Shown here piece by piece: positions 1 to 64,000 of a stretch of 64,000 nucleotides of DNA (the first letter of the stretch is position 1; each line of letters starts with the position of its first letter). Location of the stretch: contig JAPYXD010000714.1 of assembly GCA_030998225.1 (NCBI GenBank), positions 7,192,001-7,256,000 of the forward strand. The letters run 5' to 3'. A program made the translations under genes and the position numbers. This DNA comes from Diplolepis rosae. Its lineage: Eukaryota; Arthropoda; Insecta; Hymenoptera; Diplolepididae. A model generated the notes under the pieces. It had not been told where the DNA came from. It saw nothing but the letters and a program-made list of their open reading frames with translations, and ran no database searches.

Positions 1-819
1 CTCGTGTACGACTGATGGCAGTAGTTGTGGAGGGTTAGTTCTTATATAATTTGCGATAATTGCACGTGAGTCGACGCCATATTGGCTCCTAAGGGATTTG
101 AGATAATTACGTGTGAATCGACGCCATATAGGCTTCTAGATGATTTTCGGTGATACCAGTGATTGAATCTGTACTTTTTATTTAATGCTTGCGAACGTCA
201 TCTGGACGTCCAAGTAGGCTTAGTTGTCCATATTTTCACTATCACTGGCCTACCGCGGAAATGTGTTCAAGAGATTAATTAAAAAAGCTTAATAGCATAG
301 GATAGTTCGTCATGAAACCACGAGATAGTGGTATAAGCGCCATATCTTCTAAAGAGCCTGCGAATAAGAGACTCGAAAATAAAGTTATAATAAGATGATA
401 GGCAATTACAGTATTAAACCCACAGGGGTAAATGAACATTGTTCAATCGTTAAGTCAACTACGGAAAGTATGTACTAAATAAGGCCTATTGAATAAATAT
501 ATCTGATTTTCCTATGAATTGTGTATGGATTATTTCACGCACCCTTCGGGTCATAACATTAATATGTTATAAATAAAATAAAAATTAACATATCGAACTC
601 TTCCAGTTTCTTGCTATTTTTTTTAATATACACAGATATTCATTTCGTCTGATCTATTTGAGATTGAAACTTCGAGAGTTAATAAGGCAAAAGCGATTTA
701 AATAGAATTCATTGTACATTTTTTTTTATTAATGTGTTGTTCCAAACCAGGACAACTCATGAACTTGAAATAAAAGCTTTCTGATTATTATTTACATTTT
801 CTTTTAACAAGGTTACAAA
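1..819. other. AT-rich sequence without a recognised gene
   Basis: No open frame, RNA gene or clear LTR boundary is visible upstream of the gag remnant that starts at 820. It may hold the leader or an eroded 5' LTR of that element, but no terminal inverted dinucleotides or primer binding site could be identified. Confidence 0.4.
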
Positions 820-2142
820 ATGGCCAATCACAACGAAACAGTTAAGAAAATACTGAAACAGTCTCAGTCCTTGATGGCTAGAAATTTTAATATGGGTGAA
901 CATTTAAGAAATACGACCCAAGCAGCGGCAGCTGTAACAATAATTGATTCAGACGAAGAAGATATAGCCAAATTAGATGAAATGTTGTTAAAATTGAAAT
1001 CAATGGGTGTAAAGATAAAAAGTGTTGCGAATAATCAGGCTAAAGTAATAAACATAGTAAAGAAAAATTCCAAGAATGTATCTGATTTAAAGCATAATAC
1101 GGCAAAAAAATTTAACTAATTTACAGATTTAATTGCGGGTTGAATGGATAGCTGCGAGCAAATTCGTAAGGTGGAATGCGAATTTAAAAATTCAGAATCA
1201 GGAAAGAATGCAAATCGAGTGGAAGCTAAAGTCAATGCATTAAGTGAGGCTTCTGAAGAACTTCACTGCTTAAGTGTAGATCTCATTACTATTACTCATT
1301 ACTAAATGGTGCATGAAAAAAGATTAAAGCATCTTGGAGACCACCATTTCGTTTTAGAAAATAAACTAGAAAGAAACCAGGGAAGTTCTTCGGCAGCCTC
1401 GCCATGTCTGAAAATTAATCGCATGTCTAAATTTTCAGGACATAAGCGTGAAAGGCCAATGCGATTTATGAGAGATTTTGAACGCTGTATTTGTGCTATC
1501 GATGTAAATTCTAGTGATTTTAATTATGTAATTTTCGCATGTTTAGAAGGTATTGCAAGAGAGTGGTGGGAGCTGGTTTCCTTGGAGCATGAAACTGTAA
1601 GCTCTTTCAGAGAAAAATTTATAAACAAATATTGGAATGAGAATGTATGCTTCCAGATTAGTTTAGGATTAAAATTTGGAAGACACATTACCAATGAAAA
1701 TTTATCTAAAGTCGAATATGCGATAATAAAAATGATAAATAATGCAAGGAACTTAATCCCATCACCCTCAGAAAATGAAATCGTGTAAAAATCAAAGATC
1801 GTGGCTCGTCACAAAGGGCGTAACTATGCTCTTACGAGCCATATTGGTGCGAACCAGGCCCACGATTATAATAGGCACGATTATAACGCCCGACACTGTG
1901 ATCAAAGATTACATGATCGTGGATTCGTTCAGAATGGTGTATATTATCGGAATGATAGTTTAAACACCCCGTATAGAGGTGTCAACGAATCTAGGCAGTC
2001 TCGAAAGGCCCTTAGCGGGGCGCAGCGGGGAAACTCCGGAAACGCACCGAATGCGATAGGGCAGGTGCGTACGATTGCCAACGCACCAAGCACAATTCAT
2101 CGAAATTACTTTTGTTTATTTATATTTTTCAGTTCAATTTAA
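820..2142 (+). pseudogene. Ty3/gypsy-type gag remnant
   Basis: One reading frame runs through the whole interval and is broken by in-frame stops at 1117, 1141, 1303 and 1786. The central part (about 1415-1720) has the layout of a retrotransposon Gag capsid domain: a KFSG motif, then an F/L-rich helix, 'AREWW', and 'FREKF..KYW'. The N-terminal 99 residues are lysine-rich and acidic; the C-terminal part (1801-2142) is basic, rich in Asn, His, Arg and Tyr, as in nucleocapsid tails, but no intact CCHC knuckle is visible. No pol follows. It could be the gag of the env-bearing family found at 8-39 kb, but nothing in the window links the two. Confidence 0.65.
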
Positions 2143-2587
2143 AAGAAAAAGTTAGTTCAAAATCAAAATTCAGAGTTTCAAGTGGCGCCAATTTGTTAAT
2201 TAATAATATTTTCTATAATTTTGAGTTCTGACGATAGCGACATGCATACTCTTTATAAATCTGGTTGAATTGTTTGTTTTAGATACAACAATCACGTCAA
2301 ATCACGTCAGCCATGAAGCGATTCGTTTTTGCAGGCTTATCTTTGTAGCAACGCTATTTGTATACCAATAAACATTTCAGCACTAAATAAATCGATACTC
2401 CTTCTCTAAATCCTGTTAAACAGTAAGCTGAAAGTCGCTTGTTCATATGCTTAACAGTTTTCGTGATCTTTCCAAATCATTTCAGTCGATTATGGTAATC
2501 ATTAGAAGAGTGTATCACTATCAGTGACAACGGAACTCTACTAAATCGACCTTATTTATCAACCTATGATTTAGAATTAATTTAACG
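2143..2587. other. Gene-less spacer
   Basis: Nothing recognisable as a gene. A short string near 2183 (tggcgccaatttgtta) resembles a tRNA-primer binding site of LTR elements but lies 3' of gag, so it cannot serve the gag remnant upstream. Confidence 0.35.
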
Positions 2588-3060
2588 TTATTTAAAACTG
2601 TTACACACGGCTATTATCAATAAAATGGAAATCAAAAAGTAACAGATAATTACCCTTAAAAAATCCTCAATCAGATTCACCATTGTTCTCAGGGCTGTTT
2701 CGATGGAGCGACTGGCCCTATAGGCATGCTGATCTATGCGTTCTGGTTTTGCCGTCACGATCTTATCGCGGATGTATCTCTCTACGAGTCTCTCAACGGT
2801 TTTCAGTACGAAGGAGGTAAGGCTGATTGGTCGTAAATCCTTCGGGGACTCCATCCGTTTATGCCTCATTTACGTATAAAAATGACCTTTGTCCCTCTTC
2901 AAGCTTTTGAGACGTAACCCAGAAATAGCCTGGCCCTATCAAGTCTCACTAGCGGCCCTATGATGGGGTCTCCAGCCCTCTGTAGGAGGACCCAGTAAAT
3001 GCCATCCAGACCTGGGGACTTGAAGGGGTTAAAAGACTTCAAGGCCCATCAAACCCTGGC
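2588..3060 (-). pseudogene. Non-LTR retrotransposon reverse transcriptase fragment
   Basis: Read on the - strand this contains the N-terminal RT blocks of the R1/jockey type: an 'FKSPGLDGI' block (about 3000-3040), then after frame breaks 'DLRPISLTSFVLKTVERL' and 'QHAYRASRSIETAL'. These are conserved RT motifs of LINE ORF2 proteins. The YxDD catalytic block is not present; the homology stops at about 2650. It lies downstream of a separate ORF2 C-terminal piece (3230-3990), so it is out of the normal EN-RT-zinc finger order and probably comes from a second copy or a rearrangement. Confidence 0.75.
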
Positions 3061-3229
3061 TGGGAGGTGATCTCATGGGCCAGCCACCCACGTATTCCCA
3101 ATTGGGTCACGGTCAGCGGTCGGCCCTTCTGTATGCATCACTAGTTGCATTGGATAAGTTTCATAGTTCTTCCCTATTGCCTTTCTTGGCACTTCTGAAC
3201 CTTTCTCTGGTTTTTTATGGAACTTGTCA

Positions 3230-3990
3230 AGCTTCCCATTCCATCAGTGGGTCTCCCGCACCTTCTTGATTCAAGTCGCGCACGACTTTTCCGTCATCCG
3301 TTCGCCCGGGACTTCCATCCGCGGCCACACGCCCGTTAGGTAGACCGACTAGCCGCGCCAGCTTGTGAAGGAATAAAGCGATTTCTCCCCCAAACGACGC
3401 GGAAAGCCAAGTCCGCCCACGACGCAGGACCGCGGGTGCAGGCACGTCCATCGAGCTCCCTCGTCTTCATCACCAGAGTGACGAATGACTCGATAAGTAT
3501 CCATTTTCGTTCAGACCGGAACGTCGTGCCAGGGGTGAGTTGTGCGCCCTCTTCCCGACCGACAGCCTCTCTTGCCACGCCCCACCTGGCACCAAATAAG
3601 AGTGTGTGCTCTGCATAGTCCACAAGGGATCCGCAGTAGCTACACGACTCGTCGTCTCTTTTCTTGTAGCACTTCAGGTACGCATTAAAGCAGCCGTGGC
3701 CTGCAAGTGCTTGCGCCAGGTAAAAGCCGACTTGACCGTGCTTTCTATCCAGCCAGGTGGTGAGCTCCGGGATTAGACGGTGTGTCCATCTCTCGGATTG
3801 GTCACCATGCTATCTCGTCTGCCATTCTTCGAAGAGGCTGCGCCTTCCATCCTTGCGGATGGCCTCCTTCGCACGAGCAATTTCCTGCAGGTTGGTTACG
3901 CAGGTGAGCTCCTTAGGGAGCTGAAAGGTCTCTTTCCTTTCCTCCGCCAATAAGTCAATTGGCGGGACGCTCGCCAGGACCAGCGCAGCA
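3230..3990 (-). pseudogene. Non-LTR ORF2 C-terminal region (zinc-finger tail)
   Basis: Read on the - strand, the conserved C-terminal tail of R1/jockey ORF2 is visible: a Cys-x2-Cys pair followed by 'DYAEHTLLFGARW' (about 3560-3640), the CCHC-like motif that follows the RT/RNase H part. Stops and frame changes interrupt it. It directly follows the endonuclease fragment at 3998-4324, so the RT domain has been deleted from this copy. GC content is clearly higher than in the flanks, as across the whole LINE. Confidence 0.65.
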
Positions 3991-3997
3991 GCAGTTT

Positions 3998-4324
3998 TTA
4001 GGTCTGTGGAATAGCACTCCCAGTTTGTTTTTCTCGGGTTTCTGTCCCATGTAGAACCAGAAATCCTGTATTTAGAATACCCAAGTCAGTAGTGATTAGA
4101 TAATCCACTAGGTGCTCAGCTCTTCTGTTGGTGTCCGTGCTACCACACAGTTTATGGTGGGAGTTTGCATCGCACCCCAAGAGCAGGGGCAGGCCTCTTT
4201 CCTTACAGTAGTCCACTAGTGAGCTGACTTCCTCGGGTGGATAGGATGCACTATCATAAGAAAAGTATGCCGATCCTATGACTAGGTTACAAATCCCCCC
4301 CCCCCCCGAATCCCATAATTCCAT
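3998..4324 (-). pseudogene. Non-LTR retrotransposon endonuclease (EEP) fragment
   Basis: A 108-residue - strand frame with the apurinic-like endonuclease signature of LINE ORF2: 'LLLGCDANSHH', 'GSTDTNRRAE' and 'DLGILNTG', corresponding to the metal- and substrate-binding core of the EEP fold. In active elements this nicks the target DNA to prime reverse transcription. The N-terminal part of the endonuclease is missing and a run of about ten C (4297-4306 on +) sits at the start of the frame. The copy is truncated on both sides. Confidence 0.75.
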
Positions 4325-4457
4325 ATTTGTTCATCCAAGGTTCTTGGATAAGTGAGATGCCTGTGTGGATCACAGCTATGCTTTTCTGTAAAACCGCCGA
4401 AGCGCTTTTGCTTTGATGCAAGTTAGGATGGATAATGGTTGAGCCGAATTCAGCCAT

Positions 4458-5195
4458 TTAGGGCTGCTCCGGCCTCTCCGTTTCCATGGCAAGCTCCTCC
4501 TCTCGAGTGATTACCCTAAAGGTAATTTGGCCGAGATGGTAGAAGGGCCTGTCGTTAAAGCCTGTTAAAGCTCTCGCCTGAGACTCAGGGACCTGAACGA
4601 TTTGGAGATATTTAAATCCAATCGTCGCGTTAGCCTCCTGAGATGTCTCATGCCTGACAATACGAAAGGATGATGTTCTCAGCGAGTGGTTGAACCCTTC
4701 CGGACGCCGTAGGACGACAGCCGGGTCCTCCGGTTCCCCGGAGATCCAAGCTGTCGCCTTTAGCATCTTTTGGAGTATCTCCACCCCGCTCACTTTCAGG
4801 TTAACGCCTTCCCAGATCCTGAGCTCGGCCACCGGTTTGGTAAACCATGCTTTAGACTCTGGGTTTGACGCCACAAAAATAAATACTCCTCCCCTAGAAA
4901 AGGAAGTCTCAAATCTCGGACAATTGCTGGCCGGTTCTTTATCCAGAGCCACGGTCACGGCCTCCCTGAAGAGTTCGAACTGCTCTTTCGACAGGACCGA
5001 CTCCGGGTAACAGACTTCCGCCACTATCACCGTCAGAAGATTGGTCCTCTGAGCAGCCGAAAGCCCGACCCCTGACAGCTTTGTATTCGATGGTAGGCAT
5101 TCCAGCTTGGGCCTGTTTGAGCTCCTCATCCCTTCCGGGAGGAGGGGGGTGTCCTTAGAGTCCTTCCGTCTCTTGGGGGGTACTTCACTCGCCAC
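4458..5195 (-). pseudogene. Non-LTR retrotransposon ORF1 (DUF4780-like)
   Basis: A 245-residue - strand open frame beginning with a non-ATG codon at 5195, so the true start is lost or lies upstream. The layout 'RFETSFSRGGVFIFVASN' then 'WEGVNLKV..GVEIL' and a later 'FYHLGQITFRV' matches the DUF4780-type ORF1 of R1/jockey-like LINEs in insects, a probable RNA-binding gag-like protein. It lies 5' of the endonuclease piece in the order expected for ORF1-ORF2. The frame is still open over its length, which suggests a comparatively young insertion, but the downstream ORF2 is broken. Confidence 0.65.
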
Positions 5196-5937
5196 TGGAG
5201 GCCTATGACCTGTGGCACCACCAGCCGCTTCATTTGCGCGAAGGGCCTATCGCCTTGAAATCTTCGTGGCAAGGTGCTACTGCCATGCACACCACACAAT
5301 TCGAACAAGTTTTTTTTTTAATCACAAGGTAAAAAGAGACAATCGTAAGCTACCTACGATCCTGCGGTGTTCTCGCCATCTTCCTCGCCCAGACATCTTC
5401 GAGTCTCCCCGCGTTTTCCTTGTTTTTTTTAGGACAAAGACCCGGAGGTAATCTGGCTTCTTACCAGCAATCGGACCGAACGTCGAACAGAGAATGGATT
5501 AAAAAATGGTGAGATCGCTTCGGAAGGCGGTAGTGCTCACATAGTTTAATGACGCTACCAACATTAGCATCAAATTCGTAGTGGCGAGTAACAGATGGCG
5601 AAGGTATGCCAATCTTCAGCGCCGCCACGTAGCTATTGGCGGAATTAACCTCGTCGCACAGGTAAGTTTGTCGACAACCTGTCAACGGTTCGACGACGAG
5701 CTCCTCTCCTTGGTGTGAACAAAACTTCTGATATGCCCGTTGGGAATAGGTGCCTGTGAAATCTAACCTCTTCCTTTAGGTAACTTGTCACATTTGATAC
5801 TTGCAAAGTAAAGTCAAAGTCAGGAGCCTATCGAGCATATTACGCTCGACTTCTGACCTACAAGTGACACAGACAGGCTTGGGCATGATTCTCTGCTCGA
5901 GGTTAATAATTCCAATAATTTTATACAGAAATTTATT
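5196..5937. other. Gene-less stretch upstream of the LINE
   Basis: On the - strand this would be the 5' flank or 5' UTR of the LINE. GC content drops after about 5400. No protein family is recognised in the short frames. Confidence 0.35.
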
Positions 5938-6460
5938 TTATGTGCCTCCGGCGCGGAAACTCGTTTTTCCGCTACAGTTTAGAGTCGCACAATGTTGTGT
6001 ATTTTGCTACAGAGGAATATAATGTAATAATTGAACTGCGCATGCGCCTACAGCCATACAGCGAAGCGTAATCTTCTTCTTATTCTTCTTCTTCTTCGTA
6101 CAGCGTTTGCACCCTACTGACACAGCCTTGTACATTGGAACTGCGCATGCTCTATTACAATACGCTTCTACTACACAAGATCGATAAAATCAAAATGGCC
6201 GTGACTAGTCGCGAAATATAAAGTGTAATGGCTAGCGCCGCAAACAACTACAATACTAGATCAGATTCCACGGTACGCATAAAAACTCGTATACGCACCG
6301 AAGTCACATAAAATAGAATACGTGCCAATGCACACAATTCGGGAAATTACGAGACACGCTTAAAATTCTCGCAGGACTGATCGCGCCTTGGCTTCGTACT
6401 CCCGCGACCATTGTCGCTTGTTGCGTAATAACCCTCATTGTGCTCCTAGGCACGTAATAA
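5938..6460 (+). repeat. Short inverted-repeat element, copy 1
   Basis: One of three copies of the same roughly 460-540 bp non-coding element (others at 21862-22300 and 48455-48997; a fragment at 34471). Ends are TTATGTGCCT at the left and AGGCACGTAATA at the right, inverted to each other. Inside are a TTC-rich microsatellite, 'CACAATTCGGGAAATTACGAGAC' truncated here to a shared core, and 'GACTGATCGCGCCTTGG'. No coding capacity, so it is most likely a MITE-like non-autonomous DNA element. Confidence 0.65.
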
Positions 6461-6770
6461 ACTATTCAACTTCAGTGTGAAGTTTTTAAATAAACCCGAT
6501 TTTAGCGGTTTATCCTCATTTTTTGCGATATTTTCGAAAATTATTAGACTTATTATAATATCCAGATGCGTATTCGATATTAGTGTCAAAAATTTAATGA
6601 AAACATGTGTCACTTGTTTTCCAAAAAAAGATTACACCTATTTTTTTATTCCGTTTTAAAAAATCTTAAAAACCTGACATGTAAGCCAAAAATTAGGTGA
6701 ATAGCCCTCCCTTTAAATAAAGTGGAGTTTATCTGATATCAATTTCCCAACAGTGTTATTTTTCTTTCAG

Positions 6771-6901
6771 ATGGAATCAGCTCGACGTTGGAATTGTAGT
6801 ATTGTCAATTGTTGGAATTATCCTTGAGGAAGTTGAATCAAAAGTTATTCCGATTAATCCCACTATAGTTAGAGTAATGCGTGTCTTACGCATAGCAAGA
6901 G
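6771..6901 (+). CDS. Ca-alpha1T: T-type (CaV3) calcium channel alpha-1 subunit, exon for repeat IV S3-S4
   Basis: A 131-bp exon after a clear acceptor (TTTTTCTTTCAG) and before a GTGAGT donor. It encodes '[18 protein letters not shown]' (repeat IV S3), an acidic S3-S4 loop, and the first half of the S4 voltage sensor with Arg spaced every third residue ('[11 protein letters not shown]'). The 'PINPTI' ahead of S4 is typical of CaV3, not of CaV1/2 or NaV. The exon ends with the first base of a codon and continues in phase at 47444. The pore-forming subunit conducts low-voltage-activated Ca2+ current in the plasma membrane of neurons. Neighbouring exons lie outside the window. Confidence 0.92.
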
Positions 6902-8009
6902 GTGAGTTATATATACTTTTCTAGTCTGAAAGTAAGGAAAATTATTATGCCAAACCTGTGGCAGAGGACGTTTATAGCTGCTGTTGCCTCTGAGAAATAT
7001 TGCAGAATAGTTTTAGATATTCAAAACATGCTGGATAAATTTTGTAGGAGTTATAAAAATGTGAGGAACGGAAGACATTTCAACAATTTATAAATTACTA
7101 TTCTAACCTCTACTTTCGTATAGCTTTTATTACCTAGTATCAAGATTTCAGTTTTCACGAAAAAATCGTAGCACGCATCAATCAGAAAAAGGATAAGGCT
7201 CATATCTGAAATTAGTTTAATGTATCGAAGGGACAGTCCAAGAAGTTTACTGTATGGTGATTAAGAAGTAAATTGTGTGACCCCGTTTCGATTGCGAAAT
7301 AATGACAAGCACAGGAGGTGAATCTGAGGCCTATATATAATAATTGATTCTCCTATGGTGATAGCCAGTTTTTCAAATCTGCATGAAAGCACGTGATTAA
7401 CATGTATTCTCATTGTAACGTACGGTTATTTCGAATTTGAAAAAAAGAAACAAAATATTCAAAATCATTTATCACACGTGAAGACTATTCAAGCTATAGC
7501 AGTCTTTGTAAAATACAAATTTGATTATTATTCACGGAATTCGAGATTTCTCTTCATGTCCTCGTGGCTATCATTACTAACAAGTAAACCTAGGAAACTG
7601 TCACTCGCCAATTTTGATAGAACTTTGAAAATTTGTACTGTTAGGGAAAATAATCGACACGCATTTTTTTTACATCTGTGGAGGCTGAAATTTGAGTGTA
7701 GTAAGTACCTCTTGTATATTAGGGGCAATTTCCGTTATTGAGTGGAATGAGTCAAGTGGTTTAATGGGCGAGACGCTTTTGACGGGTTTTGGATATCGCT
7801 GAATCCAAACCTAAGGTTGGGATTCTAAAATTAAAAATGGCGAACCTAAAATTGTTCTTAGTCCTTGCATGTGAGGGGTGGATTTCATATTTGAACTGGA
7901 ATCAGTTGACTGATTCAAAAAGTGAATGCTTTTAAAAGGTTTTTCATGTAGCTAAATTCAAATTTGAGACCAAAATCACAGAATATAAAATTAATAGGTC
8001 TTTGCATAT
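6902..8009 (+). other. Start of the 40.5-kb intron, gene-less
   Basis: From the GTGAGT donor to the first retroelement fragment. AT-rich; no coding signal or recognised repeat boundary. Confidence 0.6.
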
Positions 8010-8692
8010 GAAACCGCTGTACAAGCACAGATGGCAGGAGCTAAAGTCTTGGAAACACTTTCCACGTAATATAAATTTTTATAAGAGAAATTAGAAAAAT
8101 GCTTAAAAACGGAATTAAAATTTTTTAATATAAGTGATAATAACAATAAAAAAGCTTTACAAAAATGGACTAATTCATTTTAAAGGTATTTTCAAAGAGA
8201 ACATCAAGCTCATAACGGCCGCAAAAAAATAACCCTTAAACATTTTCACAAATCTACGATATTATAAGATTACGTTTTATATAAAATATTACAGCATGTT
8301 ATTTATAATTTACTGATATGAAATATCGCAATCACGCATTAAAATTATTGATGTATTTGAGTATATAACAAAAAAAAAATCATATGTAACCTTATGTTGA
8401 GTTCATACTATTTAAAAAACAAACTATGTAATAATTGATAACAAAAATTTTAATATTAAGATTATATAAATTTTTACAACATCCAACAAATATGTTAATA
8501 TTGGAATGGATCAAATAGTGAAAAGAAAAAAATACAAATTGTGAAACAAACGTCGAAATGAATGTTATATTTATCATTCACATGTTGCTATTATATCAGA
8601 AAAAGAATGTGAATGTATTTCTTTAAAACATAAATTAATGTATTCTTCTTCCGACGATTCGATTGCGGAAGCCGTGCCCCGCGCTTGAACTG
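8010..8692 (+). pseudogene. E1 copy: remnant of dsRBD/zinc-knuckle gene and 3' UTR
   Basis: Homologous to 20060-20665: the tail of the dsRNA-binding domain (matching 'AKVLETLST'), its lysine-rich linker and a decayed CCHC knuckle (about 8030-8235), followed by the AT-rich 3' UTR of the family. Frameshifts and stops are present throughout. The 5' side is truncated near 8010; nothing more of this copy is seen upstream. Confidence 0.65.
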
Positions 8693-8702
8693 AGGGGGGA
8701 GG
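8693..8702 (+). promoter_or_regulatory. Polypurine tract of E1
   Basis: GAGGGGGGAGG-type purine run immediately 5' of the LTR start, the primer site for plus-strand DNA synthesis in LTR elements. The same tract precedes all four LTRs of this family. Confidence 0.75.
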
Positions 8703-9260
8703 TGTCACGTCCCGCGACGTATTTGAATCTATTGAATACATACAGGCTGGATTGAGTTAGAAATTTATGAGAAAATCGATAAATGGGAATAAGGAGTAGA
8801 GGAAGTAGGGAGCAGTATAGGGCCCCTTCTCCTATAAGAAGATATGACTACGTCACGATTTTCGCCGATCGTCAATTTGTATGTAAAAATATAAAAGGGG
8901 CCCACACCAAGAGCAAGCAGTCAGTTAATTCTTCGTCTGGTTCGACAATTGAATTTTCCTTCTAAATTATCACCGGTCTCGCGATAATGGTTCAGTACGG
9001 TATTTCCAATTTAACTCCGAAAATCTCTTAGTTTGAGATTAATAAAATTCGACCGGGACAATTTAACATCCAAAATCGAGAGTCGTAAAAGTCATCGTGG
9101 ACTTGTATGGATCTTTGTAAAGATCTTCGAACAGTGTCATAAATTAGGATCACCGTATTTACGGGATATACCTGTGCGGCCTATATCTCCGTCTCTCTCA
9201 CATACCTTGACTACACCAGTGGGGATCCTGCGTACCACGTATTCACCGCCGTGTTGATTA
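8703..9260 (+). repeat. LTR of E1 (subfamily A)
   Basis: Begins TGTCACGTCCCGCGACG right after the polypurine tract, making it a 3' LTR on the + strand. It is about 90% identical by eye to the LTR at 20677-21250. A TATA-like 'AAAATATAAAAGG' lies near 8887 and an AATAAA near 9040. Similarity to the 20677 copy stops at about 9260 ('ATAAAGGT'). The expected ...GTAACA end seen in the LTR at 16815-17408 is not found here, so the right boundary is uncertain. Confidence 0.75.
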
Positions 9261-9398
9261 ACTCTCTACATAAAGGTACTGACCCCCCCCCACTCACACT
9301 CCCAATCCCTCTCCCTCTCTCTCCCGCTTTCCGCACTCTCTCTATTGCCTGCCTCTCTCTCGCCCAAGTACCAACCAGCCTGTGCCTACCTCTATATA
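9261..9398. repeat. C/CT-rich low-complexity sequence
   Basis: Runs of C, 'CTCTCCCTCTCTCTCCC' and similar between the E1 LTR and the next transposon end. Confidence 0.6.
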
Positions 9399-10250
9399 CA
9401 GGGTGTCTAAAAAGTCCCGGGACGGTTGGATATTTCCTCAGGTAAAATATTTTTCAAAAAAGTGAAGGTCATTCCTGAAGTAAATTTCAACGAGGAATTC
9501 AATGGTGACCTTCATTTTGACCTTGAAGTCCTTTGACCTTTGAAGGTCAAATTTGTTTTTTTAAAATGAAAACCCCCTTTTTTCATATCTGCAATCGATA
9601 GAGCGAAAAATACTACGTTCAAGTACGTAACCAAGTCATAGGTCAATTGTAACGTTCCAGGTCAGTTAAAGGTTATTTGAAATTAACAACATTTTCCAAG
9701 AGGTCAGTGTAATTCCTGAAGTAAATTTCAACGAGAAATTCATTGGTAAGCTCTGTATTCATCTTAGTTACAGCGTTTTTAATATTGTAAAATCATATGT
9801 ATAGGAAATTTTTCATTAAAAGTTCCAGGAGTTCGGGTGAGAGTTCTGTTCCTCCCCAAAGAGTTATATCGATAAGTCATATACCGTTTTTCGATACCTA
9901 AGTCAATACCTAAGGCGATACCATAAGTCCTATACCGTTTTTCTATCTCCATACGAATATTACGAATCGAAACTAAATTCACGTATTACGAGTACATACT
10001 TACTATCTTTCGCTAAAAGATTATTATGGCGCAAGCTAGACTTTCGGAACGAGAGAGGGTATCTGTATTAATGATGCGTGGTTGGGGAGATCGAGTTCGA
10101 CCTTATGTACAAGTTCGTTTGCTTTTTAATCGCACTTTTCGTAATGGAGAAGGGTTAAATCCTGTCTCAAAATCAACAATTGAAAGAACTGTAAGGCGTT
10201 TTACGAATCATGGATACATTTCCAATTTTGAATAATTCCCCTGGGATAAG
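9399..10250 (+). mobile_element. 5' part of a Tc1/mariner-superfamily DNA transposon
   Basis: Starts with CAGGGTGTCTAAAAAGTCCC, the type of end seen on insect IS630/Tc1-like elements with DUF4817-type transposases. It contains two copies of a 'TTCCTGAAGTAAATTTCAACG' motif core near 9470 and 9714. A 69-residue frame (10026-10235) has the N-terminal helix-turn-helix of such transposases ('ERERVSVLM', 'STIERTVRRF'). The catalytic domain is absent: sequence passes into retroelement E2 at about 10390. Confidence 0.6.
10026..10235 (+). pseudogene. Transposase N-terminal helix-turn-helix (DUF4817-like), truncated
   Basis: 69 residues from an ATG inside the transposon end at 9399. It shows the order Glu-Arg-rich helix, 'GWGDRVRPYVQVRLLFN', then a second helix-turn-helix 'VSKSTIERTVRRF'. 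These bind the transposon ends in full-length proteins. No DDE catalytic triad remains. Confidence 0.6.
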
Positions 10251-10404
10251 AAAGAAATTTGTTATATATTCACTCTGCCAAACCAATAAAATGTTGGTTC
10301 CTGAGTTATTAGAGTGAAAACTCTAGACTCGAAAAACAATCTTTTTAAATTATCCTTCTGACAATTTAAAACTTATGTGACTTTAGACATCACACTAGTA
10401 CGAT

Positions 10405-11149
10405 AGCAGATGCTTTCGTAAAAAATTTATTTGCATATTTGGATCACCGAAATGAGTACTTACTGAACAAGGCAGAGGTTTTAAAAGTAATTTATTGAAA
10501 AGATTGGCAAAATGTTTTAGACTTAAACAATTTCGTACCACAGCTTTTCACACTCAATCAAACGGCTCATTAGAACGTTCACATCGTGTTTTAGGAGAAT
10601 ATCTCAAACAATTGGTTGCAAAAAATTCAGAATGGGATAATTGGCTTGAACTAGCAATGTTCTGGTATAATACTAGTGTACATGAAGGCACAAAATGCAC
10701 ACCCTATGAATTGCTTTTTGGTAAACTGGCTCTTGAACCTTCCAGTGAACCTTTATAAAAACAAGAAAAATTACAAACATATTATTATTTAATAACATAT
10801 TATTACATAACAATATTATTACATAACATATTTAATAACATATTATTTAGTTAATTTCGTAACACAACTACATGAAATGCGAACACAAGCAAGAGAGAAT
10901 CTTATTTCAGCAAAAGAAAAATCGAAATTATATTATGATAAGAAAATAAATCCTTTAGAAGTAAAAATTGGAGATAACGTATTTTTATTAAAAGAAGGTA
11001 AAATTAAAAAACTTGACAGCCATTATACAGTGCCTTATGAAATATTGGAAGTGTTAGGAAAAGAGAATGTCAAAATAAGCTACAAAGGCAAACCTACTGT
11101 AGTTCACATTAATAGACTAAAACGATCACATGTGCAAGTACAAAATTAA
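10405..11149 (+). pseudogene. E2 copy: Ty3/gypsy integrase (core and GPY/F C-terminus)
   Basis: Begins in mid-core with frameshifted 'VLTEQGR': the second catalytic Asp is Glu here (gaa). It continues in frame from about 10495 through 'TAFHTQSNGSLERSHRVL', which holds the catalytic Glu, and 'TPYELLFGK'. A stop at 10756 and an AT-rich ATAACATATTATT expansion (10770-10860) interrupt it. The last part (10877-11149) is the C-terminal GPY/F module ('HYTVPYEILEVLGKENVKI', then 'VHINRLK'); the Gly of GPY is Val. Integrase joins the cDNA to host DNA. RT, protease and gag of this copy are missing. The same segment occurs in E4 at 23580-26340. Confidence 0.88.
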
Positions 11150-11274
11150 TTAAAATGAAACAAAATATCTTTACTTTAATTATAAAAATATATATCTTAC
11201 ACATAAAATAAAAAATATATATATAAAACAAAATAAAAATGAAATTTCAGACATAACACATTATTCCAGATATA

Positions 11275-11514
11275 ATGGAACAAATTCATCGCAAACGCAT
11301 AGATGATCTCATTGAAATAGTTCCCTGTTTTATCGACATGGTAGCTCTCTGGCCATATTTAATTCAAATTGGAATTTTTAACCAAGACGACTGTAATATT
11401 CCCAAGTGGAGCAGAAACCTAAACAATCCAGAAATAATAAAAGATATTTTTTCAACAATCAAAACAAAAGAACCGGACGCATATAAAAATTTAATTCTCA
11501 GCTTATGGCTATGA
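11275..11514 (+). CDS. E2 copy: CARD-like small protein
   Basis: A 79-residue intact frame between integrase and glycoprotein 1. Its ATG is five bases after a splice-acceptor-like TTATTCCAG. The pattern 'IHRKRIDDLIEIV', then 'LWPYLIQIGIFNQDD', then 'IIKDIFSTIKTKEPDAYKNL' followed by 'LSLW' follows the six-helix spacing of a caspase recruitment domain: basic helix 1, L-x3-L-x4-G-I/L helix 2-3, K-x-x-P-x-A-[FY] before helix 6. It is most like CARDs of insect Dronc/Dark-type proteins. There is nothing else in the protein, so it would be a CARD-only protein that could block apoptosome assembly; this is inference. Decayed copies lie in the same position at 17409 and 26470. Confidence 0.55.
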   Translation: MEQIHRKRIDDLIEIVPCFIDMVALWPYLIQIGIFNQDDCNIPKWSRNLNNPEIIKDIFSTIKTKEPDAYKNLILSLWL

Positions 11515-11680
11515 AATCACATTGCCATAGCCGACATGTTGGATATAATGAACTAGGAACGCAGAATACAAAAAGTAAATCAATAACTTCACAAATATAC
11601 ATATGTAACGATAAAACATTTTTCTATTCTTATATTACAAAGCAAAATAAGCTGCTAATTGGAACCTCCTTTTTCCAGAG

Positions 11681-13486
11681 ATGGGATTACGAGGCTTCCT
11701 TTTGGCACTGCTCACTTGCAACTTCAACTATATAACAACAGTCTACGCCATCATAGGATTCGATTGCCGTTTAAATCTATCAAATATTACATTATCTTTA
11801 CTAGAGGTTGGAGAATGTGATCTACCTCGATCTCAAGTACATGTTGAAAGAACTTATATAAAACTTTTACAATTAACTTGATTTTCAAATACAAAAGTAA
11901 TACAATGCAAAATAGAAATTCGACGCGCCATCTATCATTGTGGTATGCATTCTCACAGTTCCATAGTAGCAAATGGCCACAGTGAATATATACATGATGT
12001 TACACGAGATCAATGTAATCAACTGCACACAATAGGAACATTTTTAGTAACCCATTTTCTTCAGATATTAAAGTTAAAAGTAAATGAAACTTCATTTCAT
12101 AGCGTTACTTTAGCAGGTTCTGTAACACCTAATGGAGACTGTACTAGTACACAATTTTCTGACCCATACGGAACATGGAATAATGTCGTAGTCCAAGCAA
12201 TATTTAAAATAACTTTACAAGAACATTACGCAACTATTCATTTAAATTCAAATAAAATTGCATTAGGATCTGGAATAAAATGCACAGTTTCAGACACATT
12301 CTGTACAGACGTAGAATATGGACAAACATTCTGGGATACGCTACCTAATGACGTATGTAATTTTAACAAATATGAAATTATATATGAAGGACCAGCACAT
12401 AAAACATATGACAACACGAAAGACAATTCTGAAACCTTTTATTCTTTAACGACTGAAGATATAACCTTCATACTGGCTGAAAAAACAAGAAAACCAGTTT
12501 GCAGTTACGTTTCAATACAAACCGAACATACAAAATTATTAATTTTTGGAACCAGACCTGGAAATTCATTTTTAGAAAATAAACATTTAGAAGTTCAAAA
12601 TATGGACATTTTTACAAACGTTAACTCTAAATTTATATATGTGGAACGACATATACGCACTGAAGTAAATAGACTTTGTCACGATGTTCTTACTCAACGA
12701 TGCATACTTGAACAGCTATTTTTTAGAAATACATTAACCATAGCAACCCAATCACCAGACGAATTTGCATATCATTTAATGAAAGTCCCAGGACATATGT
12801 CAGTAATTGCAGGAGAAGTAGTACATATTGTAAAATGTATACCGGTTGAAGTAAAATATCGCAAAACTGAAGAATGTTATCTACAACTACGAATATTTAG
12901 AGGTAATCAATCTGATTTTGATAAACTACGAGATCATATTATGTTTCCCGCAGAAAAACCAATGATTCTAAATTCTTTAGCTAGAGAAATAACAGGACAT
13001 CCAACTATTAGTCAAGGAATATCATTAACGAATTTATTTAATGAAGATGTAATTGAAAAAATTGCTGAATCCGCATGGGGTAAATTTTGGACAATTTTTA
13101 CAAGTTTTGGAACTACTAGTGCAGGCCTAATTGGATTAATAATAATAATTAGAGGGATTAAATTGATAGCGGATACCATTATTCATGGATATGCACTACA
13201 CAGATTATTTGGATGGTCTCTCCATCTACTAGGAGCCTTCTGGGATTCGGTCACTAACCTCTTATCACACTTAGGTTCCCATCGACCTCCTGCACCTCCT
13301 GCTGAGAGCCATCAAGAACTGCTAACAGCTTCAGCGCCACAAAGCTCGAAAGAGGCACCTAAAAGTCCATCGTATTACGCAAATACTACTTCAGGTAAAG
13401 ATCACAATAATACAAACACAACTCTTTATCCTCACTCTGAACTAAAAGAAGAACTTAGTAGAACCCACTACTCTATCCAAATCTAA
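11681..13486 (+). pseudogene. E2 copy: envelope glycoprotein 1, mononegavirus/chuvirus-like
   Basis: 601 codons in one frame with a single internal stop at 11879-11881; the E4 copy has Gly at this codon. The ATG follows CCTTTTTCCAG by two bases. Residues 1-23 form a signal peptide. The ectodomain has many conserved Cys ('GFDC', 'VGECDLP', 'DQCNQLHTIGT'), a membrane segment lies near residues 475-495 ('GLIGLIIII'), and a Pro-rich tail of about 100 residues follows. The layout resembles class III-type glycoproteins of chuviruses and related negative-strand viruses, which insect LTR elements have captured more than once, rather than the F-type Env usual in errantiviruses. Such proteins mediate membrane fusion. 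Family assignment is by pattern only. Confidence 0.65.
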
Positions 13487-13496
13487 CATCTTCAGA

Positions 13497-14234
13497 ATGT
13501 CGCATGTTCCTTTTACAACCTTACTAAACAAAATTATTCAACAAAGAGGAGATCCACCCCTCATTTATGAGATGCTCATTGAACAAACCAATAATAATGA
13601 ATGTCTATTTCACGTTAATTTACAATATAAAAATTATATAATAATAAATAGTGGCAAAGATAAAGAAAATGTAAAGCAAAAGGTAGCACAAAATTTATAT
13701 AATGCCTTAATTAATGAATCAAAGGAAACAAATCAAAACGTCCAACCAAATTCTATTAGTAAAAATTGCAAAAAATTAAACGAAATTTGCGCTCAAAATA
13801 AATTTGAGTATCCAAAGTATACAGTATTACGAATAAAAACCTCATCAAAAGACTCAACATACATAGCAATTTATTTCATTAACAACATTAAACAAATAGG
13901 AATAGCAAACTCGATAGTAACAGTTAAGGATTTTGCTGCCATAAAAGTTATTAATCCTTTTTCACATAAAGACGAGAAATGTGAACTAAGTTTGATAAAC
14001 TCACTAGAACATTTGCATGTAACAATTCAGGAATCATCTGTAAACGATCCAAAACCTTCAACGAGTAGCCAAATAACAAAATCTATTACTTCAAATAACA
14101 ACCGTGTTAAAAATACAAATTCATATAAAATTAAAACAAATAATAATTCTACTGCATCATCTTTCTCTACGAAAAACTTCAAAAAATGTTTTAAATGCGG
14201 ATATAGACCTCCCAACCAGTACAATAAATTCTAA
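13497..14234 (+). CDS. E2 copy: tandem dsRNA-binding-domain protein
   Basis: A 245-residue intact frame starting 10 bases after the glycoprotein stop, with the ATG one base after ACATCTTCAG. Residues 5-73 read as a dsRBD: 'LLNKIIQQRGDPPLIYEML', an F-x-V strand, then 'GKDKENVKQKVAQNLYNAL' as the C-terminal basic helix. Residues 91-152 form a second, weaker dsRBD ('LNEICAQNKFEYPKYTVL', 'FAAIKVI') that lacks the KKxAK basic patch. An Asn/Ser/Thr-rich linker follows, and the protein ends in a half zinc knuckle ('CFKCG'), so the C-terminus is probably truncated. Proteins built this way bind dsRNA without sequence preference; a role as RNA-silencing suppressor is inferred. Confidence 0.65.
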   Translation: MSHVPFTTLLNKIIQQRGDPPLIYEMLIEQTNNNECLFHVNLQYKNYIIINSGKDKENVKQKVAQNLYNALINESKETNQNVQPNSISKNCKKLNEICAQNKFEYPKYTVLRIKTSSKDSTYIAIYFINNIKQIGIANSIVTVKDFAAIKVINPFSHKDEKCELSLINSLEHLHVTIQESSVNDPKPSTSSQITKSITSNNNRVKNTNSYKIKTNNNSTASSFSTKNFKKCFKCGYRPPNQYNKF

Positions 14235-14271
14235 TATAAACATTCCATACCGATTCAGGAAATCAACTGCA

Positions 14272-14857
14272 ATGGAGCATTACTACGACGAGCCTACATA
14301 CGTACCAAGTTACCAAAAAAAAAATACAGAACAGACTTCATGGGATTTTTAAATCATGTAGAAATTTTAAGAAACTTTACGATAAAATATGGATTGCCGT
14401 TACCGCAATATACAGTCTATCCTGACCCAAATTCGAAAATAAAGTCATTTTTTTTTTTGCACAAATTAATATAAATGAACATTTTGTTATACAAGCCGGC
14501 CCTACTAGCGAATTAGCTGAAAATAGAGCAGCATTAAAATTATTGTTACTACTAATGAGATCATACTATTTTTGCGACGAAAAATTTTATAATAATGATG
14601 ATAAAAACATGCAAAAAACCAAAAATCAAAGTATTCAAACCGATCCAAGACCAAAATTAATACCTTGGGAAAATTCCTGTAGATTTTGTAACACTCAAAT
14701 GCATGCCACAAAAGAGTGCCGTAGACGAAATATTTTTAAAGTAGACAAATCAACCCAATTTCCCCCTCCAGTTCCACCAAGAAACTCCTCAACATTTAGT
14801 AGACTTTTTTCCCCTTTTCTCCAAAAAACTTCTAGACCTAATTCCAACCATATGTAA
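14272..14857 (+). pseudogene. E2 copy: dsRBD plus CCHC zinc-knuckle protein
   Basis: ATG 13 bases after an acceptor-like ATACCGATTCAG. Frame changes occur in a run of ten A (about 14315) and a run of ten or so T (about 14449). Allowing for them, it encodes a dsRBD: 'VEILRNFTIKYGLPLPQY', then 'NEHFVIQAGPTSELAENRAALKLLLLL'-type C-terminal helix (about 14485-14560). The second half carries a CCHC knuckle, Cys-x2-Cys-x4-His-x4-Cys, in 'CRFCNTQMHATKEC' (about 14682-14723), and a Pro-rich end. Copies occur at 17711-18186 and 29281-29745. Homopolymer indels make this copy non-functional. Confidence 0.65.
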
Positions 14858-14916
14858 ACATCCTATTTTTTTCAATATCAATCCTACTTTTCTTTTTCAG
14901 CCTTCCGAGAAACCTA

Positions 14917-15990
14917 ATGAATTTCCTTAATCAACTAGCATCCAGAGTGTATTTAATTTTAATTCCACTCCTTTTCTCCAAAGCAGAAAAATAGTTCATA
15001 GACTCACAATTTTCTCATTCTTTAGGGATTTATTTTGAACCGACTTCAAAAGTTCGTCTTTTTTCTGAAAAATATCATTTTTATCTTATATTGATGTCTT
15101 TCAGCCAGACGTACTTAGATACAAAATAAGAGATTTCTCACATATATTATGTGAATATTGCATACGTTCAAATATTGCCGATAATTGTTATTTATACGAT
15201 CATCAGACGCAACTTGATTTCATAGAACAACGAATCAACTATTTTTTTGAAGAAATATCATTTATATCTAGACAAGCTCGTAATATCAAGAATATTTCTA
15301 AAACTAATGATCCATTCCTGCAACAGATACAAAAAGTACTTTTAGAATTGAGAATGAGACAGGAAACCTCCCTTTACTGGCCCAAAGAAAATTTATTTCT
15401 ACTCCCAAACCCATTTTTCCAAAAAGTTACAAATCTTTCTTCAAAACTTGACAACATTATGACGTACAAAAAATTCACCTATATCGAATATTAGCAGCAA
15501 ATTGGCTCAAAGACCTGCATGGAATTTCTCAATCTTTTCTATTACTCCTTGACCAACTTACAGAAGCTATTACCCATGCCGCAACTAATTTATGGCACCC
15601 TATGCTACTTCCTGATACCTTTTTAGACTTCAAATCCAACAAAGAAGACCCACACCTTTCAACATCCCTTTTTTCTATGGTCCTTCCATTTTCTAAACTA
15701 CAATACTTCTTATTTTATAAGTACTTGATTTTTATTATGACTATACCAATCCCATCTGCTAAAGAATTCCAATTATTTAAACCACATCCAATTCCAATAC
15801 ATCTCAATTTCAATACTGACGTAATTTCCTCTATTTACATAAAACCTCAAAATTTTTATCTCGCTATTTCTTCAAATAACCAATCATACTTTACAACAAA
15901 TGAAAATTTCCTCAATGCATGTTATCAAAATGAATTCCAAACATTTTGTCACCCACCAAGATGTATATCTAATATAGATAAAAATCCTAT
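14917..15990 (+). pseudogene. E2 copy: F-type envelope glycoprotein 2, broken
   Basis: ATG 16 bases after CTTTTTCAG. A hydrophobic signal peptide ('VYLILIPLL') is followed by a stop at 14992, then 'GIYFEP', the start of mature F-type Env proteins in errantiviruses and baculoviruses. Frame changes near 15090 and 15470 interrupt a helical central part. The segment 15602-16036 continues with 'NENFLNACY' and a Cys pair typical of the ectodomain. At about 15990-16005 it jumps into the dsRBD gene, so the membrane-proximal end, both Cys-rich genes and the start of the dsRBD gene are deleted here. Better-preserved halves are at 18247-19135 and 33713-34362. Confidence 0.6.
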
Positions 15991-16004
15991 ATATTGTAAT
16001 ATCG

Positions 16005-16349
16005 CTAGGGTTACAACAAGAGCTACCACCATTTGAAGCGACTTGCGAAAATTTTAAAGATAATTTAACCTATGCTTGTATTGGGGAACCTGCGACCCAA
16101 AAGAAAGTAGCCAAACAGAACGCAGCAGCTAAAGTCTTGGAAACACTTTCCACGAAATATGTATTTTTAGAAGAGAAATTAGAAAAATGCTTAGTAACAA
16201 AATCAAAATTTTTAACAATAAGTGATAAAAGCGGTAGAAGAGCTTTACAGAAATGGACCAATGCATGTGAAAGGTGTTTTCAAAGAGGACATTTAGCTCA
16301 TAACTGCCGCAACTCTTTACGTAATAAAAAATATAAAAATAATTCCTGA
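16005..16349 (+). pseudogene. E2 copy: C-terminal dsRBD plus CCHC protein, N-truncated
   Basis: Open from within a dsRBD ('ELPPFEATCENFKDNL', 'ATQKKVAKQNAAAKVLETL') through a Lys-rich linker to an intact CCHC knuckle 'CERCFQRGHLAHNC' at about 16267-16308, then a basic tail. The canonical KKxAKxxAA helix that contacts the dsRNA major groove and phosphates is fully conserved. The first third of the dsRBD is lost at the deletion junction with glycoprotein 2. This is the last gene before the 3' UTR and LTR. Confidence 0.75.
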
Positions 16350-16804
16350 GAAAAAAAAAAAATTTCTTTTACTAATCTACGACATTATGAAATTACGTTT
16401 TATATTACAGCATGTTATTTATAATTTACGAATATGAAATAAAAAATCATTGAAGTATTTAGTTATATGACAAAAAATCATATGTAACCTTATATTAAGT
16501 TCATACTATTTAAAAAAAAAACTGTAATTATTTATAACAAAAAAATTATAATATTAAGATATTATAAATTTTTATGACATCAAAAAAAAAAAATGTTCGA
16601 TATTGGAATGTATCAAATAGTAAAACAAATAGTAAAAATAGTAAAAAATTGTAAAGCAGACGCTGAAATGAATGTTGTGTTTATCATTCATATTTTGTTA
16701 CTATATCAGAAAAATAATTTGAATGTATCTCTTCAAAAACATTAATGAATGTATTCATCTTCCAAAGATTCGATCGCGGATGCTTCACCTCCGCGCTCGA
16801 ACTA
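16350..16804 (+). other. 3' UTR of E2
   Basis: AT-rich non-coding stretch shared with E1, E3 and E4. It ends in a conserved 'GATTCGATCGCGGATGC' block just before the polypurine tract. Confidence 0.6.
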
Positions 16805-16814
16805 GGGGGGGAGG
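16805..16814 (+). promoter_or_regulatory. Polypurine tract of E2
   Basis: GGGGGGGAGG run directly before the LTR start. Confidence 0.75.
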
Positions 16815-17408
16815 TGTAACGTCCCGCGACGTATTTGAATGTACTATAGGCACGGGCTAGGTCTAGAGAGAAATCTGGAGAAATTACTAAAAGAGAGAGA
16901 AAACCACCTATTGAAAAGAGATATATTACTATGTCACACGCTGCGGGAGACTGCGCAATGCGTGACGTCACCAAAAAATATAATATAAAAAGGACACGCC
17001 GCCAAGGGAAAACTAATCTTGTGTGCAGAATTTATGTGTGGCACCTGTGGGAATCGCATCTCAGTCACACCTGTGAGGATTATACTGAAGTGAACTTAAG
17101 AAACTAATAAGGTACAGAACATCTCTCTCTCTCTGTCTCTGTCTCTCTCTCCCTTGTTAGTTTGTTATTTTACCAATTGCCCGTGCCATATTGTATGCAT
17201 CGATTTGTTATTTGGATTGACTTTTATATTTAACTTTAGAATTTTATAATATTAAATTTATAATTCAAATAAACTTAAATTGTCTTACTTTATAATCATT
17301 GTGTCTTTTCATTGACTTATCCTCATCCCTAAGCGAGGATCATTCGATCCTAACTTAAAACGAGGAATCTTCGATCAAATAAAGTATTTACGTACTTGTG
17401 ACGTAACA
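16815..17408 (+). repeat. LTR of E2 (subfamily B), complete
   Basis: 594 bp from TGTAACGTCCCGCGACG to TGTGACGTAACA; the two ends are imperfect inverted repeats (TGTaACGTC / GACGTaACA). It has a TATA-like 'AATATAAAAAGG' near 16983, a CTCT microsatellite near 17125 and AATAAA near 17267. Subfamily B shares the first 30 bp with subfamily A but diverges after it. It abuts a CARD-gene fragment of E3 directly at 17409, so E2 appears to sit inside E3. Confidence 0.85.
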
Positions 17409-17672
17409 CCTATTTTATCGACATGGTAGCTCTCTGGCCATACTTATTTAAAACTGGAATTTTTAAGCAAGATTACTGCAATATTCCCACATGGAGCAGA
17501 AAACTAAATAATCCAGATACAATAATGGATATTTTTTCAACATTAAAAACAATATAAATCCTTATAAAATAAAAAGAAATAATATTTGTACCACATCGCC
17601 TTTTTCTGGAAAAAGCTTTAAGAAATATTTTAAATGCGGATATAGACCCCCCAATTACTACAATAAGTTCTA
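17409..17672 (+). pseudogene. E3 copy: CARD-gene remnant joined to tail of tandem-dsRBD gene
   Basis: 17409-17555 matches the middle and end of the CARD gene at 11325-11480, with stops. It then jumps, with a deletion of all glycoprotein 1 and most of the tandem-dsRBD gene, to the half zinc knuckle ('KCGYRPPNYYNKF') matching 14180-14232. Confidence 0.7.
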
Positions 17673-17710
17673 ATATAAATATCCCATACCGATTCAGGGA
17701 ATCATCTGCA

Positions 17711-18186
17711 ATGGAGCATTACTATGATGAGTCTACCCGCGTGCGAAGTTACAAAAAAAAGTTATGTAGAACAGACTCTATGGGACTTTTAAACCACATG
17801 GAAATTTTGAGAAATTTTACGATAAAATATGGATTACCGCTACCACATTACATCGATTATCCTGATCCAAATTCTACTACAACTATTAATTAGATCTTAT
17901 GATCTTTGCGATGAGGATTTTTACAATAATACCTGTAAAGGGAAAAGAAAAACAAAAAATCAGTGTTCAAAGTGATCCAAGACCAAAATTAGTATCATGG
18001 AAAAAATCATGTAGATATTGTAACACTCAAAAGCATGCTACAAAAGAGTGCCATTGACAGAATGTTTTTAAAGCTGATAAATTAACACAATTTCCCCCCG
18101 ACTTCCACCTCGAAACTCCACAACATTTAGTAGTCAATTTTCCCCTTTTTTCCAAAAAACTTCTAGACCTAAATCAAACCATGTGT
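17711..18186 (+). pseudogene. E3 copy: dsRBD/CCHC protein, internally deleted
   Basis: The N-terminal half of the dsRBD is open for 60 codons ('MEILRNFTIKYGLPLPHY'). A deletion near 17880 removes the basic C-terminal helix; the CCHC knuckle region ('CRYCNTQKHATKEC') is still readable near 18011-18052, followed by a stop. Confidence 0.65.
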
Positions 18187-18246
18187 AAACATCCAATTTT
18201 ATCCAATACTAATTCTTTTTTCTTTTTCCGCCATTCGAGAAGCATA

Positions 18247-19135
18247 ATGAAATTCCTATACCAACTACCTTCTGGCGTATACTTGATGTTAATTCTGTTT
18301 TTTACTTCTGAAGCAAAAAATTTGTATATTAATTCACAGTTTTATCACTCTTCTGGTATTTATTTTGAACCAATTTCAAAAATACGTCTATTTTCCGAAA
18401 ATTATAGTTTTATCTCTTATTTTGACATTTTGCAACCAGAAAACATAAAATATAAATAGTAGATATTTCTCACATACTTTATGAACATTGTGTACTTACA
18501 AATATTGCAAATAACTGTAATATATATAATCACCACACACAGCTTGAATTTATGAAAAAATGTATAAATTATTTTCTCGGAGAAATTCCATTTCTATCCG
18601 GACAAGCTCTTAACATCACTAATATTCCCATAAATAGTGATCCATGTTTACACCAAATTCAAAAAGTTCTTCTACAGTCAAAAATAAGACAAAAAACTTC
18701 TCTTTATTGGCCTAATGAAAATATGTTCCTACTTCCAAATCCATTTTCTAAACAACTTGAAAATCTTTCATCCAATTTCAACAACGTTACGATGTACAAA
18801 GACTGGCATAAATCTCAAATTAACCCAAATTTTTACATTTATAAAATTCTTGCAGCAAATTGGCTAGTGGACTTGCATGAAATATCCAAATCCTTTCTAT
18901 CACTGCCTGCACAACTTACGGAAGCTATAACCCATGCCGTATCAAATTTATGGCATCCCATGATGCTTCCAGATACCTTCCTGAACTTTAAATCTAACAA
19001 AGAAGACTCTCACTTTCCAACGTCTCTTTTTTCTATGATCATTCCATTTTCTAAAATGAGATACTTTCTAGTACTACTTAATTTTTACTATGACCATACC
19101 AATTCAATCTTCTAAACAATTTCAAGTATTTAAAA
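18247..19135 (+). pseudogene. E3 copy: F-type envelope glycoprotein 2, N-terminal two thirds
   Basis: Signal peptide ('GVYLMLILFF') and the mature start 'SSGIYFEPISKIRLFSENY', then a stop at 18457, and a second open stretch from 18552 to 19115 with an Asn-rich, Cys-poor helical region. No obvious polybasic cleavage site is visible. The 'GIYFEP' start plus the following W/Y-rich strand is the typical opening of errantivirus Env (baculovirus F-like class I fusion proteins). After about 19135 the sequence jumps to the tail of the first Cys-rich gene, losing the fusion-proximal part and transmembrane segment. Confidence 0.6.
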
Positions 19136-19151
19136 CACATTCAACGCCAAT

Positions 19152-19245
19152 ATATTTTTACGGACTGTAAAGGTTGTACTGAGCAATTCTTAAAAAATAA
19201 AATGCAACTTCAATTAGGAAACGAAGTCATAGTTACAAATGTTTT
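19152..19245 (+). pseudogene. E3 copy: tail of Cys-rich protein 1
   Basis: Encodes 'CKGCTEQFLKNKM', homologous to 'CKACIEQYLNNNL' at about 36344 in E4. Only the C-terminal end survives. Confidence 0.55.
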
Positions 19246-19376
19246 TCGATAAAATATTAGAGATTGTAAAGTCATAAATAAAATTCCAAACATGTCTAAA
19301 AAATGCTCTTTAAGCAAAACACTGTTAGAATCTAATTAGTATTTCAAAGCTCAATAACGAATTTGTTCAAAGAAAA

Positions 19377-19739
19377 ATGCTGCCGCAAGATTTCGAATCC
19401 ATTCAAGCCGAAATTCCAGAAAACGATAGACAGTACTACCAACCGTATATCGATCAAATAATCATAAAACATTTTTGTTGTTACTCTCCAGAAATCGAAA
19501 TATATAAAAATACTTTAGATCAAAAATTCACATGTAAAGAATGTTACAGATTTAAAATTACCTTTTTTGAAACAGAAATATCTGTACCTTTCCTTAAACT
19601 CCATATTGTAACGACGGATCTTAATATATTAAAATGTTCTGTCTGCGAAGAGCAAATTTTTTTCATACGCTTTAGAGCAGACCAGTGTTTTCTTTGCACT
19701 GAATATCTCAATGAGTTAGCAAACGCGGAAAACAAATAA
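19377..19739 (+). CDS. E3 copy: Cys-rich protein 2
   Basis: A 120-residue intact frame with ATG shortly after an AG (TTGTTCAAAG here; a better CACTCTTAG in E4). Paired cysteines 'FCC', 'CKEC', 'CSVC' and 'CFLC' suggest one or two zinc-binding sites; the last half, 'CSVCEEQ' then 'RADQCFLCTEYL', is clearly related to the end of Cys-rich protein 1 ('CHSCEEIS', 'APSCKACIEQYL'). The two genes are therefore tandem paralogues. No known family recognised. It lies between glycoprotein 2 and the last dsRBD gene. The remains of a second copy are at 36487-36960. Confidence 0.6.
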   Translation: MLPQDFESIQAEIPENDRQYYQPYIDQIIIKHFCCYSPEIEIYKNTLDQKFTCKECYRFKITFFETEISVPFLKLHIVTTDLNILKCSVCEEQIFFIRFRADQCFLCTEYLNELANAENK

Positions 19740-19846
19740 TTTATGATCCATATACATAATTCTTAATGATAATAATAACTAATTTCCATTTAAATCAAAT
19801 TAATCACCAACAACTCAAATAGATAATTCTTTTGCAGATAAGGACA

Positions 19847-20300
19847 ATGGCACTGCAAGAAAAAGATTTGACAAAGGTTAGCGCAGTACAAATACTTAAT
19901 GAAATAAGTATTGAATACGATTTTGCAGTACAAAAGTACAAAGTAAAATCGCTTGGAATACACCAGGAACTACCGCCATTCGAGGCAACTTGCGACATTT
20001 TTAAAGATAACTTGACCCATGCTTGTATTGGTGAACCAGCGTCCCAAAAGAAAGTAGCCAAACAGAATGCAGCAGCTGAAGTCTTGGAAACACTTTCCAC
20101 GAAATATATATTTTTAGAAGAGAAATTAGAAAAATGCTTAATAACGGAATCAAAAATTTTTAATATAAGTGATAAAAACAATGAAAAAGTTTTACAAAAA
20201 TGGACTAATTCATGTTAAAGGGGTTTTTGAAGAGGACATTTAGCTCATAACTGCCGCAATCCTTTACGTAATAAAAAATATAAAAATAACCCTTAAAAAT
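19847..20300 (+). pseudogene. E3 copy: dsRBD plus zinc-knuckle protein
   Basis: The start at 19847 is chosen because it follows TTCTTTTGCAG by nine bases; an in-frame ATG at 19832 lies before that AG. Residues 11-82 are a complete dsRBD: 'AVQILNEISIEYDFAVQKY', 'ELPPFEATCDI' and 'SQKKVAKQNAAAEVLETL', with the alpha2 KKxAK motif intact. A stop at 20216 removes the following CCHC knuckle, which remains readable with errors ('RGHLAHNC'). In E2 the knuckle is intact. This is the clearest dsRBD in the window; a dsRNA-binding, RNAi-suppressor-like role is inferred. Confidence 0.78.
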
Positions 20301-20665
20301 TTTCACTAATCTACGACATTATAAAATTACGTTTCATATAAAATATTACAGCATGTTATTTATAATTTACGAATATTAAATACCGCAATCACGCATAAAA
20401 ATTGTTGATGTATTTAAGTATATAACAAAAATATATCATATGTAACCTTATGTTAAGTTCATACTATACAAATATGTTAATATTGGAATGTATCAAATAG
20501 TAAAATGCAAAAAAAAAAACAAACGTCGAAATGAATGTTATATTTATCATTCGCCTGTTGCTATTATATCAGAAAAAGAATTTGAATGTATTTCTTTAAA
20601 ACATAAGCTAATTTATTCTTCTTCTGAAGATTCGATCGTGGAAACCATGCCCCCGCGCTTGAACT
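20301..20665 (+). other. 3' UTR of E3
   Basis: AT-rich non-coding sequence closely matching 8240-8692. Confidence 0.6.
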
Positions 20666-20676
20666 GAGGGGGGAGG
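20666..20676 (+). promoter_or_regulatory. Polypurine tract of E3
   Basis: GAGGGGGGAGG before the LTR. Confidence 0.75.
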
Positions 20677-21250
20677 TGTCACGTCCCGCGACGTATTTGA
20701 ATGTATTAAATACACACAGGCTGGATTGAGTCAGAAATTTATGAGAAAATCGATAAAGTGGAATAAGGAGTAGGGGAAGTAGGGAACAGTATAGGGCCCC
20801 TTCTCCTATAAGAAAATATGACTACGTAACGATTTACGTTGACCGTCAATTTGTATGCAAAAATATAAAAGGGGCCCACACCAAGAGCAAGCACTCAGTT
20901 CATTCTTCGTCTGGTTCGACAATTAAATTTCCCTTCGGAATTATCACCGGTCTCGCGACAATAGTTCAGTACGTTATTTCCAATTTAACTCCGAAAATCT
21001 CTTAATTTGAGATTAATAAAATTCGACCGGGACAATTTAACATCCAAGTTCAAGAGTCGTAAAATTCATCGTGGACTTGTATAGATCTTTGTAATGATCT
21101 TCGAACAGTGTTATAAATTAGGATCACCGTCTTTACGGAATATACCTGTGCGACCTATATCTCCGTCTCTCTTACACACCTTGACTACACCTGTGGGGAT
21201 CCTGCGTACCACGTATTCGCCGCCGTGTGGATTAACTCTCAACATAAAGG
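20677..21250 (+). repeat. LTR of E3 (subfamily A)
   Basis: Starts TGTCACGTCCCGCGACG; near-identical to the E1 LTR, with the same TATA-like box and AATAAA. Similarity to E1 ends at the same place ('ATAAAGGT'). Followed by unrelated sequence. Confidence 0.75.
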
Positions 21251-21861
21251 TTGATATGGGAACTAACATGGCTGTTATTACATACAATGACGCTATTCAG
21301 GGACTGTTAAATGTCATGAGCACTCTTTATCTGAAGATCAATTGAGAAAAAGCGCTCGGAAAGTCAGTTATATGGTGCTGGGATAGAAGAGTAAAAGTAA
21401 CAGAATTAGCAAGTCAAAATTTTGAATATTTTATATAGTAAACGCGTTTTGAAACTTCAAATGGTTTTTTCTCGGAACAATCTTTTGCGAATTGGCGTAT
21501 ATTGTAACTCGTTCAATTTTTGTCGGAATCACTTAAATATTTGGCTGTAACTTGTTAGATAGATTATCCAGGGAAGTACACGTGATTAAGATTGATAAAT
21601 AATTGCATTTTTTATAAACAATTCAAAGTCGATTTTTAGTCAAAAAATTCAGACTGATGCCAATTTGTAAATTGAAAATAAAATATATATAATCGTGGGT
21701 ACTTCCTTAGAAAAACTAATGTAGATTAATGATCATTTTTTTGCTCTCGGTGGTGTTCTGAAACTGCTGTTGTACGCCGATTTTCTCCTCGGAAAAATAC
21801 ATGTTCGAGTTACCAAGTGTCACGACGCCATTTTGTATCGTAAATTTAAATAAATTTTTTT
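21251..21861. other. Unassigned sequence, possible transposon scrap
   Basis: A short coding-like stretch (21256-21420) reads 'GTNMAVITYNDAIQGLL' and, after a stop, 'GKSVIWCWDRRVKVTE'. It looks like part of a repeated mobile-element protein but I cannot name it. The rest is AT-rich without genes. Confidence 0.35.
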
Positions 21862-22300
21862 TTATGTGCCTCAGGCACGAAACTCGTTTTTCCGTTACAG
21901 CCGAGAGTAACGGAATGTTGTGTATTCCGTTACAGAGGAATACAATGTAAAAATTAAACTGCGTGAGTGCATATAATCTTACAGCGGAACGCAATCTTTT
22001 TCTTATTCTTCTTCTTCTTCTCACTTCTTCTTCGTACAGCGTTAGCACCTTACTGGCAAAGCCTTGTACATTTGAACTGCCGCAAACAACTAAAATACTA
22101 GATTAGATTCGAGTGTACGCATAAAAACTCGTATCCGTACCAAAGTCACATAAAATATAATACGTGCCAATGCACACAATTCGGGAAATTTCGAGACTCG
22201 CGACAATGGTCGCAGGACTGATCGCGCCTTGGCTTCGATCCCCTGCGAGCATTGTCGCTCGTCACGCAATAACCCTCATTGTGTGCCTAGGCACGTAATA
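21862..22300 (+). repeat. Short inverted-repeat element, copy 2
   Basis: Same element as 5938-6460 with ends TTATGTGCCTCAGGCAC and GTGCCTAGGCACGTAATA. It has the TTC-rich stretch and the subterminal 'GACTCGCGACAATG' / 'GCATTGTCGCTCGTC' inverted pair. Confidence 0.7.
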
Positions 22301-23039
22301 TACTATTATATACCTCAGTACATTTATAATAACTTCTTAAAATTTCATTTCAATCCATTGACTATTTTTTAGACAAAAATTCTCCATAAAAGGTTCTTGA
22401 TTTTCGTAAATGAAATGAAAAAACAATTGACGATTCGTATCCTCCACGTAATATAAACTATATACACTCGAGATTCCCTATAAATAGAAGCTCGAGCATC
22501 GGAGGCCTCTCTGCATCGAGCGCGAGAGTGATCCCCTCCATATCGTACTTTTTTCTATGCGCTGTTATGCACATTTTATGATGCGTGGAGTCAGTCTGTC
22601 AGTGATACCATATGAATAATTGTATGTACATAGTAAAAAAGCATATAAAAATTATTTTTGCGAGTATTCAACATGGAATTGACTTATTTGACAGTATGTG
22701 CTCAAAATACTAAAAATATAATAATAAAATAATAAAAATATCTATGCTTATCAGGTGTATTTTTGAATATTTCCAGAAAAAAAGAAAAGTCTTGATGATA
22801 AATGTAATAAACAGTAATATGAATGTTAAAATGTTGCTGTTGGTTTTCAATTATAAAAAATGGGTTTCGAAACATAGTATTACACATGTAGTATTAATCA
22901 CAATAATAAACTGCGCGAAACTATACATACTGATTAATTGCAGTTATATAAAATTTCCATACGTATTGTTTAAAAAGAGAGAATTTTACTTATCCACAGT
23001 AATGTGTGAAACATCCAAATTTCCAAAATAAAAATAAAC
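22301..23039. other. Gene-less AT-rich stretch
   Basis: No gene or repeat recognised. Confidence 0.45.
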
Positions 23040-24025
23040 ACAAAAGACTTGCATAAAACCGCATTTTCTACACCTCACGGTAATTACGAATCCGATAGGA
23101 TGCCTTTTGGTTTGAAAACAGCACCAGCCACACTTCAAAGATTAATGGATTTAACATTAACTGGATTGATCGGTACGGAACTTTTTGTATATCTTGATGA
23201 TATAGTTATATATGCAAGTACTTTAGAAGAGCACGAAATTAAATTTAACAATTTAGCAGAAAGACTCAGAAATGCAAATATTCATTTACAACCAGACAAA
23301 TGCAAATTTTTACGACATGAAGTAGGTTTAGCAGGATATTACAGACGATTTATTGAGGGATTTTCAAAAATTGCCAGTCCTTTAAATCAACTTCTAAAAA
23401 AAAATATACCTTTTAATTGGACAGAAAAACAACAAGCAGCTTTTGATATTTGAAAAGCAAAATTATGTGCAGAAGGACATTTACAACTTCTAAAAAAAAT
23501 GACTACCAAGAAAATTCTTACAAGAAATAAACAAACAAACTCTAAAATGAGGTAAAACCTTCAATGTTTTGTGAAAAAATTTATTTGCATATTTGGATCG
23601 CCAAAAGGAGTACTTACTGATCAAGGCAGAGATATTTTAAGTAATTTATTAAAAATATCGGCAAAACGTTATAGAATTAAAGAATTTCGTATCACAGCTT
23701 TTTACTCTGAATCAAACGGATCATGAAAACGTTCATATCATGTTTTAGGAGAATATCTCAAACAATTTGTTGCAAAAATTCAGAATGAGATGACTGGCTT
23801 GAACTAACGATGTTCTCGTATAATACTAGTGTACATGAAAGTACAAAATTCACTCCCTATGAATTGGTTTTTGGTAAATTAGCTTCTAAACCCTGTAGTG
23901 AACTTTTATCACAACAAGAAAAATTACAAATGTATGATAATTATTCAATTAATTTTGCAGCACAACTACACAAAATGCGAACACAAGCAAGAGAGAATTT
24001 TATTTCAGCAAAAGAAAATTCAAAA
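23040..24025 (+). pseudogene. E4 copy: Ty3/gypsy reverse transcriptase and integrase remnants
   Basis: 23049-23453 encodes the RT palm: 'KTAFSTPHGNYE', 'MPFGLKTAPAT' and the catalytic 'FVYLDDIVIYA', then 'LQPDKCKFLRHEV'. A deletion joins this directly to the thumb 'GYYRRFIEGFSKIASPL'. After 23453 RNase H is lost, and integrase resumes in shifted frames (23580-23800, with the Asp of 'LTDQG' intact) and in frame at 23810-24024 ('TPYELVFGK'). The RT signature is that of insect errantivirus-type gypsy elements. A solo LTR interrupts it at 24025; the GPY/F end continues at 26118. Confidence 0.88.
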
Positions 24026-26117
24026 CGTCACGGGCGGTCCAAAGTGTACAATATTTTTTGGAAAATGTTTTTATTAATGTGCAAAATCTAATTTATAGAA
24101 TATCGATTGCTTTTAGAAGCGCATTAAATGCACACTTTTGAGCGTTCGTAACCTGATTGCATTCCAATAACTAGTGCAACTCAGCATTTCTGGTTACACG
24201 AGTTGGTCTTGAGACGTACAGTAATTCCTAAATTAACTTTTCCAGTTATTTGAACACATTCAATTAATACAACTTTTAAAGGAAGGGAGAGTTCACCCTT
24301 ATGTTTTTCAGGTGCATTAATGTTTTATAAAGTAGATTAATTGATAGCGAGAGTGCATAGGCACTCTATCGCTATGAACTATAAAGGTATGAAATGAGAG
24401 AAAAGCGAAGAATGAGTGTAAAGTGAGAGCGATGATATAAGAACTAGGATGAGCGGAGAGAGAATAGAATAGGAAAAGGAATGAGCAATAGCAGACTCGC
24501 GACTATATCACTGCGCTAGAATGTGCGAATAGAAGAGGAAAAAGAAAACGAAGGAGAGAGGAAGAGAGAGAGAGACAGAGATATCTAGTACACGCACAAC
24601 CATGCACTCTTTATCGGCACAGCTTTCTGCCGTTTATTCAATTCCTCCTTTCGTTCGCCTATGCACATGCCTAATATTAAGATTGGTCTTTTAAAAAATT
24701 TCTTGATGTGCTTTGCTGTGCATCGCGAGGCTAGCATACATTTCATAATTGTATCTCCTCCTCATACACCTATCCTTGCTCAAATGCTTTAGCCAGCTGA
24801 TCTTCCGCCACAAAGGCCACGTGCTTTTTGTAACTAAAACCCAAGGCTCATCTGAATACTTAAATAATTATGTTAAAGCTTTAATCCACCTAAAGATTAT
24901 AAGCCTAGACTAATTAAATAAATATACTATATATATATATTTCCATTTACTCTGAAATATATCAGAAACTAAAATCGTTTCTACAATTTGATGACCATGC
25001 ATCAAATATTAAAAATTGATGAGCACATTTCCTTTCTCACGATAGGTGTAGAAAGAGGGGAGAAATAATTGTCATCTAAAAATCAACAAATCACGCAATA
25101 ACCACATCAGCATTTGTGCAAATTTTCTAAATCCTCCCTGCCATTATTACCTCTGTCCAATCATTAACTCCTTAATCATCAAAAAACCCTACCATGATCA
25201 CCTCGCGATGAACTAGTAAAACGGATCAAGGCAAAATCAAATTCGCAGTCTTCTGAGTGTCTTGGCTGGATTCAGACCTTAGAATAATAAAGAAAACATT
25301 TTTTTCTTTTATCGTGCCCGACTGTGGTCAAGATCGACAGTACCTTCGCGACTCGTTAGTTGATTAAACCCGTAGAACTTTCTCTAAAGAAATATTTATT
25401 TTTAGAATCGTGTCGGGAGGCGTAAAAGACAGAAGCCTTTATCTGGACGGAAGCAATAAATATAAGATATATTGAAATATACGAAAATATATTTTTAATA
25501 TATCTGGCTTCGGCGGACTATTTTAAAGTCCAATTCGTTTAACAAAACGGCAAAAAGTGCCAGAATCACCGGACAATTAACACTACGGAATATCAAAACG
25601 GTAGTGATGATTTTTCATCAAATACATATTAGATATAATAGGAAAATTTAACGGTGAAATGGGTGAATTCGAAAGCATTCGACCCTTTTCCGGTTCAAAG
25701 CCAACCGTTCCTTTTACTTATTAAAGCTAATAGAAAGTGGCAAAAACAGTATTTGTGTACGCGTGTATTATGCGCGACTCGCAAATAGGACTCATGTTGT
25801 GATTTCGAACAACAGTTAATAAGAACCCTCCTGCCCAGTCAAGGACGAATAAGAGAGCCCAGGAGTAAATCTCCCTCTGTCACACTCTCTCAAGACTGGT
25901 AGAATTAAGAGAAATTTATTCAAAACAGGTATAGTTCCAATTATATTAACATATATGTCTATTATTATTATATTTTTGTCTGTAAATATATAAACAAATT
26001 TTCATTTATTTATTTTTATTTATTTTTAAAGTTTGGCAGTTTGGAGCCTCAACCTAACGAGCAATCAAGTTTGCTATTTTTATTTATTATTTTAAATTTA
26101 ATTATTCGTACGTAACA
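24026..26117. repeat. 2.1-kb LTR-like insertion in the E4 integrase
   Basis: Flanked by a 5-bp direct repeat CAAAA (24021-24025 and 26118-26122), and the integrase homology resumes precisely after it. Ends are CGTCACGGGCGG and CGTACGTAACA, imperfect inverted repeats like those of other LTRs in this window with the first T-G damaged. It has no coding capacity, a GA-rich tract (about 24540-24590), and 'TATATATATAT' near 24930. Best explained as a long solo LTR; orientation uncertain. Confidence 0.65.
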
Positions 26118-26340
26118 CAAAAATATATTATGATAAAAAAATTAATCCTTGAGAAATGAAAATAGCAGATGACGTATTTCTATTAAAAGGAGGTAAAATA
26201 AAAAACTTGAAAACCATTACACAGGGCCTTATGAAGTGCTGGAAGTATTAGGAAAAGGAAATGTCTAAATAAGCTAAAAAGGCAAACCTATTGTAGTTGT
26301 CATTAATAGACTAAAACGCTCACATGTGCACGTATAAAAT
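26118..26340 (+). pseudogene. E4 copy: integrase C-terminal GPY/F fragment
   Basis: Matches 10920-11149 with frame errors; readable motifs are 'ADDVFLLKGG' and 'VINRLKRSHVHV'. Here the tract reads 'HYTGPYEVLEVL' after a frame change, so this copy keeps the Gly of GPY that E2 has lost. Confidence 0.75.
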
Positions 26341-26469
26341 TAAATGAATAGAAATAAAATTTCCTTTCTTCAATTATGGAAAAGAGTATAAATATATATA
26401 ATAATATATATAAAAAACTATAATTAAAAAATTATGGTAATTAAAATCTAACACGTTATTTCAGATATA

Positions 26470-26735
26470 ATGATCAAATTTATCGCAAACGCATTAACGA
26501 TCTTATTGAAATAGTTCCTTGTTTTATCGACCTGGTAGTTCTCTGGTCATATTTAATTCAAACTGGAACTTGTAACCAAGATGACTGTAAGGTTCCCACA
26601 TGGAGTAGAAACCTAAGCAACCCAGATACAATAAAAGACATTTTTTCAACAACTAAAACAAGAGGACTGGACGCATACAAAAACTTAATTCTCAGTTTAC
26701 GGCTATCAGATCACACTTGCATAGCCGACATGTAG
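26470..26735 (+). pseudogene. E4 copy: CARD-like gene, frameshifted
   Basis: Nucleotide match to 11275-11535 preceded by an acceptor-like CGTTATTTCAG. A base is missing in the first codons and several changes break the frame. Position between integrase and glycoprotein 1 is the same as in E2. Confidence 0.7.
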
Positions 26736-26873
26736 GATATAATGAACTAGGAACATAAAATACAAAAAAAATCAATAACTTCAAAAAATATACATATATA
26801 TCGATAATACATTTTTCTATTCTTGTATTACAAAGAAAAATAGGCTGCTAATTGGAACCTCCTTTTTCCAGAG

Positions 26874-27708
26874 ATGGGATTACTAGGCTTCCTCTTGGCA
26901 CTGCTCATTTGCAACTTCGACTACGTAAGAAAGGTCTACGCCATCATGAGATTTCATTGCGGTTCAAATAAATCAAATATTACGACATTATCTTTACTAG
27001 AGGTAGGAGGATGCGATCTACCTCAATCTCAAATACATGTTGAAAGAACTTATTTACAACTTTTACAATTAACTGGATATTCAAATACAAGAGTAATGCA
27101 ATGCAAAGCAGAAATTCGACGTGCTATTTCTCATTTTAGTATGCATTCACACATTGCCATAGTTGTAAATGGCCATGGCAAATATATACAAGATGTTACA
27201 CGAGATCAATGTAACCAAATGCATACAATAGGAACATTTTTAGTAACCCCTTCCATTAAAATATCAAAATTAAAAGGAAATGAAACTTCATTTCACAGCA
27301 TTACTTTAGCAGGTTCTGTAACACCTAACTGAGACTGTACTGGCACACAATTTTCTGACCCATCCGGAACATGGAATAATGTTGTAGGTCAAACTATATT
27401 CAAAATAACTTTACAAGAACATTACCTGACTACTTATTTGAATTCAAATAAGATTCAATTAGGATCTGGAATAATATGCACACTTTCTGACATTTACTGT
27501 ACAGACGTAGAATATGGACAAACAATCTGGAACACATTACATAATGACGTATGTAATTCTAAGAAACATAAAATTATCTATTGAGAACCAGCAAATAAAA
27601 CATATGACAACGGGACAGACAATTCTGAAACACTTTATTCATTAACCACTGAAAATATAAGCTTTGTACCGGCTGAAAATACAAGAAAACCCGTTTGTAG
27701 TTACGTTC
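26874..27708 (+). pseudogene. E4 copy: glycoprotein 1, 5' half
   Basis: ATG two bases after CCTTTTTCCAG, as in E2. The first 152 codons are open and include the signal peptide and the conserved N-terminal Cys pattern, without the E2 stop at codon 67. A stop at 27330 and further changes follow. It is cut at about 27708 by a 760-bp insertion; a 60-bp piece resumes at 28480. The rest is deleted. Confidence 0.75.
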
Positions 27709-28470
27709 TGTAACCGATAATAAATATGAGTTATGTTAGAGCTGCCTACACTAAACTAACAAAGTAAGTGATCAGATACTAATCAAGCGTTACATGTTTG
27801 TGTGAGAATAGGCGGGAACGAATTGCAAAGAGTCGAGAAATCGGAATAATTATTCTTAAGTTTAGTTGCGTTTGGCTCATGAGAGCAACAGTTATGTTAT
27901 CGCCACGTTCCTCGTACTTTGAGAGGATCGACAAGGTATGTCAAATATTCTTAGGTCATTCTTTTGTTTTCGTGTAGAGTCTTACGTTATCTTTTTAATA
28001 ATGATTGCAGTGTGGCGTGTTTTTCTTGTACTGATGTCATTCTAAATAAGCTAGATCAATAAGGAAGGAACGTATTGGGGAATGTGGATCTGGATTCGTA
28101 TATGGGGATACCGAATACGTTGTTCAGCACATCACGATAGTCGTTTTGCTTTTTGCGAAAGTGAATGCGTTCACGGTGGTGAGCAGTATTCATCATTGCG
28201 AGATTCGTTCCACGATTTAAATCATTCTTTTCCTGGTACCGCTAATGATAGGTATCTTCATATGTGAATACAAGCATGTATGACTAATTGCATTTTATGT
28301 AAATTGACTCATTTTGGTACAACTTGACGAAAACGAAAAAACTATGTATAGCTATATCTATTGATCCATAAAAAACATTGAAAATATAACGGAGAATAGA
28401 TTTTATGTACATGAGCCAACATTAGAATTCCTGTATGTGAGTAAAACAATAAACAAATATTTTACAGTTT
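27709..28470. repeat. 760-bp non-coding insertion with CTGTAA ends
   Basis: Interrupts the glycoprotein 1 homology. Ends CTGTAA ... TTACAG are inverted. No protein family recognised inside. Likely a MITE-like element; the target duplication is at most three T-rich bases and not certain. Confidence 0.45.
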
Positions 28471-28479
28471 TAATATAAA

Positions 28480-28545
28480 CTGAACTTCCAAAATTATTTG
28501 TTTTTGAAACCAGACCTGGAAATTCATTTTTAGAAATTAACTGAA
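28480..28545 (+). pseudogene. E4 copy: short glycoprotein 1 fragment
   Basis: Matches 12525-12590 ('RPGNSFLENK' region in E2) with frame errors; truncated at about 28545 where the Tc3-like element begins. Confidence 0.6.
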
Positions 28546-28607
28546 TATTCATTCGGAATTGATCGAAATCTTTTTTATTATATTGGATATTCTATGCCAT
28601 TTATAAT

Positions 28608-29138
28608 TTAAACAATATATCGGCCAAATGTCCCCCGAGACTTGAGCCAAAAATGCGCCTTATCAGAAAAAATGATTTTTTGATGAAAATTGGGATCATT
28701 TTCAATTGATTCCAGAGCCCAATCCGCGAACTCCCGACGCAAACGATGGTCATTAGGCTTCAGTTCTTGGGCCAGAATCATCTTATAGGGATGCAGGCCA
28801 AGATCCAATCGCAAAATACGCCAGGTAGTCATCCTGGACAGGCCCAATTGCTGAGATCGGCGTGGCACGGACAATTCACGGTTTTCCTCGATACTGGCCT
28901 GTACGGCGGCTATATTCTGTGTAGAACGTGCGGTACGCATACGATTTTTAGGCTTAGTATCCAATAGAGTAAATTCACTCTCCACCTTATCGATTATTCG
29001 ACGAATTGAGAGCGCGGATGGAGCAGAATGACGACCATATTTTGCACGATATGCTCTTTGAACACCGACAAAACTTCTCGAATTTTGATAAAATAATTGG
29101 ACAATTTCCAAACGTTGTGGAAGCGTGAAACTACTCAT
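28608..29138 (-). pseudogene. Tc3-like (IS630/Tc1/mariner superfamily) transposase, truncated
   Basis: A 176-residue - strand frame. The N-terminus has a helix-turn-helix ('QRLEIVQLFYQNSRS'), then 'SIRRIIDKVESEFTLLD', a second helix-turn-helix ('LSVPRRSQQLGLSRMTTWRILR'-type, about residues 90-110) and the first catalytic block 'IIFSDKAHFWL'. In relatives this block reads S-D-E-A-H-F; Glu is Lys here but the catalytic Asp is kept. The second and third acidic residues are absent because the element is cut at about 28608. The family is abundant in ants, bees and wasps, which supports a hymenopteran host. Confidence 0.78.
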
Positions 29139-29280
29139 GATTAAATGGCAAACCTTACTGATGACAACTGACAGCAGACGTCAAAAATTTCAGTTCAAAT
29201 GAGCCGGATAGGGACATTCAAAATCATATCACCCCTATTGGGAAACCCTTTATAAGTGGAAAGAAACATACGCACTAAAG

Positions 29281-29745
29281 GAATTTCACGATTGAATATG
29301 GATTGCCGTTACCGCAATATACATTGTATCCTGATCAGAATTCGAAAACAAAGTCATTTTTTCTTGCATAAATTAATATAAATGAACATTTTGTTATACA
29401 AGCCGGCCCTACTGGGGAATCAGCAGAAAATAGAGCAGCATTGAAACTATTATTACTACTAATGAGATCATACTATTTTTGTAACGAAAAATTTTATAAT
29501 AATGATGATAAAAAAATGCAAAAAAAAAAATAAAATATCAGTGTTCAAACCGATCCGAGACCAAAATTTAATACTTCGGGAAAATTCCTGTAGATTCTAT
29601 AAAACTCAAATGCATGCTACAAGAGAGTGCCGGAGACGAAATATTTTAAAAGTTGACAAATCAACCCAATTTCCCCCTCTACTTCCATTACCAGACGTAC
29701 TTAAATACAAAATAATAAATTTCTCACGTAAATTATATGAATATT
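29281..29745 (+). pseudogene. E4 copy: dsRBD/CCHC protein remnant
   Basis: Matches 14370-14770: the second half of the dsRBD ('NEHFVIQAGPTGESAENRAA'-type helix) and a damaged knuckle in which the second Cys is lost ('CRFYKTQMHATREC'). Deletion at about 29692 joins it to glycoprotein 2. Confidence 0.65.
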
Positions 29746-30505
29746 AAATACTTTCAAATATGATCAATAATTGTAATTTATACGATCATCAAACACAACT
29801 TAATTTTATAGACCAACGAATCAGCTATTTTCTTAAAGAAATATCATTTACATCTAGACAAGCTCGTAATATCACGAATATTTTTATAACTAATGATTCA
29901 TTCTTACAACAGATACAAAAAGTACTTTTAGAATTGAGAATGAGACAGAAAACCTCCCTTTACTGGCCCAAAGAAAATTTATTCCTACCTCTTAATCAAT
30001 TTTTCCAAAAAGTTACAAATATTTCTTGAAAAATTGGCAAAATTATGACCTACACAGATTGGCATATTTCTTTAAAATATCCCAATATTCACAAATATCA
30101 AATATCAGCAGCAAATTGGCTTAAAGACCTGCATGAAATTTCTCAATATTTTCTTTTACTCCTTCACCAACTGGCAGAAGTTATTACCGATGCCTCAATT
30201 AATTTATGGCTCCCTATGTTACTTGCTGATACCTTCCTGAACTTCAAATATAACAAAGAAGATCTATACCTTTCAACATCCCACTTTTTCTATGGTCCTT
30301 CCCTTTGCTAAAATACAATACTTTTTATTTCGTAGTACTTGATTTTCACTAGGACTATACCAATCCCATCTGCTGAAGAATTTCAATTATTTAAACCACA
30401 CCCAATTTCAATATATCTCGATTTTAATACTGATGACATTTCCTCTGTTTACATGAAACATCATATTCATTATCTCGCTACTTCTTCAAAGAATCAAGAG
30501 ACCCG
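29692..30505 (+). pseudogene. E4 copy: F-type glycoprotein 2, central part
   Basis: Frame-broken homologue of 15110-15890: 'ARNITNIFIT', 'RQKTSLYWPKENLFLP', 'ISAANWLKDLHEI' and 'IPSAEEFQLF'. Interrupted at about 30505 by 3.2 kb of inserted sequence; the C-terminal part resumes at 33713. Confidence 0.6.
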
Positions 30506-30974
30506 ATCGCGTCTAGAAGGCTAAGGTAAAAAAAAAGCCCGACCGTGGTATCTATACTTCAAATGTAGTGATTTCTTTACCGACACTCACGATTTTTTTA
30601 CTCATTTTAATGTATTTTCATGTTTATCCCGTACAACGAATGGCATTATGAATTGAGACGAATTTTTTAAGTGCATTCGACGTCACTAGGACAATGTTTT
30701 TGTGGAATATTATTGGAATTCCATGATCTGGAGTTATAATTTCACAAGAATATCCCGTGAAAAAGTTTCAGTTTCATCGTCAGACAGGTCACGTGATTAG
30801 ATGCGCTAGTGCCACGAGTGAGCAATTTTCGAAACCGCACTTCGATCTTCGACAGTATCGAATATCAATTCAACTCATCAGCTGTTATAATAGCTCATTA
30901 TTGTTATCATTATTGTCGTTATTATTGTCGTCATTATTGTCACGCAAATTCGATCACAGTGATTCTAAAGCGAG
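30506..30974. other. Inserted non-coding sequence left of the first foldback
   Basis: Part of the 3.2 kb that splits glycoprotein 2 of E4. No gene seen. Confidence 0.4.
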
Positions 30975-31500
30975 TAAGCTATTGTAAAGCTATCGTAAAG
31001 TAGTAGCATTATAACTCATGAATGAGGGAAAAAAAATTATAAACATGTTTTTATACTTATTCTACGTTAAAAATAACGTTAAAGGTATTTGAAATATGCA
31101 ATAATTTTATTTATTAGCGCTAAAAATTTAAAAAACATAATACCTGTCATTAAAGGCAATACAGTGGTTCACCTTTTGTGGAACGTCTCCACCGTTAAAG
31201 TTGACCATTGGTTGAAGTGAGACACAACTATACTTTCATCTCACTCTAACAAATAGTCAATCCTGACGGTGAAGACATGGAATGTGATAAACCACTGCAC
31301 TGCCTTTGATGACAGGTATAAGGTTTTTTTAATTTTTAGCGTTAATAAATAAAATTAATGCATATTTCCATTACCTTTTAACGTTATTTTTAACTAGAAT
31401 AAGGATAAAACCATTTTGAATACTTATTTTGCCTCATTCATGAGTTATAATGCTACTTTTCGATGGCTTTACGATAGCATTACGCTACAGCGTAAAGATA
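30975..31500. repeat. Imperfect palindrome (foldback), about 520 bp
   Basis: The left arm (about 30980-31222) and right arm (about 31235-31495) are inverted copies: 'GTAGCATTATAACTCATGAA' on the left mirrors 'TTCATGAGTTATAATGCTAC' on the right, and 'ATACCTGTCATTAAAGGCA' mirrors 'TGCCTTTGATGACAGGTAT'. The loop is only about 12 bases. MITE-like. Confidence 0.75.
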
Positions 31501-32184
31501 GCGTTCAGCCAATTCGCTAGGGTTCTCTTTGATTCGTTTTGTTGACCTGCTGCTAAAATTAGTATTGATTTTTTTTCTCGTAAAAAAAAGCACTTTTCCA
31601 AAAACACGAGTAAGGAATATTTGCATTATTCCAATAAAATAATTTACCAATCGACTCACAGTTTCAAAATTTAAACTGTAAACGTATCACCCAACTGCAA
31701 TTCAATAATGATTTGATACTTATTTTATATGGATAACTTGAAATGAACAAATCGATCAATAATTTGAAACAATTCACGCGATAAACCGGTTCGAACTGCG
31801 TATTGTTTAATTGATGGCTGTCTGAGGGTGCAGGAGGGTTAATAAAAACATGTATGTTTATTTTTATGAAAATGAACGAGGCTAAAGTTGTGTTCCACAA
31901 AAGAATACTACAATTTCGATCGATATAGGTTTTAAAGTCGCAGCGCAGTATATAATAAAAAACGTGACTGCACGACACTCTTTCATCATACAAAGTTTTT
32001 ATTTGCTAAAACGAATACGTCACAATATATCTGCTTTTCCGTGATCATTTATGGGAAAAAAATAACAATCCCAACCAAGGTTAAAAATCTGAAATATAGA
32101 ATTTTTCAGCTCATCGATAAACATTCTTTTCAAAACGGCGCTATAGCATTGATTGAATGTGTTATCACTCATTAAAAAAGGCGT
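31501..32184. other. Gene-less spacer between foldbacks
   Basis: Non-coding; ends in a 10-bp perfect hairpin GTGTTATCAC / GTGATAACAC (32159-32192). Confidence 0.4.
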
Positions 32185-33709
32185 GATAACACTCGAATCG
32201 TGGTTTTTTTAGTATACGGTGAAACACGGAGGTTTAACGCCCCGCGATGCTAATCTGAAAGTTCGAACCTTTTATTTTTCTCACGAATGTTGTTAAATGC
32301 ATACAATTTTTATCTGTGACTTTGGGCCTTTTTTCTGCTTACGAAGGTTGTGAAATCAGAAAAATAACTAAGTTTGGCAAGCGATGTGACTAAATTTTTG
32401 CGATTTATAATTACTCTCGCATTACTTCCGCGTTGCCCAGAATATCATGTAATTTTTTTTCTTTCACTTCGGCCCTATTTTCTGTTTACAGAGGTTATGA
32501 AATCAGAAAAAAGGCGAAGTTCTGCAAGAGATGTGACTAAATTTTTGCTATTGGTAATTACTCTCGCATTACTTTTGTATAAAAAATTCTTGATCTTGAA
32601 AAAACAATGCGATATAGCGTAGATTTATTTTTATACAGTTACCGTTCTACGTTGGCCTTTCAAGTCCTTAGCGACTTCTTGTATGAAGATAAACTCAAGA
32701 TTAACTGAATATAGATAACTGATTAAACTTCTTCAAGGTAGGAATTAGGTTCGGAGTTAAAAAAAGTTTATTGCCAAAATCTGAAACTGCATATAGTAAC
32801 TTTAAATCTCTTTATTACGAATTGATGGACCATAAAAAATAATTTGTTAAAAAAAAAATACATGCTCTTCCATTAGTTTAAACTGTATATTAAATGCAAA
32901 TTTCAGTTACTGAATGAAACCATGTTTTTTTGATACTGAATTTCAACTTCTACCAACTTTTCAAAATCCTCTCCATCGAATTTCATGTTTATTAAAACAA
33001 ACTGAGATGAAAGTGCGTGGAATAATATTTCTTTCGGATTTTTATGCACAAAGTAAAGTTGCTAAAAATCCTTTCGATTTTTATTTTCATTCAACTCTAC
33101 TTCACTCAATCAGTAGTTCAAATTATATATATATTAAAAGAAAAATCGTCTCTTCAAGAAGCCGCTACGGACTTGAAAGGCCAACGTCGAACGGTAACTG
33201 TATAAAAATAAATCTACGCTATATCGCATTGTTTTTTCAAGATCAAGAATTTTTTATACAAAAGTAATACGAGAGTAATTACCAATAGCAAAAATTTAGT
33301 CACATCGCTTGCAGAACTTCGCCTTTTTTCTGATTTTATAACCTCTGTAAACAGAAAATAGGGCCGAAGTGAAAGAAAAAAAATTACATGATATTCTGGG
33401 CAACGCGGAAGTAATGCGAGAGTAATTATAAGTCGCAAAAATTTAGTCATATCGCATGCCAAACTTAGCCTTTTTTCTGATTTCACAACCTTCGTAAGCA
33501 GAAAAAAGGCCCAAAGTCACAGATAAAAATTGTATGCATTAAACAACATTCGTGAGAAAAATAAAAGGTTCGAACTTTCAGATTAGCATCGCGGGGCGTT
33601 AAACCTTAGCCTTAAGTTAAAACATTGAAAATTTTATATGAAGGGGGGGGGGGGGGATTTCACTCCGTGTTTCACCGTAGACTAAAAAAACCACGATTTG
33701 AGTGTTATC
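32185..33709. mobile_element. 1.5-kb foldback element with long inverted arms
   Basis: Ends GATAACACTC ... GAGTGTTATC. The left arm 32185-32670 is repeated inverted in 33165-33709 ('CGCCCCGCGATGCTAATCTG' versus its complement near 33590, and the 'CAATGCGATATAGCGTAGAT' block in both). The arms carry a 12-G run on the right side. The roughly 500-bp unique centre (32670-33165) has no recognised gene. Confidence 0.7.
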
Positions 33710-33712
33710 TAT

Positions 33713-34362
33713 CGTACTTTACAACAAATGAAAATTTTTGCAATGAATGTCATCAAAAGGGATTCTAAACAATTTGTCACCCACAGAAATCTTTATTTAA
33801 CACCAACAACAATACTGTTGATGAAACATCAATGTTTTTAATTTCTCAACCATACAAATGTAAATTCTTCATCACTTTTGACGAATATCCTTTTCTAACA
33901 CCATTGCAATTTTATCATGGATGGCTATGCTCAACAAGTTTCCCGCAACAAATTTTCTTATCATGTCTAAAAAACTCTAAGACCTCAATCACACTCCAGG
34001 GAATAGGAATTTTTCAAACAAAGTCAGGTTGCAATCTTGATTCATCAACTCCATATTACCATCTCCAAAACAATTTGAATATAGTGGATAATTCAATTCC
34101 AGTTAGCAAAGCAACCATTTTTCTTGCTATAATTTTACCATTTCTATATAATATTTCTATCTAAGAGTGACACTTACTAAAAAAGGTATTAATTCTTCTT
34201 CAGCAAAAAGAAGACATGTTATTATCAACCTTCAACAACCAAGTCTTCATCCTTAAAAAATAAGCAAACATTCAAAAAATTATTCCATCTATTTCTATTT
34301 CTAGTGCACTGGAATTAACTTTAGCACTAATTATCATCACTTTACTTATGATTAAAATTTAG
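33713..34362 (+). pseudogene. E4 copy: F-type glycoprotein 2, C-terminal part
   Basis: Resumes with 'YFTTNENFCNECH', has a stop at 33767, then an open stretch from about 33790. It contains 'WLCST', 'LSCLKNS' and 'LQGIGIFQTKSGC', which is the conserved G-x-G-I...C block of F-type Env ectodomains, and ends with a hydrophobic C-terminal membrane anchor ('LTLALIIITLLMI') and a stop at 34360. These features match errantivirus/baculovirus F-type envelope proteins and identify glycoprotein 2 as different in type from glycoprotein 1. Confidence 0.65.
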
Positions 34363-34470
34363 GATTGGTATTATTAAAAATTCAAAAAATATCTTAAAAA
34401 ATAAACAACACACCAACACGTATTGAACTTGTAAAATAACTCCTTTAAGCTCAGTGACAAAACCTTTACT

Positions 34471-34541
34471 TGCCGAGACGAATCCGAGGCGCGATCAGTC
34501 CTGCGAGCACTGTCGCGAGTCTCGCAATGTCCCGAATTATG
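34471..34541 (-). repeat. Fragment of the short inverted-repeat element (- strand)
   Basis: Inverted match to the 'GAGACTCGCGACAATGCTCG' and 'GACTGATCGCGCCTCGG' core of the copy at 48455-48997. Confidence 0.7.
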
Positions 34542-34865
34542 TATTATTATGTAGACGATGGGATAATTTTATTAAGATGAGAAATTTGTGTTCCAGTCGG
34601 TTGAAATAGTCGATTCTCCGATCCCAGGTTTTAGAGAGGATTTGTTAAGGCGATTCCCCTTCACTTTTTACATTCGTTGAACTCGGGGTTGAATTATAAC
34701 TGGACCAACTGGCGGTTAATAATCTGATGAGACTGGACTAGACTGGACTGAAATCGCAGTATAGAGATGATGACACTGGACTGACTGGACTGACTTCTAT
34801 TGGAACCTTTGATTTTTATAGGCCTTTGAAAGGCCAACTATGGTGGGAGTAAAAAACATGGTGTA

Positions 34866-35763
34866 CAGTATGTTCCCCAAGAAAAGGTACGCGTTTTCTC
34901 AGAAAGTTTCGAAGATTTTTATTCCGTTCTTTTATTTCCTGACTGTACGTTTAAAAAGCTACGGCGGAACCACCGATTCGTTTTAGTCTTGTTCGAAGTG
35001 TCAGATATTACACAACATTAGGGTATGAGTGCTACATCTACATCTACATCTTTCATACTCAGCTGCTGCCAAAGTGCTTAAAAAGTCTAAGCACTTCGTG
35101 CAAATGTGGGTGAAGCGGTAAAGGGATAAAAAACTGTCGATGACCTGCCAGGGATAGGAGAGATGCGAGCAACGTCCAGTAAGGAGGATAAGATGATCGT
35201 TGCACTGTTCAAGCGCAGCCCAACTCTCCGGTCGCGTGAAGCCAGAGCTTTTTACTGAGAACCTCAACGCTCAAAAAATGCTTGAAATTTACGAACATGG
35301 CCTTCTGAGATCTGCAAAGAAGATGTTTGGAGCCAACAATAAGGATTGGATCCTTCAAGAGGACAACGACCTTAAACATCGCTGTCACCCCTGCACGTCC
35401 TGGAAGGCGGAAAATGGCATCACGACCTTGGACTGGCTTTCACAATCTCCTGATGCGAATCCAATAGAAAATGTGTGGAGTGTCGTGAAGAGGAAACTTG
35501 CAGGAAGGCGTGCATTCACCCTGAAGCAGCTCTTTCGACGAATTAAGGAGGCATGGCGCTCTCTACCTACAGAATATGCCGGAAAACTTGTCGAGAGCAT
35601 GCCCAGAAAGTGCCAGGCCATTATTCAGAACAACGGCGATTTGACAGTTTATTAGGCGAGTGCGCCTTAGTGCTTTATGTGCACTGTTGTGCCTAAAAAG
35701 AAAAATTAGGTTTTCATCAAAACTTTCAGAGTCACCGCCTACCTTTTCTTGTGGAACAGACTG
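34866..35763 (+). mobile_element. Tc1-like element, internally deleted
   Basis: About 900 bp between TA dinucleotides (34864-34865, 35764-35765). Ends CAGTATGTTCCCCAAGAAAAGG and its inverted counterpart (CAGTCTGTTCCACAAG when read on -). It sits inside the type C LTR. Confidence 0.8.
35200..35655 (+). pseudogene. Tc1-like transposase, C-terminal catalytic half
   Basis: Open for 151 codons. After a short degenerate leader it carries 'WILQEDNDLKH' (second catalytic Asp) and 'WLSQSPDANPIENVWSVVKR' with the catalytic Glu, then the usual 'CQAIIQNNGDLTVY' C-terminus. Upstream (35030-35195) scraps of the N-terminal helix-turn-helix remain, but the middle with the first Asp is deleted, so the element is non-autonomous. 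Confidence 0.82.
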
Positions 35764-36023
35764 TACCACCTGTTTCATATTTGGTACTAAAGCTTAGGAT
35801 TGGATGAGTTGCCTTCTCCGCTGACTCACGCTCCGATAAAATTTATTACCTAGCATTAATGTCAAGGCCAAATATATCAATTCTATTTTAATCTGCCTTT
35901 CGATTTTTACGATCTTCCTATTTCTTATTAGATCCTTAATTTGTTTGTTACTCTAGGTGGTAGAGTCGCGAGACGTGACACTTAGTAGAACTGATCCTTT
36001 TCAAAAGAAATTTCTGTAGAAAA

Positions 36024-36428
36024 ATGATACCAACTCTAGCAGAACCTATTGTAATCCATCTTGGACCAGTAGGCAGTGTATGTGCGCAAGAATATCCGAT
36101 AACTTACGCACATTTATTAAATAGCTATTGCTTTTATTTGGAACCGTTGGCATTATTTTTATATTATAATCATGAAACACAAAAAAGATACTGTCAATTT
36201 TCTTTCGAAAAACTAGATCAAGAGACTCAAAAATGTGAAATTTTTACCTCGTGGCATCCCATTTGTAAATTATAATTTATATATATGAACTGTCACAGTT
36301 GCGAAGAAATATCAATTAGTCTGCGACAAAGAGCACCTAGTTGTAAGGCATGCATCGAGCAATATTTAAACAACAATCTAGAAATGAATCACGGAAAAGA
36401 AATATTAGTAAAAAATATCCTTGCATGA
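36024..36428 (+). pseudogene. E4 copy: Cys-rich protein 1
   Basis: ATG four bases after an acceptor-like TTTCTGTAG. The first 83 codons are open (Cys-containing, aromatic-rich). After a stop at 36273 the same gene goes on in another frame from 36284: 'NCHSCEEIS', then 'APSCKACIEQYL' and 'KEILVKNIL', ending at 36426. The CxxC...CxxC end is paralogous to Cys-rich protein 2. No known family. Only the tail is present in E3 (19152-19245). Confidence 0.5.
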
Positions 36429-36486
36429 TTTATAACCATCTACCTTGAACGCATATAAATCAAGAATGAATATATATATAAAATAT

Positions 36487-36960
36487 TGTAAATTCACTCT
36501 TAGAAAAATGCTGCCCCGAGAATTTGAACCAATCGAAGGAGAAGAAGTTCAAGCAAGAGAGCAAGATGTTAAACCGCGTTTTGAACATCGTTTATGGTCG
36601 GCATATTATTGCACAACCCTAATCGAAGATTTTTATAAGAAAGTTATTAAAAAAAACTTGTTTGCGGGGAATTTTATAGCACGAAACTTACCTTCTTTGA
36701 GTCCAAGGTGCCATTACCCGTCGAAATAGAGCACATCGTCACAAAAGACTTATACTATATTTTAAAGCTCTCTAGCCTCGACTGCTGCTCCCTTTGAAAT
36801 AGAATAATTTTTTACCTGTGGTAAAGAACAGATCTATGCCTAAATTGTGCCGAACATTTAATAGATCTATACTAACAAAAAGCATTTTATAACGACGTCG
36901 ATTCCGAAGCTATGATCATTATTCATAACCACCACTGAAAAAAACATATATATATTGGAT
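36487..36960 (+). pseudogene. E4 copy: Cys-rich protein 2 remnant
   Basis: ATG five bases after TTCACTCTTAG; 'MLPREFEPIEGE' matches 'MLPQDFESIQAE' at 19377. The frame stops at 36727; decayed sequence continues to the mariner insertion at 36964. Confidence 0.6.
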
Positions 36961-36963
36961 CTA

Positions 36964-38214
36964 TAACTTAATTTGTGCGGTTTGCAACGAGATGGCGTAA
37001 CTTGATTATTATTCCATCGTTCCAATATTCCGAACATGCTTTGGAAAGCTGCAGTCATTGTGCGTCTTCTTCAAGACGCATAAACAACAATAATTTTTTT
37101 ACTCAAATATGTCGAACATTGTGCCTGAAAAAGTGTTTTTACGGGGAGTTCTTCTTCATTACTTTAATATAAAGAAAACTGCGGCCGAAAGTCATTGTAT
37201 TTTGGCGGAAGTTTATGGTGAACATGCTCTAGCTGAGCGAACGTGCCAAAAATGGTTTGCACGATTTAAAAGTGGTCATTTTGGCTTGGAAGACGAAGAA
37301 CGTCCTGGGAAGCCAAAAAAGTTTGAAGATGAAGAACTGGAAGCATTAATCGATGAATATTGTTGCCAAAAACAAGGAGATCTCGCTGAATCTTTGGGAG
37401 TCACTCAAGCAGCCATTTCGAAACGTTTAAAAGCAGCCGGAAGCATTCAAAAGCAAGGAAATTGGATTCCACATGAACTCAAGCCGAGAGACGTTGAAAG
37501 GCGGTTTTGCATGTCCGAAATGCTGCTGGAACGCTACAAAAAGAAGTCATTTTTGCATCGTATTGTTACTGGTGATGAAAAATGGATCCATTACGACAAC
37601 CCCAAGCGGAAAAAATCATATGTGAAACCCGGCCAACCAGCCAAATCAACGGCAAAGCCGAATATTCATGGCGCGAAGGTAATGCTCCGTATTTAATGGG
37701 ATCAGAAGGGTGTGCTGTATTATGAGCTGCTAAAACCGGGTGAAACCATCAATGGAAAACGCTACCGAACACAATTAATCCTTTTAAGAAGAGCAATAGC
37801 TGAAAAACGCCCGGAATATGCGACCAGACACGAGGCAATATTTTTCCAACATGACAACGCTCATCCCCATGCTGCTATTCTGGTTGAGAACTATTTGGAA
37901 AACAGTGGATGGGAAGTTTTACCCCACCAGCCTTATAGCCCAGACCTTGCCCCTTCTGACTACCAGTTGTTCCGGTCGATGCAGAACGTACTCACTAGAA
38001 TACGGTTCTCATCAGAATAGGGTATCAAAAATTGGCTTGATTCATTCTTGGCCACCAAGCCGGCGCAGTTCTTTTGGGATGGAATCCACAAATTGCCAGA
38101 AAGATGGGAAAAAGTCATAGCTTTAGATGGGCAATACTTTGAATAATACTATCGTACATGTTTTGCTTAAATAAACGTTCAAATTTTGAAAAAAAAACCG
38201 CACTAAATAAGTTA
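36964..38214 (+). mobile_element. Mariner element
   Basis: 1.25 kb bounded by TA (36962-36963 and 38215-38216), with inverted ends TAACTTAATTTGTGCGGTTT and (on -) TAACTTATTTAGTGCGGTTT. Inserted in the E4 copy between Cys-rich gene 2 and the last dsRBD gene. Confidence 0.88.
37109..38146 (+). pseudogene. Mariner transposase (DD34D), two nonsense codons
   Basis: Full family length (345 codons) in a single frame with in-frame stops at 37694 and 38018. N-terminal helix-turn-helix region ('ILAEVYGEHALAERTCQKWF'), 'GVTQAAISKRL', then the catalytic motifs 'TGDEKWIHYDN', 'HDNAHPH' and 'YSPDLAPSDYQLF', and the usual ending 'LPERWEKVIALDGQYFE'. It cuts and pastes itself at TA sites. Only two point changes inactivate it, so it is among the youngest insertions in the intron. 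Confidence 0.92.
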
Positions 38215-38526
38215 TATTTTTCTTATTATAATAAAGAAATGTCAAATCACTTTCATTAAATAACTTTCCCTTTTTTTATTTTATTTTTTTCAGTCGCTGT
38301 CCAGAACCATATAACTCATATTTCAAACTGCGATAGTGAATTAATTTTTATATCATGTATCAACAAATAGGCCATTTTTCTACCTGCACAGAACCTATAT
38401 TTGAAAACATAACGACCAAATAGAAAAAAAACTGAATGCAAGACAACATTTTCATATAATAAAACCAACATATCTCTTAATAAACTTACAGATAATTTTC
38501 TAAACATTTTTTTGCATATCAGGGCA
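38215..38526 (+). other. Gene-less E4 sequence after mariner
   Basis: AT-rich; holds the acceptor-like region before the next dsRBD gene (TTTTTGCATATCAG at 38519). Confidence 0.4.
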
Positions 38527-38820
38527 ATGTCCGTGCAAACAAGATGCTTACCGAAAGGTACTGCTGTACAATTTTCGAACGAGATAAGCATAGAATATGA
38601 TTTCTCCGAACTCTCACATATTGTAGTCACTTGGAAAACACCAAGAACTGCCGCCGTTCCAAGCAACTTGCGAAATTTTTAAAAATAAAATAACTTTTTC
38701 TTGTTTCGGTGAACCATCCCTCAAAAAAAATCTGCAAAGCAAAATGCAGAAACTGAAATGAGGAAATGCTTTCCAACCAATATAATTTTAGAAGAATTTC
38801 CAGTCTTCCTCAATGGAAAA
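38527..38820 (+). pseudogene. E4 copy: dsRBD/zinc-knuckle protein, decayed
   Basis: Aligns with 19847-20140: 'EISIEYDFSEL', then with frame errors the 'ELPPF.ATCEIF' strand and a damaged basic helix. No knuckle left. Confidence 0.6.
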
Positions 38821-39217
38821 TACAAAAATATTTTTAACCAACGATAATAATAATTATAAAATATTCCTGAAAAACTGAACAAATAATGGTATTAGATTAA
38901 GTACCTTACTGTATTGTTCTTGTTCTACAACTAAACATTAGTTAAGAACGAGAAGAATTCCTTTATTCATTATATATTCAAATTTTTAATCGAACAAAAT
39001 TTATTTTTTACTATAAATACAATAAAAGTTTTTCATAAAAAAAATGTAAATTACGTCAACTAAAATTATGTGAAAAAAATGCCAGTTATATAAAAAACTG
39101 TTAACATAAAATTTTTTGTAACTACATTTCAAATCATGCAAATTAAAAGCAATGTACTCTTCTTCCGAAGATTCGATCGCGGATGCTTCACCCCCCCCCC
39201 CCGCCGCTTGAACTAGT
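38821..39217 (+). other. 3' UTR of E4
   Basis: AT-rich; ends with 'GAAGATTCGATCGCGGATGC' as in E2, plus a C12 run. Confidence 0.55.
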
Positions 39218-39225
39218 GGGGGGGG
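39218..39225 (+). promoter_or_regulatory. Polypurine tract of E4
   Basis: GGGGGGGG run just before the LTR start. Confidence 0.65.
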
Positions 39226-39375
39226 TGTCACGTCCCGCGACATATTTGAATGTATCATAGGCACAGGCTAGGTCTGGGGAAAAATCTGGGAAAGTTACTG
39301 AAAAGAGAGAAAACCACCTATAGAAAAGAGAGGTACCATATAACTACGTCACACATAGCGGTATACTGAAACGTG
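39226..39375 (+). repeat. LTR of E4 (subfamily B), truncated
   Basis: Starts TGTCACGTCCCGCGACATA and follows the E2 LTR for about 150 bp; homology then ends, probably where the Penelope element was inserted. Confidence 0.75.
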
Positions 39376-39527
39376 TAACAAAAATAGCCAAAGACTTTAG
39401 TAGAAAATATCATAAGATGTTACCTTAAACAGTTCGTTGCGAGGATTTCGAATTTATAAAAAAAAAAAATTTTTATAAAAAAATTTATAAATTCATCAAA
39501 ATTAATATACATGGATATTATGAGGAA

Positions 39528-40108
39528 TTGAGACGCACTTACTGTCCTAACTTTGTGGAGTATATCAAGGAATGGAAAAAACTCGGTATTACACTGGAAA
39601 GAAGAAAGATGCAGAGGAATTTCTTATTTAATTGTAAATCAAGTAATGTCTTTCCACAACACATTTTAAATACCTGTTATGTTAATGTTAGATGCTTTTC
39701 GAGAAATGTTCAGACTAAATTGGAAAAATCAATACAACTTTTTAGCAAAAAAATTTTAGAACACGAAATCACAGTTATTATACAGGAAATTCAATATATA
39801 CAAAAACAAATTTCTATTCTGAAAAGTAAAATTATTAATATTTCAACAATTGATTTTTTTACACAATTATACAATAAGCAGTTACCAACTTTCAACAAAA
39901 TTTCTCACAATTCTTTTAGTATGCTCAACAATAAATTAGAAAACCTCAAAATTACACAATTACCTAAATTCATTACTGATAAAGAAAATTGGGTCGTGAA
40001 TATTTCAAATAAGCAGATCCCAAACAATGTCTTAGAAATTCTTGGTCTTAATGGAAAATTTAATTACGTTCATACTAAAAATACTTTACCTATTAATAAG
40101 ATTGTCAC
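39528..40108 (+). pseudogene. Penelope-like element ORF, N-terminal part
   Basis: Open from 39528 (no ATG; the frame also runs upstream, so the 5' end is truncated) to the hAT insertion at 40109. The protein is Lys/Asn/Ile-rich with a helical region ('EIQYIQKQISILKSKI') and is the usual N-terminal domain of Penelope-like RTs. When the hAT element and one copy of its 8-bp duplication are disregarded, the frame continues without a break at 43348. Confidence 0.75.
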
Positions 40109-43100
40109 CAGGGCCGGCTTAAGAAGACTTGGCGCCCTAGGCGAAATAAATATTTGCGCCCCTCTGATCTGCCAAAATAAATTAATCTATCTCTAAGCAA
40201 TCAGAAGTAATATTTTCACGATCAATTAAATAAAAATCGAGATCTTTTATTTGAATTAACGCAAGTATTTACTCTCTTAGAGCCTCTTTTTTTTATTCTC
40301 ATATAATTTTAACATACAATAAAGTCATTGCACATTTAGAAAAATATAATCAATTACACATTCTTTCGTAGTAATAAAATAGCAGTGCAAATACTTGCTA
40401 CAATTTTTCTTAATTGGATAATCGCAAGTTTCTTTGGTAAGATTCTTCTTATGTAATCAAAAGTTGGAATGTGCCGAATCACAAGACTATCCCGATTTTT
40501 CGCGCTTTCTGCTTGGAAGAAGATGAAATAATTTCATTCATTTCAATAGACTGAGCAATTTCATGTTCTATTGACAGAGCAGCCAGTCCAACAAGACGGT
40601 CTTCTGAAATAGTCGATCATAAATAGGTTTTTATAAGTTTCAATTTGGAAAAACTTCGCTCAGCAGTGGCTACTGAAACGGGAAGAGTCAAGAAAATTCT
40701 GAGAGCAACAACTACATTTGGCAAGACTTCTGGAAGATTGTAATCATATATGTAATTTAATACATCCAATGGTTTTGAATTCAAAGACACTTTTCTCGCC
40801 ACAGCTTGCAATTCACTACACAGTTCATTAGCATCAATATCTTTTGAATCCTTGTAAGTCAAAAACTTTTCTAGTTTCAAGCAACTTTCAAAAATTTTCT
40901 CACGTGTCTCATTTACCAAATTGTGCACATTGTAAAGAAAACAGAATGCTGAATTTACTTCGTTCAATTGAGAAAATCTTTCGTCGACGGAATTGATTGT
41001 CGTGTCAAGAATAGGGAAAAAAACTGTACTTTAAACTTTTCTCTGCCATCCACAATGGGCTCATCTTCTGCTTCATACGAAAATTGTTCTTTTTTCTTTC
41101 TTAATCGAGTTGGATTACGCATTGATTGAAATTGGGTCGAAATTTCGAGTTCTTTAACGAGTTCTTTAGCTTCTTTCAACATTTCATTAAAACCCGAATC
41201 AGACCTGCAATCTACAAGAAATGATCTGGTAATTTGCACTTTTTTTGAAGCAGCGTGCAGATCAAAGTCTTTGGATTGAAATAATTTGCTCGTAATATTT
41301 ATTTCGAAAAAAATTTTGTACCATATTACAAGAGATCCGACAAATTCGAAATTTGTGATTTTTTGGACTAATCCACGAGCTTCTACACGTATCAAATTAC
41401 CAGATGCCCCCCTCAGAGTATCATTATCGACAATGTCCATCAGAGCATCATGTACATTACTTATTTGAAATCGAAGTGGTTTTAAAGCATCAATTCTACT
41501 TTCCCATCTTGTATCACTCAGTGGTTTCAAAGTAAAATTGGTCACATGACGTAATAAAACAGCCCAACGTTGGGTCGAAGCAGAAAAAAACACATAAATG
41601 CTTTGGACAGAACTGAAAAAATGCACAGCCTCTAAACAACATTTAGCTCCATCATTGACCACCAGATTCAGATAGTGATTACTGCAAGGAACAAAAAAAG
41701 CTCGTGGATTAATATCCAAAATTTTACGTTGAACACCATTATTTTTTCCTTTCATGTCCTTAGTCATACTGGCAGCTGTCGTTTTGGTGAGTGGCAAAAA
41801 TCCTAAAAAATGTTCTCTAACTTTACATTTGTCTGATGTATCAACAACTCGAACAATCACAGTCATTTGCTCAACATGACTTATATCCGGTGTGCAATCC
41901 AATATGATTGAATAATATTTTGCGAAGTGAACTGAAGCAAGGATTTTCTTCTGTACAGCCAAATGAAGCAAACTTATCATTTCATTTTGCATGTTTTTCC
42001 CTAAGTAATGTACATGAGTTTCTTTGTCGCGAACTCTTCTAAGATGTTCATTCATAACAGGATCGAACAAACTCAAATATTCCACGAATTTCAAAAAATT
42101 GCCATTATTCACAGTGAATAATGTTTCTTCTGTTCCTCGAAGAGCCAAATTTTGTGATCCAAGAACTCGTATCAAAGTAAACAGCCTTTCTAAAACTTGT
42201 TTCCAATACTTTTCTTCCTCCCCTATTAAATGCAAATTTTCGTTATCAATGCATTTATTTTTTTCCAACCTCAATTCAAATTCTTTCCATGTTTGGAAAC
42301 GTGTAACGTGATCATGCCTTTTTTCATGATTTGCTAATATTGCAGATATATTTTTCCAGTCATTTGACTTAATTCTTACTTACAACAAAAACAAAATATC
42401 GCATCTTCTGAAACTGAATATTGAAGCCATTGACGACAAATGCTCTTTATTTTTAGGAAAATCGAAATCAGTTATCTGAATTGGACCATGTTCTACTAAA
42501 ATCTGGCGCAAATAGTGATCACAGTTTTACCAAATTGCAGGATCGCTATAATTGGTAACCTCACTTGGAATCGTTTTAGATACTTTGTTGTCTGATGTTC
42601 GCATTTTTTCATTTTCTTTTCTTGGTTTTTTTTCATTCGTCATTTCATCATCATTTTCCGAAGAAAGTTGTGCCTGGTTATCTTCTTTTTGAGAGGCGTC
42701 AGATTTTTCTTTTTGTTTTTCCGGAGAAACATTTTTCTCTCGAAAAATATATTTCTGTAACGAACCCTCTTGTTTTGAAAGTGATTTTTCCTTTTCAGCT
42801 TGGCGTTTGCGATACTCGGCACCCGATAATTTTTTTCTACCGGACATATTTAATTTTCCCTAAGAAATAATTATAAAGAAAAATAGAAAAGCAAAATACA
42901 GAGAAGTTTCATGACACAGAATATAACCTCTTCGAACTTACGAAACGTAACTTACGTTTCAGAATAATTGTCTAGATACGTAGAAATCTCTCGATAATCG
43001 ACAAGAGGTAGCAAAGAATAAGACTGTTACTATATTATACAAGTTGTAATCTTGTAATTTACATTATTTTCCATCAATGAAAATACAAATTTATGAAAAT

Positions 43101-43339
43101 GACAGGAAAAATGTTCCAACATAAGATATGCCAATATTGCCAATGACCATTACATAATAAAATGTGTATGCATAGATAACGTGAATAGTATTTCATTAAT
43201 TGGTCACTAGGCTTCGCTATAATTTTTTGCGGTAAATTTGAAATAAGAGATGAATATTTCGAACTTTTTTCTTTGATTTGTCTTTATTTTGCCGCCCTAG
43301 GCACTTGCCTAGTTCGCCTATATGGTAGAGCCGGCCCTG
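40109..43339 (-). mobile_element. hAT DNA transposon
   Basis: 3.23 kb with ends CAGGGCCGGCTTAAG and (on -) CAGGGCCGGCTCTACC, and flanking 8-bp duplication ATTGTCAC at 40101-40108 and 43340-43347. Both ends share a 'GCGCCCTAGGCG' type subterminal motif. Transposase on the - strand. Confidence 0.95.
40617..42847 (-). pseudogene. hAT transposase (ZMYM1-like), frameshifted
   Basis: - strand gene from an ATG at 42847. N-terminus 'SGAEYRKRQAEKEK' with a Lys/Glu/Ser-rich region; a stop near 42527 and a frame change near 42375 within the TTF-type zinc finger. Then comes a long open part (about 42370-40964) with 'YYSIILDCTPDISHVEQM' (catalytic Asp region), 'VPCSNHYLNLVV' and 'LSDTRWESR'. After another frame change the C-terminal dimerisation domain reads 'LPVSVATAERSFSKLKLIK'. 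This is the family of zinc finger MYM-type protein 1-like hAT transposases common in insects. Few lesions: a young insertion. Confidence 0.88.
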
Positions 43340-43347
43340 ATTGTCAC

Positions 43348-45082
43348 AAACATTGAATATAATTTGCATAATATCCCAACTACTGAAAGAAATAAAATAA
43401 GAAGTGATGTTTCATATTGGTTACAAAATTTAGCTTTCAATATTAATATTTATAATATTGGTAGTCTTAATCAAACAACAACAATTTTACAGACAAAAAA
43501 CTTTATCAAAAATAATAATGATCTTATAATTTTAAATGCAGACAAAAGTAATAAAACAGTTATTATGAATAAAACTGACTATAATAGTAAAATATTCAAT
43601 CTTTTATCAGACACTTCTACATATATTAAATTAGATAAAGACCCTACTATTGATATTAATTTAGAATTAAAATCAACTTTATTATTTTGGAAAAGTAAAA
43701 AAATTATAAATGATAACACCTTCAAATGTTTGCACTCAAACACATGCATAGCTCCTAAATTCTATGGTCTGCCAAAATTACATAAACCTAATTGTCCACT
43801 AAGACCCATCACTTCTTTTATTGGCTCACCCACTTACAATTTATCAAGATGCATTTCTGAATCTTTACAAAAAACAGTTGGACTAAATGAATTCTATATA
43901 AAAGATAGTTGGAATTTCAAAAACAAAGTTAACAATTTAACTATACCTAAAAACTTTACTATTATTTCTTTAGACATTGTTTCCATGTATACTAGTATCA
44001 CATGGGATTTGATTGTAAAATCTACCAAAAATAGATGGAAAAGTATTAAACCACATACATTTTTAAATTACAAAGATTTTAATAATGCATTATTACTATG
44101 TTTAAACTCTGCTTACTGTAATTTTGATAATAATATTTATAAACAGATTAATGGTCTACCAATGGGTTCACCTCTTTCAGCCACTCTTGCTAATATTGTT
44201 ATGGAAGAAGCTGAAACCAAAATCATAAATGAACTAACTTATTACATTAAATTTTACTATCGTTACATTGATGATACATTAAACTGTCTACCAAAAAATA
44301 AAATTAATGATATTTTTGATAAATTTAATAGTATACACCCGAATTTAGTTTTTACAAAGGAAAATTCTATCAATGATAGCATTAATTTTCTTGATCTTAA
44401 TATTAAAGTAGAAAATAATAAAATTGTTACAAATTGGTACAGAAAACCAATTTGGTCTGGACGTTACTTGAACTTCTACTCTAATCATAGCCTAGCAAAC
44501 AAAATTGGTATTATATACTCATTGGCAGACAGGGCTATACTTTTATCACACGAAAAATACCACAATGAAAATTTAAATTTAGTCAAGGAAACCTTAGTTA
44601 AAAATGGATATCCATTAACTTTATTGAATGAAAAAATTGCCAATAGATACAAATATCTTCTAACTAATAAATATCAGAACAAAAAATTAGATGAAACTAT
44701 TGAGTCTAAAGAATTTAAAAAAATAATAACTCTACCTTACATTAATAATTTTCAAGAACAATTTCACAGAATATTTAAAAACTCTAATTTACAAATCATT
44801 TTTACTTATGACAACACTATTCAGCAAAAAATACTTAAGTCAGTTAAAACACCTACACCTACTAAATTTAAATACAACGTAGTTTATAAAATTAAATGTA
44901 TACAATGCAATAGTTTATATATTGGTCAAACTTGTAGATTTTTACATACTAGAATGTTAGAACATGCCAGATCAATTAAAAATTACAATAGTAATAGTAC
45001 TGCACTTGCACAACATGCTTATAAATTTAAACATAATTTTGACTTCAAAGAAGTAAAAATTTTAGAACATGAACAAAATTAA
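43348..45082 (+). CDS. Penelope-like reverse transcriptase and GIY-YIG endonuclease
   Basis: The 3' part of the Penelope ORF, open for about 577 codons. RT motifs: 'FYGLPKLHKPNCPLRPI', 'ISLDIVSMYTSI' (first catalytic Asp), 'GLPMGSPLSATLANIVME' and 'YYRYIDDTL' (catalytic DD). The last 100 residues are a GIY-YIG nuclease: 'VVYKIKCIQCNSLYIGQTC', catalytic Arg in 'LHTRMLEH' and the preceding CxxC typical of Penelope-like elements. These elements prime reverse transcription with an endonuclease nick. The ORF is about 770 codons when the hAT insertion is ignored and has no lesion other than that insertion and a missing start. Confidence 0.93.
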
Positions 45083-45694
45083 AAAAAAAGACTTTGCCTT
45101 GAAATGATTCATATCTACTCAATCTACAATTTTATACTGGTAACAACAAAAACACATTTTCAAAATACTTATTTATCATCAAACAATTTTATATTGATCA
45201 GTAATATATAAATCGTTTATAAATGAATCATATATTGCAACTATGTTAATTGTAAAAAAATTTAAAGGCTTGGAAGACACGTATTTATACATTATACCCG
45301 TATTATTATGTTTTAATATCTCATATTATGTATTGCATAATATATTTTAACCTTGAAAATATGCCAGCAGTTTTTATATACCATATTTAAAATTTTTAAG
45401 ACGATTAAAATATTCAATTATAATAATAATGAAACAAATTTTTAATCTCAAAAGCACCTTATAAGCACCCTGATAGTGATACCCCACTTTGGTACTGCAT
45501 TACTGAATCTACGTCACGAGAATCAGAAGGGAGCTCGTGACATTAAACAGCACCCAAATTTTCCGTGCTGAGTGAGGAATCGTGGTGGGAGAATGAGCCA
45601 CACTCTTTTCTCTGGTGAGGCCTGTCGTATGCCTTGCTCGATCCTGTCATTGTCGGTCGAGGTATAAATTAACGTAATTTACCACGTCACAAGA
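45083..45694. other. Gene-less AT-rich stretch
   Basis: Probable 3' end of the Penelope element followed by unassigned sequence; no gene seen. Confidence 0.4.
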
Positions 45695-45865
45695 CCGATG
45701 GAAAATAATCTAACAATCAATCTTGACAAATCTCCTATTTTCAGATCAGAAGTCAAATTTCTTGGACATATTTTAACATCCACTGAATAAAACCCGATCC
45801 AGACAAAATAGAAATTATACTAAATTTGCCCAGACCCAGACATTAAAAAGAATTGCGGGGATTTC
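45695..45865 (+). pseudogene. Gypsy reverse transcriptase fragment
   Basis: Readable as 'NLDKSPIFRSEVKFLGHIL' plus a decayed 'P.PDKIE' thumb region, the conserved end of Ty3/gypsy RT. Immediately truncated by a mariner fragment. Confidence 0.7.
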
Positions 45866-45879
45866 CAGGGTTTGAGGAA

Positions 45880-46335
45880 TTTAATTTTATACAAAATTTA
45901 CAAAGAATCATGCAGCGAAACAATTACTGGGGCTGTCTTCCAAACACAATTGATGAGATTAAATTGCGCACTCAAGGAAAAGCGCGTCCATCACTACTCC
46001 AGACACAACAAAGTTATTCTCCTGCATGATAATGCTTATCCACATGTTGCGGCGCCGGTCAAAACCTATTTGGAAACACTGAAGTGGGAAGTTTTACCCC
46101 ACCCACCATATTCACCAGACATTGCTCCTTCTGATTTCCACTCATTTCGATCGATGACGCATGGCCTGTCTGAGTAGCACTTCACATTATATAAAAATAC
46201 CCAAAATTGGGTCGATTCGTGAATAGCCTCAAAAGATGATTCATTCTTCTGACGTGGTATCTGTATGCTGCCAGAAAGATGGGGAAAAGTAGTAGTAAGC
46301 GATGGACAATACTTACTTCGAATAGAACATAAGGT
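45880..46335 (+). pseudogene. Mariner transposase C-terminal fragment
   Basis: Contains 'VILLHDNAYPHVA', 'HPPYSPDIAPSDFHSFRSM' and, after two stops, 'LPERWGKVVVSDGQYL': the second and third Asp of a DD34D mariner. Differs from the mariner at 36964 and belongs to another subfamily. The N-terminal half is missing. Confidence 0.85.
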
Positions 46336-47443
46336 TCCGTTCTTTCCCAAAAAATGCCCAATTTTTGATAAAAAACTTTGTACGAAGTGGTAGTAGGAAA
46401 AAATTTAATTTCTATTAACATCAATATTTTCTTTAAGTTTCCAGTTTCTTGCTTGAATAACAATGTTTTTCATTCTATAAGTAACTATACATAAAATCAT
46501 TACAATTCCTAAAATTGTAGAAAATCTATTTTGAACGCCTTCGTTTATTATTCCTGACACAAGGCACTTTTCCGACGATTGTGAAATTCCAGTACAAGGC
46601 AAAACGTAGCCAAGACGACGGCCAGTATTTCAATTTCACACGAGTGAAAAATGCTACTTAGGGTCGAGCGTCACACAATATTTTTTACCACGCCTGTGTC
46701 ATATGTCATAATCAGATCACCGTATCTCCGCTACTTTAAAGTTCAAGGACATTAAGTAATACATTTCAAGCCTAGAACTGTGAACGCTGCTCTGGGGATG
46801 GCTCAGCGGTGCTCAAGTCACACTTATAATGAAGGTGTGATAAAAAAGTATTTAGAGTCAGATATGATGCAATACTCAAATATTTAAAATTTGAAACTCT
46901 TGAACGTCTCAAAAAGTAAATTTTTAGCATTTGTAAAACAGTCTTATTTTTTGAATATCTGTTACATGTGTTTGAAAACTTGCCTTATTCGGGCTCAGAC
47001 AAACTATACTAAACCGTGTTTCAGTCTGGTGATTATTCCGAAAGTTCACGTTTTAAAAAAAACCTACAGCAACGAAAACGATGACCCAAAACGTAAGAAA
47101 TTTAAAATTTTCAAAAAATATATAATCGATTACCTAACCTGATTGTAATGTACCTTAGAATAATTTTGGTTGAAAACCCAAATGTTTTCGTAAAATTTGA
47201 TATAAATAAAACTTGAAAATCACTGAATTTCATTTATTTGCGTCATGTTCCACCTAGCGCAGTTTTTGGATGAGCAATATTGTGAATTGAGAAAGGAGTA
47301 AGGCTTTAAATACGATACTAGAAGTTTATTTTAAGGCGTTTCAATTTTTTTTTTTCAATTCATCAAAATATGAACAAAACTGAGATTAGAATGAGAAATG
47401 TTATAATCTCATTAGCATTATCTGAAATTATTTTTCTTTGCAG
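46336..47443 (+). other. End of the long intron, gene-less
   Basis: AT-rich. Ends with the acceptor TTTTTCTTTGCAG of the channel exon. No gene recognised. Confidence 0.55.
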
Positions 47444-47593
47444 TGCTGAAGCTTCTTAAAATGGCGAAGGGAATACGAGCATTATTAGATACTGTCATGC
47501 AAGCCTTACCCCAAGTTGGTAATTTAGGATTGCTGTTCTTCTTGTTATTCTTCATATTCGCAGCTCTTGGTGTTGAATTGTTTGGACGACTCG
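47444..47593 (+). CDS. Ca-alpha1T: T-type (CaV3) calcium channel alpha-1 subunit, exon for repeat IV S4-S5
   Basis: A 150-bp exon between TTTCTTTGCAG and GTAAGA, in phase with the exon ending at 6901. It encodes '[15 protein letters not shown]' (end of S4 with its Lys residues, and the S4-S5 linker) and '[19 protein letters not shown]' (S5), then 'LGVELFGRL' entering the repeat IV pore loop. The '[17 protein letters not shown]' string is diagnostic of CaV3 channels. The next exon, with the selectivity-filter Asp, is not found in the remaining 16 kb, so the following intron extends beyond the window. Confidence 0.93.
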
Positions 47594-48454
47594 GTAAGAT
47601 CACATAATTCTCTTTATTTTAGCTTCACATAATCAATGGTTCTTATATATATCTTATTGAATATAAATGAAGCATAACATCCAAGTATGGAAATGGAATG
47701 TAAGTTGATTATAGAATTACTTATTTATCAAGTTTCCTACTTAAGAGTTTCTTTCTGGGGGAAGAAATACATTCAAACACACTACCGAGTCAGTAGTGAA
47801 GGACTCCTTCATTAATGGCCTCACTGAATACCCCTTTCTCCTCCAACCCATGCCCACAGAATCCTTTTTCCCATTGGTCATTGGCTAATCCCACAGAGCT
47901 TCGTCTCGGTAGCTCAAATCGTGAACTTTGGTTCAATCACCATGCCTAAGCAGTTGACAGACTTTGTGGCCTCAATGCTCTTGCAGCCGATTTCGTCTCT
48001 CAGCGGCTCAAAGAAACTCTTCTGGCTCCTCGAGACAGTGATCTTAACGGTGGGCCCTTTTAACTACGCTTGCGTTAGACAGTAAACTTTCATTAAGTGC
48101 TACTGGCGGATGAATTCAAATTGCACATTGTTAAACAATTTTCATGAAGAAATTCAATCATTATTGCAAAGTTTGTAGGAATTAATATGTATAAAATGAC
48201 TTTATAACGAATATTATTAATTGTTCTTAGCTAGACCATATCAGAATTCAGAAAAAATTCGTTGTAAGTCTAGCTAAAAATAATTTTTAAATTGATTATG
48301 AAATCATGGTCTAATTATAGATTCATACAGGGTGATGAATGGGAAGGAGTGGAAATTAATTGATTTTCATTTATATGTTATCAAAATAACATAATAATAA
48401 TATTATAATTAATGATTGAATGAAATAATTCATGATGAATGAAATAATGATTAT
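47594..48454 (+). other. Intron, gene-less
   Basis: No coding signal; a GC-richer patch at 47790-48070 has no recognisable product. Confidence 0.5.
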
Positions 48455-48997
48455 TTATGTGCCTCAGCCGCGGAAACTCGTTCTTCCTTTACAGCCGAGA
48501 GTAAAGCAATGTTGTATATTCCGTTACAGAGGGATACAATGTAGAAATTGAACTGCGCATGTGCATTATAGTCTTACAGCGGAACGCAATCTATTTCTTA
48601 TTCTTCTTCTTTTGACTTCTTCTTCGTACAGCGTTAGCACTGACTACTACACAAGACCGATAAAATCAAAATGGCCGGGACTAGTCGCCAATTTGCGCCC
48701 GCTTCGTACAACTAGCGCAGCAAACAACTACAATAAGTACTAGATTAGATTCCAATGTACGCATAAATACTCGTATCCGCACCACAGTCACATAAAATAG
48801 AATATGTGCCAATGCACACAATTCGGGACATTGCGAGACTCGCGACAATGCTCGCAGGACTGATCGCGCCTCGGATTCTTCTCGGCTTTGTCTCGACTAT
48901 GCCTCACCCACGCCTCGACTACACCTTGGCTTCGATCTACTGCGAGCATTGTCGCTCGTCACGCAATCACCCTCATTGTGTGCCTAGGCACATAATA
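48455..48997 (+). repeat. Short inverted-repeat element, copy 3
   Basis: Ends TTATGTGCCTCAG and CTAGGCACATAATA. It carries the same TTC-rich tract and the longest core, with an extra 'CTCGACTATGCCTCACCC' stretch absent from copies 1 and 2. Internal inverted pair 'GACTCGCGACAATGCTCGCA' / 'TGCGAGCATTGTCGCTCGTC'. Confidence 0.72.
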
Positions 48998-49004
48998 TAC
49001 TATT

Positions 49005-49150
49005 ACTAAACCGTTTTTCTTCACACAGTGAAAGAAGTTTTGCTCGAAAAGTTCCTGATAACTTTTTCCGGTGATGGTACCTTTGTGAAACCGCAGATAA
49101 ATTACTTTGGAAGCAACAGCTGCCCATGCAGAGACTTTCAAAGGTTAACG
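49005..49150 (-). pseudogene. Tc1-like transposase fragment
   Basis: On the - strand reads 'SAWAAVASKVIYLRFHKGTI' then 'SYQELFEQNFF', the segment between the first and second catalytic Asp of Tc1 transposases. Too short for subfamily assignment. Confidence 0.6.
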
Positions 49151-49224
49151 TGGATTCGAAAGGGCTACATGTCGATTTTCACTTCCCCGAAAACGAAATT
49201 TTTTTTAATATACACTGAGAAAAT

Positions 49225-49465
49225 CCTACACTACTGGTTACTTCATTCTACATGACTTAGTCGTGTAGCTGAAAAAACATCACCTACGCGACTGAGTAAT
49301 GTAGTGGCACGAATCAATCGTTTTTCGACAGTAACTATTTGTGTCAGCTACACGAATGCTGCTGCAGTCAAGAGTAATCCCCCTACACTACTCTGTATTA
49401 ATGCTACACGATTGAGTCGTGTGGGCCACACAATTGAATCGTATATGTCACACGAATTTTTTCGA
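49225..49465. repeat. Array of short palindromes (CTACACGA...TCGTGTAG type)
   Basis: At least five degenerate copies of a roughly 20-bp palindrome related to CTACACGAttgagTCGTGTAG occur here, for example near 49240, 49270, 49340 and 49410. No gene. Confidence 0.5.
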
Positions 49466-50467
49466 CTGTCACAACGGAAATTTCTTAGATTGACAGTTGT
49501 AATTATGTGTTTTTTGTTCATGTTTTTATTCAAAATGTTAATATGAATGAGATTATTGACTTTACATCGGTTTGTGATTTACAATAAAACATTTCAATGA
49601 ATTTACTAATCACTAAAAATTATGCGTTGAAAATCGAATGATTAAGAATGAAAGATGTCATATAAGTGAAAAATAGATGTCGATCAAAATCTACTCCACC
49701 TACATCCAATATAGTTAAGTAGGGTTCAAGGGTATGAATGGGGCTCAAATATATACAATAACGACCTCTTTTTTTATTTTATGAAATTTCTTGTGGAGTA
49801 ACCTCTATAGCTATGTCATTTTCAGTAGTATTAATGGAACTGCGTCTTAAATTCCATCGTGGATTTTGACTGCTGCTATTCCAAACCAAGAAAATTACCT
49901 ATACTCAATAAAGAAAAACCTTTTTGCGCGAAAATAAGTTTTCTTGTCTTACTCATTGTCCAGAATGACAACTCTAGTTGTCACTATTCGCGCACTAGCA
50001 GATGCGAAGACACATAAACAAACACTATCCTTTTACCAATTGGTAATTTAATTTTGATTAGAAAAAATAAAAGCTGCTTCTAACCAGAAAAACATTTCTT
50101 TTCTGTTCCGATATCTAAATTCGTTCGAGACTCTCAGAAAACTGCGAATTTTATTTTGTCTCGAGCCGGCTCGTAAGGTCATCGCGAGGTAAACAGTAGG
50201 GGTTTTTGATTATTCAAGAAATTAGGATTGGGATGAACAAAAACGGCCAGAATAACTTAGAGTATCGCGCTAATGCTGATTTTAATAACTCGCGAAAAAT
50301 TTATCAATTATGTATTAAGGCAGTTGAAACATTTCACGTTTTTCAGTTCTTCAATTTATTAATTTTAAATTTTAAAAAAGCATCTGTTCAACAATTTTAT
50401 ATGATAAACAAAAAATATCGTTTCACAGGTAAAGTGCCCCGTAGGGCTACTGCAGACCACTCCAGCC
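49466..50467. other. Gene-less stretch upstream of the BEL element
   Basis: May contain the eroded 5' LTR and leader of the BEL/Pao element. No LTR end could be fixed. Confidence 0.4.
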
Positions 50468-50975
50468 ATGCAATTGTTACATCCAAAGAAAGCGAGTTCG
50501 ACGAGTCTTCATCACGTAACAGAGCCCGTTCGCCCATGCACGTCGATGGGGACGAGTCGGATTTACACCTTCATCCTGCAAGGCTTTCCAAAATTAGACC
50601 ATCCGACCTTCTCTGGTCGATACAAAGACTGGGAAGACTTCTGTGACCTGTCCACATCTCTTGTTCATGATGTTCCGCGGTTGGCTAACGTTACGAAGCT
50701 GGAATACTTGAAATCCTGTCTTACTGGTACTGCGGCCGACCTGGTCAAGGAGGTAGCAACAACAAACGCCAATTACGAATCCACCTGGCAATCCCTAAAA
50801 GCCCGGTTCTCGAACCCGCGATTAATTGTGGATACACACCTCACGGCACTGATGGAACTTCCACAGCTTAAAAGGGAATCCACAGAAGAATTGCGAGCCT
50901 TTAGCGATGAAACACAACGCATTGTTCGCGCGTTGACTAACCTCAGTATGCCGGTACAGCATTGGGACGTGTGGC
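50468..50975 (+). pseudogene. BEL/Pao gag, N-terminal part (DUF1759-like)
   Basis: From about 50540 the frame shows 'GFPKLDHPTFSGRYKDWEDF', 'VTKLEYLKSCLTGTAADLV', 'YESTWQSLKARFSNPRLIV' and 'MPVQHWDVW', the DUF1759 capsid-like domain of BEL/Pao Gag. It stops at a solo LTR inserted at 50976; the same frame goes on at 52848. The true start is not clear because the upstream frame changes near 50550. Confidence 0.85.
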
Positions 50976-52847
50976 TGTTACATCCCGGTAACATAAAATT
51001 TTTAAAATGTTCATTATTGCCCCTGCATACGAGCAATACGTAATACACAAGCGTAAATAAGTACTAAATACTCTTTAAATTTAGTCTTATGGTAATAACT
51101 ACCTGGACCGGGTAACTGTTCTACGGAGGTAAACTAATGCGCTACCTCACATCGATAAATCAGCTCGACACTTGGTAACAAGTGATAAAGAAGAGCATCG
51201 GTCGGTCCATATGGTAATTACCCGTGCGGTAATTAGTCAGTGAATCATGCCGCGCGTCGATAATATAGTGATGCAGCGCTAGTGACCTAACGAGATGGTA
51301 ACAGGTTACTGGCATGGCGCTATTAACATTGACTAATTACTGCTTTAATTAATAATTAATATACCATCCCTGTTAGCATTTAAGGATACAATTATTACTT
51401 ATATTGATAAAAATAATTTATTAATTAATCTTAAACCAGCCACAAATAAGAAAACATGTTATCACAAATATTGATTGATTGATTATAGAAAATCAATCAA
51501 TCAATCAATTATAGGCTGTAACACATAAAATATAAGCTACAACTAGGTAGATGCAGGTATTCTTAGTCATACCTGGCTTTACTTGTTGATTAGAAATAAG
51601 AATAGCTAAGAGAGAGAATAGAAGGGATATAAAATCCAAATTGCAGATCAACATGGACCAATAGTAATAGACCGTGGTGGAAGAAAACATAGATCTTTGA
51701 TAGAACGTGACTTTATACAGAATTGCGCCGCGCGTGACTTTATACAAATTTGCACGGCGCGTGACTTTATTCAATTTTGCGCGATCCACTCCCACTGCAG
51801 TCACTATTGGAAGATCCAATAATATATATACCCCAGATTCACCACTGGAGGTTTGTCATTAAGTTCCGAACAGTTGGACGGTTATTAGGTCTGGACCGGT
51901 AATTCAACGTCGTGAGCAGACCCTTCGATAAACGTAAGTCTCATTGGATTTCTATGAGCAACTCAACATTCGGTACTTGGTAAATAAAATCCTTGGTCCT
52001 TAAGTGGTGCAAGTCCGGAAACCGTAGTGCTAGATAGTTCCTTTGGATTACGTACATCGTCGTATTTAGTCGTGTCGGTTAATAGTGAATTATTTCTGAA
52101 ATCGGGACGAACTAACCTATCTTGTTAACAAGTGCATGTTTGATTCATTTCTCGTGTACTCAACAAGATACGTAAGCGGATAATTGATCACATCAGTTGC
52201 TGGTGGACTTGCATCCCTTACACCATACCTCCTGCAAAATTTATTGTTGTTTTGCTACCTCACGGAGACTCAAACGAAACCCAACTATCCTGCAAGGATT
52301 TGTGCGCGTTGACTTGCAATAATAGGAGTAATAAACGACAATTCTCTCTTTTGCCCTCTAATTTAAGAGGTAGACAAGTAAGTTATACATATAAATAAGC
52401 ATCTCAAAACTTATTATATCAACTATAACGCTGAATGTGGAGCGTGAGTTGTATACCTAGGCATCTCAAAACCTAGTATATTAGCGTAAAACATCCACAA
52501 TCAACTGCGGAAGTTACATATATAGGCATCTCAAAACCTGTATATTTGGCTCATATCCGCATAAAACTGACATCATTGCCTTCTTATCTTGAGGAGTAGT
52601 CTAAGTTACCACCTAAGTAACAAACTGTGCAACATTTTATTTATTCATAATAAATCATTTCATTTATTTATATATTCAGTGTTTTATCATCAGTGTGAAC
52701 AACTCAGTGCCCATAGATCTGACAAGTGACAACGTACCCACAAACAAAAATAAATTATCAGGCCTTACCAACCTGGTATAATCAGCTAACCTCCTCCCTT
52801 ACATCCAAAAATCCAACCTACCCTCGCCTTTTGCTCGGGACGTAACA
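50976..52847. repeat. Solo LTR (1.87 kb) in the BEL gag
   Basis: Flanked by TGGC on both sides (50972-50975, 52848-52851) and bounded by TGTTACATCCCGG and CTCGGGACGTAACA, which are inverted to each other. Gag homology resumes in frame right after it. Contains a threefold 62-65-bp repeat with conserved hairpins (52394-52545) and a repeated 'GCGCGTGACTTTAT' near 51725-51770. Orientation is not fixed; no coding sequence. Confidence 0.88.
52394..52545 (+). repeat. Three hairpins with an identical CATCTCAAAA loop
   Basis: Loops at 52400-52409, 52462-52471 and 52527-52536. Stems differ in sequence but pair in each case: AATAAG/CTTATT, CTAGG/CCTAG, TATAGG/CCTGTATA (one G-T pair). Spacing is 62 and 65 bases. 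Confidence 0.8.
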
Positions 52848-54905
52848 TGGCTTGTATACATTTTGGCTGGTCGTTTAGATCCTGAGTCTCGAAAACTTTG
52901 GGCGACCGACGTCAGTACAAAGGATCGAAAAATTATCGCAAGGGCTGCTGTCTCTGAAGCTGAGCCTAGTCGATTAGAGCGCTACCCGGAATTTCGAGAT
53001 TTTGTGGAGTTTCTTGAGCAGCGGTCTCAAGCCCTAAGTATGATTGCCTCTGAGACCAAAGCTCACAAAGGTTCAGCGATCGACTCAAGGCCACCACTCA
53101 AACTCGCTAAACAAGCCAATCGGGCATTTCATTTAAGCACAGGTTCAAAAAAGCAAAATCCTTACATAGCTGATCGAAAGTAGCCGCTCTGATCTCAAAA
53201 CCATTATATCGGTGCCTGCCCAACCTTTCTTGCAAAATCTCCTTACGGACGTCGGGATGATGTACGTCGTTTATCCCTGTGCTTCAACTGCATGGGTCCT
53301 CATAAATCTCAAAGATGTACATCTAAACGCAGATGTAAAGAGTGCCGTGATAAACAGCATTCGTCACTACACACCACCGCGCCTAGGCAGGCAGCAGCCA
53401 TTTTGAAATCAGTAAAAAGTACCTTCCACAAAAGTAGCGAGATGCAACCTGCTCCTCCATCCACTGTCTCCAGATTGACATCAAGTTCTCCCGCTCCATA
53501 GCAGGTGGTCTTACTTGCAACTGCCCAGATTACGCTTAGCGGCCCTGGAAGTGCTGAACTCCGTGTACGGGCCTTAGTTGATCAAGGCTCCGAAGCCTCC
53601 TTTATCAAGGAATCTATTGTACATTCACTCCAGTTACGCAAACATCGCGCAAGTATCCCGTTGACGGGTACGGGCGTATCACCCGCTGGTACAGCTCGTG
53701 CCATTGCTCAAGTTACAATAAGTTCAGTAGCTGACCCTTCCTTTCATCTTGACCCTGAAGCCTTGGTCCTTCCCCGTCTAACCTCTGAGCTCCCCCCTAG
53801 GTTTCCTATAGATCTTGACCTAAGCCAGTTCGATGGTCTTCAATTATCTGACCCTTCTTTCTATAAACCTAATTCAGTTGAAGCAGTCTTGGGGTCCGAT
53901 GTGTATTGTCGGATCCTGCGATCTGGGTTGCATCGCTTCCCACCTTCATCATTGATCGCTCAGGACACGGCGTTGGGTTGGATCGTCTCGGGATCGACAA
54001 AACCTGCCGTGCTGCAGCGGGCGGATTCCCTGCCACGAACGACCCTCGCGATTGGGCGTTGTAACTCTGACAACGGGTTGCAAGAGACCTTGCTACGTTT
54101 TTGGAGTGTAGAGGAGATCCCCGTTACCAGTAGCTTGATGAAACCAGAGGAAGAAGCCTGCGAGCGGCTATTTGTCAACACCTTTTCCCGTTCCGCGAAT
54201 GGTCGGTATGTCGTTCGGCTCCCTTTGAAAGCTGGGCTGCCAACAGCCTATGCTGAGACCTGACAAATGGCCCTAGGTTCGCTTTCCACTACCCATCGTC
54301 GTTTCTCTCGAGACCCTCGGTTGGCTGACGCATACCATGAATTTATGCGAGTCTATGAGGAATTGGGGCATATGGAAAGAGTCCCTGGCCCTCAAGTGAA
54401 TGATTCGCGAGCATGGTACATAGCTCAACACGCAATGATCCAACCAAGTCCTACCAAGTTGAAACTGCGCGTTGTCTTCGACGCTTCGCGACGCACCTCA
54501 AATCAGTATTGTTTAAATGACTTTTTGATGCCAGGACCCGCTCTTCAGGGTGATATCTCCTTAATAATGCTAAACTGGCGCAGATATCGCTTCGTGTTTA
54601 CAGCGGATATCATAAAAATGTTCCGCCAAATTCGCGTTCACCCTGAGGATCAGGATCTACAAAGAATCATTTGGGCTCCCAAACCTAACGAACCGCCTGT
54701 GGATTATCGTTTGACCACTGTCACATATGGGACCGAGTGTGCCCCATTTATGGCAATTCGCACACTTGCCCAGGTAGCTAAGGATGAACAGCATCATTAT
54801 CCTCTCGGAGCTCGTTGCCTCCAGCGTAATACCTATGTAGATCACATGTTCGCGGGGGCTCACAATCTTGAGATCGCGATCCAGAAACGATTCAGTTATC
54901 GGTGA
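52848..54905 (+). pseudogene. BEL/Pao gag end, protease and reverse transcriptase
   Basis: One frame with stops at 53181 and 53499 and 54261. It contains the Gag end ('LDPESRKLW'), two zinc knuckle-like motifs ('CFNCMGPHKSQRC', 'CKEC'), the aspartic protease 'VRALVDQGSEASFI', a linker domain ('YCRILRSG', 'LGWIVSG'), and the BEL RT fingers and palm ('LRVVFDASRRTS', 'FVFTADIIKMFRQIRV'). The catalytic 'YVDD' reads 'YVDH', which alone would abolish activity. GC content is much higher than in the flanking intron. Confidence 0.92.
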
Positions 54906-55819
54906 TTCTGCGTTCGGCTGGGATAGAACTGGATGAATGGGCAGCGAACCATCCTGATATTCTTCCTGGTAGCATCCCGCCTGGTGAATTTGAGGGACTC
55001 AAGCAGATTGCTTCAAATGAACCTGTCAAGGCATTGGGTTAACGCTGGAACCCGGCCTTGGATGTATTCGTTTTCAGTCCATATCTGAACCTAGCGGCCT
55101 CCATGCCTACCAAACGAACTGTTTTATCGGATATCTCTCGAGTGTTTGATCCATTGGGCTGGCTCGCTCCAATTGCCAATTCTGCGAAAATCCTCATGCA
55201 AGATCCCTGGATCTTAAAATGCAATTGGGACTCCCCTTTGCCTCCAGAGATCCTTGAACGATGGAGCGCTTATAGTGCTTCTATGTCCTCCATCTCGACG
55301 CTGGCGATCACACGTTGGTTGGGAACTTCACCAAGCGTCCAGTGTCAGCTTCACGGCTTCTCAGATGCTTCTTCTCGCGCATATGCCGCTGTGGTATTTA
55401 TAAGAATCCTGCTTGACGACGGCCAATACCAGGTGTCACTTCTGATGGCTAAAACCGAAGTTAGCCCTGTTCAGACATTGATCATCCCGAATCTCGAATT
55501 GAACGCAGCTGCTCTGCTTGTAAGACTTATCCGTCACATTAGGAAGTTGCACTTCTTTAAAAACTTACCTGTTTGTGCGTGGTCTGACAGCCAGATAGAT
55601 CTCGCATGGTTACGAAAACATCCATGTTACTGGAAAACCTTCGTTGCCAACCGCGTGTCCTTCATTCAAACCAAGCTCCCCTCGGCTGAGTGGAAACATG
55701 TCTCATCCAGAGAGAATCCGGCTGATTTAGCTACACGTGGAGTGAAGCCTAGTGAACTTAAGGAACTCGAGATGTTGTGGCACGGACCAAGATGGCTTTC
55801 ACTACCGGTAGAGGATTGA
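54906..55819 (+). pseudogene. BEL/Pao RT thumb and RNase H
   Basis: After a short gap with frame changes, 55058-55819 is open: 'RVFDPLGWLAPI' (RT connection), 'LHGFSDASSRAYAAVV' (RNase H, catalytic Asp), 'NLELNAAALLVRL' (catalytic Glu), 'AWSDSQIDLAWLR' (catalytic Asp) and 'SSRENPADLATRG', all classic BEL RNase H motifs. Confidence 0.92.
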
Positions 55820-57220
55820 CCCGATCGGTCAGACACTCTGCAAACCTTGCATGTATAAGAGCAAGATTCGGAACCAGAGTTACTAGCACGGTTCTCAACC
55901 CTTTCGCGGCTGATCCGTATAGTGGCATAATGTCGTCGGCCCCTCATAAATCTGCGCAGACAAAGAGCAGGACAGATACCTAGCTGGTCATTCCTGACAC
56001 CTTCAGAAATTTCTGGGGCACGTTCCGCAGTCATCCGACTGGCTCAGGAAAGCGCCTTTCACGCTGAAATCGTACTTCTGACCACGCGGCAGGCATTACC
56101 AAAAAGACACCCTCTGAGAAAATTAAACCCGTTTGTCGATAAAGCAGATGGGCTTCTGCGCGTTGGCGGTCGCCTGTCTCACTCCGCCCTTCCTCACGAA
56201 TCAAAACACCCCCCAATTCTCCCTCACCGCTCTAATCTCAGTCGTCTCTTCGTACATCATGCGCACATTTCTTCTCTTCATGGAGGACCCAACTTAACAT
56301 TAAGTACTTTGATTCAATCGGTATGGATTCTGGGTAGAACACGATTAGTTAAGACTGAGATTCGAAACTGTGTAAGATGTCAACGCGTAAAGCCCCGCCT
56401 GGCTTCGCAACTAACGGGGGATCTTCCGGCTAATCGTGTGACCCCAGCGCGGCTGTTCACTTCTTCCGGCCTGGATTACACTGGGCCTATCCCGATACGT
56501 ACGACAAAGGGGCGGGGTCATCATTCTTATAAAGGATATATCGCCCTTTTTGTCTGTTTTACCACACACGCAGTCCATTTAGAGGCCGTGAGCGATCTAA
56601 CCACGGCTACCTTTCTGGCTGCCTATCGACGATTTGTTGGCCGTCACGGTGTTTTTCGTTACTTGTAGAGCGACAGCGGCACCACCTTCCAGGGAGCCGC
56701 ACGGGAACTCAGGCAGATGTTTGACGCGGCTTCCGAATTTTATGAAGAGGCTGCTACCATTCTTGCTAATAAGGGGACAGAATGGAAGTTCATCCCTCCG
56801 AACTCGCCCCACTGTGGCGGTCTCTGGGAAGCAGGGATCAAGTCCACAAAACACCATTTGAAAAGAGTTATAGGGGACCACACCCTTACCTTTGAGGAGC
56901 TCTCAACCCTTTTGGTAGAAGTAGAAGCTTGTTTAAATTCCCGTCCTTTATGCCCCTTGACCGGGGAACTCGATGACCTCTCGGTGTTGACTCCAGCACA
57001 CTTTCTACTTGGTGACGATGCAAGCCTTCTTCCCGACGCTGGATTTCCAGTAAGGGCTGAACACCGATTGAGTCGGTTTCAACTCCTTCAACGTATTCGC
57101 GACAACTTTTGGAAACGATGGTCATCGGAATACCTCCAACTCCTCCAGGAGCTGCGCACTACACGGTTTATGAGTTCACGGCTATGCCGTTTTCGTCGAG
57201 GCTGTCCTCCGACTCTATAG
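55820..57220 (+). pseudogene. BEL/Pao integrase
   Basis: Frame-broken from 55820 to about 56300 (with the 'LRVGGRL'-like block near 56150), then open at 56309-56668 with an HHCC-type end 'CVRCQRVKPRLASQ', 'LDYTGPI' (first catalytic Asp) and 'LEAVSDLTTATFLAA'. A stop at 56666 lies just before the 'SDSGTTFQGA' block (second Asp). 56717-57220 carries 'PHCGGLWEAGIKSTKHHL' (catalytic Glu) and 'LTPAHFLLGDD'. The C-terminal chromatin-facing end is lost near 57140. Confidence 0.9.
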
Positions 57221-57449
57221 AACGGCTGGACCGTTGTTCCGGGGCTGCTCCCCAACCCTTCCAGTGACAGTTGCAACAATTGGCGCCTTTTCTTTGTTCT
57301 TTTGAACGGCTTTTCCCCTGGATTCTTTCGCTGCGATCCTTATGTAAATTAAATATATTTTCTCGTTTTCTAGTACTACTTTTGTGTAAATCATTTTGAG
57401 TTTCCCTATTGCACGTTCAGCATATCTCAAGCATACGAGTGCATGGAAC
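57221..57449. other. Possible 3' end of the BEL element
   Basis: GC falls back to the AT-rich background by about 57340; a 3' LTR is not recognisable. Confidence 0.35.
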
Positions 57450-60400
57450 AAATACAAAATTGAATATGGTTTTTTATTTTTTCAATAATCAAACTCTCTA
57501 TTCACAATTACGTATTGGAAAAGAGAATCTTAAAATGTACATCGTATTTTAGAAGCTTTTTCAAAGTATTTTATTATTATAATATCTGTCAATTCTGCTT
57601 CACACCAAAGAAATCTCAAGGTGTAATTTCGTATGCAACATTACAAGTAGATAAAGTTTATATATATTTTAAAACAATTACACTTCTTATGTATATTTGT
57701 ATATTGAAATTGTCATGTGAAGGATTCTGAGTATTCCAAAAGCTTTTCCAAAGCATTTAATTCCAAAGATATATATTTCAATTTTACATCATATCAGTGA
57801 AATCTCATGATGTAATTTCTTATGCAAATTTAGATACAATTTATTTCATTTTATAATCAAACCCTTCATTTATGTTTCAGATTTTTTTTAAGTGTCTTAA
57901 TTTTTTATAAAGACAATTTTTATTTTTTACCTCACCTGTTGTTTTATTAATATTCAAAGTGACTGGATTTTGATAATAACAACTCAAATAAAATTCCTAA
58001 TAATATCATAAAAGTCAATCAAATTCTTTCTTCTAATGAGCTCAAGTTGTAAGCAAAATGTTAATTTCATTAAAAGATACTGAAAAATTGTCAATTTTTG
58101 ATATTTTAACATTGAAATTTCTCTGACACGTAGTAAAATTGAGAAATATTTTTTCGGAATAAAATACTTTAAAAATTTTATTTATACTACTCAACACCTT
58201 TTACATGACTATTTGAATATACAAGTGTGAAGAAAAGGTTTCTATAATTGAAAAAATAACTAAATTATATCTTATTTTGCACACAAATTTTAAGGTGTAA
58301 TTTTAAATACGAAATTGAATATAGTTTTTTATTTTTTCAATAATCAAACCTTCTCTTCACAATTATAATTATGCCCAAAATACTTTGTATTAAAAAGTTA
58401 TAAATATAAGTTTTGAGTTAGAATCTTAAAACAATACACGAATTGTATTTAAATTTACACAAAAAATTACTCAATAAGTTTTCTTTGATAAAAAGTAACA
58501 TTGAAAAACATTGAATCCGAATAAAATATTTTTTGAAGCCTTTAAAATACGTAACTTTTTTTATTACATGACAATTTCAATATATTAGTGTAAATGAAGA
58601 GTTCAAATATTCAATAAATATGTACACTATATCTAAATATGCCTAAAAAACAATACTAAATTTTTGTGTTATGAAGAAAATTTTTTTAAGAGTTCTTTCG
58701 AATAGAATATCTTACGGACATGAAGTATTTGACACATTCACTGAGTCCATGAGTTAATGTAGTGAAAGCATAAAATTTTTATAAAATTGTGAGATATTTG
58801 AGTACAATTTGACGCATTTTTTTAAATTACAGTTTTATCGATAAATATTACGGAAATTCCTGTTAAAATTAAAATTTAGATGAAAATTTCTTATTTTATT
58901 AATTTAAGAGGCAGGGTTCGACTCTTTTTGCTTCTGAAGAATAGGCAAATCGTTATAAGAAATATTGTTCTTTGTCAGAGACAAGGGGACTCACGATCAA
59001 AAAGGAACACAACTAGTTTTATTCATAAAATTATATTGTTGATTATATTGAATTATCCCATACCTGCATATGTCACAGTAATATAATATTAATTGTAAAC
59101 TTAAACCTCATATTTATTATAAAAAAACAATTGTGTGCCTAATTTTTTAATTGAAATAATAGATTCACAAAGCCAAATAAAAATTAAATAAATATATATA
59201 TATATATATATATATTTTCAATTATAAATATTTGATGACTTTCAAACATTACTGAAAAATTATATTTTAAGTGCTTAAATCACTCGAAAAATTTTACAAA
59301 ATTTTTCAGGTATTTATTTTGGGCACATGTTTTTCAAAATATATGAAGAAGAAGTTAATAAGAAGAAAAAATTTTATAACTCAGTAAAAAAATTGAGAAT
59401 TTTAGAAGTTTTTGGGCTTACTTGAAAAATATCTCATTATCAGATGCAGATTTTTATCAACTTTCTTGATATTATCAGAGATTATTTTTGAGTTATTAAT
59501 ATCAAAATCAAATTACTTTCGATATAGATGAAACAACAGATGAGGAAAAAAATTTAATTTGTTTTTATAAAAATTAAATCATTTGAAAAAAAGCTGAAAC
59601 AACAGATGGTGAACATTTAATTACCGATGTTTAATTGTATAATAAATTCCATGCCTGTGCAAATGAAGGGTTTAAATATATAATAAAATAAATTGTATCT
59701 AAATTTGGATAAGAAATTACATCATGAGATTACCCTGTCATGAAGAAAAATATTTCATTGGAATTGAATACTTTGGAAGAGCATTTAGAATACTTAAAAT
59801 CCTTCACATGACAATTTCAATATACAAGTATACATAAGAGGTTTGATTGTTTTAAAATATATATAAACTATATCTAATGTTGCATACGAAATAACACTTT
59901 GAAAAAAAATTTTCTAAAGTACGTAACACTTTTTAAAAACCTGTTTTTTAATACATAATTGTGACAAGAAGGTTTGATTATTGTAAAAGTGAAAAACTAT
60001 ATTTAATTTCGTATTGAAAATTACACATCCAATTTCTCTAGTATAAAATAAAATTTATAAAAATTACTTTGGAATAAAATACCTTAAAAAGAACTTTTAT
60101 TATACTTAACATCTTTTACATGGAAATTTCAACAAATAAATGTAAATAAAATGTTTGATTGTTTAAAAATGAAATAAATTATATCATATTTTGCGAACGA
60201 AATTACAAATTGAGGAATCTTTGATATGAAGTAAAATTGACAAATATAATAATAAAATACATTTATTCATTTTTTTAAAAAAGCGAACCTTCAATTGACG
60301 GTTATATTATGAAATTGTTATATATAAGTTTCTAAGTATGAAAAAAGTTTGTTGTTAGTATTTTATGCTTATAATATTCGTCAGTTTTACTTCATAACAA

Positions 60401-60480
60401 AGAAATCTCAATGTATAATTTTTTGTATTAAAAAAAAACTTTCCAAAGTATTTTATTAGAACGGTTTTCTTAAAATTTGA
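57450..60480. repeat. Degenerate AT-rich satellite in both orientations
   Basis: Roughly 170-200-bp units recur with blocks such as 'TGACAATTTCAATATA', 'GGTTTGATTATT', 'AACTATATCTAA' and 'AAATAATATACTTTG'-like ends. Forward copies are seen near 58200, 58565, 59805, 59950 and 60120; inverted copies near 57460, 57710-57860 and 58310 ('TTTTTCAATAATCAAACC'). No coding sequence. A (TA)n run lies at 59190-59214. Confidence 0.6.
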
Positions 60481-62710
60481 ATTTCATGATTTATTTTACC
60501 TTAATATGAAATATTCTCCACGTAATTTTTTAATATCAAACAATTTATTTGCAAGGCTATAAAATATATAACTCGATGTTTTGTTTTGAGACTTTACTAT
60601 AAACACTAATTAAATCATAAATTTTACTAAAAAATTATTTATTAAGTGTCTAGATCATCCTAAAATTCAAAAAAATCTTTTAGATATTCACTTTATATGA
60701 ATGTATATCAAAATATCTGAAAAATAAAGCTAATATCTTGAACTATTTATTTTTTAATTTTGAATTTGTCGTCTGGTTCGCGCCTCTTTTACACGAAGTC
60801 AAGAGAAACATAATTCTCGATCTTGGCTTACGATAGTACTGTCGGTACGTAGCTAATCAAATGAGTACTTTTTCTCATTTGCTTCGCGTAGTATGTAAAT
60901 TTGTCAACGTCGCATAAGAGAGCGACTATACATGTGTAAATAGCAGATGACTTGTTACGATACATGAATGGCACACGCTTTCACTCATTTTGCGACTTTG
61001 CCACATCTATTCAATCGCCGTCGGTTACTCGAGGAAAATTATATTTTTGCTGACTGAATTGGATTTTGCTACGCTTACACGTATCCAATTGAGATGTCTT
61101 AACTTGCAAAATGATGCTTATATTATTTATCAATCAATGCAACAGTCATTTTTATTGGAATCTGAACGGTAGTTATGGCAGGATTTGTAAATACTTGATA
61201 GCACTTGATGAGCCTTAGCCGCAGTTTTCTTCAAATGAAATCAGCAAATCAAAACTCCATTCAAATGAGATTATTTTCAACTTTAAATCATTTAAATTTA
61301 TTAAATGGATTTCATGCAATGTATTTCGAAACTTTCTGCTCTTTAGAATACATTGTGATGGGGGGACGGGGGTTTCGTTTGCATTGGTATTAGTTCTTGC
61401 TATCAAAACTTGGCGGCGCTGATGCTCATTTTCACTTTTTTAAGTATCCTCCTAATATACATGGTAGTGGCCGCACTGTGAACAGTTTCAAAACAGACGG
61501 CTCCTTCAAGCAACGCTTCCTTGTTATATAAAAATAACCAGTAAGTCGAAATGAATTTTTATTATATGGATTTCTTTTAGACACCCCCTACCTTCACGTT
61601 TTCTGAAACTTGTCAATGCTCTCAAATGCTCTCAACCCGTTTTTAATGGCCTCACTTTGAATGCTATTCAATAAGAACTAGGAACCTTATTGAGCGAATC
61701 AAGTTTGGCCCAGATAACCCAGGACTTCAGCAACAAAAACGTGTTCCCTGTCTTGCTTCTGCTTCTAGGACATCCAGTAGGATTAAGAAACTAGAATTGA
61801 AACAAGGATGCGGTAACGTACAAAATTTAACCACTGTATCTTTTCCTCTCACTTTTTCTGTCTTTTAACTCCTCTACAAAAAATGTTCACACCAGGTTGT
61901 TTGTTTTGTTTTCCTTAAGAATGAATCACGTTTTAATTTTTGTGAATTTCAGGCTGCTTGATCTAAACTTATTTAAAGCACGTTTCCCCTTTTTCAAAAT
62001 TAAAAAAGATATGCGTAGGCGCGTGTAGAATACACACACAGTCCGAGAGTAGAAGACCAACGACCCCACATAATAATGAACGAATTTAGCTAATATTTGT
62101 ATTAAGAGGAAACACCACTCTTAGTGGAATTGGAAAAGCGTTTTTTTGACAATTCTTTTTTGGGTGGAAGGAAAGGTGATAGAGAAATAATACTTGGGGT
62201 AGTTATGCTGCGTGCCGTTTTAAAAAATCATATTTCGAGAAAAACGCGTTTGAAGTTTTGAAATGTGTTATAGACATGAACAAATTAAAAAAACTTTACT
62301 CTTAGAAAACTCTTACTATTAATTTGTTTTTTCCTCATATTTTAGAAGGTTCAAAGCATCTCTTAAGCCAATAAAAGGAAACATGTTTTTCTGAAAATTC
62401 TACAGTGTTCTTACCACTTGACTAAATTCGACAGTTTGGATGACCTCCGCGTACTCATTACAGTAATGAATAATATATATAAAGGTTAATTATTTTTACT
62501 TTTTGCATTTTACTTAATTTAATAATATCCGCACGTAACATGCAATCATTGTAAAAAAATTTTTAAATCAAATAATATTTCGAATGCAGGACTTTATAGA
62601 TTTTTTGCAAATGATATTTCGATAACAAAACTTCGAACGTGTTAAAGAAGAATTTGTTTCGAACGGGGTTTTCAGAATTGAATTATGAAAATAAAATTGC
62701 TCAAGTATAG
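60481..62710. other. Gene-less sequence
   Basis: No gene, exon of the channel, RNA gene or recognised repeat found. Short frames at 60990-61172 and 61205-61393 have no coding features I recognise. Confidence 0.45.
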
Positions 62711-63663
62711 TGTTACGTCAGAAACGTAACATTTCTCTTCTTAAAAGATCTCGTTTTATGTGAGGATCGGAAGGATCCTCTCTGAGGGATGAGGAATATT
62801 CAGTGATTGAGAATGGTTAATGATATAAAATATATTTATTGACAATTAAAATTATATCGAGTAAACACCATGGAAATGGAAATTGAATTGAAATTTGAAA
62901 TACCCTCGTAATTAGCCTGAGTTGTGAATTGGTTGATGATTAATTGAGTCCAGTAAAGTGAATATAGTCAGTTGAGTGTAACTTGTAATCTTTAGGTAGT
63001 TGCAGTTGTATAGTAGATTCGTAATCTAGACGGTTGATCTAGTTGATTCTTCGATCCCAGTTTCGAGAAAATTTGGAAGGCGATTCCCCTTCACTTTTCA
63101 AAGTCGTTGAACTCAGCGTCGAGTTAGAATTTAGGTTGGATAGCGGTAGAAATCTGGTGAAGCTGGACTAGACTGACTGGATTGCACTCGCGGTATAGAT
63201 TCGATGGCACTGGACTCGCGTTGGTTACATTGTAGAAATCGGACGTTGACTAACTAACTGAACTGAACTCTATTGGAACTTTCGCTTTTTATAGAACTTT
63301 GAAAGGTCAACTATGAAGAGTAACATGTTATGACCAGTCACATGTTATTAACAGTCACATGCTATTACCAGTCGCATGTTATTACAAGTTACATGCTATT
63401 ACAAGTTACATGTTGTGACTGTAGTGTAGTAGTGCGTTAGTACTGTAGGGCTTCATTCACTTTCTCCCTGGCTCAGTCGATTTGTTATCATGTATGGGTA
63501 TTATAACAACACATGGTAATTTCATATTGATCATCATATTGATCTGTAGATTTGTCTATAACTTAAGTCGATAAAATCACACTCGCTGTAATGCTGTCTT
63601 GATCCCTTTATTGATTTCTCAATCTGCTTGTTACTTGTGGCGGTAGAGTCGCGGGACGTGACA
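62711..63663 (-). repeat. LTR (type C) on the - strand
   Basis: 953 bp; on - it begins TGTCACGTCCCGCGACTC (63663) and ends TTACGTTTCTGACGTAACA (62711). The end blocks match those of the E2 LTR ('CCTCATCCCT.AG.GAGGATC'). A purine run precedes it on the - strand (complement of 'CCTACCCCTTAA' at 63664), so it is a 3' LTR whose element body would extend past the window. A second, interrupted copy is at 34555-35980. Confidence 0.82.
63320..63421. repeat. 17-bp tandem repeat, six units
   Basis: Units of the type GTCACATGTTATTACCA repeat six times inside the type C LTR, with small changes. The interrupted LTR copy at 34555 lacks a comparable array where it can be compared. Confidence 0.75.
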
Positions 63664-64000
63664 CCTACCCCTTAATTCGTACGCGGGGAGTTAACGATCC
63701 GCGATCGAAACTTCGGTAGAAGAATAAAATTTTTAATCCAGGATGCTTACTCAATCAAGTACATATTTTCAATTTAATTTTCCAATTTATAACATAAAAA
63801 TTTTGTTCATACATAGGAATTAACATTTTAAATTATTGTTGTGAATTAAAAATTTATAACAAGTTTTACATAAATGCATAGTAATAACAGAGGATACAAT
63901 TTTGGAAATATTACAATCATTGATGACATGTGTTAAGTGATAATCAGGTGATTTGACAAAAAAAAAATTTGATAATAATTATTTAGATTTACAACATTAT
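63664..64000 (-). other. Probable 3' UTR of the type C element
   Basis: AT-rich sequence next to the LTR, cut by the window end. No gene seen. Confidence 0.4.

What the first reader, a model, noticed from the sequence alone, without database searches (positions are those of the whole stretch)
10405..39375. A complex, retrovirus-like gypsy family with at least eight accessory reading frames
Three independent, nested copies (E2 10405-17408, E3 17409-21250, E4 23040-39375) overlap in different segments and give one consistent order after integrase: CARD-like, glycoprotein 1, tandem dsRBD, dsRBD+CCHC, glycoprotein 2, Cys-rich 1, Cys-rich 2, dsRBD+CCHC, polypurine tract, LTR. Known insect errantiviruses carry only gag, pol and env. 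The same order in separate copies argues that these genes belonged to the element itself and were not collected by chance in this locus.
Basis: partly seen in the sequence, partly recalled or inferred. Interest (0 to 1): 0.92.

Follow-up and report, generated by a model that had tools for sequence, protein, structure and literature searches.

The report
Giant wasp retrovirus with accessory genes
A wasp genome holds many copies of an unusually large retrovirus-like element that carries two unrelated virus-type entry proteins plus small proteins that look made to handle double-stranded RNA and cell-death signals, which suggests an insect retrovirus with its own tools against host defence.

Summary
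E2-E4 are broken relics of a family that is numerous elsewhere in the genome; the host is a cynipoid wasp by COI. Of ten further copies read, nine have two ~762-bp LTRs (99.1-100% identical, four pairs 100%) and 4-bp target duplications; six are ~17.6 kb. Order: gag-like ORF, Ty3-type pol, CARD, chuvirus-type glycoprotein (2.9e-247), tandem dsRBD, dsRBD+finger, baculovirus-F-type glycoprotein (1.3e-22), two Cys-rich ORFs, dsRBD+CCHC, polypurine tract, LTR. Glycoprotein 1 has at least 79 other copies. A second subfamily keeps the order; dN/dS is 0.12-0.35 in the eight genes that could be computed. A distant lineage has integrase-CARD-glycoprotein 1, its CARD above Pfam's cut-off. So the accessory block belongs to the element. 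I read it as a complex, errantivirus-like endogenous retrovirus with two fusion proteins and a module against RNAi and apoptosis; the function is inferred, not shown. Precedents: chuvirus envelope capture (Anakin) and giant gypsy elements (Burro). I did not see this combination in ten literature searches.

The parts
8034..9285 (+). E1: subfamily-B fragment, part of the last dsRBD+CCHC gene, polypurine tract and part of a 3' LTR (LTR start 8703)
   Evidence: 82% to a subfamily B copy; LTR start read
10395..17408 (+). E2: subfamily-A-like copy from integrase to 3' LTR, lacking Cys-rich 1 and 2
   Evidence: colinear blastn to a subfamily A copy
10456..11149 (+). E2 integrase, two frames (10456-10758, 10811-11149)
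   Evidence: homologous to pol of other copies; Integrase_p58_C 6.8e-6, 26.5 bits against cut-off 27
11278..11514 (+). E2 CARD ORF, C-terminus lost
   Evidence: PF00619 E 0.073 here, 0.018 in a longer copy, 3.7e-7 in lineage D
11651..13486 (+). E2 glycoprotein 1 (chuvirus-type fusion glycoprotein), interrupted by an in-frame stop near 11880 and with about 222 bp missing near 12910
   Evidence: PF24664 E 1.6e-169 for 11882-13483; missing stretch seen
13446..14234 (+). E2 tandem dsRBD ORF, 262 aa stop to stop
   Evidence: dsrm 1.9e-6, two stretches; a 262-aa frame at this place in 9 of 9 two-LTR copies
14235..14857 (+). E2 dsRBD + finger ORF, two frames
   Evidence: homologous to the 264-aa ORF of another copy, dsrm 1.1e-3, below cut-off
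14842..16036 (+). E2 glycoprotein 2 (baculovirus-F type), broken and truncated
   Evidence: Baculo_F 1.1e-8 for 15452-16033; 1.3e-22 in another copy
15978..16349 (+). E2 last dsRBD + CCHC ORF, N-terminus lost
   Evidence: zf-CCHC_3 1.2e-4 and dsrm 2.2e-3, both below cut-off
16800..16814 (+). E2 polypurine tract
   Evidence: G-rich run directly before TGTAACGTC
16815..17408 (+). E2 3' LTR (594 bp), TGTAACGTC...GACGTAACA
   Evidence: 92-94% to the subfamily A LTR at both ends
17409..21251 (+). E3: subfamily-B copy, CARD fragment (17409-17557) joined to the dsRBD-finger region, glycoprotein 2, Cys-rich 2, last dsRBD, LTR
   Evidence: 90% to a subfamily B copy over 17875-20436
18456..19115 (+). 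E3 glycoprotein 2 fragment
   Evidence: homologous to subfamily B glycoprotein 2; no Pfam hit itself; the frame before it, 18058-18459, Baculo_F E 0.011, below cut-off
19329..19739 (+). E3 Cys-rich 2 ORF, 136 aa
   Evidence: 150 of 150 scored genome candidates match, window copy included
19823..20218 (+). E3 last dsRBD ORF
   Evidence: dsrm 1.2e-6, above cut-off
20677..21251 (+). E3 LTR, subfamily-B type, truncated at its 3' end
   Evidence: sequence; 86% to the subfamily B LTR region
22389..39368 (+). E4: subfamily-A-like copy from reverse transcriptase to the start of the LTR, cut up by other sequence
   Evidence: ordered matches to a subfamily A copy
23010..23453 (+). E4 reverse transcriptase fragment
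   Evidence: RVT_1 2.5e-18
26844..27584 (+). E4 glycoprotein 1, N-terminal part
   Evidence: PF24664 6.9e-36 for 26844-27329
36015..36944 (+). E4 Cys-rich 1 and 2, broken
   Evidence: 73% to a subfamily A copy over both genes; no Pfam hit
39226..39368 (+). E4 start of 3' LTR
   Evidence: 83% to the subfamily A LTR; TGTCACGTCCCGCGA read

Best explanation
The window holds relics of a large Ty3/gypsy-type endogenous retrovirus of a cynipoid wasp that has moved very recently. Shown: a ~17.6-kb element with ~762-bp LTRs, 4-bp target duplications, a gag-like ORF, RT-RNase H-integrase, then eight further genes in fixed order: CARD, chuvirus-type fusion glycoprotein, tandem dsRBD, dsRBD+finger, baculovirus-F-type glycoprotein, two CxxC-rich proteins, dsRBD+CCHC. 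Inferred: the full-length transcript makes Gag and Pol, and spliced or other subgenomic mRNAs make the rest. The two unrelated fusion proteins serve entry by different routes or steps (for example soma to germline). The dsRBD proteins sequester viral dsRNA or act as decoys for Dicer complexes, like R2D2/Loquacious. The CARD protein blocks apoptosome assembly as a caspase-9/Dronc-type decoy. It would then be an independently evolved 'complex retrovirus' of insects. My odds: anatomy 0.95, counter-defence role about 0.55.
For: Paired LTRs in 9 of 10 copies, 4 of 9 pairs identical; 4-bp duplications in 9 of 9 and one gene order; RT 2.3e-35, RNase H 2e-38, integrase 1.7e-20 and 1.6e-12; RT nearest Ty3 among solved structures, 1.4e-97; an 18-mer that fits a primer-binding site 14 nt after the LTR in 9 of 9 two-LTR copies; glycoprotein 1 2.9e-247, glycoprotein 2 1.3e-22, dsRBDs 1.5e-11 and 9.3e-7; CARD 3.7e-7 in lineage D at the same place, 7 of its 8 PDB rows caspase chains, best E 0.13; tandem dsRBD best PDB rows Loquacious and R2D2, E 0.005-0.03; dN/dS 0.12-0.35 in eight of nine genes compared, the ninth saturated; at least 79 other copies of glycoprotein 1, 54 with an open frame of at least 769 aa and no stop in the row for the N-terminal two thirds.
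Against: No function was tested. The PDB resemblances of CARD and dsRBDs are weak; the last dsRBD is nearest a plant Dicer (0.0015). The middle dsRBD is below Pfam's cut-off and lacks the basic motif of the last one (by eye). The CARD of subfamily A itself is below cut-off. Cys-rich 1 and 2 have no family (Cys-rich 2 no PDB row), and both structure predictions failed (pLDDT 47.7 and 31.8). No transcript, splice or particle evidence. Gag rests on a zinc knuckle just under cut-off and protease on a visible motif plus E 0.18. ORF1 has 626 aa in only 4 of 9 copies, the last dsRBD at least 150 aa in 5 of 9. Two of the 54 open glycoprotein 1 copies show a stop in the row for the C-terminal part, and that row is not listed for every copy. 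dN/dS rests on one A-B comparison per gene; three B frames hold stops; ORF1 was not compared. The ten copies were chosen from the listed plus-strand rows, not at random.
Confidence: 0.78

Rival explanations
1. The accessory block is a separate integrated virus (for example a chuvirus or a DNA virus) that landed beside gypsy fragments in this locus.
For: Glycoprotein 1 is of RNA-virus type, and chuvirus-type glycoprotein insertions are frequent in insects including Hymenoptera (PMC10084718, results section read).
Against: Ten other copies align colinearly over the block and 9 of 10 are LTR-bounded with target duplications. The order is kept in subfamily B and, over the part read, in lineage D. 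No RNA-virus polymerase or nucleoprotein among the ORFs scanned.
Confidence: 0.01
2. The dsRBD, CCHC and Cys-rich proteins serve the element's own RNA (nuclear export, packaging, translation or reverse transcription), like Rev or the Cer1 CERV protein, and are not counter-defence factors.
For: The last dsRBD gene ends in a retroviral-type zinc knuckle (4.2e-5, below cut-off); three of its nine PDB rows are HIV nucleocapsid, E 0.4-0.5. Many downstream genes imply a need to export partly spliced RNA; CERV of the LTR retrotransposon Cer1 is a precedent (PMC10309623, start of abstract in a listing).
Against: Tandem dsRBDs nearest to Dicer partners beside a CARD fit counter-defence better; neither role was tested.
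Confidence: 0.3
3. The extra genes are passengers picked up by transduction and kept only because they do little harm.
For: LTR elements do pick up ORFs downstream of pol (PMC6431247, passages).
Against: dN/dS 0.12-0.35 at dS up to about 2; tandem dsRBD frame of 262 aa in 9 of 9 copies; CARD kept at 46% identity in lineage D.
Confidence: 0.04
4. The family has been taken over by the wasp, for example to make particles or proteins that act on its prey or plant, as other wasps did with DNA viruses.
For: Wasps have repeatedly domesticated DNA viruses (PMC10259472, start of abstract in listings).
Against: Copies are dispersed over many contigs and carry LTRs, target duplications and near-identical LTR pairs, the pattern of ongoing transposition rather than of a fixed locus.
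Confidence: 0.05

Closest known systems
Insect errantiviruses (gypsy, ZAM and relatives; Metaviridae)
   Same: Ty3-type pol, short target duplications, TG...CA LTRs, an F-type envelope 3' of pol
   Different: About 17.6 kb against roughly 7-9 kb (recalled); a second, unrelated fusion glycoprotein; CARD, dsRBD and Cys-rich genes; a ~556-aa insert between RNase H and integrase with two GRPR motifs
Anakin BEL/Pao retroelements of mosquitoes (PMC7642597, passages)
   Same: An LTR retroelement with a chuvirus-type glycoprotein as envelope
   Different: Pol here is Ty3 type; no second envelope or accessory genes were mentioned in the passages I saw
Gypsy elements with type III fusion glycoproteins in mosquitoes (PMC13172572, passages and figure legends) and chuvirus-type glycoproteins flanked by Gypsy fragments in Hymenoptera (PMC10084718, results and passages)
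   Same: Gypsy pol beside a chuvirus-type glycoprotein
   Different: PMC10084718 reports no clear evidence of capture by Gypsy; here nine LTR-bounded copies show it, with a second envelope and accessory genes
Burro giant gypsy-like elements of planarians (PMC6431247, section 7 read)
   Same: Very large gypsy-like element with env homology and domains linked to apoptosis (BIR, BCL2-like)
   Different: Burro packs most extra domains into one ~4,900-aa polyprotein with env between gag and pol and exceeds 30 kb; here they are separate genes 3' of pol, with dsRBDs, a CARD and two envelopes
Complex vertebrate retroviruses (recalled) and foamy-like endogenous retroviruses of fish, up to 17 kb (PMC6431247)
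   Same: gag-pol-env plus accessory genes
   Different: Ty3-type pol here, unrelated accessory proteins, two envelopes

Membership tests
Metaviridae / Ty3-gypsy LTR retroelement | Pol order protease-RT-RNase H-integrase | tested here: met
   Pfam order along ORF2 of one copy; the protease is only a visible DTGA motif plus E 0.18
Metaviridae / Ty3-gypsy LTR retroelement | RT nearest to Ty3 rather than retroviruses | tested here: met
   Ty3 1.4e-97 against about 1e-38 for the best retroviral chains; no tree was built
Metaviridae / Ty3-gypsy LTR retroelement | Paired TG...CA LTRs with short target duplication | tested here: met
   paired in 9 of 10 copies, 4-bp duplication in 9 of 9
Metaviridae / Ty3-gypsy LTR retroelement | tRNA primer-binding site | tested here: inconclusive
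   18-mer after the 5' LTR in 9 of 9 fits the 3' end of tRNA-Gly as recalled; the tRNA gene search did not complete
Errantivirus | F-type (baculovirus F-like) envelope downstream of pol | tested here: met
   Baculo_F 1.3e-22, 618 aa
Errantivirus | Simple gag-pol-env gene content | tested here: not met
   eight genes 3' of pol
Errantivirus | Furin-type cleavage site in Env | tested here: inconclusive
   no R-x-K/R-R in the one glycoprotein 2 scanned; looser patterns not tried
Errantivirus | RT within the errantivirus clade | not tested
Chuviridae / Jingchuvirales | Monjiviricetes-type fusion glycoprotein | tested here: met
   PF24664 2.9e-247; 46% identity over 72% of the query to Hymenopteran chu-related virus OKIAV146
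Chuviridae / Jingchuvirales | RNA-dependent RNA polymerase and nucleoprotein | tested here: not met
   none among the ORFs scanned
Anakin (BEL/Pao with chuvirus envelope) | BEL/Pao pol | tested here: not met
   Ty3-type pol
Burro-type giant gypsy | Accessory domains inside one giant polyprotein, env between gag and pol | tested here: not met
   separate ORFs 3' of pol
CARD proteins | Pfam CARD above gathering score | tested here: met
   lineage D 30.5 bits against 23.9; subfamily A itself only 15.5 bits, not met
dsRBD proteins | Pfam dsrm above gathering score | tested here: met
   tandem ORF 45.2 bits and last ORF 29.8 bits against 23; middle ORF 19.9 bits, not met

The most novel reading that the evidence does not exclude
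A lineage of complex insect retroviruses, with at least three sublineages in this one genome, that evolved on a Ty3/gypsy backbone: two fusion machines from unrelated viruses and a dedicated counter-defence module aimed at both RNA interference (three dsRBD genes, one nearest the Dicer partners) and apoptosis (a stand-alone CARD), still able to make new germline insertions. Its 3' half also seems to be exchanged between lineages, as in retroviruses.
Probability: 0.5. Interest if true: 0.93.

Novelty: new variant of a known kind. Interest (0 to 1): 0.85.

Why it matters
Insect retroelements are usually thought to need only gag, pol and sometimes env, and to be held down by piRNAs. Here a high-copy, recently mobile element keeps dsRNA-binding and CARD genes under selection. 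That makes it testable whether a retroelement actively disarms silencing and apoptosis, and why it needs two different fusion proteins. It would also show that complex retroviral genomes arose outside Retroviridae.

Tried and rejected
Separate-virus reading: rejected. Passenger reading: disfavoured. Ant as host: my first guess from glycoprotein names, dropped after COI. Viral contigs: two scans, with the tandem dsRBD and glycoprotein 1, confirmed no relative. Structure predictions of the CARD-like ORF and Cys-rich 2 failed, so no fold search was run. Cys-rich 1 and 2 as duplicates: only a weak local match, E 0.004. PHROGs: nothing useful. Rfam and tRNA scans of the window: none. In notes I first called window ORF 19329-19739 Cys-rich 1; it is Cys-rich 2, and one search counts Cys-rich 2. 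RT tree within gypsy: not done. LTR copy count, Baculo_F genome search and tRNA check: asked, never answered.


Full report
What was claimed.

The window. Self-comparison shows the blocks repeated at about 70-93% identity. Pfam names the larger frames: glycoprotein 1 is a Monjiviricetes (chuvirus-type) fusion glycoprotein (1.6e-169); glycoprotein 2 of E2 matches Baculovirus F (1.1e-8); two frames carry dsRNA-binding domains above cut-off, and a third has dsRBD and zinc-knuckle matches below cut-off. The RT fragment of E4 scores 2.5e-18. The LTR start TGT(C/A)ACGTCCCGCGA occurs four times on the plus strand, each after a G-rich tract, and once on the minus strand near 63663.

The genome. The window lies in a 757.7-Mb assembly. 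Its mitochondrial COI is nearest, among named rows, to Parnips, Figites, Trichagalma and Dryocosmus (81-82% identity; an unnamed ENA contig 91%). Parnips and Trichagalma are Cynipoidea, so the host is a cynipoid wasp; the species was not determined. With glycoprotein 1 as query, 80 of 2302 candidates were scored: the window copy and 79 others. Of those 79, 54 have an open frame of at least 769 aa and no stop in the row for the N-terminal two thirds (my count); two of the 54 show a stop in the row for the C-terminal part, and that row is not listed for every copy. All seven other loci returned by that search have integrase, CARD-like frame, glycoprotein 1 and tandem dsRBD in order.

Longer copies. 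I took ten of the 79, all from plus-strand rows and mostly near the top of the list, so not a random sample, each as two adjacent 10-kb stretches read apart. Their downstream stretches align colinearly, one with a 0.3-kb deletion. Nine of ten have two LTRs of 760-764 bp within the stretches, 99.08-100% identical, identical in four; the tenth showed no 5' LTR in its stretch. By my reading of the flanks, 9 of 9 have perfect 4-bp target duplications. Lengths are 17.58-17.64 kb in six and 16.9, 16.2 and 14.2 kb in three. At a recalled rate of about 3.4e-9 substitutions per site per year the most diverged pair would be of the order of a million years old; the identical pairs are younger. An 18-nt primer-binding-like site lies 14 nt after the 5' LTR in 9 of 9; it fits tRNA-Gly as I recall it, unchecked.

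Genes. In long frames taken from several copies: ORF1, 626 aa, with a C-terminal zinc knuckle just under cut-off; ORF2, 1652 aa, RT 2.3e-35, RNase H 2e-38, integrase 1.7e-20 and 1.6e-12, with a 556-aa charged insert holding two GRPR motifs between RNase H and integrase; glycoprotein 1, 774 aa, 2.9e-247; tandem dsRBD, 262 aa, 1.5e-11; middle dsRBD with a CxxC finger, 264 aa, 1.1e-3 (below cut-off); glycoprotein 2, 618 aa, 1.3e-22; Cys-rich 1 and 2, no family; last dsRBD with CCHC, 156 aa, 9.3e-7 (above cut-off) and 4.2e-5 (below). Among the nine two-LTR copies the frames reach: tandem dsRBD 262 aa in 9; Cys-rich 1 136 aa in 8, a 148-aa frame in the ninth; glycoprotein 2 618 aa in 6; middle dsRBD at least 232 aa in 6; Cys-rich 2 at least 164 aa in 5; last dsRBD at least 150 aa in 5; ORF1 626 aa in 4. 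The family thus holds open and decayed genes side by side.

CARD. In subfamily A the match is weak (0.018, below cut-off). A genome search with the CARD family scored 61 of 61 candidates, 37 marked over the cut-off, mostly small frames near 100 aa. Six loci were returned: five belong to a related lineage, D, with integrase (66-76% identity), CARD (46%, 2e-23) and glycoprotein 1 (56-65%) in the same order; the sixth has a CARD with no detectable similarity to it. The D CARD scores 3.7e-7, above cut-off; seven of its eight PDB rows are caspase chains, five named caspase-9, best E 0.13. So the CARD is real, though its partner is not shown.

Second subfamily. Subfamily B (the E1/E3 type) keeps the order from ORF1 to the 3' LTR in one copy read over two stretches; its 5' LTR was outside. 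It has about 2.7 kb between glycoprotein 2 and Cys-rich 1 that the second B copy lacks; that one, read only in its 3' part, has a different insertion. Between A and B, one comparison per gene, dN/dS is 0.18 (pol), 0.20 (CARD), 0.20 (glycoprotein 1), 0.34 (tandem dsRBD), 0.35 (middle dsRBD), 0.15 (glycoprotein 2), 0.12 (Cys-rich 1), 0.13 (last dsRBD); Cys-rich 2 was saturated and ORF1 was not compared. The B frames hold stops in pol (3), middle dsRBD (2) and last dsRBD (1). dS rises from 0.12-0.13 in pol and glycoprotein 1 to 0.28-2.1 further 3', which fits recombination between lineages after glycoprotein 1; the CARD, which lies between them, has 0.22 on 87 codons.

Positions alone. dsRBD hits (150 scored of 1563 first-look candidates) and Cys-rich-2 hits (rows 2-104 of 150 used) make 48 same-strand pairs, 35 at 3.8 kb, against a mean of 0.26 in 200 shifts. 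CARD and dsRBD hits make 3 pairs against 0.1; CARD and Cys-rich-2 hits make none. Host genes among the dsRBD and CARD rows were not removed, and only a tenth of the dsRBD candidates were scored.

Mechanism. Shown: anatomy, recency, selection. Inferred: the dsRBD proteins bind dsRNA or Dicer complexes (tandem dsRBD nearest Loquacious and R2D2, E 0.005-0.03; last dsRBD nearest a plant Dicer, 0.0015), the CARD blocks apoptosome assembly, the two fusion proteins serve entry. The strongest rival is that the dsRBD and zinc-finger proteins handle the element's own RNA.

Novelty. In the listings, passages and sections I saw from ten paper searches, no errantivirus-like element with dsRBD or CARD genes, or with both envelope types, appeared; most subscription papers are not in that library. 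Known pieces: chuvirus envelope capture by BEL/Pao (PMC7642597, passages), gypsy with type III glycoproteins (PMC13172572, passages), Gypsy fragments beside such glycoproteins in Hymenoptera without clear capture (PMC10084718, results and passages), and giant Burro elements with apoptosis domains (PMC6431247, section 7). So I file it as a new variant of a known kind, and a strong one.

Noticed in passing
window 62708-63737, minus strand: A fifth LTR of related type (TGTCACGTCCCGCGA start at about 63663, G-rich tract before it), about 956 bp, from another sublineage; its body lies beyond the window.
   Followed up: partly
window 50200-57220, plus strand: Frames that look like a BEL/Pao element (gag, protease, RT, integrase by eye); not profiled.
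   Followed up: no
window 43313-45082, plus strand: A 589-aa frame that looks like a Penelope-like RT with a GIY-YIG-like end (by eye).
   Followed up: no
window 28608-29180 (-), 35197-35655 (+), 37094-38020 (+), 40964-42379 (-): Transposase-like frames, three of the four places inside E4, that help explain its gaps (DUF4817 for the first and DUF4371 for the last; the rest by eye).
   Followed up: partly
genome G000: A repeated dsRBD frame of exactly 204 aa in 24 of the listed rows, possibly another sublineage; its context was not read.
   Followed up: no
genome G000: Two CARD loci (not among those fetched) have a dsRBD hit 7.1 and 7.3 kb downstream, about the spacing from CARD to the last dsRBD in subfamily A.
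   Followed up: partly
subfamily B (L033, L032) against subfamily A genes: Synonymous divergence rises up to tenfold or more after glycoprotein 1, as if the 3' half had been exchanged between lineages.
   Followed up: partly
window 32230-32681 and 33155-33606: A 452-bp inverted repeat, 97% complementary, with 147-bp internal tandem units, inside the E4 span.
   Followed up: no
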